The notes beneath the pieces were generated by a model. It was not told where the DNA came from. It made no database searches and saw nothing but the letters and a program-made list of their open reading frames with translations. DNA of 64,000 nucleotides from positions 59,856,583 through 59,920,582 of the forward strand of contig CM047808.1 in the NCBI GenBank assembly GCA_026214975.1, in the 5' to 3' direction. The translations under genes were made by a program, and so were the position numbers. Origin of the DNA: Gentiana macrophylla (taxonomy: Eukaryota; Streptophyta; Magnoliopsida; Gentianales; Gentianaceae). This document shows positions 1 through 64,000 of this stretch, in pieces. Position 1 is the stretch's first letter. Every line of letters begins with the position of its first letter.

Positions 1-260
1 GCATCACGGTGTCGCTTCATCGCCATGTCTCTGCATCGTGGTGTTACTTCATTACGGTGTCTCCGCATCGCGATGGTCATCGCATCGGGTGTCGCGGTGG
101 TCAATGCATCTGGATGGTCATTGCATCGAGGTGGTCAATGCATCGGAGTGGTCAATGCGTCGCGGTGGTCATTGAATCGCGGTGGTCAATGTATCGGGGG
201 TGGTCATTGTATCGCGATGGTCAATACATCAGTTCAAAAAAAAAACCTTAACGCCTGAGA
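1..260. repeat. 17-bp minisatellite
   Basis: Degenerate tandem repeat whose core is GGTCAATGCATCG followed by a short G-rich spacer. Successive GGTCA cores start at 99, 116, 133, 150, 167, 184, 202 and 219, giving a 17-bp period with one 18-bp step. Sequence before base 75 is a more degenerate version. The two short plus-strand reading frames across it are repeat artefacts. It may lie in the outer LTR of the Tat element, but the left LTR edge is unresolved. Confidence 0.85.
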
Positions 261-354
261 CAATGGTCAATACATCGGTTCAAAAAAAAAAACAGCCTAA
301 CGCCTTAGAAGAAGAAAAAACAAACAAAAAATAAACCCCTGTACGCCTGACTTG

Positions 355-387
<33 letters not shown>
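230..387. repeat. A-rich tract ending in a run of 33 A
   Basis: Several A runs are separated by a repeated AACGCCT-containing segment, then 355-387 is an uninterrupted run of 33 A. A T-rich stretch follows at 411-440. This may be a slippage-expanded microsatellite or a retroposed poly(A) tail. No open frame or element end beside it lets me choose. Confidence 0.7.
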
Positions 388-388
<1 letters not shown>

Positions 389-1845
389 ATAAACATGAAC
401 ACCGCCTCCTCCCCTTTTTTTATTTTATTTTTTTTTTCTTCATTAAGGGTATTTGAGTCTATCTATCTAATTTGTGTCCTTCTAAGTCTAACAGATTTCT
501 TTTTGTCCTTATAAGTCTAATAAGTCCGTTTTGTGTACTTTTGGGTCTTTGGCCCTAAACATTAACATATAAGATGTCCGGTGTACCGCCCCGTTTCCGG
601 GCACCGAGTACTTATCCGGAAAAATAACATTCGACACATATAATATAAAATAAATCTAATATTATACTTAAACCTCTATTACGTCGTATCGAGTTTAGCA
701 AAACGGAAACAAAAAGACTCCGGTAATTTTTTTTCCAAACAAAACCAGAATAGAAATTCAAGATCCTAAAGATAGAAAACGTAACATATATTAAATTGGA
801 AAACCAAACGAAAACCAAACGTACGAAACCTCCAAAAGAAAACTAAAAGACAGTACAACGTTCTCCAAAAAACAACAAGTTCTAAAGTATCATGAAACAA
901 AGAATAAAAGTAAATGCTTCAACGTCGGCGTCCTCAAACGTCGTCATCAAAGTCTTCCTCGAACTCCGGATCTAACTGTTCATCTTTTCTCCAGCAAACA
1001 CATAGAAAAATAATGCATTCGAGGTAAGTACAAAGTACTCAATAAGAGGTAGAAGCTACAAATTAATTAAGGTTTATAATTAAAAGATTATATTTATAAG
1101 ACCAACTCAATCTAGGGTTCACTTCGTGTCCGTCAACATGCCATGACTATACGTATCTAGCTTAACTTATCTTGGTTACGTCAGCATTCAAGGGCACTAC
1201 GCATGGCATTTATCAGCCTGAAGATATACTTGCTAACTAACGATGGATAGCACCTGATAGCTCTGGGTCTCCCCGGTATGCGTATACGTTCGATGAATTT
1301 CTTCCGCTACCCTTCAGCCTTTTGAGGCAGTAGCGTTGTTCAACTTGATGAACGTACCACATCGCCGATATGAATCGGCGCCTGACCAATAATTGGTGAT
1401 GTTTATCTTTTTACTGCCACGTATGTAAGTAATTAAGTATTAACTAGCCACCTAAGTGTTTTCAAGGCAAAGTTCACCTTATCAACTCTACTCCCTCACT
1501 TAGACAACTAGACATAACATCCTAAAAAATGCACAGACATTGATAAACTCTAGTTCTTCAAAGCACAAGCCCCTTCATGCCCTTCTGACGGTCCCAAACT
1601 TCAACTCCCTTGAAGATTACATTTGGTTCCGGAACTAAATGCATCAGAAGCTCTATCAAGGCTTGTTCAAGTTTAATTAATGTTATTAGATCACGAAACA
1701 TGTGTAGCGCAAATTTCGTGTTTAATCCCTTAAAATAAACAAAGAAAACACAAAATTGTAACAAATGAAATTTTATTAATTTATGAAATATAAAGCGGTT
1801 ACAATCTCTTGAATCCTTTGATTCTCCCTATTTAATAATTAATTG
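388..1845. other. Non-coding stretch, possibly R/U5 of the Tat 3' LTR
   Basis: I find no convincing gene here. Minus-strand frames at 818-612 and 1764-1558 are short and resemble no family I know. The stretch is AT-rich with two more GC-balanced islands: around 570-625, which has CCGG-rich near-palindromic sequence, and around 1130-1420. It lies downstream of the minus-strand TATA box at 2391-2400, so it could be R/U5 sequence of the Tat 3' LTR. This is inference from position only. Confidence 0.4.
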
Positions 1846-2060
1846 TCCTCCGGAGTAGCGGAAGGACTTTGAATTTGGTGTTGGTCTTTGATCTTCCGGG
1901 TATTGCGGAAGAGTTTTGAATTTGTGATCTTCCGGATATGGCGGAAGGGTTTTGAATTTGTGTTCTTCCGGATATGGCGGAAGAGTTTGGGGACTTGTGG
2001 CCTTCCGGATGTAGCGGAAGGGCTTTGAGTTTATGATCTCCCGGGTATGGGGGATGAAAT
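1846..2060. repeat. 36-bp tandem repeat, about six units
   Basis: Units built around CTTCCGGATATGGCGGAAGG start at about 1848, 1893, 1929, 1965, 2002 and 2038. The period is 36 bp after an irregular first unit. CTTCCG...CGGAAG within each unit is an inverted repeat, so each copy can form a hairpin. Because 36 is a multiple of three, the minus strand reads as a 12-residue repeat containing SAISGR. I consider that reading frame a by-product of the repeat, not a protein. Confidence 0.8.
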
Positions 2061-2390
2061 TTGGACTTGAAGACTCCAGATATCGCAGAAAACTTCAAAG
2101 TTGATGAAGATTTGAAAGAACTCCGTGTTACCTTCGATCTCCTTGTTGAAGAAGCTTCGACTTCGTGTTGATCTTCGAGTGTTGGGTACGCTTTTCGGTC
2201 TCCTTGCCTTCTTGAAGAACTTTAAGGATTTCTTGGAAGATCTTCGAGTGTTTCTTGGCTTTGTTGAAGATGCTTGAAGGATTTCTTGGAAGATCTTCAA
2301 GGCTTCGGTGTTGTTGATGAATGCTTGAAGCTTCTTCCTCTAGGATTTCCACCAACTCTTCAGTGTGTTTTGCAAATAACCAAAGCTCTT

Positions 2391-2400
2391 CTATTTATAG
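2391..2400 (-). promoter_or_regulatory. TATA box of the putative Tat LTR
   Basis: The plus strand reads CTATTTATAG, which is CTATAAATAG on the minus strand. The same decamer is the TATA box in the copia LTRs of this window (21299, 35331, 51988). Its direction agrees with transcription of the minus-strand Tat element. Confidence 0.55.
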
Positions 2401-2637
2401 TGCTAAGTGATGCCTTTGCATTAATTTATATTTAATGCACCCATAATCATTTAATATGTCCACACTCTGATTGATTCCTAGAATATCCGCATTTAATACG
2501 TCCAGACTCTCATGATTCACTCTAGAAATTTGTAGACAATATTTGCATTTATAAATCAATAAAATCTCCTAACTAATTGATTTTTCAGAGATTTTGATGA
2601 TTTATTGACTATTGTATTATCCCCCAATATTTAATGT

Positions 2638-2900
2638 CGGAAATAATATAAAAATATTTAGATTTAACGACATATGTAGTATGTGACAAATATAATATTT
2701 CACATATATATTTTGTATATCTACATAGCCATTTAATTATAAATAATTAAATTTCTATATTTCTAAGAGATTTTATTTATTTATTTATGTTATTTCCTAT
2801 CATTTTGTATAGGAAATAATATAAAATGAATTTAATTTCGAGCCAAATGTAATATGTGATATATATATTATGTCACATAAAATTTTTATATCTACAAATG
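2638..2900. repeat. Imperfect direct duplication in presumed U3
   Basis: Two diverged copies of an AT-rich block of about 90 bp lie roughly 173 bp apart. Each runs from GGAAATAATATAAAA (2638 and 2811) to a TATATCTACA end (2726 and 2896). The right copy ends at the proposed LTR boundary, so U3 seems to contain a second, internal copy of its own start. Confidence 0.65.
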
Positions 2901-2911
2901 CCCCTTGAGAC
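2897..2911 (-). promoter_or_regulatory. Polypurine tract of the Tat element
   Basis: On the minus strand this reads CTCAAGGGGCATT directly before TGTAG. A purine-rich tract next to the 3' LTR primes plus-strand DNA synthesis in LTR retrotransposons. It is short and one of several G-rich runs nearby, hence the moderate score. Confidence 0.45.
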
Positions 2912-3228
2912 TTGTTGTTGTCCCGGTAAAGTTTTACCGTAGCGACGAGTCTCGACTTTATAACCATTTTTATTTTTTTTTTTGAGGCAGCAAACTTTTT
3001 TTCATTATCTCTCTCTTTTTCTTCTTCATTTTTTTTTTTTTTTACGTGAACAAAGTAAAAGAAAGAAAAAAGAAAGAAGAAAATAAAAACAATGCGTACC
3101 AACCCCTTTTCTTTTAAGTCGGCTACGCCCTTTTTTTCCTTAATTTTTTTTTTTTGACAAACCAATCACAATTGAATAATTTTTGTCCCACTTTTCTTAG
3201 AAGAGACTTGATTCTTTTCATCTTCCCG
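2912..3228. other. Low-complexity region upstream of the antisense PMD gene
   Basis: T-rich and A-rich runs dominate 2960-3160. A 121-codon minus-strand frame across it is almost only Lys, Glu and Phe and is rejected as coding. By position this is the upstream region of the plus-strand TATA box at 3229. Confidence 0.5.
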
Positions 3229-3238
3229 TATATAAATA
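3229..3238 (+). promoter_or_regulatory. TATA box of the antisense PMD gene
   Basis: TATATAAATA lies 3' of a CT-rich stretch and is followed by an AC-rich segment typical of plant transcription starts (about 3255-3290). It points towards the PMD reading frame, opposite to Tat pol, and suggests this gene has its own promoter instead of depending on the LTR. Confidence 0.55.
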
Positions 3239-3499
3239 AATCTTCAAATCCTTTTCAAACACACCAATTCTTCTTCAAACCAAAGGAGTCAAGGAAACTG
3301 AGAGTCTCAGGCATTCCTCCTCTTTAGTTGGCTAACTGGCCATGTCGACTGCGGATTGAAAGTTGATTGTAATTTTTTCTTGACATTCGTGTTTCTCGTC
3401 GGCAGTTGACTAAAAGTCAAATATTTTTTTGTCTTTTTTTTGTTTAATTATTTTTCCTTGCTTTGCAGGGTAACCGGAGACCATATTGGTGGTTGTTGT
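3239..3499 (+). other. 5' leader of the PMD gene with a short uORF and possible intron acceptor
   Basis: This leader holds an ATG at 3342 that reads only five codons (MSTAD) to a stop. A candidate 3' splice site follows a pyrimidine-rich stretch and ends in TTTGCAG at about 3468. A possible donor (TGATT/GTAATT) is near 3369. Splicing is inference; a transcript would settle it. Confidence 0.35.
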
Positions 3500-4111
3500 T
3501 TTGAGGTTGCGTACCTCACCTCTTCAGAGATCGGAAGCCGTTTCGAGGTTACCTTTACCTCGCCACTTCAGAGATCTGAAGCCATTTCGAGGTTGCCTTT
3601 ACCTCGCCACTTCAGAGATCAGAAGCCGTTTCGAGGTTGCCTTTACCTCACCGCTTCAGAGATCAAAAGCCATTTCAAGGTTGCCTTTACCTCGCCCCTT
3701 CAGAGATCAGAAGCCGTTTCGAGCCGTATTGAGGTTGCCTTTACCTCGCCACTTCAGAGATCGGAAGCCGTTTCGAGGTTGCCTTACCTCGCCACTTCAG
3801 ATATCAGAAGACGTTTCGAGGTTGCCTTTACCTCACCACTTCAGAGATTAGAAGCTGTTTTGAGGTTGCCTTTACCTCACCGCTTCAGAGATCATAAGCC
3901 GTTCCGAGGTTGCCTTTACTTTGCTGCTTCAGAGATCATAAGCCGTTTCGAGGTTGCCTTTACCTCACCACTTTAGAGATCTGAAGCCGTTTCGAGGTTG
4001 CCTTCCCTCACCACTTCAGAGATCATAAGCCGTTTCGAGGTTGCCTTTACCTCACCACTTCAGAGATTGGAAGCCGTTTCGAGGTTGCCTTACCTCGCCA
4101 CTTCAGAGATC
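3500..4111 (+). repeat. 44-bp tandem array at the start of the PMD gene
   Basis: About 14 units begin with CTTCAGAGATC at 3522, 3566, 3610, 3654, 3698, 3752, 3795, 3839 and so on to about 4100. The period is 44 bp with one 10-bp insertion near 3720. Each unit has two inverted repeats: CTTC...GAAG, and GAGGTTGCCTTTACCTC (stem GAGGT/ACCTC). Forty-four is not a multiple of three, so the encoded repeats (for example TSPLQRSEAVSRLPL) appear in all three plus frames in turn. It joins directly to PMD-like coding sequence at about 4100. Tandem arrays between integrase and 3' LTR are known in Ogre/Tat elements. Confidence 0.9.
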
Positions 4112-6227
4112 AAAGATGGCCATCTTCAAGGATATTACCGACTGGGGAAAACATATTTGGTTGTTCTACGTGATGCACATGCTAAGGCAGAGTCCGGGAT
4201 CAAGCTCGAAGTATGTCCGTCTATGCGCGATTCGTCTACTGAGGACCTTCCACCTCGTGACAACAAGGAAGCATCACAGCTCTATGACGAGCTCCCACGA
4301 ACACGAGGTGACCCGTCCAACATCTTGCGCTCTCCGCTTCACAGCAGGGAGGCTCAAAAGCATGAATGTTTTACTTTGGGCCATCAAATTATTTCCAATA
4401 AAGTGCAATGGGGAAGCCAACTCAAAACGCAATGGGCCTTCGTTCCCGCGGAGATTTACTGTGGGAGGCTTGAAGATGTGCTTTCCTGCAATCATGAGTT
4501 ACTCAGACAAATCATCCTGCACGATGCTTTGTATGCTTTAATGTTCACTTATGCGAGAGATCATCATGTGATTCGGCCCTTTTATGAAGTATGGTGTCCT
4601 GAAACCAACACACTTCACACCGATGTTGGGGAGTTGTCCATTTCATTGATTGATTTGCGGGAAATTGCTGGCCTTACCATCAGTGGGGATCTGTACGAAG
4701 AAGTTATTCCCAGCTCGGTGGAATTGATGGGTCCTATCGATTCTCACTCGAAGTCCCTTCCGGACAGTTGTCGATATTTGTTTGCGGTGTTTCTGGAGTG
4801 TTAGGAAGAAGTTTGTGATAGGGATCGTCCCAAGGATTCGATCGCAAAATGGATCGACTTTTGGTGCCGAAAGCCCTCAGAGAATCCAAAGCCCAACCCA
4901 GTGAAAAGAGCAACCGTCAAAGACGCACCGTGTCAGAGTTCCGAGAAAGATGAGATTCCCTTCACATTTTCCAAATCAGAAAGGGCTTAAGGGATGAGAC
5001 CTACCAAGCAACTTTGGTGGCATGCTGGCTATGTACATTCGTCCTTCCAGTTGAAGGGTCTTTCATTAGGCCTTCAACTTTCAAGATGGCCAGTTTGATC
5101 GATCATGGGCAGACAAGATAGCTTGCTATTCCGGTGATGGTTAGCGTATACCGGGTTTGAACCGAATTTCTTGTTCTTCTACACTGGAGCGGGTCGGCAT
5201 CTTTATCCCGTGGCACTACATCTTTGGGTGGTTGGCTCGGTATCTTGGCACACATAAGAGTGCTTCTACAGAGTTGAGTGAACCTTTGATGATTCAACTC
5301 TCAGGATCGAGCGGTTCAAAGGCTTTCACTGATCAGAAGGCCAGAGACATCATTCATGGCGGTCACGATGTTGACTGGCTAGCGACGGCAACAAAGTTTG
5401 AGCGTACGGTGACTAAAGATGACGATGGCCAATTATCCATCTGTGAGAAAGAATTCTTTTTAGCTGTCCGCTCCGGTATTTTGGTGTTCCATTGCCAAGG
5501 TTCTTGTTGGGTTGAGCCTTACAACCCATGCAGGTTTGCACGTCAGTTTGGTTTTCATCAGGGCATCCATGCGGATCTCGTCGTTGATGGATGAAGTACA
5601 TCACTTGGGTGAGGTTGGGGACTTTGGGCCAAATTCATTGCTCCCCGAAGCGTTCTAAGCTTGTCTTTCCCGTAGATTCTGGTGACATCACCTGCCACAT
5701 TTCCTAAGGTTATTAGGCATGGTGGGGCAAAGTTCACGGTTCATACTTGTTCGATGGCTGACAATCTCTTATCAATATAGTGAACATGACTGCTCCTCCG
5801 GCGAAACAAAGCGCCCCGACAGCTAAGGTGAAATAGATCAAGTCTTCACATCCTCCAACATCCTCACCTAATTTGGCCATTCGCCTTCCTTCTGCAAAAG
5901 TTACAAAAGGTAAGGAAATGCATGCGGACTTGGGAGAGAAAAGGCGTTCTGATGTTGTCTATGATGCTAGCGGGAGTTCTTCACATGGCGATAGGAACTG
6001 GAAGCTACCCAAGCCCAGAGCTAGGAAATAGGTACTCTCTTACTCTTTGGGATGTGTTAACGTTGATTTTTTTAATTTACCTCAGCCACTATTCGTTCAC
6101 TTCGCCTTGTCTCTTTGTTTTGTAGCTGGTCTGTAGAGATCCGGATGAGGTCGGCGGTTCTGCTCTTAGCGAGGATTCCGCCAACGGTCCTGACGCTTTT
6201 GCAATGGAAGATAGAAAAATAGGAAAG
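4098..6227 (+). pseudogene. Plant mobile domain (PMD) protein, N-terminal and central part, antisense to Tat pol
   Basis: Encodes an aminotransferase-like plant mobile domain protein (Pfam PMD, PF10536). The clearest block is around 4586-4720, with FYEVWCPETNTLHTD, then GELSISLIDLREIAGL. A later block (about 5000-5160) has an ACWLCTFVLP-like segment and SLAIPVMVSVYRG, and 5500-5560 has VEPYNPCRFARQFGFHQ, the usual end of the domain. Stops at 4802, 4987 and about 5120 and frame changes near 5000 and 5590 make it a pseudogene. A candidate intron lies at 6032-6125. The frame is broken at 6228 by copia 1 and resumes at 36169. PMD proteins occur both in host silencing factors and as passengers of transposons. 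The position between Tat integrase and 3' LTR, in antisense, fits the antisense ORFs I recall for Tat elements. The true start codon is unclear. Confidence 0.8.
6032..6125 (+). other. Candidate intron of the PMD gene
   Basis: The donor is AATAG/GTACTC and the acceptor CTCTTTGTTTTGTAG/CTG. The 94-bp segment between is T-rich. The frame upstream ends at a TAG exactly at the donor, and a long open frame begins at the acceptor, which suggests a phase-0 intron whose last upstream codon has mutated to a stop. Confidence 0.55.
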
Positions 6228-6250
6228 TGTTGGTCCCTTGAAGAGTCTTT
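6228..6250 (-). repeat. Copia 1 3' LTR, outer fragment
   Basis: The first 23 bases from the left tip of the copia 1 3' LTR (TGTTGGTCCCTTG...). Athila cuts it off from the rest of the LTR, which resumes at 20477. The last five bases, TCTTT, are the Athila target duplication. Confidence 0.9.
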
Positions 6251-6616
6251 TGTTAAGGGTGATTTTATACGATTTATAAAGTTATATTTTATAGTGATTT
6301 CCTCCATATTCATATAATTTGCATAAAAATTAAGTGTTTAATTGAATTATTGAGCAAATGAGTTTTTAAACGGGTAAATCGCAAAGTTAGTGGATTTATG
6401 GGGTTTTATTGTTGATTTTATATTGATTTGGATGATATTACACTTTGCCATGTTTTATTATCTTGTAGATACACGAAATTGGTTCAAAAGAGGATTAAAA
6501 GATGTTAAGGATCAGAGTTATATGAAGAAAAAGAGATAGAGATGAAGTTGATTGAAGATGGAGACGGAAAAATCAGATTTGAAGTAATATGAACGTGCGT
6601 CCAGTTCTCTGTCCAG

Positions 6617-6795
6617 TGGACGGGCGTCCAACATATTGGACGGGCGTCCAGAAGAAGAAACTTGATTCAGAGTTCCCCCAAAATTGATGGACGAGCGTCT
6701 GGTTTAAAGAAGGACGGGCGTCTGATCATGACTCGGCCCGATTCGAAGATTTTAAAGCATCTGGACGGGCGTTCAACCCATCAGACGGGCGTCCA
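6617..6795 (+). repeat. Palindrome array in U3 of the Athila 5' LTR
   Basis: Six to seven copies of a 14-bp near-palindrome, consensus TGGACGGGCGTCCA (arms TGGACG and CGTCCA), at 6617-6630, 6637-6650, 6688-6701, 6711-6724, 6771-6784 and 6782-6795, with weaker copies near 6596. They sit directly upstream of the TATA box. The same motif recurs in the leader (7923-8082), before the env-position ORF (15094-15352) and in the 3' LTR (about 19250-19455). Confidence 0.85.
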
Positions 6796-6828
6796 GTGGC
6801 CGACATAGCAGCAGCCGACTTAAAATTC

Positions 6829-6836
6829 TATATATA
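6829..6836 (+). promoter_or_regulatory. Athila LTR TATA box
   Basis: TATATATA follows TTAAAATTC and precedes GCTGCG. The same sequence recurs in the 3' LTR at 19489-19496. It should direct the genomic RNA of the element. Confidence 0.7.
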
Positions 6837-7823
6837 GCTGCGTTATTTACAACAATTACATCAGATTTTCGAACCCTAAACCCTAGGGGCGGCTCAGTTT
6901 TTACTGCTTTTAGTTTCTAGTTAGATTCAAACACTTTTTATGTATTTTTATTCAAATAATTCGATCTTCAAGAGGATGCTAAGAGGCTAGACCTCTATTG
7001 AACAAGCATTGTGAAGCCGTCCGATCAACAATTCAGTTTCGATTCTCGTTTGTCTTGTGAGTTTTTAATTCAAAGTTGTTACTTTATTATGCTTATTTCG
7101 TTTTTATGCAATTATATCGAAAGATCTTTGCATGTATGATGTTTGATTTTGACGAGAATCATGTTAAACCCTAGATCGCCATAATAAAGATTAGACCTTT
7201 AATCTAATTAATGAGAGTTATTAGGTTGAATCTCTAGGTTAGAAACTTATAAATTTCACACCTTTGGTTAGAAAGCGTTAATCTTTATATCGAAAGATAG
7301 AAGATTAATAGGCGAACTTGTCTAAGAAATTAGGAGTTCATACCTTGGCTAGGTGAATCACAACTTGATTAAGAATCACGAGATAATCGAGGTAGAAATT
7401 GATAGTTGTAGGATAGGTGGATCAATTGCTTGTTCGTTTGTTATTTCATTGATTACACCACTTGAATTTGAATTATTAAGTAAATTTACGACCTTTATTT
7501 CGTAATAGATTTAGAATAGATTTAGTTTAGATAATTTGTTCGCAACCATATTTGCCCTGGCTTTAGATCTCGAACTTCTGTCCAGTTATTCTTATTATTA
7601 GTTCCGTTTCTCGTTCTAGTTTTCACTGTTTTATTTTTGTATCTTTTTAGTATTAATCGTGACATAGTTAGGTTAGATAATAAAAACTAGATTAAACAAC
7701 CCCGATTCCCCGTAAGATCGACCCGGTATCAACCTCTATACTACGATCCCTACACTTGGGGTATACCGGATTTATAAATATATTACTTGTTTATTTTCAT
7801 TGCAAAAATCCGTGACATGTTTT

Positions 7824-7841
7824 TGGCGCCGTTGCCAGGGA
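7824..7841 (+). promoter_or_regulatory. Athila primer-binding site (tRNA-Asp type)
   Basis: TGGCGCCGTTGCCAGGG lies six bases after the end of the 5' LTR. It is complementary, with one or two mismatches, to the 3' end of plant tRNA-Asp, the primer expected for Athila-type elements. Confidence 0.88.
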
Positions 7842-7922
7842 ACCAGACGGTTGTCTAGTTTTTATTTTTCGTTAGTAAGTTAACTTAGATATTTTTGTTT
7901 TAGTTTCTGTTTCGTTTATGTT

Positions 7923-8082
7923 CCAGTGAACGGGCGTCTAGGGTAGTGGACGCCCGTCAAGTCATGTTTTTTTTAACTGTTCGTATTTTTACCCAGTCAA
8001 ACGAGCGTCTGGTTATCCAGACGTCCATCCTGTTCATCTTCTAGGCAGACGCCCATCCAGTAATCTGGACGCCCGTCTGACC
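7923..8082 (+). repeat. Palindrome array in the Athila leader
   Basis: About six copies of the ACGGGCGTCTG / GGACGCCCGTC motif, in both orientations, lie between the primer-binding site and the gag start. They are more degenerate than in U3. In the RNA they would form small hairpins about 80 nt upstream of the gag start codon. Confidence 0.8.
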
Positions 8083-8157
8083 TCTTTTTCTTTAAAATCT
8101 TTTCTCGGTTTTAACCTTTGATTAAAAGGTTAAATAACTAGTTTTTGGTTTCGGTTT

Positions 8158-9720
8158 ATGCAAACTCGGAGTCAAAAGGGGCCACTGATCTATACCCCTG
8201 ACCTCGAGCGGACCATAGTCCGAACAAACAGGAGAAGTCTACGTTTTGCGGACCTCCCTGATGAAGAGAACACAGTCGATCGAGATATCGAGCAAGATCT
8301 AGCCCAAGAGATCGAAAATATAGTCATTATGGCTGCTGAAGATAGATGTACGTTGGCTGACTACGCCATGCCTGGCGTAGTAAAGGTCAACCCGGCTATC
8401 GTCCTACCAACCATAAATGCTCAGACCTTCGAACTCAAGCCTGGTCTCATTCAAATGATGCAACATGCATCTATCTTCCATGGGAATCAGTCTGAAAATC
8501 CGCATACACACGTACACACATTTCTAGAGATATGTGGTACGACTCGCATCCAAGGTGTAAGCGAGGATGCCATTAAGCTGAAGTTGTTCCCATTTTCCTT
8601 GAAGGGGGAGGCAAAAGAGTGGTATAACTCTCTCCCTGCTGAATCCATTACCACTTAGGCTGGACTTGAAAAAGAGTTCCTAAGTCAATACTTTCCGTTT
8701 TCCAAGACAGCCCAATGCCTCAGTGAAATTTTTACATTTTATCAGAAGGAAAACGAGTCATTCTTTGATGCTTGGAAGAGATTCAAATCTCTCCTTCGTA
8801 AATGTCCCCATCATGGTATTGACTTACAGAGGCAAGTCAATACGTTTTTCAGTGGATTGACCGAGCTCACTAAGGGCATGGTCAATAGCTCTTCTGGTGG
8901 GGCATTCTTGAGAAAGACACCTGAAGAGGGATGGGCACTATTTGAGGATATTGCCAAGTACAATTATGCCCCCTCCTCTCAAGCTATCCAAGCACCTCCT
9001 CCTCCTCCCAAGATCGAGGAGGTGAACATGCAAAGTCTGATCGCCAAGCTGCAAAAGCAGATGGCAGCTTCTCAAAATTCTCCTAATCCGATCAATCAGA
9101 ATCCTTCCCTTCAACAGAACTCTCAAGTTCTCATCTTTGAGAATCAAGTCGATCGCCATATGGTGGGGCAGTTTCAATTTGTTCCCCCCTCTGCTTATCA
9201 AGTTAATACTGTTCGTGAAAATGGACAGTATAATCCAGTCACATGTCAGAACTGTGACAATGTGGGGCATACATCTCATTTCTGTCCTATGAACGGACAG
9301 AATGCTGAAATAAACGCCTTCTCTGGCCAGACCAATCAGAGGTTTAACAATCAATTCTCTGGCCAGAGTAATCTTCAAAACCAGGGTTTTAGCCAGAATC
9401 AAAATTTCAATCCTAATTCAAATTTTAATCAAAATCAATACTTCAATCGAAACCCTACTTACAACCATAACCAGAACTCCAATTTTTCCAATCAGAATCA
9501 AAGGTTCAGTCAGAATTGGCCTAACAATTCTAATTCTACATTTCAGAATCGGTCCAGCCAGCCTTATCTGCAGAACATCCAAAACTCTCAAGCCCCCTCG
9601 CACTCGAATGATATCCAAGCTGAATGGAACTCTTTTCGGGAGGGGCAAAATAAAAACCTCCAACTCTTGATGAGCACAAACAAGAATCTTGAGAGGCAAA
9701 TAGGGCAATTGGCTGAATAG
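8158..9720 (+). pseudogene. gag: Athila gag polyprotein
   Basis: Capsid/nucleocapsid protein that packages element RNA into cytoplasmic particles. The start is ATG 8158 (MQTRSQKGPL), the usual Athila-type N-terminus. The retrotransposon gag domain runs from about residue 100 to 235 and includes FPFSLKGEAKEWYNSL. A TAG at 8656-8658 falls where the family has Trp, and the same frame continues to 9718, so this is one broken gene of about 520 codons. A zinc knuckle, CQNCDNVGHTSHFC, follows at about 9247-9288. The region after it is a long Asn/Gln/Phe-rich tract (about 9300-9560), then a coil ending RQIGQLAE. The terminal TAG is probably also secondary, because gag-like residues continue beyond it. 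Confidence 0.93.
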
Positions 9721-10133
9721 TTAGCTTCTAGACCCCCAGGGCAGTTGCCCAGCTTCACGGAAAAGAATCCAAAGGGTGGTCAAGTTGCTCAGACCGCTCT
9801 GAATAATAGCCAATGCACTGACCTGGTGACTTCAATTCCGTACGGTAGAGAATAGGCCAGTACGATGAACTTAAGGTCAGGTACTCAACTAAGTGGTCCC
9901 CCTCACCAGGGAAACCACTAACCCCTCCTGCCAGCGATAAGGCAAGAGGGGAAGTCGAGCACCTACGTTCCCCTTGGCTGCAAGAAAATACTCAGGTGGC
10001 TGATCCCCTGAGAGGTGAAAAAGTTGGAAGTCCTCAGGTGGCTGAACCCCTGAGGAATGAAGAATCAAGTGAGAGTCAGGAGGCTGATCCCCCGACTGAT
10101 AAGAAAAATTAAAAGGTAGTAAGGTGGAAGGAC
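9721..10133 (+). pseudogene. Degenerate gag-protease junction
   Basis: In the gag frame, residues after the 9718 stop still resemble the Athila gag end (LASRPPGQLPSFTEKNPKG) but meet TAG at about 9856 and TAA soon after. Around 9955-10090 a short segment with GGTGGCTGA(A/T)CCCCTGA repeats two to three times. The protease frame opens at 10134. In an intact element gag and pol are probably continuous. Confidence 0.6.
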
Positions 10134-10991
10134 TTGGAAGACAAAGTTGTCAGTTCATCCTCGAAGAAAGCCTTTTCTGAGAGTGACTTGAAAAAGCTTC
10201 CATTTCCACCTAGAAAAAGCAACATCTCCTTGAATGAGGACAAAAAGTATGAAAAAGTGCTAAACCTTCTGAAAAACACTCAGGTTAATCTTCCATTATC
10301 CGAGGTCTTGGTTGAGATGCCTAAGTATACCAAATTCATCAAGGATGTTGTTTCTTCTAAGAAGAAGTTAGCAGACATGGATCGGTTGATTGGTGAGGAT
10401 TGCTCTATGATCAATTATGAAGATCTACCAATCAAGAAGGGTGACCCTGGGAAATTTGTTCTCACCTTGCTAATGGGAGGCTTAGTCTTCCCAAACTCTT
10501 TATGTGACATGGGTGCATCCATAAGCCTGATGCCATTGTCTGTCTGCAAACAGCTTGGGTTAGACAATCTTCTAGAACCCACCACCATGAATCTTCAATT
10601 CGCAGATAGATCTTCTAAGAAAGCTACGGGAATACTTAAGGACGTCCTAGTTCAAATTGACTGATTTACCTTCCCGGTGGACTGGTACGTTCTGGACATA
10701 GAGAAGGATGAGCATGTCCCTCTAATTCTTAGGAGACCTTTTCTGTCTACAGCCAGAGCCCTCATTGACTGTGATGGTGGGCAAGTGACGATACGTGTTG
10801 GTGATCAAGAGGTGAGTTACAATGTTTCCAAAGCTAGCCAGAAACCCTCTGAAAGACCGACCGGCTTCTCCATTGACGAAATGTCTGATGACTTCAATGA
10901 TTTCATGGAAAAGCAAGTCATGGCTGTTGCAACTGAATACGAGCGACTAGTGGAGAAGCTGAATAATCATGGTGTGGTGAATCTAGAATAG
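10134..10991 (+). pseudogene. pol: Athila pol, aspartic protease region
   Basis: Retropepsin-type protease that would cleave the polyprotein. It is preceded by the Athila-type lead-in (about 10185-10440, with LPFPPRKSN and DCSMINYEDLPIKKGDPGKF). The active-site region reads LCDMGASISLMPLSV at about 10500-10545, where the D-x-G-A motif is expected, and is followed by QFADRSSKKATG. TGA at 10662 and TAG at 10989 interrupt one otherwise continuous frame that leads into RT, and PLILRRPFLSTARALIDCD (from 10710) is the C-terminal protease segment. Confidence 0.9.
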
Positions 10992-11015
10992 TTAGAAGCT
11001 GATTTTGAGGATGAG

Positions 11016-12337
11016 TTGTTGAAAGGAGAAGTTTTGGCGATGGGACCACTAAGTAAACTCAGCGATGTTGAGTTGAAAAGTGGAGATCTTAACTCAAGTT
11101 TGGAAGACCCCCCTGCAGATCTGGTACTGAAGCCTTTGGGTAAACATCTAAAGTATGTGTTTTTAAGAGAAGGTGACAAGCTTCCATTAATTATATCTGC
11201 CAAGCTGTCTCGATTAGAAGAAATGAAGCTGGTGAACGTCTTGAGGAAAAATGAGAAAGCCTTTGGTTGGCAAGTAGGAGACATCAGAGGGATATCTCCT
11301 GACATCTGTATGTATAAAATCAAGACTGAAGAGGGTGCAAAATGTGTTAGACAGCCCCAGAGGAGGCTCAACCCTCATATGCAAGAGGTGGTCAAGAAGG
11401 AAATTATCAAGCTTTTAGATATGGGTATCATATACGCAATCGCTGACAGTGAATGGGTATCCCCTACCCAGTTAGTTCCCAAGAAAGGAGGAATTACTAT
11501 TGAGAAGAATGAGAAGGGAAAAGAAATAGCATTGAGACTTGTTACTGGTTACAGAGTCTGCATTGATTACAGGAAACTCAATGAGGTAACCATGAAAGAT
11601 CATTTCCCCCTTCCTTTCATTGATCAGATGCTTGAGCGTCTGGCGGGACACACATTCTATCAAGCTGGACGGATATTCGTGGATATTTTCGAGATACCCA
11701 TCGATCCAGCTTGACCAAAAAAGACCACTTTCACCGCTTATTATGGTACATTCGCTACAGTGCGAATGCCATTTGGTCTTTGCAATGCCCTGCTACACAT
11801 TCAAAGATGTATGCCGCCATCTTTGGCGGGCTAGTTGAAAAGTGTATGGAAATTTTTATGGATGACTTTTCGGTCTTTGGTCAATCCTTCGATGATTGTC
11901 TTGACAATCTTGACCAGTCTTATCCGGATGTGTGGAAAGAACTTAGTCCTAAATCGGGAAAAGTGCCATTTCATGGTAGATGAGGAATAGTTCTTGGCCA
12001 CAAGATCTCCGGCAAAGGTATTGAGGTAGACAGGGCCAATGTAGAAGCTATCGAGAAGATGAGTTATCCTAAGAATGTGCGCGAAGTCAGAGGTTTTCTG
12101 GGAAACGTCGGTTTCTATAGGAGATTCATTCAGGACTTTTCCAAGATAGCCAAGCCCCTGTCTACACTACTAAAAGAAGGCGTTTTATTCGATTTTGATG
12201 AAAGTTTCAAGAAAGCGTTTGAGGAGCTTAAAAGTCGATTAATCTCTGCGCCGATCCTTATTTCGCCTGACTGGAATCTCCCCTTTGAACTTATGTGCGA
12301 TGCGTCAAACTATGCTGTTGGCGCAGTCTTAGGATAA
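11016..12337 (+). pseudogene. pol: Athila pol, reverse transcriptase
   Basis: RNA-dependent DNA polymerase that would copy the element RNA. The N-terminal part is open from 11016 to 11714, with WVSPTQLVPKKGG and YRVCIDYRKLNEVT. Small indels from about 11650 to 11990 scatter the palm domain over three frames. The catalytic F-M-D-D tetrad is still present, in EKCMEIFMDDFSVFGQSF at about 11840-11895. The connection region (12059-12337) has VREVRGFLGNVGFYRRFI. A TAA at 12335 then separates RT from the RNase H/integrase frame, which continues in phase. Confidence 0.92.
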
Positions 12338-12406
12338 AGAATAAAAGGGAAATTCCAGCCAATCTATTACGCCAGTCATACGCTAAATCCGTCCCAAGTA
12401 AACTAC

Positions 12407-14323
12407 ATGACTACTGAAAATGAATTATTGGCCGTAGTCTTTGCCCTGGACAAGTTTCTTAGTTACTTGTTGGGTGCTCAAGTAGTTGTGTGGACTGATG
12501 ACGCTGCTTTGCGATACTTGATAACTAAGAAAGAGGCTAAACCGCGCTTACTACGTTGTATACTGACCCAACAAGAGTTTGATGTCCAAATCAAAGATAA
12601 AAAGGGCAGTGAGAACATAGTGGCTGATCATGTCTCAAGAATGTTGAATGAGGAAAAGGATGACCCTGACGATATAGATCTTTACTTTCCTCTGGAGAAT
12701 ATCATGCTTATCGACGGTTGTCCTCCAGATGTTCCTTGGTATTCTTCCATCGTAAACTACCTTCATTCCCAATATCTTGACCCAGAGTTTTCCTATCAGG
12801 AGAAGAAGAAATTCTTCTCTGATTTGAAAACATACGTTTGGGATGAACCTTACCTCTTCAAGGTTTGTAAAGAAGGTTTGCTGAGAAGATGTGTTCCTGA
12901 ATCTGAGAAACATGATATTATTGAGCAATGCCACAGTGGACCCACTGGCGGTCACTTTGGTCCTTGGAAAACCGTTGCCAAGATCTTTCAATCCGGCTTC
13001 TATTGGCCCACGATCTTTAAAGATACAGAAGCTTTCTGTAAAGCTTGTGATAGGTGTCAAAGAACCGGAACTTTAACACGGCGTTTCGACATGCCGTTGA
13101 AACCCATTCTAGAATGCGAAGTCTTTGATGTATTGGGTATCGATTTTGTGGGACCATTCCCATCATCTTGTGGAAATAAATACATCTTAGTCTGCGTGGA
13201 TTATGTATCGAAATGGGTGGAGGCTCAAGCCACGTCTCACAATGATCATAAGACGGTCATGAAGTTTCTAAAGAAAAACATCTTCCTGAGATTCGGGTGT
13301 CCACGCGCCTTGATTAGTGATGAAGGGACACACTTTTGCAACCGACCCTTGGAGAAAGTGCTTCAGAAATATGGTGTCCGGCATAAAACTGGTACACCGT
13401 ATCATCCTATGACGAGTGGTCAAGTTGAGAGAAGCAACCAAAGTTTGAAGAAGATTCTGGAGAAAACAGTTAACAGTCATAGAAAAGACTGGAGTCTTAA
13501 GTTGGATGATGTACTGTGGGCATATCGAACTGCATATATGACCCCCATGGGTACATCACCCTATCAAATGGTTTATGGTAAACCATGCCACTTACCAATC
13601 GAGTTAGAGCATAGAGCCTATTGGGCCACGAAGTTTTTGAACTTCGATACCCAATCTTGTGGAAAACATCGATTGCAACAGTTGCATGAGCTTGATGAAT
13701 TTAGACTTCAGGCCTACGAAAGTGCCAGGATAAGTAAGGAAAAGACGAAACTCCTTCACGATGCCGAAATCAAGAAGAGAGAATTCCAAGTAGGGGAACA
13801 AGTTTTATTGTACAATTCCAGGTTACATCTGTTCCCTGGTAAGCTGAGGACACGATGGTCCGGTCCCTTTGAAATTCTCCAAATCGTTCCTGGAGGTGTT
13901 ATAGAACTACGAGGTTATGGTGACCAGCCGTTCCGAGTAAATGGTCAAAGGTGCAAGCATTACATTGGTCAAGCCAAGGAACATCCTCTGATTGTTCGAT
14001 TCCTCGATATCCTCGGGTGTGGTACTTCAGAAGTCGATAAATTTGATGAATTTTTGCCCGATTTGTTTTCCGAGAATGACGGTAGTGGTCCCTCTGAAGA
14101 AGTTCTAGCAGGTAGTTGGAACATGGAAGAGTTTGAGAAGGAGCAACAGTTGAAACTTCGTCAGAAGAAGAAGAAATCAACCATGGTGAGGTTTAAACGT
14201 GTGTGGAAGGCAATTAAAGAATTAACCCCGTGTGTTAGATGCTGTTTCTGCAGCCACACTACTGATCAAAGCCTACACGAGGTAGTGGCTGGCAGAAAAG
14301 TTAAATGGCCTGATCCAGGCTGA
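12407..14323 (+). CDS. pol: Athila pol, RNase H and integrase (open, 638 codons)
   Basis: Open from ATG 12407, although the natural frame starts further upstream. The first 80 residues are the RNase H domain (TTENELLAVVFALDKF, VWTDDAALRYL). The integrase zinc region follows at about residues 175-225 (HSGPTGGHFG, then CKACDRC). The catalytic core shows the D,D,E set: GIDFVGPFPSS, ALISDEGTHF and SGQVERSNQSLK. A chromodomain is absent; the C-terminal GPF-type region ends near HYIGQ. The tail (about 14030-14323) is acidic, then basic, and finally Cys-rich, and I do not recognise it. TGA at 14321-14323 ends the frame 14 nt before a conserved hairpin. This is the best preserved gene in the window. 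Confidence 0.95.
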   Translation: MTTENELLAVVFALDKFLSYLLGAQVVVWTDDAALRYLITKKEAKPRLLRCILTQQEFDVQIKDKKGSENIVADHVSRMLNEEKDDPDDIDLYFPLENIMLIDGCPPDVPWYSSIVNYLHSQYLDPEFSYQEKKKFFSDLKTYVWDEPYLFKVCKEGLLRRCVPESEKHDIIEQCHSGPTGGHFGPWKTVAKIFQSGFYWPTIFKDTEAFCKACDRCQRTGTLTRRFDMPLKPILECEVFDVLGIDFVGPFPSSCGNKYILVCVDYVSKWVEAQATSHNDHKTVMKFLKKNIFLRFGCPRALISDEGTHFCNRPLEKVLQKYGVRHKTGTPYHPMTSGQVERSNQSLKKILEKTVNSHRKDWSLKLDDVLWAYRTAYMTPMGTSPYQMVYGKPCHLPIELEHRAYWATKFLNFDTQSCGKHRLQQLHELDEFRLQAYESARISKEKTKLLHDAEIKKREFQVGEQVLLYNSRLHLFPGKLRTRWSGPFEILQIVPGGVIELRGYGDQPFRVNGQRCKHYIGQAKEHPLIVRFLDILGCGTSEVDKFDEFLPDLFSENDGSGPSEEVLAGSWNMEEFEKEQQLKLRQKKKKSTMVRFKRVWKAIKELTPCVRCCFCSHTTDQSLHEVVAGRKVKWPDPG

Positions 14324-14337
14324 TCTAAAAGAGTGTC

Positions 14338-14381
14338 GAGCTAACGACATTAACCAAAAGCGCCACTAGGAGGCATCCTAG
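14338..14381 (+). promoter_or_regulatory. Post-stop hairpin motif, copy 1
   Basis: It starts 14 nt after the pol stop. A conserved lead (GAGC, then TTAACCAAAAGCGC) is followed by a perfect stem-loop: stem CTAGG (14366-14370), loop AGGCAT, stem CCTAG (14377-14381). Copy 2 at 14919-14963 keeps the lead and loop but has a different, still perfect stem. I recall similar sequence behind pol in other Athila-type elements but know no assigned function. Confidence 0.75.
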
Positions 14382-14462
14382 ATATCCTTTATTATATTAG
14401 TACTCTCTTTTATGTTGTATCTTTTTCTTTGATTAGTTTTTATCGTAAGTCTAATTAAGATT

Positions 14463-14907
14463 TTGTTTGAATCTATTCAGTTTAGCTGTGTTTTATATAT
14501 GGATTACGGAGTTCTACCACAGGAGTTTCCTTTCATTAGTAGGATCCCACTTATCACTCTAGGTGACGGACCCGGAGGGATTATCATTTTGGACGTAGAC
14601 TTTGATATTAGTACCCGCATCAGGACCGATACATATGTTCTCATTGTACCCCGATCTTCGGGAGGTGGAGATTTTAGCTCAGAGGACCAGCAGGAGATTT
14701 TAGGACGACCGTATACAATCCTCAATGATCCGATGCTGACTGACTTGGCGCTAGTGCTGCAAGCTGAGCATTTCCAAGGAGTAGATGTTCTTTGGCGAGG
14801 ACCGGGCTCTACAGATTTAGTATGATTTTCCTCCTGCTATTGACATGCTCCGCCGTCTGATCCGGATTGTGGATTGGGAGGAGATTTACGATGACTATCG
14901 TCGTTAG
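14463..14907 (+). pseudogene. Small unknown ORF between pol and the env-position ORF
   Basis: The frame opens at ATG 14463 (an alternative ATG at 14499 gives MDYGVLPQEF) and runs to TGA at 14823-14825. A +1 shift near 14820 would extend it to TAG at 14905-14907 with a conserved-looking tail (IDMLRRLIRIVDWEEIYDD). The product would be about 135-148 residues. It has a hydrophobic centre (GGIIILDVDFDI) and an acidic C-terminus, with no signal peptide, membrane span or motif I recognise. It is framed by two copies of the post-stop hairpin motif, which suggests a genuine cistron, not spacer. Confidence 0.5.
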
Positions 14908-14918
14908 GCTGTTTAGTC

Positions 14919-14963
14919 GAGCAAACAACGTTAAACAAAAGCGCTCGGTGGGAGGCAACCCAC
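14919..14963 (+). promoter_or_regulatory. Post-stop hairpin motif, copy 2
   Basis: It begins 11 nt after the extended stop of the small ORF. The lead (GAGC, then TTAAACAAAAGCGC) matches copy 1, and the stem-loop is GTGGG (14948-14952), AGGCAA, CCCAC (14959-14963). All five stem pairs are kept even though several bases differ from copy 1. A further palindrome, CACTAG/CTAGTG, follows at once. Confidence 0.75.
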
Positions 14964-15093
14964 TAGTTCTAGTGTTTTTTAAGTGTTTTTCAGCTTTTAT
15001 CTTTTATTTGAAGTTTTATATGAATTTTTATAATAAAAATAAGAGTTTGATTTGATTTGAATGAAAATTTTTAAGTTTTTGTTAAATTCTGCC

Positions 15094-15352
15094 TCAGACG
15101 TGCGTCCATGCCTTTGAACGCCCGTCTGATCTATGTCTGTCTTGGACGAGCGTCCATCCTTCCTGAACGCTCGTCCGTCCTTTGAAAAATTTGGACGAGC
15201 GTCCAAATTAATTTCTTGAACGACCGTCAGCAAGATTCCCTCCAACTCTGTTCAAAAATTGACAACCTGGACGAGCGTCTGAATATCTGGATGCCCGTCC
15301 AGTTCATGAGATCCCCAGCTGAACGCCCGTCCAGTTTCATGGACGCCTGTTC
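15094..15352 (+). repeat. Palindrome array upstream of the Athila env-position ORF
   Basis: Ten or more copies of the GGACGAGCGTCC / AACGCCCGTCTG family, in both orientations, fill this 260-bp non-coding stretch. They are the motifs of the U3 and leader arrays. A TATA-like AATAAATA lies just after the array, the arrangement seen in the LTR. Confidence 0.85.
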
Positions 15353-15363
15353 AGACCTGCGTC

Positions 15364-15371
15364 AATAAATA
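15364..15371 (+). promoter_or_regulatory. Possible internal promoter (TATA-like) for the env-position ORF
   Basis: AATAAATA follows the palindrome array and precedes CCCCTGCCC and an AC-rich segment similar to the LTR sequence after its TATA box (both include CAGATTT). This looks like a partial copy of the U3/R promoter layout, 580 bp before the ORF. Activity is inference. Confidence 0.4.
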
Positions 15372-15668
15372 CCCCTGCCCCCAGATTTCATTCAAACCAG
15401 AATTTTCAAATTGCACCACCCGACTTTTGCCCTCCTTTTGCCCTAAATTCATCGTTTCTAAACCAAATTGGGCGATTCAAAGTCCTACAAGCAGCTCTCA
15501 ATCCCCTCTTTTCGATTTTTCAAACCAAATCCCCCAACAAACACCAGTTAATCGGATTTAGTGACCTATATAGTCCGACTTTTTTGAAGAAAAATTCGAT
15601 TTTTTTTGTTCGATTTGGCACTGTTTGGGCTTCTAATCCTCTTTTTCATCATCCCATCATCCTATTTG

Positions 15669-15945
15669 GTAAGTTTTTATCAACTTTTCTAAGATTATTT
15701 CTCGTTTTTCTAAGTTCGATCTTCGAGTCGACTCTTTTATATGAATTTTTCCTTATTTGTTTTCTTTCTCTTCTTTTGTTTCTGTTTCTTGTTCTGTTGA
15801 TGATTGTGGTGATGTTGATGGTTATGGATGGGTTGCATTGTGGTTTTGGTGTTGGTTTGGTGTGACTTGGTTTTGAAATCCCGTTTGGACGATAAACGGG
15901 TGGTTTGTTTGAATTGTGGTTGGGGATGATTGTTGGTTTAGCTTA
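15669..15945 (+). other. Candidate 5'-UTR intron before the env-position ORF
   Basis: CTATTTG/GTAAGTTT at 15669 is a near-consensus plant donor. The following 200 bp are T-rich, and possible acceptors ending in AG lie around 15939-15945, just before ATG 15954. A hydrophobic 93-codon frame (15584-15865) runs across this stretch and is probably only the T-rich intron read as protein. Confidence 0.4.
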
Positions 15946-15953
15946 AGTTTACA

Positions 15954-17410
15954 ATGGTGCGTAAAGCGGTGCAGAAACGGCATGGTAAGGGGGTTGCCAA
16001 TGAACCTCCTAAGAAGAAGAAGGTTGTAGACCCCACATTAGTCAATCCGAACCGAGGCATCCATATTGGTGAACGTCAAAATCCTCCTAGAGGTCAATCT
16101 AGGGTTCCTTTACGGGATGAGTCTGAGTCTGGGTCAGACACTGATAATGATGTACCCCTAGTGAGACTACTTAGGGTTGAAGGGAGTGAAGACGAAACCT
16201 AGGTTTAGAGCTAAGCAAGCCGAGGAAGCAACTGAGAGGTCTAAGCCGGTTAGACAGAATGTGAGACCTCCTATCCCTATCCCCTTGGCTCGTAGGTTCA
16301 TAAATCCTAAGGCTTTCGAGGTGTACAATAAGCACTATGTTATGTGGACGATGTTAATAGAGCGAGCCATCCTTGAGACCAAGGTTGATCCCGCTTTTGT
16401 TAAAATGCTTACGGATAGAAAGTGGGGAGCATTGATGAGAACTCCGAGGACCCCAGTTAATGCTACATTAGTCCGAGAGTTTTATGCCAATTGCTCGGAA
16501 ACGGATTTGGAAGCCGGAGTTGTGATGGTTCGGGGGGTAAAGGTTCCGTTTACACCTAAGGTTATAAACGAGAAGTATAACTTGGCACTTTTTGAGAGGT
16601 TGGACTACAAGGAGGCAATAAAGGCTAAGCAGGATGCGGGAGAGGATCCGCTGGAGGATTTACGTTTGTTGGTATGCCCGGAGGTGCCGTGGACACTTAG
16701 ACCGGGCGAAGATAGGAAAGAGTTGGTGACAACGAGTTGGACGGAGGATTGGAAGGTCCAATGTCGGTTTATTCAGAACTTGTTGTTACCTAAGAACAAC
16801 ATGACTCATTTTCACATTGGTGACCTTGGGATGTTATATGCCTTGAATTTCAAGCTAAATGTGGATGTAGGACAAGCCATTTTCGATGAGATGTCCACGA
16901 ATCAGAAGGTCTATGCTCGGTGTTTGATATGTCCGCATTTGATCCACAGTATCTGTCAAGATGCTAGGGTTCCCGAGTACAAGACCGATCACAAACCGAA
17001 GAATCCTAGGTACTTGCAGCGGGAGAAAGTGAAATCTTCGGGACAGTTTGAGGCTGAGGCAGCACGCGAGCCCGGTTCGTCTTCGGCACCACCTCGAGCA
17101 TCTTCCCTTCCATCTTTATCTCCCTCAGTCCGGATGAGGTTGAGTATGGCTAACAAAAGTAATGGAATCGGATGGAGGATATTAGGACTTCCTAGAACAA
17201 TATCTTGACTATTTTGCGGTGCATGACCGGCCTCCGAGGGACGACAGAGTCTTCAACCCGAGCATTATAGATTACGTCTATTCGGATGAGATTGAGCAAG
17301 CCATTGCGGATGTTCTTCATGATTCCAAGTCTTCTTCGGATGAGGAGCAGACTGACTCTCCTACGGGTGGATCACCTCCTCCGATGATTCTTCATGGCAC
17401 CGCGCACTGA
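15954..17410 (+). pseudogene. Env-position ORF: putative plant transposon protein
   Basis: Occupies the slot where retroviruses carry env but has no signal peptide or membrane anchor. It starts at ATG 15954 with a basic N-terminus (PPKKKKVVDP, nuclear-localisation-like). A 1-base shift near 16180 moves to the frame with the conserved domain (16177 to about 17000): LARRFINPKAFEVY, FYANCSETD, VMVRGVKVPFTPKVINEKY, LLLPKNNMTHFHIG and ARCLICPHLI. These blocks match the putative plant transposon protein family (I believe Pfam PF20167) found in Athila-type elements. A Ser/Pro-rich linker follows. A second shift near 17170-17200 leads to a short acidic tail (17219-17410) with HDRPPRDDRVFNPS. The function is not known; a DNA- or chromatin-binding role is only a guess. 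Confidence 0.85.
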
Positions 17411-17868
17411 TCTTATTTTTCTGATTCTAGCTTTTGTTTTTCTTTGATACAATGGTTGTATTGTCTTACTACTTTTCCTTACTTGATTCATTGTACTTTT
17501 CATGTAGCTACTGTCTATTTTTCTCGGTGAATCTTGTAAGCCTTAAGGCATTCCGTACTTTCATTTGACTTTCCTATGCTTTCACTTTTCATTGTATTGA
17601 ATGCTTCATCTTTTGACATAGTTCGATTTTACTGTATCCTTTCATTTTGGTATAATTCCCCATTTTCCCCGAGATTTTTCCGTGTTTGTCGAGTAGTGCA
17701 GGTATATTTCTAGCTGTATTGACGAACTCGCTTTTACATCGTGTGGTTACGAGTTCTATTTGTCATTACGTAGGCTCCGGCCTGACCAACGATTCAAGTA
17801 TCTGTTACGATCAGCTAAGTACTCTTATCCGTTCTGAAATTCTGCACAACCTGAGGACATGTTGTGGT

Positions 17869-17886
17869 TTAAGTGTGGGGGAGGGG
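17869..17886 (+). promoter_or_regulatory. Second (internal) polypurine tract of Athila
   Basis: TTAAGTGTGGGGGAGGGG nearly repeats the tract AAGTGTGGGGGAG that abuts the 3' LTR, but lies about 1.0 kb upstream. It could act as an extra plus-strand primer or be a remnant of an earlier LTR edge. Confidence 0.6.
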
Positions 17887-18327
17887 AATGGTTTATGTGT
17901 ATCTATTCGTTTGCTTACTTCGTTATTGTTTCTATGCAATATGAGCTAAATTTTTCAAAATTTTTGTTCTGTCCCGAGTAAGCAATGCATAATCTTTGTT
18001 CGTTATTGTTATAGTCATCGATGTCAGATAATCGTATGTCCAAAGAAGTTAGTTGTTTCACCCGATATATATTTTTCACGAGCCATAGTGAATGATGAGC
18101 TATAATATAAAGCTATACCCCTTTTGATTAGTGATTTGTGTTATCTTATAAGTCATGTGCTTAGTGCTAACGTATGTATCGTGAGAATTATAATAGTTTG
18201 TGTTTAGATCCAAAGTATGATATGCTGTGAATATCTGAGGTTTGAATGTGATAAGTAAAGCGTAACTAAAGTTGTTGAAAAAGTTGAAAAGTAAATGAAT
18301 TAGTTGGGTGTGTCGGAAGCTGGTCGA

Positions 18328-18509
18328 TGATTTGAGTGAGGTAGGTCATATCTCGAATGTCCTATACCACTATGATGACCAAAAGCTCACGGCATCACAA
18401 TGTAAGAAGTTGCCTTATGATTTGAGTAAGGTAGGGTATATCTCGAATGTCCTATTCTCGCTATGCAGGCAATAGCTCATTCTGTGTGTTTAAAAGTGAA
18501 ATAGTTAAA
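18328..18509 (+). repeat. 91-bp imperfect tandem duplication
   Basis: GATTTGAGT(G/A)AGGTAGG starts at 18328 and again at 18419, and both are followed by ATATCTCGAATGTCCTAT. There are two copies only, in the Athila 3' UTR. Confidence 0.7.
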
Positions 18510-18869
18510 TCAACTTATATAAGGAATGTGGTATGAAATGAATAAAAGACTTAGTTATCGCACATCTTATCCCCAGTATAAACCGACAGATATGTTGTAG
18601 GGATTATCCTCTGAGTATGTCAGAAAGGTCCTAAATGTATTCTATCATCCTTTTCGGGATATGTTACGTTTTGTAGGGTGCATCTTATAAGTATCATTCA
18701 TTTCTAGTTTGAAGGGGGTATTAGCTAGTTTGCTTGAAATTTTCAAGTTTGGACTTAGTGGAAGTTTGTTATGGCTTTGCACACACACCGGGGTGAACCT
18801 CTAAGTTATTGAATATGTGTTATATGTGCTGAGATGTCTATCTTTTTCCGAGTCTTGATTTTCGTTTTG

Positions 18870-18907
18870 TTTTGCTCGGGACGAGCAAAAGCTAAGTGTG
18901 GGGGAGT
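18870..18907 (+). promoter_or_regulatory. Hairpin plus polypurine tract next to the Athila 3' LTR
   Basis: 18870-18890 is a perfect hairpin: TTTTGCTC, loop GGGAC, GAGCAAAA. It leads straight into GCTAAGTGTGGGGGAG, the polypurine tract, and the 3' LTR starts at 18908. The minus-strand non-autonomous element keeps TTTGCTCGGGACG and GCTAAGTGGGGGG at the same place (39978-40012), although its stem is less complete. Confidence 0.8.
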
Positions 18908-20471
18908 TGTTAAGGGTGATTTTATGCGATTTATAAAGTTATATTTTATAGTGATTCCCTTCATATTCATATAATTTGCATAGAAATTAAGTGTTTAATT
19001 GAATTATTGAGCAAATGAGTTTTTAAACGGGTAAATCGCAAAGTTAGTGGATTTATGGGGTTTTATTGTTGATTTTATATTGATTTGGATGATATTACAC
19101 TTTGCCATGTTTTATTATCTTGTAGATACATGAAATTGGTTCAAAAGAGGATTAAAAGATGTTAAGGATCGGAGTTATATGAAGAAAAAAAGATAGAGAT
19201 GAAGTTGATTGAAGATGGAGATGGAAAAATCAGATTTGAAGAAATATGAACGTGCGTCCATTTCTCCGTCCAGTGGACGGGCATCCAACTTATTGGACGG
19301 GCGTCCAGAAGAAGAAAATTGATTCAGAGTTCCCCCAAAATTGATGGACGAGCGTCTGGTTTAAAGAATGACGGGCGTCTGATCATGACTCGGCCCGATT
19401 CGAAGATTTTAAAGCATCTGGACGGGCGTTCAACCCATCAGACGGGCGTCCAGTGGCCGACATAGCAGCAGCAACCGACTTAAAATTCTATATATAGCTG
19501 CGTTATTTACAACAATTACATCAGATTTTCAACCCTAAACCCTAAGGGGGCTCGCCATCGCTTTTACTTTCTAGTTAGATTCAAACACTTTTTATGTATT
19601 TTTATTCAAATAATTTGATCTTCAAGAGGATGCTAAGAGGCTAGACCTCTATTGAACAAGCATTGTGAAGCCGTCCGATCAACAATTCAGTTTCGATTCT
19701 CGTTTGTCTTGTGAGTTTTTAATTCAAAGTTGTATCTTTATTATGCTTATTTCGTTTTTATGCAATTATATCGAAAGATCTTTGCATGTATGATGTTTGA
19801 TTTTGATGAGAATCATGTTAAACCCTAGATCGCCATAATAAAGATTAGACCTTTAATCTAATTAACGAGAGTTATTAGGTTGAATCTCTAGGTTAGAAAC
19901 TTATAAATTTCACATATTTGGTTAGAAAGCGTTAATCTTTAGATCGAAAGATAGAAGATTAATAGGCGAACTTGTCTAAGAAATTAGGAGTTCATACCTT
20001 GGCTAGGTGAATCACAACTTGATTAAGAATCACGAGATAATCGAGGTAGAAATTGATAGTTGTAGGATAGGTGGATCAATTGCTTGTTCGTTTGTTATTT
20101 CATTGATTACACCACTTGAATTTGAATTATTTAGTAAATTTACGACCTTTATTTCGTAATAGATTTAGAATATATTTAGTTTAGATAATTTGTTCGCAAC
20201 CATATTTGCCCTGGCTTTAGATCTCGAACTTCTGTCCAGTTATTCTTATTATTAGTTCCGTTTCTCGTTCTAGTTTTCACTGTTTTATTTTCGTATCTTT
20301 TTAGTATTAATCGTGACATAGTTAGGTTAGATAATAAAAACTAGATTAAACAACCCCGATTCCCCGTAAGATCGACCCGGTATCAACCTCTATACTACGA
20401 TCCCTACACTTGGGGTATACCGGATTTATAAATATATTACTTGTTTATTTTCATTGCAAAAATCCGTGAAA
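18908..20471 (+). repeat. Athila 3' LTR
   Basis: 1564 bp, collinear with the 5' LTR. It carries the U3 palindrome array (about 19250-19455) and the TATATATA box (19489-19496). The terminal CA is changed to AA here (CCGTGAAA against CCGTGACA), so the element has one defective end. Confidence 0.95.
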
Positions 20472-20476
20472 TCTTT

Positions 20477-22121
20477 GGTTAAGTTTAGGGGGGAGGGGGG
20501 GTGAATAAACTTAACACTTAAAACTTTTGGAGTTAACAAACTCAGCAACTTCAGCAGCCTGCTGATTGCTCAGTAGTCTGCTGACTATTGACTTTACTGA
20601 ATTTGTTGCAGCGGAATATATTTAAATTAAGCCTTATTACTTGTTGTTAAAATATGATACCAAGTATTAGATACTCAGTAGTGTATGTGTGTGATTCAGT
20701 TGCTAGTTCAGTAAGTTGATATGCTAAATGTACTAATGCAGAAAGTAAGTTGGAAATTTTTATAGTGGTTACAGGTGGTGTAATCCTGTCAGTCCACTCT
20801 TCTCCTGTGATGTTGGAGGTAATTCACTAGAGATCCTTGAGGTAGCAGTTACAAAAATCCCTAAGTTGTTTGTCTTTCACCAATAACTATTGCTTCACAA
20901 ACTGAACACTTGGAACAGGTAGGATTGCTTCTCCAAAGTCTTCCACTGGTCCCCGAAGGGTAGGATTGCCTCTTCACCAGCTCCACCACAAACAATAGTC
21001 CTTGACACCCAAAGATGCTTCACTGTCTTCAGTAGATTTCTTGTAAAAGAAAGTTTGAATCAAGTAAGTGATTCAACCTTCAGCAGCTTGACCAGGATGA
21101 TATGATCAGCAGCTTGGATTCTTCAAGTGTGTAAACTTGATGTAGCTTGATAACAGATTACACTAGAAGAAGTTTTCGGATCGAGAGGTTTTAAGTTCGA
21201 TCTCACAAGCAGGTGATTTCTTGATAAGAATCTGAAGCTCAAGATTATCTGTTGTTTTTCTCTCAAAAATCATCAATAGGTTATGTAACAGGGGTCTTCT
21301 ATTTATAGGTGAGAATCCTTGTGACTTATGTTTGAAATTCATACATAGCCGTTTCAGATTTGTCCCATCCTGACTTGCTTTCTCGTCCTCAGACATATAA
21401 TCGACAATCGTCGGTTTACTTTTTGTCGATGTCGATCGCCCACCTTTGACTTGTATCCATTGGATATACCTCTTTTCCAACGTCCCTTTAATCATGTCCT
21501 TGATATGTTGATAAAATCAAGAGTTTTTATCTATCCTTTTCTTTGTAATTCCAATGTAACCTTTGATTAAATCGAAATATGTGTTCAGCAGGTTCCTGTG
21601 ATTGTAAGTCTGCTGAAATACATTTCAGTCAGCTGATCCAAAGTTGCTGTGTTTATAAAAACTTTGCAGCTGACTTCTCTTATATTTAACTTTTTATTAT
21701 GAATTTAGATTACACCATTTTGAATATAACTAAGTTCCAATCACCATTTAACTTATGGAACATAGACCTTGTACACAAGGTATATGCAATCAGTTTAGGT
21801 CATCACAGGCTTCCCTAAATTCTGCTTCCATATCCTTGACTTTAAATACTAAGTTTGATCCCTTAGCTTTCAATAACAGAGTTTGAGCCGTCAGCCTTCA
21901 GTCTTCAGCAGGTTCCTAAACTAGTCTACTGACTCAGGTACCCTACTGATCTAGACAGGTCTGCTGATGAAAGTCAGCTCACCTTTTACAGTGCTTGTTT
22001 GATCAAAACTATACAAGATAAAACTCTAATAAGCCTATACATTTGATCTAGACATCTTTTTGCCTTTGCTCTATAACAGCTAGTCTGGCACTCTTCACTA
22101 AAACTCAAAATAAGTCCAACA
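20477..22121 (-). repeat. Copia 1 3' LTR, main fragment
   Basis: It matches the right-hand LTR (34484-36163) along its length, apart from substitutions and small indels, and ends in CCAACA at 22121. A minus-strand TATA box (CTATAAATAG) lies at 21299-21308. With the 23-bp outer fragment the LTR is about 1668 bp against 1680 bp for its partner. The base positions 20472-20476 (TCTTT) are the second copy of the Athila target duplication. Confidence 0.92.
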
Positions 22122-22135
22122 ATTTCCCCCTTTTT
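22122..22135 (-). promoter_or_regulatory. Copia 1 polypurine tract
   Basis: It reads AAAAAGGGGGAAAT on the minus strand, directly next to the 3' LTR boundary at 22121. This is the expected plus-strand primer site, and it confirms minus-strand orientation. Confidence 0.85.
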
Positions 22136-22287
22136 GGTGATTATGCCAATACCCTCCTTACAGCTAAGCAAAAAGAGTAATAGCAAAAACAGAACAAATT
22201 CAGTCATTCCTCATTATAATAATATTTGTTCAAAAAGTATTACAGTCTAGATTCTGCAAAAATAATAGCAATTGTAAATATGCTGAT

Positions 22288-24861
22288 CTAGTTTCTTCTT
22301 TCTCTTTCCTGCCTTTCATTCTCTTGTTGCTCTTGATATTCCCTTATATCTCTTACCGTTTCTCTCATCCACTGATCTTCAATAAGGGAAAAATCAATAT
22401 GGGGATTCACTTCCTTCCACCATTTCCTTGCCTCAGGTAGAGTAAGGTTGATCTGATGTACTCTGAAGCCTAAACGCATGTATAACTCTTTGAATTCATT
22501 CAGTGAATCTTTAGCTGATGTAGTGGGTAGACTCCTTCCACCACCTCTACCACCTCTTCCAACTCTTCCACCTCTGTGTGGAGATCTCCATGCTTTATCT
22601 ATTGCTTCTCAAAATTTAAGCCCCAAGAAGGAATTGAGTCCCTTATGGAAGCCCTTGTCAGGGTAAGGTCTTCTCTTGATGTAGTAAAGCTTCTTATATT
22701 CCTTGAAAAGATTATCGATCGCTGGAAGTCCGGTGTGTGTTCTCTCAGATGCATTGGTGTCGACTTCCCATATCTTCATGCAAAAATCCTAGCAGCCTCT
22801 TTTGCTACTGCTGTTTGGCTCTCTTCCCCCTTATTGACATCATCAACAAAACGGGACAGCAGGCCATGAACACTCTCCTGTGTGATCACCAAGATGTTTA
22901 ATTGACCCTCCATTATCTCTGTTCTAGTGTCAACTGTAGTGATCCTTTCATGCATTGTCTGCTCCAGTAGATTGATCATCTCAGTAAACTTAGGATCCAA
23001 TCCATCAGGTTGAAGTGTTCCAGCAGGTTCAGCCACATCAGGCTTGGGTGCCTCAGCAAGTTTATCAAGTTTCTGGTGAATGGATGTAAACTGATCTTTC
23101 AGGAACTTATTCTTCAGTGTATTGCCCTATTTTATTCCCTTTACATCTTGGGCAAGATCAGTAAGAGCATACTGAGTGGAAGTAATATTGAAAGCAACAG
23201 TTTCAGTGGTTCTTCCTCTATTTTCCACCAAGTTCACTAAGTCTTCAAACTTTTGCTCTTGTCTGTTAAGTTGAGTTCTTAATCTTGTAATGTCATTTCG
23301 ATCGCCTCAACTCATCCAACACTGTCTTTGGTACCCCACCACCCATTCCTCCCTCCACCACATGTCCAAAGAGCCTTCATCAAGAGGCTCTTCAACATTG
23401 TATTGTGCCCTTGGTCTGCTGACAACCATGGCTCTACTCATGTCCCTTCCAGCAGGGGCCGGTCCTTCTTCAACCATAGCACCAAGAACATCCTCTATAA
23501 TTGGATCTTGTGCAGGTTCTTCCAAAATTGGTACAAATGCCTGTTGTGGTTCATCATCAATAGGCTCTTCCTCAGGCATTTGAAATTCCTCATCACTGAA
23601 GTCATAGTCCAGCAGCTGCTCATCCTCATAAATAAAAGCAGTCTGCTGACCATCCTTCCCTTCAGTGACCTTTCCTCCAGTAGGCTCTACTACAGCAGCC
23701 TGTTCTTCAATAATTACAGGGGTTTCCTCCAAACCCATTGGGAGATCCAACCTTTGTCTAGGTGCTATTTGGTCCTCAGCAACCTGTACCACCAGTTCCG
23801 ACCTTTGTTCAGGTGTTGTTTGAACCTCAGTAGCCTGAACCTCCTCAAAATGTGATGGTGATTCTTCCACACCCATCACCATATCCAACCTTTGTCCAAT
23901 CACTGTCTGTTCCTCAGTGAGTAGGATTCTTTCTTCCACATAAATAAAAGGAAAAGTTGCCATGTTTTCCTCTAGATATCCTCTAGCATCTACAATCTTT
24001 TGTAGATCCTCAGTAGATTTAGAGATAGTGCCCTGAGTATCAATCCAATCTTTATATTGAACTGAATGTTCAGAGCTAACATCAGGCTCACTATATTCAG
24101 TAACTCTTTCTTCATCTAAATCTTCTGTCTGCTGATCCTCAGGATTCATATCAGCCTCTACAACCTTGAATGCATCAGATGTGCCAACCATCCTGTTACC
24201 TCCAAGGATTATGCCATCATTGATTAAGGCCTCCAAATCATCTATGGTGAGATCTTCCAGATCCTCATCCATTTGGCCAGTCTGCTGGCCCTCAGCAGAC
24301 TTGCCAGCATCAGTGGATTATTCTACTCTCGATTCATTTAACATAGCAGTCCCACTAGATTCTCCTTGATGTGGGGGATGACCATCATCAAAATCAGATG
24401 ATGATGAATCATCACTATCTGGTCCACCCCTAGGAGTCTAGAACATAATACCTTCTTCCTTCTTTTGTTCATCAATGAGTTCCATCAGTCTCATTACCAG
24501 CAAAGAAGTATCAACCAAATCAAGCAAATTCTCCACTCCTAACCTTTCAAAATCCCACTCCTCAAAGTCTGTCATAGGCTCAGCTGCTGATTTTTGTTTA
24601 TTGTAAAATTCAAACTTCCATTGAAATTAGTTGGCAACCAGCAGGAGTTTAGGATCAACATACACTTCCTTCTTTTTCTTTTCTCTTCTTTCAAAGGGCA
24701 TAGTTGGCTTTCTGGGAGCTGTTTGTCCACTTTGTTGACCTCCAAAGGACTCAACCAGCAGATTCAAAGTTTCCTCAATAGATTCTTCCAGGTCAGTAGG
24801 TTCTTCTGGTTGTATATTTGTACCTACCACCTCCATCTGCTCCACACTTGGTTCTCCCTGA
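22288..24861 (-). pseudogene. Copia 1 env-position ORF, distal (C-terminal) part
   Basis: Continuation of the extra ORF of copia 1 beyond the solo LTR, read leftwards. The best open piece is 24272-23307 (321 codons), strongly acidic and rich in Glu, Asp, Gln and Pro (EDLEDLTIDDLEALIND, then PVIIEEQAAVVEP). Other pieces are 24845-24627 (EEPTDLEESIEETLNLLVES), 23036-22776 (FTEMINLLEQTMHERITTVD, coiled-coil-like) and 22479-22288 (Glu/Arg-rich end, QENERQERERRN). Frameshifts and stops separate them. There is no signal peptide or membrane span, so I see no evidence for a viral-type envelope protein. It resembles the acidic coiled-coil C-terminus in copia 2 (59657-61209) and copia 3 (63961-63278) in character. 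Confidence 0.7.
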
Positions 24862-24866
24862 CTTAC

Positions 24867-26895
24867 TGATGGACGTAATTTCTACGGTCCGGTCAAACAA
24901 AGACTTGAAACCTTAGCAGAATCTACCCTCTAACCGGCAGTGTACCGGGTCGAGTGTAGGATAGTGCTTGAGGAGTCCGAGGTCGATCCCACAGAGATTG
25001 GCTTTGAGTACCACAGTTGACTTATTTCTCAGTTCAGGTCAACAAGATATATACGGAGTTATACTATTGCATAAAATAAAGATTACACTACTCGGAATTC
25101 TAAACAGTTAAAAGAAGTATGGCCGAACTACGATCCAGCGGATTAGTTTACCATTAGAATGATTGCCCCGGGAGTGTGCCTTACTCTACCTTGCCGTCTA
25201 ACAATAACTCATAGGACAAACCCCGTATTGGGACTAAACTTGATGACTAGGGCGTCAATCTAGTACACGGGTAGGTGTCAGACTACCTTTCAAGCCCAAA
25301 ACTTCTACGGTCCCGAAACCCCGTTCCCACACGTCGCCGCAACATACATTTATAGGCTAACGTGTGTGCAACTATGAAAAAGGTTGTCAATCTCATTCAA
25401 AGCTATTAAAACAATCAAAACAAGTTTCGTGATGTGAATTATCGATTAGAACGTTAAATTACGCGCTACACTACCTCCCGGTTCGTCTCTCTAATGGTGT
25501 TTCACCCACCTTCACATAGTTCAACCATACGAAGAATCTAGCTACTCATAATCGAATCTATGTTATACAAACAAGATAAAAGCATCACAACAACAATAAA
25601 ACAACAAGAACACATACCCATTTTGATTCAAATTGAAGAACCAAATTCGAGCTCCAAAAAAGAACAAATCTTGTCACTTGAAATGTTACAAATCGAAGCT
25701 AAAAGTTGTATAATCAAAGAGAGGATCGAAAGATGATTCTAATGATATATAGCACGTTATCTAACACCTTGGGACGAAGAAAATCGCCCAAAATCGCCTA
25801 AGAGAAGTTGGGGGGCGGCTGTTGTTCCATTAGGGTTGGAATGAGGGAGTATTTATAGGTGGAGCAGAAAAATACGCAGCAAACTGGCCCTGGAAGCCAG
25901 TCCAGCCATTCTGGACGCCAGTCCAGGGCTTCTGGACACCAGTTCACCTGAGTTTTGCATGAAGATGGAAGCTTGTTCTTGAGTGGACGCTCGTCCAGAA
26001 TGGCCTTCAGTATTTCCACCATAACTTCACTTCTAGGGATCCAAATGAGATGATTCAAGATGCATTGGAAATCTGATTCATTTCTCTACAACTTTCATCA
26101 AGACAACTTTCCCTGAAAATGCCTCCAAGTGTGACCAAAATGCCCATGAAGTGACTGGTTCTGCTTTGAATCGCTTGACGCCCGGCCCACTCAAGATCTC
26201 AACTCTCTCAATCAAATTGGGCATTCTCGACGCCCGCTTGCACATCCTGGACGCCCGTCCACATCCCCGGACGCTCGTCCACTTGTCCGACGCTCGCCCA
26301 CTTGAAGTCTCAACTCTCTGCATCAAAAAAGCACCACGGACGCGCCGCTTCATATTTCGACGCCACCCGTAACCCAGCTCCAGTCTTTTGCTCATAACTT
26401 CACTTCTAGGGCTCCAAATGAGGTGATTCAACATGCGTTGGAAATATCTTTCAATCCTCTACAACTTGCATCAAGACACCTGGACCAGAAAATGCCTCCA
26501 TCATAGGCCAAAATGCTGCTTAAGTGAACGTAGGGTGAGAACAACAATTATCTTCTTCCTTATCTTCATTTTTCTCCTTTTTTGGCTCATTCTTGCACCT
26601 TGATGATACTTCTCATCATAAATCTTTGCCTTCCGGGTTCTCGAGACACCCTAGTCCTGCATCCATATGAAACAACAAGCAAACGTGTAACCCCGCAAAC
26701 TACGGGTGCTCGGGAAAACGAGTATAAAATGCTAAAATAAGGCCGAGTTTACGGAAAACCAACAGTCACTCGCCGTGCAACAAAACTTCATTTCATACTC
26801 AAAACAGGGTCTAAACTTACCCGAAACATGCCAGAAATGTGATAATCGTGGGGCTAAATCGCACAAAATGTACACAATAAAGTTGGTTCCTATCA
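24867..26895 (-). mobile_element. Solo LTR of an Athila-type element
   Basis: 2029 bp with TG...CA ends (TGATGGACG...CCTATCA on the plus strand), flanked by the 5-bp duplication CTTAC (24862-24866 and 26896-26900). There is no internal retrotransposon sequence. On the minus strand a TATA box (ACCTATAAATAC, about 25850-25858) lies downstream of palindrome arrays (25885-26015 and 26161-26360) of the CTGGACGCCAGTCCAG / GGACGCCCGTCC type. An AGGTCGATCCCACAG segment near 24980 matches the other Athila-type LTRs here. It probably formed by recombination between the LTRs of a full element. Confidence 0.85.
25885..26360 (-). repeat. Palindrome arrays in the solo LTR
   Basis: Two clusters of short palindromes, including CTGGACGCCAGTCCAG (perfect 6-bp arms around GCCA, near 25912), GGACGCTCGTCC and GGACGCCCGTCC. 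For the minus-strand LTR they lie upstream of the TATA box, as in the other two Athila-type elements. Confidence 0.8.
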
Positions 26896-26900
26896 CTTAC

Positions 26901-28283
26901 ATGCTCATCGCAGGTTAGAAGCGATCGCTCTTCCTCTAAACTATTATAGAATTTGCAGGGTCTTGTACTACTGTATCAACATCCACAGTAGGTGCAGACT
27001 TAGTAGTGTGCTGTGGTTCTTCAATAAGTTTCTCAACAACAACTTTTGTAGCTTCAGTAAGCTCAGCAGCCTTTGAAGGGGAGGTTTCTATAACTTCTTC
27101 AGTAGGTTGTTCAATAATGACCTCTCCAGGCTCAGTAAGCCTAACAATTTTTAAAGGTTCAACTTCAATAGCCTCTTGCTCTTCCTATTCCCTTTGTTCT
27201 TCAAGGACCCTCAGTTCCTTGCCTTTTCCATGCTTCTTTTTCTTGGCAATTTCCTTCATTCTCTTGGAAAGTTGCTCTGATTCAATTTCAGCAGCTTTCC
27301 TCTTCCTTGTAATTCAGCAGGGTCAGTAACTTTAATTTCAACTGGATCCTCAGTAGACTAAGCAGTCTGTTTCCTTGTTTTCCTTGGCTGTAACATCTCT
27401 GTGATTTTTCTGGTGTCAGTAGCCTTCCTTTCCTCAGCAACTTTCTTGGGTGCAACAGGTTTAACAACTTGCTTGACCTGCTCACCACCAGCACCATCAT
27501 CTCTATCATTATCACTTTCTGTGGCTTCAGCATCCACATCTTCATCATCATCCAAACCAGGGATGAGATAGCCAATCTCTTTCTTATATCTAGATTTGTT
27601 AATCTTCTCAGGTGCAACATCAGCAATTCCAAAATGATTCAGCAGGGCCTGAATCATCAAACCCAAAGGTAAGGCCTTGGATTTCCTTGTCTTTTCTCTT
27701 TCATCAGTTATCACTTTCTTCATGTATTGGAAAAAGAACACAGCCCAATCAAACATCATGCTTTTACATATGATGATCAGTAGATCAATGTTCGGTCCAG
27801 AAAATGTGTCAAGGCTTCCACTTAATCCCAAGATATTCTTTGCTATAATCTCGCTCAGCAGATTGTATTCCATCCCAATGTGTTTCACATTGATTCCAGA
27901 GATGATTTGATAGCATCATTTTTCTTTATTCGGTCAACAAAATCCAGTCTTGACAGCCCCATTTCTTTAGGATTAGTTGGAGCATTATTTCCAGGTCCAA
28001 AACCAAATGCTTCCCTCAGCAGGTTTGAAGTAATTTCAATCTCCTGGCCATTTTCTGTTGCAGTAAATGCCTCTCTATTATCTCTTATCACAATGTTTCT
28101 CCAGAAACTAACAACATTTGTATAAGATATTCTTTTCAGTCTGATATTCAAAACATCTTCCAATCCTTGAAATCTTCTGATTCTACGACCAATATTGATA
28201 GCTAATTCAGTTTTGTTAGCATGAACACCAAAACCTCTCACAATTTGGCTTGTTCCAACATGAACATCATCCTTATCCGCCAT
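26901..28283 (-). pseudogene. Copia 1 env-position ORF, proximal (N-terminal) part
   Basis: The frame starts at ATG 28283 (MADKDDVHVGTSQIVRGFG). It contains a compact domain (28283-27885) with RRFQGLEDVLNIRLKRI, FWRNIVIRDNREAFT and LLREAFGFG. Copia 2 has a counterpart at 58781-59128 (LNNILEVRFKEK, FWQNMRLIRDSL, MSSLFGFA), which argues for a conserved element protein. A shift near 27888 leads to LGLSGSLDTFSGP, MFDWAVFFFQYM, then an acidic Lys/Glu-rich region from about 27570 to 26930. The solo LTR interrupts it at 26896. Function unknown; this ORF type is typical of SIRE/Maximus elements. Confidence 0.7.
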
Positions 28284-28744
28284 TATTAAAGAAAAAGATG
28301 AAGAAGATAGCTTTCAAATCTGTGTTCACACGGTATACTTGCAGAGAAAAGCAATATGAAAATTTGTATGTATCCTCTATGTATATGTCTGAATATATAG
28401 CAGAGAGTAGTGGGTAGAAATTGTCAGAACACGTACCGTAGCATTAACCACGATTAAATTTGAGTTAATGAGATCTTGTCACGTGGCCCATAACTTATCC
28501 ATAAAGAGTTGTAACCGTCAGATCGTGTAACTGTGGTTATAAAGATAGAATAAATATCCCGGTCTTTTGCTTTTGACTTTTGTTAAAGTTTGAGTGTAAC
28601 GTATGCCTCAACAGACTTTGTCATCAGTAGGCTTGGCTCTGCAGTCTGCTGACAATGAAGTCTCAGCAGCCTGCTGACAAAGTCACTTTGCTAATCTTCA
28701 ATTCTTCTTGTTTTGTCCAACTGATAATACAATATGAAGTTTAA
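28284..28744 (-). other. Copia 1 spacer between pol and the env-position ORF
   Basis: Non-coding. It contains the TATA-like box (28392-28400) and a cluster of CAGCAG/CTGCTGA palindromes at 28610-28690, for example CAGCAGCCTGCTG near 28665. Confidence 0.6.
28392..28400 (-). promoter_or_regulatory. TATA-like box before the copia 1 env-position ORF
   Basis: It reads CTATATATT on the minus strand, about 110 bp upstream of ATG 28283. It may drive a separate RNA for the extra ORF. This is a sequence match only. Confidence 0.35.
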
Positions 28745-28915
28745 TACCAATGATTGATCTGTCAGGTGAGCTCACCCAACATGACAAAGACCAATCTCCT
28801 TGGCAACTTCATTTTCACAATTTTCCAAACATAAATAAGTACATGGAATTGTTGATACCAATGACTAATCTGCTAAGTGAGCTCACCCAACATAGCAAAG
28901 ACTAATCCCCTTGGT
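28745..28915 (-). repeat. Conserved post-pol block of copia 1, duplicated
   Basis: Two copies (28745-28805 and 28855-28915, 110-bp period) of a block that reads on the minus strand CCAAGG(G/A)GATT(A/G)GTCTTTG, then ATGTTGGGTGAGCTCAC. Copia 2 has one related copy at 58345-58410, just after its RNase H stop. The block combines a purine-rich run with a GGTGAGCTCACC palindrome and may be a central polypurine tract or RNA signal. Confidence 0.65.
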
Positions 28916-28946
28916 GAATTCCAGTACATTGCTGATCATATGTGTA

Positions 28947-29315
28947 TCAATCAACTTTTATAATTCCATGTTCTGTCCTTAACTTAGCAAATCTTTCACT
29001 ATCCAATGGTTTTGTGAAGATATCAGCAAGTTGATCTTTAGTAGGGATGTAAAGAACCACCACATCTTTCTTTTCAACATGATCTCTTATAAAATGATGT
29101 CTCACATCAATATGCTTGGTTCTCGAGTGCAAAACAGGATTTTCTGTGATTGCAATTGCACTTGTGTTGTCACACATTATAGGAATTTCTCTTTATTCAA
29201 TTCCATAATCCCTTAATTGTTGTCTTAACCAAAGTATTTGGGCACAGCAACTTCTAGCAGCAATATATTCAGCTTCAGCAGTGGAAGTTGATATAAAATT
29301 ATGTTTCTTGCTAAA
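28947..29315 (-). pseudogene. pol: Copia 1 pol, RNase H
   Basis: The C-terminal end of the copia polyprotein, which degrades RNA in RNA-DNA hybrids. The open part is 29177-28947, with MCDNTSAIAITENPVLHSR, then IDVRHHFIRDH and the family-typical ending QLADIFTKPL. Upstream, STSTAEAEYIAA remains at about 29270-29300, but a TAG near 29319 and a stop near 29195 break the frame. The stop after KVD is the natural end. Confidence 0.9.
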
Positions 29316-30390
29316 CTAGGAAACCAGTCTATTTACCATCAACTGACAAGTTCCTATGGTGCTTTTCCTATCAATCTTGCATCCAGCATAATCAGAATCT
29401 AAGTAGGATATAACCTTGAAGCTTCCATCTTTTGAATACCAAATTCCTACATTCAAAGTCTCTTTTAGATACTTGAGAACTCTTTTGACTGCAGCTAAAT
29501 GACTTTCCTTAGGTTTTGATTGAAATCTTGCACAAACACCTACATCAAAGGATATATCTGGTCTGCTGGCAGTAAGGTACAACAGACTTCCTATCATCCT
29601 TTTGTATAAAGTCTGATCAACATCTTCGCCTTCTTTGTCTTCATCCAATCTAATATTTGTACTCATAGGAGTTGATACTTTGTTGCTAATTTCCATACCA
29701 AATATCTTCAGCAGCTCCTTGGTATACTTGGTTTGATGAATGAAGATTCCATCTTCCATTTGTTTGACTTGCAACCCCAAAAAGTAGTTATTTCTCCCAT
29801 CATACTCATTTGGAATTTACTTTTCATCAGATTAGCAAATTTCTCACATAGCAGTTCATTTTCAGAACCAAAAATTATGTCATCAACAAAAATCTGTACC
29901 AGCAGGGTGCTGTCTCCTTCATTGATTTTGAAAATAGTCTTTTCAATGGTACCTTTGGTAAAACCATTGTCCACCAAGAATTGAGATAGGGTCTCATACC
30001 ATGCTCTTGGTGCTTGTTTCAAACCATAAAGTGCTTTGTTGAGTCTGTACACTTTATCTTCTTGATCTTTAACTTCAAAACTAGGAGGTTGCTGAACATA
30101 GACCTCCTCTTCCTAAATTCCATTCAAATATGCACTCTTGACATCCATCTGATAAACTTTGAAGTTTTTGTAAGTAGCATATGCCAAGAATAATCTTATA
30201 GCTTCCAATCTTGCAACAAGGGCATATGTTTCATCAAAATCTATTCCTTCTGCTTGAGAATAGCCTTTTGCTACTAGTCTGGCCTTATTCCTTACAATGG
30301 TACCAGATTCTTCCAATTTGTTTCTGTATACCCATTTTGTACCAATTATATTTGCATGATTAGGACTTTCCACTAGTGTCCAAACTTGAT
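29316..30390 (-). pseudogene. pol: Copia 1 pol, reverse transcriptase
   Basis: Ty1/Copia reverse transcriptase (Pfam RVT_2), read leftwards. 30373-30113 has [32 protein letters not shown] and [13 protein letters not shown]. 30052-29708 has LYGLKQAPRAWYE and the catalytic FVDDIIFGS. 29780-29316 has KRMIGSLLYLTASRPDI and DSDYAGCKIDRKST. A stop near 30113, a 1-base shift near 29780 and a stop near 29319 disable it. All catalytic residues I can check are present. Confidence 0.93.
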
Positions 30391-31208
30391 TTCTTTCAAT
30401 TCATTCAGTTCTTCTTGCATAGCAATTATCCAATATTGATCTGATTTTACTTCTTCAACAACTTTAGGTTCCATTTGAGACAGAAAACAAGTGAACATTG
30501 CTTCTAATTGTCTTCTAGTCCTTACACCTTGCTGTATGTTGTCAATAACTTGCCCAGCAGGGTGATCCCTTAACCATTGGGGATTTTGGTTAGATTGATT
30601 TTCAGGAACATCATCTTCAGTAGGGGCTGCTGTTTCTTCAGCAGGGGGTTCATCAGATCCTTGAACTGCCTCAGTTGTTGCATTAGTAGTGTTACTAGTA
30701 GGGTGTTTAGCAGGGGCCGAGTCAGAAACCTTTAAGTCATTTATCCTTTCTAAAACATCAACACATTCTGGATCAATGACTGGTTGATTCTCAGCAGGTT
30801 TTGAAACTTCATCTTCCATTCCAGTGAACTTAGGTTCATCAAATACCACATGTATTGTTCTTCATATGTCGGTGTCCTTTTGTTCGGTACCCAAAATGCC
30901 TTGCTGACAGAAGAGTATCCCAAAAAGATTCCTTCATCTGCTTTAGGTTGGAAGGTCTTCAATTTCTCCTTATGATTTAAAATAAAACATTTGCTTCCAA
31001 ATGGATGAAAATAAGATATATTAGGTTTCCTTCCATTCCAAATCTTATAAGGTGTCTTCAGCAGATTTTTGTTCACTGACATACTGTTTTGTGTATAGCA
31101 TGCTGTATTAACTGCTTCAGCCCAATATCTTTCAGGTAATAATGCTTCACAAATCATAGTTCTTCCTGCTACTTTTAAAGTTCTTTTTCTTCTCTCAGCA
31201 ACCCCATT
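30391..31208 (-). pseudogene. pol: Copia 1 pol, integrase C-terminal half and linker to RT
   Basis: Starts with the AERR-type catalytic Glu region near 31190, after an in-frame TAA at about 31212. 31157-30750 carries ERYWAEAVNTACYTQN and KTPYKIWNGRKPNISYFH, the usual end of the copia integrase, then GIFLGYSS. The linker (30849-30373) is acidic and Pro/Thr-rich with VRTRRQLEAMFTCFLSQ. Frames change near 30800 and 30380. Confidence 0.88.
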
Positions 31209-31946
31209 TTACTGAGGTGTACCAGCAGCAGCTAGTTGATGTAGTACACCATTCTGCTCACAATATTCTCTTATGACTTTATTGAGAAATTCAGTGCCCT
31301 TATATGATCTGATCTTCACTACTATCAAATTTTTCTCATTTTGCAATCTTTTCAAAAGTTCAGGCATCTTTTGAAGTGTTTCACTTTTCTTGTTCATGAA
31401 TACCACCCAAGAGTATCTTGAATAATCATCCACAACTACTAAAGTGTACTTCTTTCCTGTTACACTTGTTGGAGTTACTGGCCAAAATAGATCCATGTGC
31501 ATCAGCTCCAAAACTCTTTTTGTTGATTGCTTAGTCTTTGACTTGAAGCTTGATTTAGTCAGTTTACCTTGCTGACAGGCAACACATATAGCATCCTTTT
31601 TGAATATGATCCCAGGTAAACCAATCACTTGTTTCTTCTTCACCAACTGATTGATATCATCAAAGTTTAGATGATTCAACTTCTTATGCCATAACCAATT
31701 AAGTTCTGACTTGGTATGCACAATTAGGCAAGTTTCTGGAACAGCAGTAGACCAATCCACAACATACATGTTTTGTTGTCTTCTTCCAGCCAACACAACT
31801 TGATCACCTCTTTCACTAATGACAATACAGGTGTTTTTGTCAAAAGTGACCTTGTAACCCGTGTCACAAAACTGTCCAGTGCTCAGTAGGTTGTAGTCCA
31901 GTCCTTCCACAAATGCAACATTCTTGATTGTTAATCCATTTCTCAC
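31209..31946 (-). pseudogene. pol: Copia 1 pol, GAG-pre-integrase and integrase core
   Basis: The GAG-pre-integrase zinc motif is visible as WHKKLNHLNF, then CVACQQGK. The integrase core begins LELMHMDLF (first catalytic Asp) and continues KYTLVVVDDYSRYSWV. The second catalytic position reads IRSYKGTEF, where the family has Asp followed by Asn-Gly, so the catalytic Asp is replaced by Tyr. The frame ends at AAAGTPQ with TAA just before the catalytic Glu region. This integrase should be inactive. Confidence 0.92.
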
Positions 31947-31949
31947 AAG

Positions 31950-32095
31950 TGTGCCATAACCTCTTGTGTATTCTTGATGCCAAAATTCACTCTTGGACCA
32001 TCCTTTGCCACATAGTTTGACAAACAGTGCTTATTCTTTGTCATATGTCTGGAACATCCACTGTAAAAGTACCATACACCCTACAAAACAAAGTT
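31950..32095 (-). pseudogene. pol: Copia 1 pol, protease remnant
   Basis: The segment around 32040-32085 reads WYFYSGCSRHMT on the minus strand. Copia proteases have Asp before Ser-Gly here, so the catalytic Asp is changed to Tyr. The rest of the protease is scattered over frames down to 31946. Confidence 0.7.
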
Positions 32096-32336
32096 AATGC
32101 AATTTAGGTACCCAAAACTGTTTGGGTCCATAGTGGTCAGTGGTAAGCATGACCCTTGGCAAATTTCCATAAGGTCTTCTTTGAAAGGTATCATACTTTT
32201 GTTCATACATGTATTCTACACATCCATAAGGTCTAACAATTGGTTGTGTAGGATTCATATATGCTTTCTGGCCTTTTGGTATATAGTGCTGTTTGGAGTG
32301 ATTTCTTTTGTTAGAAGCACTAGCATAACCATTAGT
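32096..32336 (-). other. Degenerate gag-protease junction of copia 1
   Basis: Gag-pol sequence too degraded to read in one frame. A TGGGTACC-type fragment (WVPK-like on the minus strand) near 32110-32130 matches the equivalent position in copia 2 (about 55140-55165). No other gene seen. Confidence 0.45.
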
Positions 32337-33505
32337 TTACTGTCTGTTAGGAACATCCCTGTAGTATGGAGTCTGCTGAGGTCTCTGCTGAGGCCTTATA
32401 TAAGTCCTCTGCTGAGGTTTTACCCTAGCAGTATGGTTATATCTATTGTTTCTAGCAATAGGAGCAGGAATATTCCAATCATCATCAGTAGAGAGTAGTC
32501 TACCTTTCCTCCTGAGATAAGTATCCCTTGAATGATTGACTTTTTTAGGTTTAGGATTCTTATCCTTGGAATATCTTTGGTTTTTACCCTTTTGTGGTCC
32601 AGCAGACTTGGTAGCAGGTCTGCTATCAGCAGGTCTAAAAGGTACATCAGTCCTATTTTTTGATTTATTCTTTTTGTTAGGTGCTGTTGACCTTTTTGAC
32701 ATCTGATTTTGCCTCCTTGAAGTGTTCTCAGTAGGCTTCACTGCTTCAGCAACCCTTTTAGGAGTTGGATCTAGTGTAGGCACAAACTTAGGACCAATTC
32801 TGGTACTAGGTTCAGTAACCTTACTGGATCCACTCTTGCTAGATTGTTGAGTTCCAAATCCAAGCCCTGGTCTATCACCATAAGGCTTTCCAGATTTGAA
32901 TGCAGTGGAGGAACAAGATTGTTCAGCAGATTCAACAGCTACTGATTGTACAACAGACTTGTGTTGATTCTGTCCAACCTCCTTTTCCTTACCCTTAAGA
33001 ATTCTTAATTCAGCTTTTAATCTTTCAACTTCTGATTGAAGAGCTTCTGTTTCAGCCTTCACAATCTCATAACCAGATTGTATTATCCTCAGTTGATTAA
33101 GGATGGCATCCAAAATTTCTTCATTGTCATAATCCTTAGGATTTGAACCATAAGTTGATTCACAATCACTTTCAGCAGGAGTGTTTATAGATACATAATT
33201 GTATACCTCCTCTATTTCATCCATATTTTCCATTAAAGCATAATCATCCATATCAGCACAAGTGCAGTATCATCAGATTCATTTCACTTTTCTGATTCTA
33301 CTTCATATCCTGATTCATCTTCAGCAACCATAGCTTTCTTGCCAGATCTTCTTTGTTGACTTTTGCTCTTCAGTAGGTCTGGACAATCAGGTCTGGAATG
33401 TCTAGGCTTCTTGCAATTGAAGCAAAGATAATCAGGTTCTTTATTCTGTTTTAGCTCAGGACAGTCAGGTTTGAAGTGTCCTGGTTTCTTGTATTGATAG
33501 CACAA
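32337..33505 (-). pseudogene. gag: Copia 1 gag, nucleocapsid part
   Basis: 33505-33284 holds two CCHC zinc-knuckle regions that would bind RNA: CFNCKKPRHSRPDC is complete, while CYQYKKPGHFKPDC has Tyr in place of the second Cys. 33251-32337 (304 codons) begins acidic, has a coiled coil (about residues 45-85, VKAETEALQSEVERLKAEL) and ends in a basic Arg/Pro/Gln-rich region that leads to protease. A stop near 33284 separates the two pieces. Confidence 0.88.
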
Positions 33506-33980
33506 GTAATCATTGTCTTTCTTGGATTATTCCTTCTTCTTTTCACTAAACTTCTTTGTGAAATTCCTTGAGAACCCTTCCAGCTTTCATCATTCGATTT
33601 TCTTGCTCAAGTAGGGCAATTTGCTCTTGCATCTCATCCAAGAGAGGTCATCTTGAGCTCCTGATATTTCTTCTTGATGCGTAGAAGCCAATGCAAAGGG
33701 TCTTTGGTTCTTCTTTATCGCCTCGTGTACAAGTTTCTTCTCAAATTCATAGGCCTTAAGATCTCAAAACAGTTTGAAGGTGTCCTCTTCATGTAGACTT
33801 CTCATTTCTTCTATTGCAGTCACCTTCATTCCAAACTTCTTTTGCAGGTAATGCTTCCAAGATTTTTGAATTGATTTCTTCTTTTGAGTACTTTACACTC
33901 AGTAGGGTGGGTTCATCCATGATTGCATTGAATCTTCACTCCATTTGTTCAATAGTTTCATTTGGTTTCATTTTGAACTC
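33506..33980 (-). pseudogene. gag: Copia 1 gag, degraded central part
   Basis: The region between the capsid domain and the zinc knuckles has no long frame but keeps gag-like fragments in several frames, such as the ALALASTHQEE-type stretch around 33660-33690. Indels have destroyed it. Confidence 0.6.
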
Positions 33981-34379
33981 CTAGAACTTCTTCTTTGCCA
34001 CACTAATCTTATTCTTCTCGATAGCATCAGTGCCTTCACAGATTAATTGCAACTTGTCCCAAAGTTCTTTTGCAGTCTTGCAATATTTCACCTTCATGTA
34101 CATATTGCTATCCAAGGTTCTGTATATGATTTCAATAGCAATATTGTTGAGGTTTGCTCTTTTTATATCTTCAGCATTGCATTCTCTTTTTGGCTTTGGA
34201 ATGTACTGAGTTTGATTATCCACAGATATTGCCTTTGTAAATTCCAGTGGTCCATCAGTCAGCACATCCATCATCTCATCATGTGTTGCAGCTAGAAAAG
34301 CCTGCATACAACATTTGTACTAATCAAAAAGATTTAAAGAACACATCAACATTGTTCTAGCATACTGGTTGTTATTCAT
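33981..34379 (-). pseudogene. gag: Copia 1 gag, N-terminal (capsid) part
   Basis: ATG at 34379 starts MNNNQYARTMLMC, and the same frame continues to 33981 after an in-frame TAG near 34322. MQAFLAATHDEMMDVLTDGP, then TLDSNMYMKVKYCKTAKELWDKL, belong to the UBN2-type gag of Ty1/Copia elements. Copia 2 starts gag in the same way at 52992. The start is supported by its position about 90 bp after the primer-binding site. Confidence 0.92.
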
Positions 34380-34469
34380 GATGCAAAGCTTTGAAAATCA
34401 GAAACTTGAAAAGTTTTCAAAGTATTTTCACAAGCACAACAAGTAGGATTACTTCAGAACATAAACACT

Positions 34470-34483
34470 GCTCCGATACCAAT
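34470..34483 (-). promoter_or_regulatory. Copia 1 primer-binding site
   Basis: It reads ATTGGTATCGGAGC on the minus strand, directly after the 5' LTR. It differs by one base from the usual initiator-tRNA-Met site TGGTATCAGAGC. Confidence 0.85.
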
Positions 34484-36163
34484 TGTTGGTCCCTTGAAAA
34501 GGCTTTGGTTAAGTTTAGAGGGGGATGAATAGACTCAACACTTAAAACTTTTGGAGTTAACAAACTCAAGAAACTCAAAGAAACTGGCGATTGCTCAAGA
34601 GGGTGATGACACTCGATGAGTTTGTCGACTATTGACTTTACTGAATTTGTTGCAGTGGAATATATTTAAATTAAGCCTTATTATTGTTGTTAAAATATGA
34701 TACCAAGTATTAGATACTCAGTAGTGTATGTGTGTGATTCAGTTGCTAGTTCAGTAAGTTGATGTGCTAAATGTACTAATGCAGAAAGTAAGTAGGAAAT
34801 TTTTATAGTGGTTCCAGGTGGTGTAATCCTGTCAGTCCACTCTTCTCCTGTGATGTTGGAGGTATCCTTGAGGTAGCAGTTACAAAAATCCCTAATTTGT
34901 TTGTCCTTCACCAATAACTGTGGCTTCACAAAATGAACACTTGGAACATGTAGGATTGCTGCTCCAAAGTCTTCCACTGGTCCCTGAAGGGTAGGATTGC
35001 CTCTTCACCAGCTCCACCACAAACAACAGTCCTTGACACCCAAAGATGCTTCACTGTCTTCAGTAGATTTCTTGTAAAGGAAAGTTTGAATCAAGTAAGT
35101 GATTCAGCCTTTAGCAGCTTGATCAGGATGATATGATCAGCAGCTTGGATTCTTCAAGTGTGTAAACTTGATGTATCTTGATAACAGATAACACTTGAAG
35201 AAGTTTTCTGGATCAGTAGGTTTAAGTTCAGTCGGGTCAGCAGGGTGATTTCTTGATAAGAATCTGAAGCTCAAGATTATCTGTTGTTTTTCTCTCAAAA
35301 ATCATCAATAGTTTATGTAACAGGGGTCTTCTATTTATAGGTGAGAATCCTTGTGACTTATGTTTGAAATTCAAACATAGCCGTTTCAGATTTGTCCCAT
35401 CTTGACTTGCTTTCGTCCTCTCAGATATAGTATCGACAATCGCTGGGCTTTACTTTTGTCGATTTCGATCGCCCACCCTTTGACTTGTATCCGTTGGATA
35501 TACCTCTGTTTCTTTCCAACGTCCCTTTAATCTTGTCCATTGATTTTTTGATAAAATCAAGAGTTGTTATCTGCCCTTTTCTTTGTAATCTTCCAATGTT
35601 ACCTTTGATTAAATCGAAATATGTGTTCAGCAGGTTCCTCTAATTGTAAGTCTGCTGAAATACATTTCAGTCAGCTGATCAAAAGTTGCTGTGTTTATAA
35701 AAACACTACAGCAAACTTCTCTTATATCTAACTTTTTATTATGAAGTTAGATTACACCATTTTGAATATAACTAAGTTCAAATCACCATTTAACTTATGG
35801 AACTTAGACCTTGTACACAAGGTATATGGAATCAGTTTAGGTCATCACAGACTTCCCTAAATTCTGATTCCATATCCTTGACTTTAAATACTAAGTTTGT
35901 TCCCTTAGCCTTCAATAACTGAGTTTGATCCCTCAGCCTTCAGTCTTCAGCAGGTTCCTAAAGTAGTCTACTTACTCAGGTACCCTACTAATCCAGACAG
36001 GTCTGCTGATGAAAGTCAGCTGACCTTTTACAGTGATTGTTTGATCAAATATATACAAGATCAAACTCTAATAAGCCTATACATTTGATCTAGACATCTT
36101 TTTGACTTTGCTCTATAACAGCTAGTCTGGCACTCATCATTAAAACTCAAAATAAGTCCAACA
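34484..36163 (-). repeat. Copia 1 5' LTR
   Basis: A complete 1680-bp LTR from TGTTGG at 34484 to CCAACA at 36163. The minus-strand TATA box CTATAAATAG is at 35331-35340. Upstream of it in transcription terms (35625-36020) are many CAGCAGG and CTGCTGA motifs. The primer-binding site is directly to its left. Confidence 0.93.
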
Positions 36164-37080
36164 GAAAGGGACGTCTTTCACCCATGATAGTCAAGAGGTG
36201 CGATGTTATTCCACCAACGAATGATGTTGATATGGATTGTGATCCCGATTTGGAAGGCACTGCCGAGACAGAGACCGTAATTGTTGATGGTGATCACGTG
36301 TCTGAACACCGAGTTGTGGCTGACGGTCCTTCTAAAAGGGCTTCTTTTGGGCAGGGCCTTACTTTTGCTCCTTTTGCTTTACACGCGCCGCAGCCGGAAA
36401 TCTCAGAATTCCAATCCAGTGTTGTGATTTCAAAAGGTCTCCGCAGCTTGCACAGAGTGCTATGGACATCCGCCTGCCAGAAGATATCGTGTAAACCCAT
36501 TGATCAATTGGCCTCGATTGAAAAAGGTGTTTACAAAATATTTTCTGAGATGGAGCATGTTGGGGGTTTAGATCTGTCCAACGCAAAAGCTCTTTTGGAC
36601 ACTTTCTTTGAAAATGCCGCCCACTACAAAGCAGCTCTTGATGATGTTTCGAGTAGGCTTTCTCAAGAGCCGCATGGTGAAAAACTTTCTATTCTTTGTC
36701 AGCAACATAAGGAAACTGAGGCGTTCTAGAGGGAGTGTCTCCAACACACTCAGTCTTCACAGGAAAAACTTACTGACGTGCAAGAAAGGAGAAAAGCACA
36801 TGAGAAAGAACTTTTGCTTATGAAGAAAGAGGAGGACCACCTTGTTTCGACCTTTAGTGAGCACGAGATGGAGTTACAGAGGCACACTGCTAAATCAATC
36901 TAGCTAAGAGACGAGATTACTGACTTGGAGAATACACCTTCGTTGCAGCCAGCTGAAAGTGTTTTCATTGGAGAGGATGAGAGAGCTACTAGAAGGCAAC
37001 CACTGCGATCTGAAAAACTTCAAGCTTTTTTTCTAAGTTTTACTTCTGAGATTCTAGGGATCATTTCCCTTTTTAGTTGA
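36164..37080 (+). pseudogene. PMD protein C-terminal part, resumed after copia 1
   Basis: This is the downstream half of the antisense PMD gene. The frame that enters copia 1 at 6227 continues here in phase once copia 1 and one copy of the GAAAG duplication are set aside. The first part is acidic and Pro/Ser-containing (36184-36400). From about 36480 to 36960 it is rich in Leu, Glu, Lys and Gln in heptad-like spacing, a likely coiled coil of the kind often found at the C-terminus of transposon-borne PMD proteins. In-frame TAG codons at 36727 and 36901 break it; the natural end is TGA at 37078-37080. Function is unknown. Confidence 0.7.
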
Positions 37081-37153
37081 GCTTGATAAAGTCCTTTATT
37101 ATTGTCTTCCTTTCTAGTTTGGTTTCAACTTTTGTCGCCTTCCTTTTGTATGT

Positions 37154-37182
37154 AATAAATTCTATTGACATACATCAATAAA
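37154..37182 (+). terminator. Poly(A) signals of the PMD gene
   Basis: Two AATAAA hexamers (37154-37159 and 37177-37182) lie 75-100 bp after the PMD stop, after a T-rich stretch. They point the same way as the PMD gene and lie about 235 bp from the end of the convergent Tat integrase ORF. Confidence 0.5.
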
Positions 37183-37416
37183 ACATTATTATCATTTTCC
37201 TTTTCTCCACCGTTCCTGAATGGTTTTATTTTTATTTTTTTAATATTTTATTTGGTATGACTGGACTTGGAGTAACTTCATGAGCTACATACGTATCCCG
37301 GAGAATGCTGTAGGAATCAAGTCAAACGTAGTTCATATTTTTTATTTTTTTTTTGTTGGTTTTTCTGTTGACAGGATTATTGCAGTTTAGGGTCGTGCTG
37401 AGGAGCATTTCTAGAT
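37183..37416. other. Convergent intergenic spacer between the PMD gene and Tat integrase
   Basis: A T-rich spacer separates the 3' end of the plus-strand PMD gene from the stop of the minus-strand Tat integrase at 37417. No open frame or repeat is evident. The two transcripts would converge here and could overlap. Confidence 0.5.
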
Positions 37417-38316
37417 TTATGCATAGAACTTCTTGAGAAATTTGCCGTTGATTGGGCCAAGCTTGACACCGTCTTCATCTACCAACATGTAGGCACAATT
37501 AGTGTAGACCTCACGAACAACATAGGGCCCGTCCCATTTTGATGTAAACTTGTTTTTGGAATTGTGTGTCATGATGATAGGTCTTCTCACAGCAAGGACC
37601 GTTTCACCAACTTGGAAGGACCTTGGGCGAAATTTATTGTTGAATGACTTTGACAACCGGGCTTGGTAGCATTCAAGATTTTGCTGAGCTTGAAGCTGTT
37701 TCTCGTCCACTTCTTCCAACTCTTCAAGGCGAAGGTAGGCAATTTCTTCATCTGTTAATCCCTCTTGGATAGCGATCCTCAGTGAAGGTATTTGCCGTTC
37801 AAGGGGTAGCACAACCTCTACACCGTACACAAGCAAATATGAGTGGCTTGAGTCGGAGTCTGAAAGTTTGTGCGATAGGCCCACAATGCTTCACCCAATC
37901 GTACATGTCAGTCTTTCTTGTGACTTGCAAGCACTTTCTTCAACAAGTTGCATAGCGTCTTATTGAAAGCTTCTGGAAGTACGTTGACCGGCGCATTGTA
38001 CATGGAAGACTTGTGCTGCTTGAAGTTTAGCTGCTCACACAATTTATCCACAAGCTATTCACAAACGGCTTCCCATTATCCGTGATGATGTAGCGTGGAA
38101 CTCCATAGCGATATATGATGTTTACTCGGATGAAGCGGACTACATCCTTTTTCTTCACCTGGCGTAGTGCAACAGCCTCAGCCCATTTTGAGAAGTAATC
38201 AGTGGAAGCCAAGATATAAAGATGTTGGCCTAAGGATTTTGGCAGCAGACCAACCACATCCATTCCCCAAGCATCAAAGGGCCCTGCCGCTACAGTTGGA
38301 TTCAACGGCTCGGGAG
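37417..38316 (-). pseudogene. pol: Tat pol, integrase core and C-terminus
   Basis: Right part (38316-38027): PPEPLNPTVAAGPFDAWGMD (first catalytic Asp), STDYFSKWAEAVAL and IITDNGKPF (second Asp). A degraded stretch around 37960-37990 still reads PEAFNKTL, the catalytic Glu region. Left part (37884-37417): LLVYGVEVVLP, FNNKFRPRSFQVGETVL, SKWDGPYVV and the end LKKFYA. Frameshifts lie near 38030 and 37890. The non-autonomous element split this gene from the zinc region at 46953. Confidence 0.92.
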
Positions 38317-38321
38317 GTTGA

Positions 38322-39977
38322 TGATTGACGTGATCAGTCAAGTGATAATAAAATACTAGATCACCATAAACCAATACTAGCAAGAGGGGACTCGGTCCAT
38401 CGTAGTATAGCTATAGCGAATCAAGGTCGATCCCACAGGGAACCAATATATGAATCATTGTATATATAAACAACCAATTAATCATGCCAAGAACACAGAA
38501 GCGGTCTATAACCAACAAATGACAAGAAAAGGTAAAAGACACGACTCGACACAACACATAAACGTACAAGTAATTAACCTCCCCAATTATTAACTTATCG
38601 TCTGGAATTAGTGAACTATATAATTAAAAAATACTTCACAACTATTAACATGATTCGTATTTCTCTTATATTGGCTACGGGAGTCATCCCTTAAACTAGT
38701 TCTAGCTCCGGGTAGGCCATCTAGATCACTGTGCTACATTACGTGACTTGGCTTTGTAGGCCTCCATCTCATATAACCTGCACGCTTACAAAACTAGGGA
38801 TGCCGATATTAACCGTATTCCTCACCTCCTGTGGTTAGGCATACTTCTTTGATGATCGCATCAGTCTCTGTCCCATTAACATTCACTTTTTAGGTCTCCT
38901 GTTAATCTACGATTTACGTATAACTAGGTGTCGACAATTCCCAAATACAGAACAGATCTAGATCTCGCTGAAAGTCCCGGAAGATCAATTCATGAGCCGA
39001 CCTAGGAGCCCTATATTGGTATTTCATAATAATATACTAATTAATACAGATGAGCAACGTAGCCGTAGCCATACCTACTAAGATAAGAAATTCTAGATGG
39101 ACAATCACATCATAAAGATGTGGCTAGATTGACGCAGCGAAAACCTAAATCTTAGCGTTTCTCTATACGTAACGGATAAAATAGAGAGTCATAAAGCAAT
39201 TATATAGATCTACTAAAAACACGATTGTCGGTCATACCAAAGTAATCTATAGGTCACCGGATAACAGATCTGGGCGTGTGGATCCTTATAGACAAGGAAT
39301 CCCCACTACCTCATATCGTATCCTTAGATCTACATTTTCTGGTGAAGAACGAACAAACTCAAACGATAAATAATAATTGGGGGGATTTAATTACAACATA
39401 GAAGAAAGAACAATTAAAGACAAATAACTCACATAATTACTGCTGGAAATCTGTACTAAAACTGCTCTGAAAAACTTGTAGATTGTGTTATGAGTCGATG
39501 TGTACAAATTGGCTAATGAAAAGGAGTTTACATAGGTTGCAAACCGACTTAGAATAGCCGTCATCCGACCTAAATTACGTTTCCTAAACCCTAACGAAAC
39601 CTAAAACGCGTCCGGAGAAGTAGGGGCAAAACAGTCAACTCTCTGGCAGCCAGAGCAGGCTCGCTGCCAGCGAGCCAGATAAACTACCTGGGCTTTTTTC
39701 TGCTTTGCCTGGTCCGTCCCTGGTCAGTTTTGGTTCTTTTATCCACTCCGAAGTCCAGCTAAATTGCTTTCGAATTAGCCCACTATAAATAAGACAAAAA
39801 ACAAGGCTTGTAATATCAGATAATATAATAAAATGGCTAATTACATAATAACGAGTCGTAACTCGGCTCGGGTGTAATTTATGCACGAGACGACTAATTA
39901 TTAACCACTTAAAGCCCATTTAAGCTAGAATCGAGGGTAATAAATAGATAATTAATGGTGTAAATTGATCATCATCA
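38322..39977 (-). repeat. 3' LTR of the non-autonomous element
   Basis: 1656 bp, similar throughout to 45293-46947. Differences include a TCTCTTATA insertion near 38665 and a missing block near 38828. The TATA box is altered here (TTTACATAGG at 39527-39536 against TTTATATAGG in the other LTR). The palindrome pair CTCTGGCAGCCAGAG (39641-39655) and GGCTCGCTGCCAGCGAGCC (39658-39676) lies upstream of it in minus-strand terms. Confidence 0.93.
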
Positions 39978-39994
39978 ACTACCCCCCACTTAGC
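39978..39994 (-). promoter_or_regulatory. Polypurine tract of the non-autonomous element
   Basis: It reads GCTAAGTGGGGGGTAGT on the minus strand, next to the 3' LTR. Just beyond it (to about 40012) is TTTGCTCGGGACG, the same block found before the Athila polypurine tract. Confidence 0.85.
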
Positions 39995-41389
39995 CTTTGA
40001 CCGTCCCGAGCAAACACAGAATGCGAAATAACCACCAAAACATAATTTACTAATTGGTAGCAGGCTCCTTCAAAATTCCAAAGTAAATAAAATAGAAAAC
40101 AGGTTTGTCAGTCAGGCATTAACCACTATTTCATCATTGAATCAATGTGTGTGTGATATAACTGTCCTGCAGAGTATTCGAAAAAGAGAGACTCGAATTA
40201 TAATGTCCTCTAGATGCAACCTTCACCACTCAAAACTTTGTGACGCCTCCTTATCGTTAACAAATAATACAGGTGTAATACCAGATTCTTGTGAAACGGG
40301 GCGGATTTGGAAACCAAGAAACTTTTCTCAGTTCACGTTTATTTATTTGCCAGGGCCGCATAGATTCTAGGGACAGTAACTTGCAATGGTGGGTGCCTAG
40401 CAAGCAACTACCTTCAAATCTCCACGAACTTGTTACCCTACTACCTTGTTTTACAACCGTGCATCTTATGCTCCATCGGTTTAGCAGTCTTAACCTAAAC
40501 GTTCATAATTTCTTTTTCTTCTTCTTCTTCTTTTTTTTCTTTCTTTTTATAAATCAAATCCTGTTTTTTCTTGCCTGGTTTTGCTTCACTATCCTCGATA
40601 TTAGCCTTATCAAAAGTATGACAAGAAGAAGTAATCACAAAGTCAAGTAGTTCCTGTTTCAACCTTTCGGAAAAAATAATTTCTTATCTAACCTTTCAGA
40701 CTTAGCATTTAAATTATACGTGCTTAAAAAGGCTGATTCAACGACAAAATATATGTTTAATACAAAACTACGCACATAGCGTGATATGATATTTACTAAG
40801 CAATTCTGAATTTTAGTATCATAAAAATAAGTTATAACTATGCTTAAGAGCTTCTTTCATCATCTATACATGCTCGGTTTTCACAAAAGATAAATGCGAT
40901 TCAAGCTTAAAATTTTAAAATTTATTAGCATATTAATTATTTGATAAATGGAAGCTAAGTGACTCGTACCCCCCACTTAAACGATGCATTGTCCTCAATG
41001 TATAAAATAAAATAAAGATAGGAACTTAGCTTCGGTCAAGTGCGGATGTGGAACAAGTCAATGAACTTCGGGGCACTCCAGAAACTATGGAACGACCAAG
41101 AAATACAATATCACTGCAAAACAAATCTTCAACACAGCTCGGAACTCGTTACAGCATTAGCCCAGAAAAAAGTAATAATCGAAAAAAGGGACCGTAACAG
41201 GAACAAAAGAAACCTTAAACATTTTTATGTCCTTGAAACGATTACATGGAAAAATTAAAACTACTAACCAGACATGATTTAGAACCTCATTATTATTTAG
41301 GAAACAGACACCAGACAAACTCGACTCAATCCTAACCTAGAATCGCGACTAGAGAAAAAACATACTAATTTCGAAACACAAAGATACAA
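39995..41389 (-). other. 3' untranslated region of the non-autonomous element
   Basis: About 1.4 kb with no supported gene. It is AT-rich with a T-rich microsatellite at 40508-40555. The plus-strand frames at 40137-40650 come from that low-complexity stretch. It corresponds to the 3' UTR of the Athila element. Confidence 0.65.
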
Positions 41390-42522
41390 TCAATCTCCTC
41401 CATCAAAAGATCTTCCAGAACCCGGAGGATAACGAGGAGTAGTGGGCTCAAATCCCTCAAAACCAGGTGGTGGTGTAGGCCGACGGTCACGTCGGGGTCT
41501 AGAAATGTCATCTCCATCCATACTTCTCACAATCCTCCCGACCATGTGATGCATCTCAGCCACCGTCCGCTCCATTCCATTGATACGAGAAAAAGTTGCT
41601 CCAAGTCTCGCCCTCATCCGGCGGCATTGCCTTCACCGCTATTCCTCGCTTGTCGGGGTCAAGGCGGTGGTCTTTCATGTGTGTTGGCATTGGTGAGGGC
41701 CGGAACGAATGTTCTTGACAAAGGGGCCTCCGGGTCAACATAGATATTCGCCTCAACACCGAGCAAACCAGCCGCTAGTGCAAGATTTGAAATCACAGAA
41801 CCGTAGGGCAGAACGGTCCTTTTCTTCCTGGCTACATCGGTCATGTTTCCCCGTATGAGTGTGCCAAGTCTACCGGCCGCTCTAACAATAACCAATACAT
41901 CAAGGCAGCCTGAAAGTCATAAACTGTGGATGTATGGCCGGTCGGAACTAAATCGGAACAAATGAACCGATGTAAAAGCTTGTCATCCCAAGTGGAAAAT
42001 GCGGCCTCCTGAAAATTTCGAGCATATCGACCAACATACCACTCGATGTCAAAGTAATTACCGATATCTGCTAACAAATCGTCAGAATGGTAATACACAT
42101 TAGCAAACTCCTCAGGGTGATCCACTAAACTGCCCAAAATGAAATAATCATTGATAGTGGTGGGCGATATAGAAAACGCAGCCTCTAACCGTAGCCATGT
42201 GGGAATGGGGATGCACCGCTAAATAGGCATAAAACTATCCTACCAAGGACCCGTTACACCGAGTAGGCGTTTCGACCACGTACTCCCAATTGTGATAAGC
42301 GATAAGATCTGTAACGAGCTCCCCGCAATCCTCAAGATCTATGCCCCTTCCTTGATGCACCGTCGCATTGCTCCAATGGGTACAGAATGCCTCATAGACC
42401 GCGGGGCTAACAAATTGTGGCACCCCATCAATCATCGGTATTGCATAACCATCGAGAACAAATTGCGCTCCAGCCTGATGAATCTGTGGTTGATTCCTTC
42501 TACTCCGATTATTCCGATTCAT
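41390..42522 (-). pseudogene. Putative plant transposon protein of the non-autonomous element
   Basis: Same family as the Athila env-position ORF (15954-17410). It starts at ATG 42522 (MNRNNRSRRNQPQ). 42522-42235 has FVSPAVYEAFCTHW. After a shift, a VRG, then SPTTINDYF stretch near 42140-42210 gives the family signature. 42137-41841 has WDDKLLHRFICSDLVPTGHTS, matching the LLP-x-x-H block of the Athila copy. 41895-41659 has GRLGTLIRGNMTDVARKKRT and 41617-41390 a coil, then a Pro/Gly-rich end. At least three frameshifts disable it. Confidence 0.75.
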
Positions 42523-42570
42523 TCTGCTACGCTAGAATAGCACCCCAAATCCGCTTTTGCCTTAAGCAGG

Positions 42571-42654
42571 GACTCACTGGGGGCGAGCTAGGGTCTCGCT
42601 GGGGGTGAGCTAGGGTCTCTCTAGGGGCGAGTTACCCAGTCCTGGCTCGGCTCG
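42571..42654 (-). repeat. Palindrome-type array before the transposon protein ORF
   Basis: Three to four variants of CTCGCTGGGGGCGAGC-type near-palindromes (CTCACTGGGGGCGAG, CTCGCTGGGGGTGAG, CTCTCTAGGGGCGAG) lie 50-130 bp upstream of ATG 42522. They are the family motif of this element, which also occurs in its LTR and leader. Confidence 0.75.
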
Positions 42655-42660
42655 TTTCGG

Positions 42661-43685
42661 TTTGTTAATCGTTACATTGATCGATTTGAAATGTGTATTT
42701 ACCAGAAATTTAGGAGCCAAATTGAATGAGAAATGACCTCATTGCAATTTATAAAATTTGGAAAAAGGTAGAGTGATTAAATTTGGGTATAAATTGGTAT
42801 AAATTGCCAAAGATAGCACCATAACAATTTTTCTACATAAATTGGGTGTTTTGGGAAAAATGGAGGTTTAAAATATGATGGGTTTAGAAAAATGATAGAG
42901 AAAGAATAAGAAGAGTGTAGTGGGTGTGAGAAAATTGTGGGTAGAAGAAGGGTTTAAATAGAGAGGGGAGTGAAAAATGAGAGACATGGTGATTGGTGGG
43001 TTTAGAAAAGAGAGGATTGGTGAGGTGGAAAGTGATAAAGGTAGAAGGTGGAAGATAGGGATATGTAGAAAAAGTGTTGACCACTTTTTACTTTTTGACC
43101 CTAAAAAATTTGAATTTTAAAAATAGGAGGGTAAACCAAAATTTTCTAACTTTCACACTTTACCAAAAATATTGCTCTAAAAAAAAACCGGATACTGCCT
43201 AACGAAATGTTAATTTCGCACGGGCGAAACAACATTTCACCGGGGCAGTCTGACCAAACTGTCTCCGATTAAATCCATCCTACCTCCAGTCAGTTTCACT
43301 TCAAAGCTCATGCTTTTCCTCCGTCTTCTTCTCGGTTTGATTGTATGCTTTTTATTCCTAAATTAGGATGCTATCCAAGACACACCTACGGAACTCTATT
43401 TCACGTTTCAACAATTTGAGTAAAAAAGCTTTTGCACATCCTTTACCCAATGGTCATCGGAACACGGCAAAAATAAAAAACCTCAACTGTTTTAACGTTA
43501 CTTTTATTTTGACTCAAAGAAAAGAAAAGGAAAAAGATAAGAAAAACTAAAAACCTAAAGAAAACTATGAAAAACCTAAGGGATAGAAGTAGTTCTGAGT
43601 TTAGAGTCCTCAGCTTGACTTTTCAGAAAAACTCATTCCATTGAGCTACCTTCTTTTGCCTTCCAGATTTTCACCCGGTTAGCCT
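42661..43685 (-). other. Spacer before the transposon protein ORF, with promoter-like sequence
   Basis: Non-coding. On the minus strand CTATTTAAACC (TATA-like TATTTAAA, 42953-42960) is followed by a CT- and AC-rich segment resembling a plant 5' UTR. The ORF itself begins about 430 bp further on. Confidence 0.5.
42953..42960 (-). promoter_or_regulatory. TATA-like box of a possible internal promoter
   Basis: TATTTAAA on the minus strand, followed by CCCTTCTTCTACCCACAA. It fits a start site about 400 bp upstream of the transposon protein ORF. Sequence match only. Confidence 0.4.
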
Positions 43686-44749
43686 TCACCGAGATCTGCT
43701 TGCCTTCTTTACGAATGAGCGCCTTTCCTTTAGTCGTGAGACCAAGGAAACACAGTCATCTTGACCATCCAAACAGGCGCCGACCTCAGTGACTGTCTCA
43801 GAAACCAGAGAGTTTTTAACAGATCGAACTCTACGAGTTCGCCTTCTAGGTCGCCTCCGCCTATCTTTAGCACTTAAGCTCTCCCGAGTCTCAGCGTCCC
43901 TTTTGGGTGGGGCGGCCCCAGCTCCGTACAGAGTGTCTACCTCATCATCCAGAAGAATAGAGGTATCTACTTGTACCATACTCCGAGACTGAGCGTCTTT
44001 CTCCTTCCTTAAGATAGACAAGAATTCTCCCTCACTGCTTTCCTTAACAGTGTCAACACCACCAACTTTGCCTCGGCCTAGAATCAAGGCAGCTTCCTCC
44101 GCACTATGGACTGTGATTGCTGATATTGTAGGCGGAATGGGATAATTAGGTCTCATAATCCCATGGACTTCTGAGCCCTTAGCGTCGGAAAGAGTTAGCT
44201 CGAACTTGTCCATGTTGATCTGGGCTTTGGAGGTAGCCATAAAAGCTCGGCCCAATATGATCGGGCAGCTCCGGTCCTCGTCGATTTCCATCATGACTAC
44301 ATCTATCATAAAACGGAGCTTTCCAATACTGATGGTCATGTTGGCATCGTCCCAGTTCTGACGAAACGTATGCTATCCGCACAACGAATAGTCATCAACG
44401 TGTTCGTAGGAGTGAGAACCATCATCCTATCACTCAAACTCTTAGGAACGATATTCAGGCTCGATCCAGAGTCAATCAATGCTAAGCCTGCATGTTCGCG
44501 TTCTAAGGTCACATCTACAATGAACGCACCGGGGTCTCCGAGCTTGGGCAGTAATCGGGCGTTGTTCTCTATATCGACTGCCTCTCTAGAACAAGGGACG
44601 AGGGGTGAGTCATCAAGATCTGACTCAGAACTAGGATATTCAGGAGAAGGGGAAAGGGATGGTAAGTGCTCGGGGTCGGATTCAGATTTAGACCTAGAAC
44701 TAGAATCAGAATCAGAATCAGAAATAATAATAGGGATACGAGCAATCAT
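43686..44749 (-). pseudogene. Retropepsin-like ORF of the non-autonomous element
   Basis: 44749-44336 begins MIARIPIIIS, followed by a Ser/Asp/Glu-rich tract, then LGDPGAFIVDVTLE and LALIDSGSSLNIVPKSLSDR, the aspartic protease active site in the Athila arrangement. A shift near 44340 leads to 44339-43686, with IGKLRFMIDVVMMEIDEDRSCPIILGRAFMA, the C-terminal protease segment, then an Arg-rich tail (RRRRPRRRTRRVRS). No RT follows. Without gag to cleave, its role is unclear; it may be a relic or an RNA-binding protein using the basic tail. Confidence 0.75.
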
Positions 44750-45093
44750 ACCTTGGAAGAGATTGGAATTCTTGCTTCCCTTTGCTCATGTCTCCGTCTT
44801 ATCCTATCTTTCTTTCGCTTTCGTGTGTCCTGCCTTAGCGGTGTTGTCTTAGTGCGCAAGACTTTTATTTCTTCATTCCTAGCCTAAGAAAATTGGTTGG
44901 TTGGCATTTCGGCTTGGCTCAAGTAATAACTTGACGAAATGATGTATTGCTCTGGCTTTCTGCAAACATAAGAAAAAACAAACAAATGTTAGTAAAACTA
45001 ACAACAAGATGATTACTCATGCCGCTGCTGCTTTCTGAGACTAACAAACAGGGGTAAAAACGACACAATTGAAAAACCCAGAAATTGAGAACA

Positions 45094-45128
45094 GGTCTCG
45101 CTGGTAGCGAGCAGGGGGCTCGCTGGGA
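45094..45128 (-). repeat. Palindromes in the leader of the non-autonomous element
   Basis: CTCGCTGGTAGCGAG and GGCTCGCTGGG sit between the primer-binding site and the protease-like ORF. They are the element's own motif and occupy the place of the Athila leader array. Confidence 0.7.
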
Positions 45129-45268
45129 GAAAATCCCAGTTCAGCAATTCTGGCAATTTTTCACACAGGCAGATTGCCAGAGGGACTCAAAAAACATAAA
45201 AACAGACCCTAAAACAAAAAACTCGACATGAATAAAAAAATTATTTATATATAAAATTGATTTTTGGC

Positions 45269-45286
45269 TCCTCGGCAACAGCGCCA
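45269..45286 (-). promoter_or_regulatory. Primer-binding site of the non-autonomous element (tRNA-Asp type)
   Basis: It reads TGGCGCTGTTGCCGAGGA on the minus strand, six to seven bases after the 5' LTR. It matches the Asp-tRNA site of Athila with two mismatches. Confidence 0.85.
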
Positions 45287-45292
45287 AAAACT

Positions 45293-46947
45293 TGATTGAC
45301 GTGATCAGTCAAGTGATAATAAAATACTCGATCACCATAAACCAATACTAGCAAGAGGACTAGGTCTATCGTAGTATAGCTATAGAGAATCAAGGTCGAT
45401 CCCACAGGGAACCAATATGTGAATCATTTTATATATAAACAACCAATTAATCATGCCAAGAACATAGAAGCGGTCTATGACCAACAAATGACAAGAAAAG
45501 GTAAAAGACACGACTCAACACAACACATAAACGTACAAGTAATTAACCTCCCCAATTATTAAGTTATCATATGGAATTAGTGAACTATATAATTAAACAA
45601 TACTTCACAACTATTAACCCGATTCGTATTTGGCTACTGGAGTCATCCCCAAAACTAGATCTAGCTCCGGGTAGGCTATGTAGATCACTGTGCTACATTA
45701 CGTGACTTCGCTTCATAGGCCTCCATCTCATATAACTCGCACGCTTACAAAACTAGGGATGCCAATATTAACCGTATTCCTCACCTAGGCAACATTCCTG
45801 TGGTTAGGCGTACCTCCTAGATGATCGCATCAGTCTCTGTCCCATTAACATCCACTTTTTAGGTCTCCTATTAATCTACGATTTACGTATAACTAGGTGT
45901 CGACAATTCCCAAGTACAGAACAGATCTAGATCTCACTGAAAGTCCCAGAAGATCAATTCATGAGCCGAACTAGGAGCCCTATATTGGTATTTCCTAATA
46001 ATACGCTAATTAATACAGACGAGAAACATAGCCGTAGCCATACCTACTAAGATAAGAAATTCTATATGGACAATCACACCATAAAGACGTGGCTAGATTG
46101 ACGCGGCGAAAACCTAAATCTTAGCATTTCTCTATACGTAACGGATAAAATAGAGAGTCATAAAGAAATTATATAGATCTACTAAAAACATGATTGTTGG
46201 TCATACCAAAGTCATCTATAGGTCACCGGATAACAGATCTAGGCGTGTGGATCCTTATAGACAAGGAATTCCCACTGCCTCATATCGTATCCTTAAATCT
46301 ACATTGTTCGGTGAAGAACGAACAATCTCAAACGAAAAATAATAATTGGGGCGAATTAATTACAACATAGAAGAAAGAACAATTAAAGACAAATAACTCA
46401 CATAATTACTGTTGGAAATCTGTACTAAAACTGCTCTGAAAAACTTGTAAATTGTGTTATGAGTCGATGTGTACAAATTGACTAATGAAAGGGAGTTTAT
46501 ATAGGTTGTAAACCGACATAGATTAGCCGTCAACCGACCTAAATTACGTTTCCTAAACCCTAACGAAACCTTAAATGCATATGGAGAATCAGGTGCAAAA
46601 CAGACAACTCACTGGCAGCCAGAGCAGGGCTCGCTGCCAGAGAGCCAGATAAACTACCTGGGCTTTTTTCTGCTTTGCCTGGTCCGTCCCTGGTCCGTTT
46701 TGGTGCTTTTATCCACTCCGAAGTCCAGCTAAATTGCTTCCGAATTAGCCCACTATAAATAAGACATAAAACAAGGCTTGTAATATCAAATAATATAATA
46801 AAATGGCTAATTACATAATAATGAGTCGTAATTCGGTTCGGGTGTAATTTATGCACGACACGACTAATTATTAACCTCTTAAAGCCCATTTAAGCTAGAA
46901 TCAAGGGTAATAAATAGATAATTAATGGTGTAAATTGACCATCATCA
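45293..46947 (-). repeat. 5' LTR of the non-autonomous element
   Basis: 1655 bp. The TATA box CCTATATAAA lies on the minus strand at 46496-46505 and is intact here. Palindromes (CTGGCAGCCAG and GCTCGCTGCCAGAGAGC, 46606-46650) lie about 100 bp upstream of it in transcription terms. Confidence 0.93.
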
Positions 46948-46952
46948 GTTGA

Positions 46953-47930
46953 TGAATAAAGTTAGCATGGAATTGGCATGCTTCACATTTTCGAGCGTAA
47001 CCCATGCAATCTTTTAACATGGTCGGCCAGTAGTATCCCATCCTCTTGATGTGAAAGTGTAGTTTCGTACCAGACTGATGAGCACCACAAATCCCTGAGT
47101 GAGCCTCCTCTATGGCTTGAAGAGCTTCATCTTCTCGTAGGCAATGAAGAAAGACTCCTTCAAAAGAGCGACGATATAAGGTATCATTATGAAGGAAGAA
47201 ACGTGGAGCCCGACGTCTTATGTCAATTTTCCTCTTTTGATCGTCAGGGAGCCTGCCGTGTTTCAAGTACTCAACTAATGGATGGCGCCAGTCCTCTTGG
47301 TCTATTTCATAGGCACACATGGTATGACTATCATTATCTTCTTCCTCAAAGTATGGTGGAACCACCCACTGCTCGCATACCGGGACTTGCATCTTTCCAT
47401 CACCAATTGCCAGTGTCCCAGCCAAATTTGCCAGAACATCTGCTTGTTTATTTTCTTTTGTCAGAACATGCTCAATTGTGACATCGCCAAGGTAAGCAAT
47501 GATTGCATAATTGTAGTACAAGACTAACTCTGGCTTTTTTACATCATAGACCCCTTCAAGCTGGTTGATGATCAACTGAGAGTCTCCATAGACATTCAAT
47601 CTGCATTGCTTCACATCCATTGCCATCTCAAGCCCTATGATCAAGGATTGGTATTCCGCCACATTGTTGAAGCAACATTCCGCCCATTTGAAAGAGTACA
47701 ACAAGACTTCACCCTCTTGGGAAACAAAGATGACTCCAGCGCCAACTTCATCTCATCGCGCTGCCCAATCAAAGTACATTCTCCATGGTAGAAGGACTTC
47801 AATCACCATGACATCCTCATCAGGCAGATCGTCTGAGAGTTCCTATTCTACCGTGATAGGGTGATCAACCATGAAGTCTGCGAGCACTTGCCCTTTGAGA
47901 GCCTTTTGGAGCACGTAAACAATTTCAAAT
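46953..47930 (-). pseudogene. pol: Tat pol, second RNase H and integrase zinc region
   Basis: 47704-46922 is open. The RNase H1-like domain is at residues 1-100 (NNVAEYQSLIIGLEMAMD, YGDSQLIINQLEG, ADVLANLA). The spacer carries VCEQWVVPPYF. The integrase zinc region is HSGICGAHQSG, then YYWPTMLKDCMGYARKCEACQFH. The last few residues before the stop come from the inserted LTR. Upstream (47930-47705) fragments such as LKGQVLADFM extend the domain in another frame. A second RNase H is diagnostic for Tat/Ogre. Confidence 0.92.
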
Positions 47931-48268
47931 TGCTAAAATCGGAGATACCACTTCTCCAATCTGTCGGACAACATGGTCTTGGACATGACGAACTTCAGAG
48001 GATTTGCTTTTGAGACCAGATGTATAGTGAGAGCTTGAAAATAAAGCTTTAGATTCTGAATGACGAATATGAGTGACAAGCAGAGATTCTCAATTGGAGA
48101 GTATTTTAGCTCGTGTGGAGTCATTGTTCTGCTCAAATAGTATAATGTGTTTTCTTTTCCCTTGTCTTTCTCCTGAGCAAGCAGTGCACCTATTGATCGT
48201 TCTTGCGCTGTGATGTAAAGTATTAGAGGTTTACCTTTAACAGGGGCTGCCAGGACCGGATCATTCGT
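47931..48268 (-). pseudogene. pol: Tat pol, first RNase H
   Basis: 48136-47933 reads SRTMTPHELKYSPIENLCLS, then HLVSKANPLKFVMSK and RLEKWYLRF, the usual Ty3-type RNase H. Upstream, the AQERSIGALLAQE-type segment lies at about 48170-48220. A stop at 47933 separates it from the second RNase H. Confidence 0.88.
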
Positions 48269-49174
48269 CTAGTATGCTTTAATGTATTCAAACGCCTTTC
48301 TGCACGAGTTATCCCATTCAAACGGAACTCCTTTCCTCATCAGATGGCTGAAAGGTTGGCATCTTCCGGTGAGGTTTGATATAAACCTTCGTATATAGGC
48401 CAATTTCCCCTGCAGACTACTATGTTCATGCAAGTTACGAGGCTCAAGCATCTTCACAATGGCTTCCACTTTGGACTGGTCAATTTCTATCCCTTGATCT
48501 CTGACAATGAAGCCGAGGAATTTTCCTGTGCTGACTCCAAATGCACACTTTAGAGGATTCATCTTCAATTGGAATCTTCTAAGTCTATTAAAGACTGATC
48601 TCAAATCATTCAAGTGGTCGGCCTTCTTATTTGACTTTACAACCAAGTCATCATCATAGCACTCAACATGTTGGTGCAGCATGTCATCAAAGATCCTTTG
48701 CATCGCGCAATGGTATGTTTCCCCCGCATTATTCAGACCAAAAGTCATCACTTTGTAACAATATATTCCCTTAGGAGTTCGAAATGCAGTGAGTTCTTCA
48801 TCTTCAGGAGCTATTCGAATTTGGTTATACCCAGACGATCCGTCCATGAAGGATAGAACTTCATGACCTGTGGTTGCGTCTACCACCAGCTCAGTGATTG
48901 GCAAGGGAAAACCATCCTTTAGGCATGCACTGTTTATGTCCCGAAAATCTACACGGAGAATCTGACCCTTTTTCTTTCTTATGGGGACGATGCTCGAGAT
49001 CCATGTTGGATACATAACCTCACGGACAAAGCCTACTTCAATGATCTTGTTGACTTCCACCTCTATGAGTGCGATGAGGTCTGGCCTAAATCTCATTTCA
49101 GCCTTCTTGATAGGGCGCGATCCATTCTTTACGGACAATTGATGGACAACAAACTTCGGATCAAGCCCGGGCAT
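48269..49174 (-). pseudogene. pol: Tat pol, reverse transcriptase
   Basis: A 301-codon open stretch with all RT blocks: MPGLDPKFVVHQL, KIIEVGFVREVMYPTWISSIV, RVDFRDINSACLKDGFPLP, SFMDGSSGYNQI, TPKGIYCYKVMTFGLNNAGETY and the thumb FLGFIVRDQGIEID. The catalytic tetrad reads Y-D-D-D (VECYDDDLVV), where this lineage has Y-V-D-D, so the Val is replaced by Asp next to the active site. It ends at a stop near 48269, before RNase H. Probably inactive. Confidence 0.93.
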
Positions 49175-49341
49175 CTCTTTGTATGTCCAAGCGAATAAAT
49201 CCTTGTATTCTTGGAGGATTTCGCGTTATCTCTCTTCTTCTTCTGGAGACAAAAGAGCACTTATAAAAGTTGGTCGTGGCTCATCATTACTGTCGAGGTT
49301 GATTTCCTTCAACTCATCCATTGTGGACACGACCCCTTCTT

Positions 49342-49843
49342 CTAGCTCCCGGGTGTTTCTTCAGCATCTTCTTCAATCTCATCATTTCCCAAGGTGATAT
49401 GATAGATGGAAACATGTTCCTTCACTTCATCAAGTTCCATGACTTCTTTTGACATCGTTCTAGTTTTGGCAGGATATGATTCTTCACCGACGGTGATAAC
49501 ATATGAGTCCAACGCTTTCTTCAGGCTCATTTTCTTGTCGTGTCGGATGCACATCCTCTATATTCTGCTTGACATCAGTTTTAGTGTACACCACCATGCG
49601 CATTTTAGCCTTCATTATATTTCCACAATGAACAAGAAGATATGTACGACGCTTTATTCTAGACGGGATCAGGCTCTTGATTTCTTTAGAGTCAATGTTT
49701 ATCATCTCCTTTCCGGAAGCATGCCTGTGTGTTGACTTTCTTCGGCTCTTGACACCTTTAGATTTTGGCAGATTCTTGGTCGTGACCGAAAGCCTTTCAC
49801 AGACCGAGACACGTTCTTTCTTGGGTTGCAACCTCTCAAACAC
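49342..49843 (-). pseudogene. pol: Tat pol, protease-RT linker
   Basis: 49843-49484 has ERLSVTTKN, then PSRIKRRTYLLVHCGN and KAKMRMVVYTKT, resembling the linker that ends in the SRMKRKT-type motif in Tat elements. 49554-49342 gives an acidic segment (EVKEHVSIYHITLGNDEIEEDAEE), which leads to RT. The pieces overlap in different frames. Confidence 0.65.
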
Positions 49844-50281
49844 TAATGGACTTTCATGTAGAGGTTCTGGGATGTTTGATGACGATGATTCATCTTCAAC
49901 TCCAACATAGTTATTTGTTGCCTTACTTATTGAGATATGGACAGGCGGTGAGGCATTATACCCTAGACTCTTTCAGGACACAATAACTGGAATATTAGCT
50001 TTTGTGGATTTTTGCATTTCTCCAGATTCTTCATTTTTTGCCCCCATTTTTAAAGCAGGGCTTCGGGATCCATTTGCTGCCTTTGTGAGGAGATTGTAAG
50101 CAATAGGACCAAAACCTTTCTTTCTTGTGGCCGGAAATGATCCATGTTCTATAACCGGACTTTCTTTAGGACGGGTAAACCCTTATAGAGGAGCATCCGT
50201 CTTCACGGCATTGATCTTCGAAAGTGGCAGCGTCAGTCCACTCAACACTTTGGAGTTTTGTGGGGGATAAGCATCTTCACA
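49844..50281 (-). other. Degraded Tat linker
   Basis: No long frame. Short Tat-like fragments remain, including PKRKGFGPIAYNLL-like residues around 50090-50140. I see no independent gene here. Confidence 0.45.
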
Positions 50282-51160
50282 TTACTTTGAGGCATGTTGA
50301 GGCACTGATGACTTTGTCTCTTCACGCTTGCCAACCTCTCTCTTATCTTCAGATGGCATGACCTTCTCCTCATTATCTCTTTCTCGTGACTTGGAAATGC
50401 CTACTATCTTCAAAGGAGCCGGCTTCAGGTAGAATTTTGCATCCGTAAAGTGTGTTTCGGATTCAGTGAAAGGTTTGTCATCAGCAACGACCTTTCTTAA
50501 CATGCCATTGTGCCAATACTTAAAGCATTGATTAAGGGTCGAAGGTATGACTCCATTCTCATGTAACCACGGCCTCCTTAGCAATATGTTGTAGGATGTT
50601 CTAGCATCAATCACATAGAACAGTGCGCTTGAAGATAGCTCATCAATCAAAATGTCAAGTCGGATCACGCCAAAGGCTCTCTGCCCCCCTTGGTTGAGTC
50701 CATGGATCATAAGGCGACTGTCGGAGAGTTCATCCATAGAGACACCTAACTTTTTAATTACTCGGAGTGGTAATATGTTTACAACTGATCCACCATCCAA
50801 TAACACACGATTAACCATTTGCTCACGCGTGTATGATGTGACAAATATCGGACAGTTATGGGGTGCTGATCTGAGAAGAATGTCATCAACTGTGAAGGCA
50901 ATCTTAGCCGTGAGAGCGAGCTTTGCATTGTTTGAAGACTCTTGCTCAGTCGGCGAGTCTTCATTTTCCTTTGCACCATCTCTTTCTTCTACATGGATAG
51001 CATAACACGAGACAACTTAATCTTCTAGGTTTTCTTCAACTGTCTCAACTTCGAGGACTCTTTTGGGCATGTACTCCAATAAGGTGATTGGAGCGCGATG
51101 GCTTATATACTTAACCTCTTCAAGGAAGAAGCTTTTCACTTTCTTGTTTACCTTCCTTTG
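50282..51160 (-). pseudogene. pol: Tat pol, aspartic protease region
   Basis: 50818-50282 starts at MVNRVLLDGGSVVNILPL, the retropepsin active site (D-G-G-S type of the Tat lineage), followed by MDELSDSRLMIHGLNQGG, LFYVIDARTSYNILLRRPWL and HENGVIPSTLNQCFKY. The frame extends upstream (to about 51000) with ALTAKIAFTVDDILL and HNCPIFVTSY. A TAA near 51017 separates a further gag-pro piece (51160-51017, APITLLEYMPKRVLEVE). Copia 2 interrupts the gene at 51166. Confidence 0.9.
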
Positions 51161-51496
51161 AGTTTTGTTGGAAATAAAATTTATGTATTGATGATAATTC
51201 ATCTTATTTATTATAATGTTATCTTAACCCCATTGATGAAATGCTGAAGCTAGCTGTTATAGTGGAAAGCTAAAATATGTCTAGAACTGAATGTATAAGT
51301 TTTATTAGAGTCTGATTCTTGTATAAGTTACATCGCATAAATCAGATCTTTGTAATTAATAGTGTGTCGAAAAGCTGGCCTCGGGAATCAATTAGAAAAC
51401 TAGAAATCATCAAGACAAACAAATCGACTCAGATTACACCCTCTTGAAGAAGGTAAGTTCCCGAGAGTTCTGAGACTTGGTTGGCTTATCTAGAAG

Positions 51497-51570
51497 ATGG
51501 AAGAACCGAGGACACAGACTCGCTTATTGAAGAATGAAGAACCGAGGCTCAAACTCGCTTATGAAGATTA
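51497..51570 (+). repeat. Direct repeat in copia 2 U3
   Basis: Two copies of a block with GAAGAACCGAGG, then ACTCGCTTAT, about 36 bp apart. A further ACTCGCTTTTAT lies at about 51824. They sit 400-490 bp upstream of the TATA box and could be enhancer-like repeats. Confidence 0.6.
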
Positions 51571-51987
51571 AAAGTCGAGATCAGAAAGTAGGACTTCAGG
51601 CAAGATTGTGGTGACCTGAACTGACTTTATGGATCTTGTATGAAGACCTAAGAATCATAAGGACAATGAATTCTTAGATGATAAATGTATCATGGTGTAC
51701 TCTGATTAAGTCAATTATAATCAGATAAAAAAAATGGAGTACTGATTTATGAAGAAGAATAAAATCTCAGTTAATGCTCCAAGTCGATTAGAAATCGATG
51801 GATGAAAAAAAGCGACAAGGAAACTCGCTTTTATAAGTCACCATCCAACAAACTGAAAGTACAATTGAACGTTGTAAAGAAAGAAATTTCATTGGATGAG
51901 TCACTGACACAGCAGGAACGGTCATAAAATATAACCGTTGTGAGATATACAATTCAAATCAAAGTCAGATGAATGTTGGACTTCACA

Positions 51988-51997
51988 CTATAAATAG
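51988..51997 (+). promoter_or_regulatory. Copia 2 LTR TATA box
   Basis: CTATAAATAG on the plus strand, identical to the decamer in both copia 1 LTRs. It should set the start of copia 2 RNA about 30 bp downstream. Confidence 0.7.
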
Positions 51998-52876
51998 AGG
52001 ACTTTGCACAAACAAAAGAGATATACATATACAAGAATTAACAAGCAATTTGTGCACTCTATTTGAATTGTCATCATCTCTGAACTACAACAAGATCATA
52101 TCTAGTATTTCTTCAAGTGTTCAAAGTTACAAAGAATTTATCAAGGATTCAACACTTTGAAGAACCACAAACAAGATCAATTTATTGATTCTCAGCCCAA
52201 CTTTGATTCTATTTCAAAGGTTTAGACTGTGAAGCAAACCAGGAAGGTTTTGTCAAGGATAGTTGTGACAAGCAGTCGGGTAGACTGTGTTTGTGGTTGT
52301 AGCTGGTGAAGAGGCAATCCTACCCTCTAAGGACCAGTGGTTCAAGCATTGGAGAGCAGCAATTCTACCTGCTCTACAATTGTTTAGATAGTGAAGCTAG
52401 GGATTAGCCAAGGACTATTGTTTAGGACTTTTTGTAACAGTTCACCTCAAGAAGTTCTAGTGGAATTTTCCTCCGCACCACAGGGAAAGAGAGGACGTAC
52501 AGGATTACACCACCTGGAACCTCTATAACATCCGCCTCATTTACATTATGCATTTACTTATTTATTTAGTATTTACTTACATCATTGTGATACTTGATTG
52601 TTATACATCCCACAGTCACAACTGATATTCACTAGAATTCAGTTCACAACACTCAGTTTTCATAACAGAACGACAAGATCAATATAAAGGCTAAAATTAT
52701 ATCCGCTGCCGGTTGACTCAGTTTCAGCTTAAGTCAGTTTGATTTAATCTCAGCTTAGTCAGCTCAACTCCAAACAAGTTTTACCTGAATCCTAATCTGT
52801 TTAAAACTAGTTTTTGGTGACAAGTTTATTCACCCCCCCTCTAAACTTGTGTCAGCATTTCCAAGGGACCAACAAT

Positions 52877-52888
52877 TGGTATCGGAGC
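52877..52888 (+). promoter_or_regulatory. Copia 2 primer-binding site
   Basis: TGGTATCGGAGC starts three bases after the LTR end, one mismatch from the usual initiator-Met site and the same as in copia 1. Confidence 0.85.
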
Positions 52889-52991
52889 GAGTGTTTCTTT
52901 AACCAGATATCATTTTCTCATTATCCTCTAGTTGTTCTTATTTGAAAGCTAAATTTTAAATTAGTCTACAGTCAGTCTTCGCTCACTCACA

Positions 52992-54393
52992 ATGGATAAC
53001 AATCAATATGCAAGACAAATGCTTATGTGCAACATGGACAGATTTGACGAATATAAACGTCGTATGCAGGCATTCCTAGCAGCTACTCATGATGAAATGA
53101 TGGATGTACTCACTGATGGACCAATCCAGATCACCTACATGCAAACTGAAGGTGACAAACAAGTTCGAGTTCCAAAACCCAAATCTGAATGGACTAGTGA
53201 TGATCGCAAGCGAAACAATCTCAACAATGTTTCCATGGACTTTATCCTCAGAACCCTTGACAACAACATGTACTTAAAGGTGAAAGAATGCACAACCGCT
53301 AAAGAAATGTGGGACAAACTTCGATTAGTTTGTGAAGGAATGATTCAATCAAGGAAAATAAAATTTCCGTTGCAAAGCAAAAGTTTGAGAATTTCAAGAT
53401 GAAATCTGAGAAAACATTGATCAAATGGAGACAAGATTCAAAGTGCCATTATGGATGAACTAGATCTACTCAAGATTGAATACTCAAAGAAAGTCATCAA
53501 CACCTGAATATTGAAGGCATTGCCAGCCAATGTGGCCGGAAAATGAAGGTCACCGCTATGGAAGAATCCAGAGACTTGATGTAGAAGATTCATTCAAGAT
53601 CTTTTCGGATCTGAAAGCTTATGAATTCAAAGAAGATTTCACAACCCACAATTTGCAATAATCAAAGCTCTGGAAGAACCAAAGACCACAAAGACTTGCA
53701 AAGACATCAAATGAGATTCAAGAAAGCTCATCTAACAATATTCATGAATTGGATGAAATGGAAGAACAAATGGCTCTAATGATGAACATAATTCGAAGAA
53801 TGAAGAGTGGACATCCAGTCACTCAAAAGTTCATTAAAAGGACTCCTGAGAAAAGAAAAGATGATGAATACCTCTGTTTCAACTGCAAGAAACCAGACAC
53901 TATAAAGTCAATGTCCGAATCGATCAAGAAGACACCACCAAGGAGAGTTGGTAGAAGAGCACTTCTTGCTAGAGATGAATCAGATTATGAAGCCGGTACT
54001 GAAAGATTATCAGATGATACAGCTTTAATGGCACACATGGAAGATCCAAATGAGGTATGTGAATCAAACTCTAAATATTCCTCACTTCGATTTCCATGAT
54101 GAATGCATGTTCTTCGATTGACGACTCAACCCAAAAATCTAGAATTAGAAGAAACTCTTGATGAATTGATGAATCAGCTAGTAACCATACAAGCTGGTTA
54201 TGAATCAATCAAAGCTGAAAAAGAAAGTCTAATTCTTGAAGTTGAAAGATTGAAGTCTGAACTAAAAATGTTGAAACTGACTAAAACTGATAAAGGAAAG
54301 ATTCAAAGATCGCCTACTACATCGCAGACAAAGAATCGAATCGTTTGTTCAATCAAGTTCAATTACTGGATTCAAATCAGGAAAACCATATGA
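52992..54393 (+). pseudogene. gag: Copia 2 gag
   Basis: ATG 52992 opens with MDNNQYARQMLMCNMDRFDE and is readable to 53402, with AFLAATHDEMMDVLTDGP and LDNNMYLKVKECTTAKEMW (UBN2-type capsid). Frameshifts then spread it over several frames. 53749-54099 keeps the start of a zinc knuckle (YLCFNCKKP), but its His and last Cys are lost to an indel. 54103-54393 is a coiled coil (IKAEKESLILEVERLKSEL). It is equivalent to copia 1 gag (34379-32337). Confidence 0.9.
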
Positions 54394-55140
54394 AGACAAA
54401 ACTGGGTTAGGATTTGATACACAACAATCTTCAAAGAATGGAACTAGCAAATCCGCCGGGCTGAGTACCAAAACTGGTATTAAGTTTGTAGTTGAGCAAG
54501 TTCCATAAACTGAGAAAATTGCTGAACCAGTAAAGCCAGTATCACACAGGATAAATAAGTTTTCTAAGAAGACAACTGTATCTACCTACAAAACTAAATC
54601 AAATGGTAGACCAGCTGCATTCAATAGAAACAGACACGGCAAATCAACTGTCAGATCCACAAAAACTAATGAAGTCAGGAACCAGAAAAATTACAATCAA
54701 AACAAATCCAAGAATGTCAATCATTCAAAGATTCACACATTCAGGGGGAAAGGAAGGTTGTATCCCTCTGATGATGATTGGAATTTTACTGAATTTGTTA
54801 TTAAAACTAACAATGACAATCATTCCGGATCAAAACTTATCACAAGTTTCAGTCCAAAACTCAATGAGAGGACTAATCTCGCCTCAAAGATAAGTCACAA
54901 TACAAAGGTCAATATAGACCTCGATCTGAGAATGAATGATGGTTACCACTCCAGTTTAATAACAAAAATCAACATGGAAACAAATTACAATCGAAGATCT
55001 CGAGAAATCATATAAATAAGACACACCCAAACATATACGCTATGGGAGTGTGGCTTACATATATGAAAACAAGTGCAACAATATCCGAAGAATTCCAAAA
55101 GGATATATTCCCAATGTATCTTGACAATCGACCTCATGGA
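54394..55140 (+). pseudogene. gag: Copia 2 gag C-terminal basic region
   Basis: Degraded continuation with Lys-, Asn- and Arg-rich stretches in changing frames (54603-54893 and 54758-55015). YPSDDDWNF near 54760 aligns with LLSTDDDWNIPAP in copia 1 gag, which confirms homology. No intact frame. Confidence 0.7.
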
Positions 55141-56204
55141 CCCAAACGAGTTGGGTACCTAAAAATTTTAATTTTCATCATAGGATATATGGTACTTTGA
55201 CAAAGGGTTTCTCTAGACACATGACAAAGAGCAAATACTGATCTCGATAATTTCATTGAAAAGAATGGACCAAAAGTTAATTTTGGAAGTAAAGATAAAC
55301 CAGGTTACACCAGAGGTTTTGGCACCTTAATCAGAAATGGACTTACAATCAAGAATGTATCCTATGTAGAAGGACTACACTACAATCTACTCAAAGACAA
55401 GTCAATTTTCCGATATGGGATACAAAGTTACTTTTGATAAGGAATTCTGCGTTGTCATCAGCGAATCAGCTTATCAAGTTGTCCTAGCCGGAAGAAGGAA
55501 GGAAAACATGTATGTGGTAGATTGGACAACAGCCGTCGCTGAAACTTGTTTGCTTGTGCATACCAAATCAGAAATCAGTTGGCTATGGCACAAGAAACTG
55601 AGTCATCTCAACTTTGATGACATCAATACACTTGTTAAGAAGCAGCTAGTCATTGGACTACCAGAGATATCATATAAGAAGGACAGCTTATGTGATGCGT
55701 GTCAACAGGGAAAACAAACAAAGGCAAGTTTCAAGACTAAGTCTCAGCATTCAACAACCAGACATCTAGAATTGCTACATATGGACTTATTTGGACCTAT
55801 TACACCAATCAGTATCAGTGGAAAGAAGTATACATTGGTGGTAGTAGATGATTTTTCAAGATATACCTGGGTAATCTTTCTAACCAAGAAAAGTGAAACC
55901 AAGCAAAAACTCACAGAACTTCTTAAGAGACTTCAGAATCAGAAAGGAGTTTCAGTTGTAAAATAAGATCGATAAAGGAACCGAATTCCTCAACAAAGGT
56001 GATTATTGAATATTGTGAAGAAAATGGTGTTTTACACCAACTTGTCATACAGAACACCACAACAAAATGGTGTAAATTGAAAGAAGAAACAGAATGCTCA
56101 AAGAAGTTTGGAAGGACTATGATCCGTGAAGATAAACTACCTGAAGATATTGGGCGAAGCGATAAACACGACTTGTTACACTCGTAATGAGCTCTCATGA
56201 ACAA
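55141..56204 (+). pseudogene. pol: Copia 2 pol, protease and integrase core
   Basis: A protease remnant at about 55180 reads WYFDKG, so the catalytic Asp is kept but the following residue is not Ser/Thr, and a shift follows. 55415-55966 is open, with GAG-pre-integrase (WLWHKKLSHLNF, then CDACQQGK) and the integrase core (LELLHMDLFGPI, KYTLVVVDDFSRYTWV). It meets TAA near 55963. Beyond it only fragments remain, such as EYCEENGVLHQL and KWCKLKEETECSKK, where the catalytic Glu region should be. Confidence 0.9.
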
Positions 56205-56880
56205 AAGACATGAAAGACTCCTTATGAAATTTGGAATGGAAGAAAACCAAATGTTTCATACTTTCATGCGTTTGGAAGCAAATGTTTCATACACAATAAT
56301 GGAAAAGATCAACTTCATGTTTTTCAACCCAAAGCTGATGAAGGAATTTTCCTAGGATACTCAAGTGTCGAAGAAAGCATTCTGTGAGTATTGAATAAAA
56401 GGACACTCAAGCATGAAGAATCAATACATGTAGTATTTGATAAACCAAATTTTCCTGGTGAAACAACTGAAGACCGACCAGAACCACTTCCTCAGTCTCA
56501 GTTACCAATCACACCGAAACTGCTTTTGATTGATGTTGAAGACTACAAATTTCGAATGTTCGAGATCAAGATCAGCCTCAGTTTCCAACTACTCAACAAC
56601 TTGAACCACCTCAATCAGACTCAGTTGAACAAATTCAAGAACCAGTTTTTGAAGAATCAGTTGAACAAAATACAAATCAGCTGATACAAACTCACACACA
56701 TCAATGGATGAAAGATCATCCTGAAGAACAAGTCATTGGTGATACTCAAGCTGGAGTTCGAACAAGACATCAACTAGATGCGATGATAGCATGCTTTCTA
56801 TCTCAATCAGAACCTAATGAACTTGAAGAAGCCTTGAAATATCCAGACTGGATATTAGTTATGCAAGAAGAACTAAATGA
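56205..56880 (+). pseudogene. pol: Copia 2 pol, integrase C-terminus and linker
   Basis: The region keeps TPYEIWNGRKPNVSYFH-like residues near 56215-56270 and GIFLGYSS near 56340, in shifting frames. 56391-56684 is the acidic and then Asn/Leu-rich linker. 56708 onwards has HPEEQVIGDTQAGVRTRHQL, matching the copia 1 linker. Confidence 0.85.
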
Positions 56881-57747
56881 ATTTGAGAGAAATCAAGTAT
56901 GGGAACTGGTAGAGAAACCAGTTCATGTCAATATCATTGGAACCAAATGGGTTTTCAGAAATAAACTTGATGAAGATGGAAAAGTCATTAGAAACAAAGC
57001 CAGACTAGTAGCCAAAGGATACTCTCAAGCAGAAGGCATATATTTTGATGAAACTTAAGCACCAGTCGCAAGACTAGAAGAATCAGACTTTTTCTTGCTT
57101 TTGCAGCTCACAAGAAATTCAAAGTTTATCAGATGGATGTCAAAAGTGCGTTTCTAAATGGAATTCTTGAAGAAGAAGTGTATGTTCAACAACCACCTGG
57201 ATTTGAAATCAAGGATCAAGGCGATAAAGTTTTCGACTAAGGAAAGCTCTTTATGGACTTAAACAAGCACCAAGAGCTTGATACGAAACTCTGTCTCAAT
57301 TTTTAGTAGATAACGGATTTATCAAAGGAACAATCGACAAAACATTATTCAGGATGAAGAATGGAGAAGATACTCTACTTGTTCAAATTTATGTTGACGA
57401 TATCATCTTTGGATCAGAAAATGAACAGCTATGTGAGAAATTTGCAAGTTTGTTGAAAAACAAATTTCAAATGAGTATGATGGTTGAATTAAATTATTTC
57501 CTAGGATTGCAAGTTAAACAACTAGCTGATGGAATCTTCATTCATCAAACCAAATATACAAGAGAACTTATCAAAAAGTTTGGTATGGAGAAATCTACTG
57601 GAATTTCTACACCAATGGGAACGAACATCAGATTAGATGAAGATATAGAAGGTAAAGATGTTGATCAAACACTCTACTGAAGGATGATTAGAAGCTTACT
57701 CTATCTTACGTTAAAGTAGGCCGGACATATCTTTTCTTTGCCGGTGT
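56881..57747 (+). pseudogene. pol: Copia 2 pol, reverse transcriptase
   Basis: 56708-57058 ends in the first RT block ([30 protein letters not shown]). Indels near 57060-57340 break the palm. 57354-57680 contains LLVQIYVDDIIFGSENE (catalytic Y-V-D-D) and LGLQVKQLADGIFIHQTKY. Stops at 57056 and 57678 are visible. Confidence 0.92.
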
Positions 57748-58335
57748 TTGTGCAAGATTTCATCAAGACCAAAGGAAAGCCATCTCACGGTTGTGAAGAG
57801 AACTTTAAAATACCTAAAAGACACAGATGGAGTTGGTATTTGGTATTCGAAAGAAGGAGAATTCAAGCTAATTTCTTACTCAGACTCAGATTATGCTGGA
57901 TGCAAAGTGGACAGAAAAAGCACATCAGGCACATGTCAGTTATTAGGAAATAGACTTGTGTCATGGTTTAGCAAGAAGCAAAACTCAATCTCAACTTCAA
58001 CAGCAGAAGCTGAATATATAGCAGCTGGAAGTTGTTGTGCTCAAGTTTTATTGATCAGACAACAATTAAGAGACTATGGGATAGAAGAAGGAACAATTCC
58101 CATAATGTGTGACAACACAAGTGTAATTGCAATTACTGATAATCCAGTTTTACATTCAAGAACAAAGCACATTGATGTTCGTCACCACTTTATAAGAGAT
58201 CATGCAGAGAAAAAGGATATAACAGTTCTCTATGTACCTACTGAAGATCAGTTGGCAGACATCTTTACTAAGCCACTGCACAAAGAAAGATTTGCAAAAT
58301 TAAGAACTGAGTTGGGTATAATCAAAGTCAGTTAA
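57748..58335 (+). CDS. pol: Copia 2 pol, RNase H (open)
   Basis: 195 open codons that form the C-terminus of the polyprotein; the ATG at 57748 is not a natural start. Visible motifs: VKRTLKYLKDTDGVGIWYSK, SDSDYAGCKVDRKST, SISTSTAEAEYIAAGSCCAQ, MCDNTSVIAITDNPVLHSR and IDVRHHFIRDH, ending DIFTKPL and KVS. The catalytic acidic residues of this domain appear to be present. It is the only intact domain in copia 2. Confidence 0.92.
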   Translation: MCKISSRPKESHLTVVKRTLKYLKDTDGVGIWYSKEGEFKLISYSDSDYAGCKVDRKSTSGTCQLLGNRLVSWFSKKQNSISTSTAEAEYIAAGSCCAQVLLIRQQLRDYGIEEGTIPIMCDNTSVIAITDNPVLHSRTKHIDVRHHFIRDHAEKKDITVLYVPTEDQLADIFTKPLHKERFAKLRTELGIIKVS

Positions 58336-58780
58336 GCCAAAGATTCATCAAGGGGATTAATCTTTGTTATGTTGGGTACGCTCACTTAACAGATTAGTCA
58401 TTGACATCAACAATCTTAAACTGACAAATTGGAAGAATTTGACAAAACTGAACAAATTGATAGGGCCGAATTATTTATAAAACCCGACCTCAAAGATCGC
58501 TTTTCTTTTTATTCAAATTTGGTCAAAAGTTGATAAGATAGAATCAACATGATGTTATATCGCATTAAATTGCCACGATTATTTTAAATCGAGGACTTCG
58601 TGTGTACACCCCACGATTGTCAGAAAGCAGTACATGTATCGGTTATCAAAACCATCATGGAATTTGAGAAGTTGTACCATTCAACCGCCAGAATATCCCA
58701 CCTATTTATTTAATCTTTGTTCACTTTTTTTTTAAGAAAAACGGACTCTTTTCAAGTCTACCTTTCAAAATCAAATTTCT
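58336..58780 (+). other. Copia 2 spacer between pol and the env-position ORF
   Basis: Non-coding. It begins with the conserved post-pol block (58345-58410: CATCAAGGGGATTAATCTTTG, then ATGTTGGGT), also found in copia 1. TATA-like sequences occur at 58471-58483 (TTATTTATAAAAC) and 58701-58712 (CTATTTATTTAA), 80-310 bp before the next ORF. Confidence 0.65.
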
Positions 58781-61209
58781 TTGTGTTCACACTCAAACAT
58801 GGCCACCGCAATTGATTCGAAAGATAGACGATTAATCACAGAGCTAGATGAACTAACACTCGAAATGTATGAAGCTTTGTGTCAAAACACTCTATTAGCC
58901 AGCTGTATACGAGACAAAATTGAAAAGCAACCAGGATTGAACAACATTCTCGAAGTTCGCTTCAAAGAAAAACGAGATGTGGAAGGCATTTTGCAGTTTT
59001 GGCAAAATATGCGATTGATCAGGGACTCTTTGATTACTACAGTTCGTGGAGATCGCATTGTGTTCAATGAAAGAGTTATGAGTTCACTCTTTGGGTTCGC
59101 AAATACAACAAACTTTCAACAGAGTTAGCAACCTACCATTGGAGAAAGAAGCCTTTCTCAATGATTACTTCGTCTACGAACCAATCGTACACAGTGTTCA
59201 TGTCGACAAAATCAAGCCGAATTTGGACATCTCAGCAGATGGCTTAGCAAACACGTCATTGGAAAATCCAAAGGGATTAATATACTTTCAGAAGAAAATA
59301 TTTTGCTAATGAATATAATCTGGGACAACATAGAATTTAATTGGGCAGGTTATATTGTCAATCAATTCAAGAAGCAATATTTTGCTGAATTAGAAAGTAT
59401 GGCAAAAGCTCAAGCTGAAGGACAAGTAACTGATGGCAGATTCCGACTGAAGAAAACTCTTAGTGGAATCATTCAGTTTTATTTGGAAAGAATTAAGGAA
59501 GGAAAGCAAGCAAGAGAAACTGTGACATGAAAGGAAATCACATAAACAACTTTCCAACATGAAGCAAAGCAGTCAACTATGTCTCAGCAGCAAACTGAAC
59601 AAAGAGGGACCAAGCGAAAATCAGAATCCACATAAGAAAGATCAGTTGTAAGATGCTTGTACCCTGAAATCTCAAGTGAGATATCAACTACTGAGGGGGA
59701 ACAACAATTGACAACTAAAGATACTCAAGAGAATGTCATTGCTAACCTTACTTCTCAAACACAACAGCAGACAGTTCAACAAACGGCACCAGTCTTCGAA
59801 GCTAACAAAGTCATAAGGCTGATGAAAATGAAACTTCAACCTGAAGATTCTCATGATGCCAGTTTACAGACTGAAGAAAAATCACTCTTGGAGAAATTGG
59901 AAGTAAGAGATCTTTACTCTCTGTTTCCTATTAAGGAATTTCTTGACAACTGTTTCAAAAGGTTTACTGAGTTAGCAAACAGAAGAGAATCAGGCACATC
60001 ATCTAAAGACAGTTCCCAGAAAAAGGATGATGATGATCATGATAAGTCAAGAAAAGAAGCTGATGATACTACAGTTTTGCAAACAATCACTCAATCACAA
60101 CATCCGATGCGCAAAAAGCACTGTACCCACGGCAAGAAGCATTGTCAGTTGAAAAACAGACAACTGTCAATCAGCAAGCAGGTGATGAAATCAGACAACT
60201 GATGGTCATTGATACTCAGGACAAGGATCAAGTGGAAGCTACATATGATCCTTCTGATTTTCTATCTAAGGAATAATTGGCCAAAGTTCATGAAAACTTG
60301 AAAATAGTACTCAGTCTAAGAGATACACAGAATGGCCTTTTATCAAACATCTCTCGATATCTAGATTATAGAACTAGAACTGATATTTCGGTTCATGCAA
60401 GACTAGAGATGATTCACAAAGCAAGTTCAAGTTCTGCTTCAGAGATTGTCTTACTCAAACAACAACTTGAAGACTCAACCGCAGTAGATAGAGAAACTTA
60501 TGCTCAGGCTCATTGGCATATTAATCAGCATATCTACGGGTTAGAAGCTCAACTTAAGGATGTACTTGATTCTCAACGACAAATTTCAGAAGATCAAAAA
60601 GCAACCCATGCCCTGGTAGATCAGTTATATGATGCCAAAAAGGGGAAGTCAAGAAGAAAAAAGCTGAAATTACTCGGGGAAATGAAGCGACTTGAAGAAG
60701 AACTACAAAGATACAGATCAGATCCTAAATTTTTTAAGAAATAGTTAACTGAAGATCAACTTATTGCAAAATACAATCAACCTGAAGACAGAAGTGTTAC
60801 TCTTACAAAGGATCTGTGGACGCAGTTTATCAAAGACTACAATCCTATTAAAGCCAAGTACAAGGATAGAACATTTGAAGAATCCTTGAACTACTTTATG
60901 GCTGATATTTACTCAAAGCAAAAAATTGCACAACATAAGAAGAATCGAAGGATTGAAGATAAACTGAAGATCAAAGACAAGGTTGAACAAATGAAAACCG
61001 ATATAACAAAATTTGAAAAGTACTATCTGGAAGACTCAAGCTTACCCAAGCTAATTCAATGGAGAAGATGGAAAGAAAGTAGTCAAGTTGGTCGCAACAA
61101 GACCTTTTCAAAGGAAGACTCCAAACTTGAAGAAGATTTTCGTTTGTATGACAAGGCAAAAAGATATGACTTAGTTATGCAAAAAGCTAAGAAGAAGCTC
61201 AGTCTTTAA
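58781..61209 (+). pseudogene. Copia 2 env-position ORF
   Basis: Extra ORF of the SIRE/Maximus lineage. 58781-59128 (a likely start is ATG 58799, MATAIDSKD) has LNNILEVRFKEK and FWQNMRLIRDSL. A shift near 59100 leads to 59091-59309 and 59303-59530 (NIIWDNIEFNWAGYIVNQF, RFRLKKTLSGIIQFYLERI). 59657-60202 is Gln/Thr- and Asp-rich. 60277-60744 and 60886-61209 are predicted coiled coils (MIHKASSSSASEIVLLKQQL, RRKKLKLLGEMKRLEEEL), ending in KAKKKLSL. There is no signal peptide or membrane segment. About 800 residues if continuous; function unknown. Confidence 0.75.
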
Positions 61210-61315
61210 TCATAGATATTTGAACAAAATGCTTATATCCAGTTTTTGCTCATTCTATTGAGAACCAGTTTTCCAGTTTTACAGTGTTTCTTATAGTATT
61301 GATCTGTAAGCTTTT
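61210..61315 (+). other. Copia 2 3' UTR start, cut by copia 3
   Basis: T-rich sequence after the extra ORF. No polypurine tract is present before the copia 3 boundary at 61316, so copia 3 landed between the last ORF and the copia 2 3' LTR. The 5 bases at the boundary are CTTTT; the matching copy should lie right of the window. Confidence 0.7.
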
Positions 61316-63055
61316 TGTTGGTCCCTTGGAAAAGCTAACACAAGTTTAGGGGGGGGGTGAATAAACTTGTCACCAAAAACTAATCCTGAACTGGAAAAGT
61401 CCAAGGAACTAAGTTTCTCTGAAACTTAAACTGATCTTCAGTTTTGTTCCTTTCCTTCAACTTGTGCGGAGTTCGATTAGCTCAATCCGAATATAAGTTA
61501 TTACCGACTTATATTTAGTCTCGTTAATCGCGCAAATGATAAAATTAGCTTTTAGTGCAATAGATGTGTAAAAGAAAACTAGACCTTTCTATGTATCGCT
61601 TTTGTGCGATCTCGATGATCTCAGTGTATGTTGAGAGATAATGCAATAAATAAAACAAACACGAGATGCAAAAAGTAAATCAACACATAGTTTGTTTATG
61701 GAAGTTCCGGGTGGTGTAATCCCGCACTCTCCCCTTCTCTCGTGGGCGTAGGAGGTATCACTAGAATAATGAGATAACCGTTACAAAATCCTAGCACAAT
61801 GACAAATCTTCACGACACCCTAGTTTCACTTGTCTACACAAAATGAAGAAAGGTGAGATTGCTCCATTCATTTTGCACACTGATCTTTCGGAGGTGGAAT
61901 TGCTCCTTCACCAGCTCACCACTAACATTCACAATCCAGATCGCACTAATCTTCCAGTAGCAACACCGTATGAAGAAAGGTAGAATTGCTCTCTTCAAAC
62001 TGTCCACAGCCAACCCCTTTTTCACAAAGGTTAGGTTTAGAATTAATCGAGGATTAATTCAGTGAGCTGTCTGATTCTTCTGGATCTGACTTTGTAGCTA
62101 CAAGATGCCTTCTTTCCCCCTAGATGGGTTACTGAATCTTTCTTTGAAGTCTTCAAGGCAATTACGTTGGCTCCTTTTTACGGATATATATATGATCTCG
62201 ATTTTTATAGATCCGATTTGGATCTTTGAATGTATGCTTGTAAAGCTCTTTTTCTGATCCTCTCCTCTCTCTTTCTTGAGTGATTCTCTTGTGTATTTAT
62301 ACGGGTGATGTGACGGTTACTAGCTCTTGTAGCCGTTACACTTGTCATTTAGCCAACGTTCATATGTACGATCTTTGTCGTATTGATAGTTTAAATTCAA
62401 TCAAGGCCTTAACTCAGTTTTCTACTCATCTTCAAAACTGAGTACCTTGTTTACTTAATACCTGACTTTAATTGACTAAGTCAGAGTACACCATTCAGTT
62501 TCTTCTTTTCCATGTAGCTGATAATCTTTGTCCTTAAGATTATTCAGTTTTACATGATCTATAACTCAGTTTCAGGTCACCACAGACTTGCCTGAATCCT
62601 AATTTATATTCATGACTTAATCATCTTCTAACTTAGTTTGCCACCTCAGTTCTTCAATCCTCAACAACTGAGTCTGTGTCCCTCAGTTCTTGAGTCTTCT
62701 AGATGAGCCAACTGAGTCTGTGTCCCTCAGCGAACTTATCTTCTTCAGCTTTAACATAACCGAGTTTGAACCTCGCCTTCAAGTGCATATACGCTTTCTT
62801 GTTATAACTCGCTTTTCTTGTTATGATCAATCAAATTGTTACTTTAGTTCCTATTCTATTACAATGCTTGTCTGAAAAAACCTATACAAAGTTCAGACTC
62901 TAGATAGAACTTATATATTTATTTCTAGACCATTTCTTGCTTCTTCTTTTATTATGCACTATAACAGTTAGTTACGACTTCATCATCATGGGTTGTAAGT
63001 GATTTGTCTAATTTCGTGACAAATCATCATCAAAACATAAATAATATTTCCAACA
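61316..63055 (-). repeat. Copia 3 3' LTR
   Basis: 1740 bp. The minus-strand TATA box TATAAATA is at 62294-62301 (plus TATTTATA). Upstream of it in minus-strand terms (62415-62770) are many AACTGAG/CTCAGTT motifs in both orientations. It resembles the copia 2 5' LTR but is in inverted orientation. Confidence 0.9.
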
Positions 63056-63070
63056 ATTTCCCCTTTTTTG
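63056..63070 (-). promoter_or_regulatory. Copia 3 polypurine tract
   Basis: It reads CAAAAAAGGGGAAAT on the minus strand, next to the LTR, like the AAAAAGGGGGAAAT tract of copia 1. Confidence 0.85.
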
Positions 63071-63277
63071 ATGATGTATCATAACCCTCCCTAAAAGCAT
63101 TAATGAAAGAATAATGCAAGAAATCATAACAAAACGTCTTAAGATAGCAAAATAGAACAACCAAATATATCACAAGATTCAAAATAGAACAGACTGAGTT
63201 ACAAACTGTATTAGATTACATCTTTTCATATTCCAGTGCCATTAAATTTTCACCAGCAAATATACTCCTTTTTGTCT
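63071..63277 (-). other. Copia 3 3' UTR
   Basis: About 200 bp between the extra ORF and the polypurine tract. AT-rich, with no open frame of note. Confidence 0.6.
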
Positions 63278-63961
63278 CTAAAGATCTTCTTGTTTTCCCT
63301 TCTTCTTCTTCAGTTTCACCAACTCTAGGCTTGATTTCGGATATTCATTCAAAGATCTGTTTCCTTCTTCATTCTCTTGGTTTTTGAACTTGATCAGAAT
63401 TTCTTTGAGTTCTTCTTCCATCAATTTCTCTTCTTCTTCTGAGATAAGATTTTCCTTTTCCTCTTTTCTTTCTGATTTCTTTTCTGTTTCCCCCTTTGTT
63501 TGTGTCTTCTTATCTGTCAGTTTTTCAAGAGATTTGAAACAGATTACAAGCTTCTTCCTGATACTCAACACTGCTTTAACTGCGGTTTCCTCATCATCCA
63601 CAGTTCTTGTTTCTTTAAAATCTCATTCTGCAATCAGCTCTTCAAACAGACTATCAACTGCTTCTTCATAAAGTTGAGTAGATAGTAGATCAGCATCTAC
63701 TTGTCTGTCTTGATCTTCCATCAGCTGTCTGGCATAAGCCTCTTCAGTTTTAGCTGCATCCTCTCTTACAGCTTCATCACCTACATCTTCATCTTCCCCC
63801 TTGTTTGAAGATAAGCGAAAGCAATCTTCAAATAACTTACGTAGGGTGATGATATTTGAGTATTTGTTCAAACCTGAATAATGTATCCTTCCAATTATTT
63901 CATGCATGTTGAACAGTTTCTCCTGTAGATTCTGTATTAAACATTCAATGAAATCCTTCAA
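63278..63961 (-). pseudogene. Copia 3 env-position ORF, C-terminal end
   Basis: 63961-63623 and 63601-63278 together form a Glu/Lys-rich coiled-coil end, with DQDRQVDADLLSTQLYEEAV, then VLSIRKKLVICFKSLEKL and KERKEEKENLISEEEEKLME-like residues. A stop or shift between 63623 and 63601 separates the pieces. It corresponds to the end of the copia 1 and copia 2 extra ORFs; the N-terminal part is outside the window. Confidence 0.65.
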
Positions 63962-64000
63962 ATTTTCCAGTTTTTCTGCTTCAGTTTCTTGAGCCAGAGG

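Follow-up and report, generated by a model that had tools for sequence, protein, structure and literature searches.

The closest described counterpart of the arrays reported here is the repeated motif (RM) of Sireviruses, Ty1/copia elements in which palindromic boxes, built on a CGG-CCG core in every case except one, cluster in the LTR upstream of the TATA box and also lie upstream of the ENV gene (PMC2829016). That study describes the RM as specific to Sireviruses, since it was missing from the classic copia elements compared there. In VANDAL transposons, the motifs and the anti-silencing VANC proteins that bind them evolve fast and together (PMC5735166, PMC10398659). Athila elements make up a large share of some plant genomes, about 12% in Silene latifolia (PMC3212565, Table 1), and the role of added env-position genes has been described as unclear (PMC7264820). 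Here we describe palindrome arrays in Athila-type elements, starting from a 64,000-nucleotide stretch of Gentiana macrophylla DNA (the window).

Results

The window holds an Athila element on the + strand and, on the - strand, a putative solo LTR and a non-autonomous element, with the following features.

6590..6795 (+), word-1 array (TGGACGNNCGTCCA type, 7 sites) in the U3 of the Athila 5' LTR, preceding a TATA box near 6829
6828..6838 (+), TATA box of the Athila 5' LTR, CTATATATAG
7820..7841 (+), Athila primer-binding site, TTTTTGGCGCCGTTGCC
7927..8079 (+), leader array of word 1, lying between the primer-binding site and gag
15095..15353 (+), 10 word-1 sites arrayed upstream of the env-position ORF
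15364..15375 (+), TATA-like AATAAATACCCC, just 3' of the last pre-ORF word-1 site
16177..17208 (+), env-position ORF, Pfam PF20167 Transposase_32, open part only
19247..19452 (+), word-1 array in the U3 of the Athila 3' LTR
25891..26281 (-), word-1-type array in the putative solo LTR, preceding a TATA box near 25858
39641..39676 (-), word-3 array (GGCTCGCTGCCAGCGAGCC) in the U3 of the non-autonomous element's 3' LTR
41770..42489 (-), fragmented Transposase_32 gene of the non-autonomous element
42572..42654 (-), half-sites of word-3 type preceding the fragmented Transposase_32 gene, with one 22-bp step scored
45095..45127 (-), leader site of word 3 in the non-autonomous element
46606..46650 (-), word-3 array in the U3 of the non-autonomous element's 5' LTR

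The + strand element belongs to the Athila lineage of Ty3/gypsy by its primer-binding site at 7820, which we take to be of Athila type, by RNase H preceding integrase and by an ORF after pol. RT_RNaseH is followed by Integrase_H2C2 and rve within 12407-14323, and the env-position ORF 3' of the integrase (16177-17208) matched PF20167 Transposase_32 with an E value of 2.6e-27. This copy looks broken, since in-frame stops lie upstream of the ORF; AATAAATACCCC is a possible promoter for it. When TGGACGGGCGTCCA was scanned at up to 3 mismatches, 50 matches were found on both strands of the window compared to 1.4 expected. They lay in both Athila U3s, in the leader and in the pre-ORF stretch, the four places named in the original prediction, and the remainder fell inside the putative solo LTR. 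Five of the nine steps in the pre-ORF array were 20 to 25 bp long and the others 28 to 51 bp. The putative solo LTR does carry arrays upstream of its TATA box, as had been claimed, but not a third distinct word: positions 26248-26261 are an exact Athila-element word on the - strand, and so the window contains two word classes rather than three.

For the non-autonomous element, GGCTCGCTGCCAGCGAGCC gave 5 matches in the window, including 39658-39676, 45095-45113 and 46628-46646, compared to 0 expected; genome-wide it occurred exactly at 79 places, the reversed control at 0. Of the three settings proposed for this palindrome, U3 and the leader (where the copy has 3 mismatches) were recovered by the scan; the pre-ORF site is the weakest of the claimed sites because the copies at 42572-42654 have only half-sites in common and emerged when up to 4 mismatches were allowed.

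The survey covered 40 Athila-type loci chosen by primer-binding site alone; all sequences analyzed but one came from a single genome. Because many of these loci, and of the genome places listed, are related copies or LTR partners, the counts do not represent independent events. A palindromic word from a set of four occurred two or more times in U3 or R/U5 (-1700 to -600) of 32 of the 40 loci, whereas shuffled sequences gave a mean of 0.15 loci and a maximum of 1 over 20 shuffles. The leader held a word site in 29 loci (shuffled mean, 3.55). Each of the four words occurred in at least two settings: word 1 was found in the U3 of 17 loci and the leader of 14, and word 2 (TCGGTCGACCGA) in the U3 of 16, the R/U5 of 13 and the leader of 14; four loci were without any called word in LTR or leader. 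The expectation of one palindrome per family across sites was borne out for LTR and leader, which had the same word in 22 of the 24 loci with a call at each site; L041 and L042 carried word 2 in U3 but word 1 in the leader. Definition and counting of the words drew on a single set of loci, a circularity avoided by a word-free permutation test. Here, 20 shared sites were observed, a number reached in 0 of 10,000 permutations (mean, 8.1; maximum, 18).

GC-rich palindromes were also counted per bin against a dinucleotide shuffle in 20 loci chosen by primer-binding site. Enrichment was 8.6-fold in the U3 bin, 5.7-fold in the -1100 to -700 bin, and 6.2- and 5.0-fold in two leader bins. The ratios were 1.1 and 1.2 over the gag and pol bins, 0.4 and 1.3 in two U5 bins, and 2.3 to 3.3 in the bins spanning +2.0 to +2.8 kb and those past +4.5 kb, where pre-ORF regions and 3' LTRs lie. 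Such palindromes are therefore commoner at the predicted sites (5.0- to 8.6-fold) than over gag and pol (about 1-fold). Shuffles, reversed-pattern controls and permutation together ruled out a chance origin of the arrays, and matched palindrome arrays are far more general than one window.

The proposal that position is kept while sequence differs held in the 40-locus sample, in the permutation test and in homologous LTR slots. In aligned LTRs, a single U3 slot is occupied by word 3 in the non-autonomous element of the window and by word 2 in six relatives; the R/U5 array is absent as a block from two members of the aligned set, and U5-homologous pairs of 66 to 88% identity bear different words. 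CGG and CCG arms are found in words 2, 4 and 5 and in the L055 word and are missing from word 1 (GGACGNNCGTCC) and word 3.

The spacing of the sites was largely regular. For word 2, of 77 steps no longer than 60 bp, 64 were exactly 22 bp. For word 1, 52 of 106 steps were 20 to 21 bp and about half were of other lengths; the next groups, at 28 bp (10 steps) and 51 bp (8 steps), fit whole turns less well. Genome-wide there were 10,730 word-2 doubles and 7,582 word-1 doubles, each with 0 in the control; among the places listed, the step was 22 bp in 48 of 50 and 20 bp in 33 of 50, respectively. A step of 21 to 22 bp could also mirror small RNA length. The linkers varied, with 40 distinct among 73 for word 2 and 52 distinct among 55 for word 1. 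One-sided transitions gave no G-U excess (110 wobble compatible versus 131 incompatible), and where both members of a pair had changed in words 1 and 2, pairing was retained in 17 of 23 cases.

Between the LTRs of one copy, 4 of 103 CpGs inside words had changed, compared to 97 of 532 outside, 22 of 94 within 60 bp of words and 17.9 expected from context and element; under a looser word mask, 10 of 147 had changed, with 25.8 expected. Non-CpG differences were higher in words (33 of 380) than near them (78 of 2122) or far from them (231 of 12089). A slower decay of word CpGs than of their neighbors is suggestive only, because of these higher non-CpG differences and because the LTR differences listed include misaligned or assembly-like ones (in L013, L015 and L026).

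A spacing of about two turns, together with varied linkers and no wobble bias, favors DNA-level dimer sites over the RNA hairpins that had been proposed as an alternative. Hairpins in the transcript, acting in packaging, in translation control or, as has been proposed for maize Sireviruses, as a double-stranded source of small RNAs, would draw on leader, R/U5, pre-ORF and 3' LTR U3 copies that should all be transcribed; some adjacent sites can pair into longer hairpins, and Sirevirus palindromes are reported to concentrate small RNAs (PMC10760457). However, the retained pairing in double changes is expected of any palindrome, DNA or RNA, the step is largely fixed at 20 to 22 bp irrespective of linker, transitions that keep G-U pairs are outnumbered by those that break them, and maize Ty3/gypsy elements are described in PMC10760457 as generally lacking a peak of such RNA structure, making hairpins an improbable explanation. 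Less probable still is satellite-like growth by tandem duplication without function. Some linkers do recur and array copy number varies, but linker diversity is too high for a duplication by-product: word and step are retained while linkers mostly differ, one word is common to separate sites, and word CpGs decay less than their neighbors in a small sample.

Arrays were found upstream of all three Transposase_32 genes fetched from a protein search, two of them with new words, and TATA-like boxes lay between array and ORF in two of these three regions. Boxes before the env-position gene were present in both window elements and in six sampled loci with an adjoining Transposase_32 match (L020-L023, L029 and L031). 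The L054 and L055 words were spotted by eye and scanned afterwards, and 2 of the 9 matches to the L054 word fell outside its array. Where non-autonomous elements use word 2, their pre-ORF array directly precedes the ATG; promoter control is less clear there because no TATA box intervenes.

L020, L021, L022 and L023 have no internal RT or integrase match, yet Transposase_32 is present; it is likewise present in L029 and the window non-autonomous element, where RT/integrase matches occur only beyond the 3' LTRs. The dN/dS ratio of Transposase_32 was 0.146 for L020 versus L022 (245 codons) and 0.158 for L020 versus L029 (238 codons; dS, 1.6). Values for L023 (0.84) and L031 (0.38) were dropped for overlapping alignment pieces, and comparisons with L021 and the window non-autonomous element were saturated. 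These ratios show Transposase_32 to be under purifying selection in elements that lack pol, which lends indirect support to recognition of the words by the env-position protein.

PF20167 was the sole Pfam match above its cutoff. A protein-database search for Transposase_32 relatives gave 564 candidates, none at an E value of 0.001, and comparison with the PDB by sequence and by fold gave nothing usable. The AlphaFold model was weak (nine alignment rows; mean pLDDT, 60), and no DNA-binding fold was recognizable in it or through the PDB fold search. The open Transposase_32 ORFs of L020 and the window showed nothing resembling a transmembrane segment; L021 has a hydrophobic C-terminal stretch. 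In L018, which carries pol and word 2, there was no Transposase_32 match in the 10 kb read, and the further stretch to the 3' LTR contained an apparent nested antisense LTR and no word-2 array. Searches for cross-species copies confirmed none in viral contigs and gave one contig in bacterial genomes. Transposase_32 presumably resembles plant mobile domain proteins (MAIN/MAIL1) in sequence. The promoter "DOWN" motif tied to MAIN/MAIL1 (PMC7156037) is a loose parallel only to the arrays described here.

Discussion

We consider it probable, at roughly 65%, that the arrays serve as phased binding sites on DNA, specific to each family and underlying LTR and env-gene promoter control. Each word would be a dyad-symmetric site for a dimer-binding protein, and adjacent dimers, mostly 20 to 22 bp or two helix turns apart, would lie on the same DNA face and cooperate. 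The sites would control the LTR promoter via U3, R/U5 and the leader and, in at least some elements, also a second promoter, that of the Transposase_32 gene. Since there is nearly always one word per family, the sites would answer to one factor, and word changes may spread as sets, partly through recombination between families. The regulatory system with family-specific sites put forward in the original prediction is in this form the best reading of the word sharing, the homologous slots and the permutation test.

As to what binds, host transcription factors come somewhat short of even odds. Each family would have adopted the sites of a different dimeric host factor, an arrangement presumed for the LTR boxes of Sireviruses, and a word switch would amount to a switch in tissue or stress response. 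The location upstream of TATA fits this, Ty1/copia Sireviruses have the same layout, and word 2 has as its core the Vitis Sirevirus motif CGGTCGACCG (PMC2829016, Table 3). Because layout and core are common with Sireviruses, no element-coded protein is needed; however, the common core may be a coincidence, GC-rich palindromes being few, and a host factor alone explains neither one word at U3, leader and pre-ORF sites nor the tie to Transposase_32 genes. In a self-recognition model akin to the VANC system, the env-position Transposase_32 protein would bind the word of its family and activate the family or keep it unmethylated, with word and protein changing together and thereby insulating families from one another. 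Families within one genome do differ in word while their sites mostly agree, arrays precede all three fetched genes, and low dN/dS ratios accompany the retention of Transposase_32 in elements without internal RT/integrase; the deficit of word CpG changes (4 versus 17.9 expected) and the open L020 and window ORFs, in which no transmembrane-like stretch is seen, point the same way. Nevertheless, we regard such self-recognition as rather unlikely. Binding by the protein is a prediction with a weak model and no PDB fold match behind it, L018, with neither a Transposase_32 match nor a pre-gene word-2 array, does not support it, L021 has its hydrophobic C-terminal stretch, and non-CpG LTR differences are higher, not lower, in words. 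Moreover, ENV-less Sireviruses bear the same kind of LTR motif (PMC2829016), and env selection in pol-less Arabidopsis Athila elements has been read as inter-family cooperation (PMC2410132). A shade more doubtful is the full form of this idea, in which the Athila env-position gene would encode a non-envelope, fast-switching, family-specific DNA-binding regulator (activator or anti-silencer) that recognizes its family's word in the LTR, in the leader and in the promoter of the gene itself; word and protein would co-change, and pol-less elements would retain the gene for its role in opening copies of their own.

Whatever the binder, a word common to LTR, leader and env-position promoter offers a direct handle on the role of the env-position gene. 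If a host factor binds, two unrelated superfamilies would have converged on one promoter design, and the words would be markers of the host factor exploited by each family. Among the open-licence papers listed for Athila or gypsy elements and palindromes, none deals, judged by title or abstract start, with family-specific palindrome arrays in Athila; among the matches listed for letters such as CTCGATCGAG, no title concerned retrotransposons. Words such as CTCGATCGAG presumably occur in other plants.

The phased binding sites proposed here resemble several known systems in part. VANC/VANDAL likewise has family-specific short motif arrays in noncoding parts, but it is a DNA transposon system with proven binding, whereas protein binding to the arrays here is a proposal, and the VANC21 motif YAGTATTAY is nonpalindromic with copies in one orientation, unlike our palindromes (PMC5735166, PMC10398659). 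Arabidopsis Athila also includes pol-less elements with env under purifying selection and recombination between families (Marco and Marin 2008, PMC2410132); the term "palindrom" is absent from the text of that paper. Maize Sirevirus LTRs have clustered palindromes in their cis-region (Bousios 2016, via PMC10760457), which are tied there to small RNA mapping and RNA structure, whereas the present evidence points to DNA-level sites. The strongest likeness is to the Sirevirus RM, in the palindromic boxes clustered upstream of the LTR TATA box and the further boxes before the ENV-position gene. In contrast, the carriers here are Ty3/gypsy Athila elements, with gypsy domain order, an Athila primer-binding site and Transposase_32 in the env position, and their arrays lie also in the leader and R/U5; the 20- to 22-bp step, word switching between homologous LTRs, and presence with and without pol were measured here in addition. 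The Sirevirus RM is thus the precedent for a design now found in Ty3/gypsy Athila, with extra sites, phasing and word switching.

Palindromic words in the window and in sampled loci

Motif matching in the window found the palindromic motifs (here called words, a word being the short palindrome of a family) at the places named for the Athila element, the solo LTR and the non-autonomous Athila-type element, at levels far above chance. Three word classes had been claimed for the window, but only two were counted, because the solo LTR uses the word class of the Athila element. Copies of the word-3 type were present before the ORF of the non-autonomous element, although this was the weakest of the claimed sites. 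A tandem repeat region with open frames of a FTSPLQRSEAVSRLP-like repeated peptide lies upstream of the Athila element (window positions 3440-4804). Five words in all were defined from the palindrome listings of the window and the sampled loci.

Palindromic words of Athila-type elements
Word 1: GGACGNNCGTCC
Word 2: TCGGTCGACCGA
Word 3: word of the window non-autonomous element
Word 4: CCGGATCGATCCGG (one locus)
Word 5: GCCCGGTNAACCGGC

Searching the plant genome that contains the window (1.79 Gb) gave 9,867 matches for the Athila primer-binding site and none for its reversed pattern. For sampling, 10 kb was taken at each of the first 20 primer sites listed and 2.5 kb at each of the following 20; these 40 loci, from 100 places listed, were picked blind to palindromes and all lie on one contig. 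The expected excess of palindromes at the claimed sites over elsewhere in the elements was borne out in the first 20 loci, with positions counted from the primer-binding site. Relative to dinucleotide shuffles, GC-rich palindromes were enriched 8.6-fold in the U3 bin (-1500 to -1100), 5.7-fold in the next (-1100 to -700) and 6.2- and 5.0-fold in two bins of the leader, as against about 1-fold over gag and pol (1.1 and 1.2); two U5 bins gave 0.4- and 1.3-fold. The excess was 2.3-fold from +2.0 to +2.8 kb and 2.9- to 3.3-fold beyond +4.5 kb, where the bins take in pre-ORF regions and 3' LTRs.

Mostly one word per family in LTR and leader

In 32 of the 40 loci, one and the same word occurred at two or more sites across U3 and R/U5 (13 with word 1, 16 with word 2, 2 with word 5 and 1 with word 4), compared with a mean of 0.15 loci and a maximum of 1 in dinucleotide shuffles. 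The other eight fell below two LTR sites of one word, and four of them were called for none in the leader too. Over the 40 loci, word 1 occurred 52 times in U3, 61 times in leaders, 7 times in U5 and once at the start of gag (shuffled means, 4.7 for the LTR and 2.85 for the leader), and word 2 occurred 40 times in U3, 30 times in R/U5, 26 times in leaders and never in U5 or gag (shuffled means, 0.7 and 0.5). Where word 1 or 2 was called at both LTR and leader (24 loci), the two agreed in 22. The two mismatches, L041 and L042, carry word 2 in U3 and word 1 in the leader and look like one hybrid family, a natural chimera. Without preset words, half-sites of U3 palindromes reappeared as palindromes in the element's own leader 20 times (15 of 40 elements), while over 10,000 rounds of dealing the leaders among elements the count averaged 8.1 and never exceeded 18. 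Because the loci are related, none of these counts is of independent events.

Word switching was assessed in eight LTRs aligned end to end, which have the TATA region, R and U5 in common. The same U3 slot holds word 3 in the window element, word 2 in L016, L017, L020, L022, L023 and L029, and neither in L028, in support of position being kept while sequence changes. The R/U5 array of the word-2 LTRs is absent as a block from the window element and L028. Clustering by U5 gave groups of 17, 10, 8 and 3 plus four singles; word 3 stands against word 2 inside the group of 17, and in the group of 8 L041 and L042 differ in word from word-1 relatives at U5 identities of up to 88%.

A single case outside this genome was L057, a 3922-bp contig (BMWJ01000030.1) filed under Streptomyces clavifer JCM 5059, with an Athila-type LTR and primer-binding site; it is likely plant contamination in a bacterial draft genome. 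Its U3 carries, just upstream of the TATA box, a AATGGAGCCACCATT array stepped at 46-47 bp, with partial copies in the intervals; this word contains no CpG, and the listing showed no array for the leader.

Arrays before the env-position gene

In the window and the 10-kb pieces, family-word arrays also precede the env-position ORF inside elements.

Arrays preceding the env-position ORF
Window Athila element: word 1
L020, L022, L023, L029 and L031: word 2
Window non-autonomous element: word 3
L021: word 5

Word-1 internal arrays lie at fitting positions in L024 and L026, with no match to Transposase_32 (Pfam PF20167) adjoining in the stretch read. A genome search with PF20167 gave 17,504 first-look candidates, of which 150 were scored, and upstream regions were taken for three genes (ranking rows 1, 2 and 8) whose upstream DNA had been unseen beforehand. 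All three had arrays: L056 has three copies of word 2 at steps of exactly 22 bp, L055 a new word, CGGTYTGCRCCG, with steps of 21 and 20 in two pairs, and L054 a new word around GGTACCCACC with three steps of 21. L054 and L055 have a TATA-like box separating the array from the ORF, as does the window Athila element (AATAAATACCCC at 15364, after the array); in L056 and L020 the array immediately precedes the ATG. Within window positions 15600-15960, between the pre-env array and the beginning of the env-position coding region, TTTGGTAAGT at about 15665 resembles a 5' splice site and would be consistent with an internal promoter giving rise to a spliced transcript.

The ORFs of the window Athila element and L020 match PF20167; that of the window non-autonomous element does so with a score under the curated cut-off. 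Transposase_32 was present and an RT or integrase match absent inside L020, L021, L022, L023, L029 and the window non-autonomous element; for L029 and the last, such matches lay only beyond the 3' LTR. In both L020 and L029 the first ORF has an aspartic protease family match, below the cut-off in L020. One word-2 element that carries pol (L018/L053) gave no Transposase_32 match and word-2 elements lacking pol have Transposase_32, so that the gene contents look complementary. The dN/dS of Transposase_32 was 0.146 over 245 codons for L020 versus L022 (dS 0.21) and 0.158 over 238 codons for L020 versus L029 (dS 1.6), in agreement with Arabidopsis pol-less Athila elements, whose gag and env are reported to be under purifying selection (PMC2410132). 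One of L020 and L022 looks recombinant, since dS is 0.21 in Transposase_32 and 1.3 in the first ORF. Proteins of L020, L021 and L056, and not that of L055, begin with MPPRR or MGPKR. No membrane-like stretch was found in the open Transposase_32 ORFs of L020 and the window; the L021 protein has a hydrophobic C-terminal end.

Spacing, CpG decay and the nature of the sites

Of 77 steps of up to 60 bp between neighbouring word-2 sites, 64 measured exactly 22 bp, and 52 of 106 word-1 steps were 20 or 21 bp, with minor groups at 28 (10) and 51 (8). Linkers vary (40 distinct of 73 for word 2; 52 of 55 for word 1). Genome-wide, paired exact word-2 sites with gaps of 0-30 numbered 10,730 and word-1 pairs 7,582, with none in either reversed control. 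Among 50 distinct word-2 places listed, 48 had steps of 22 bp, one of 23 and one of 24; among 50 for word 1, steps were 20 (33), 21 (3), 23 (3), 24 (1), 28 (6), 32 (2) and 39 (2), the places listed taking in LTR partners and related copies. A two-helical-turn step, kept despite varied linkers and words, would be required by dimers sitting side by side on one DNA face. RNA hairpins under selection, by comparison, should show an excess of G-U-keeping over G-U-breaking transitions, but one-sided arm transitions numbered 110 and 131, respectively, which disfavours them. Pairing was kept in 17 of 23 double-sided changes, a result equally compatible with a palindrome in DNA and a hairpin in RNA.

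The two LTRs were also compared in 11 elements (12 aligned pieces; L028 lacks word CpG). CpG had changed to TG or CA at 4 of 103 positions in words and 97 of 532 outside (Fisher p = 9e-5), with 22 of 94 changed within 60 bp of words and 17.9 changes expected in words from context and element. This slower decay would fit shielding from methylation by a bound protein; the sample is small and shows signs of misaligned stretches and assembly errors. Non-CpG differences were more, not fewer, in words. Recurrent odd differences inside words of the L013 and L026 LTR pairs (GGATCAAG versus GGACTGG, CGCCC versus CGTCC) look more like systematic errors of assembly or base calling at palindromes than mutation.

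The Athila arrays are real and a general feature of this genome, and we favor, with a probability of about 0.65, reading them as DNA-level, family-specific phased sites. As to what binds them, the most interesting reading, that Transposase_32 recognizes the word of its own family, is possible but rather doubtful, with a host factor no less probable.

Comparison with known systems

In Sireviruses (Ty1/copia), palindromic boxes specific to each family lie upstream of TATA and also upstream of ENV (PMC2829016). Since the Athila arrays follow the same design in another superfamily, the kind of array is already known and the Athila variant is new, unreported elsewhere as far as literature searches go. 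VANC systems likewise have family-specific arrays, but the VANC motif is not palindromic.
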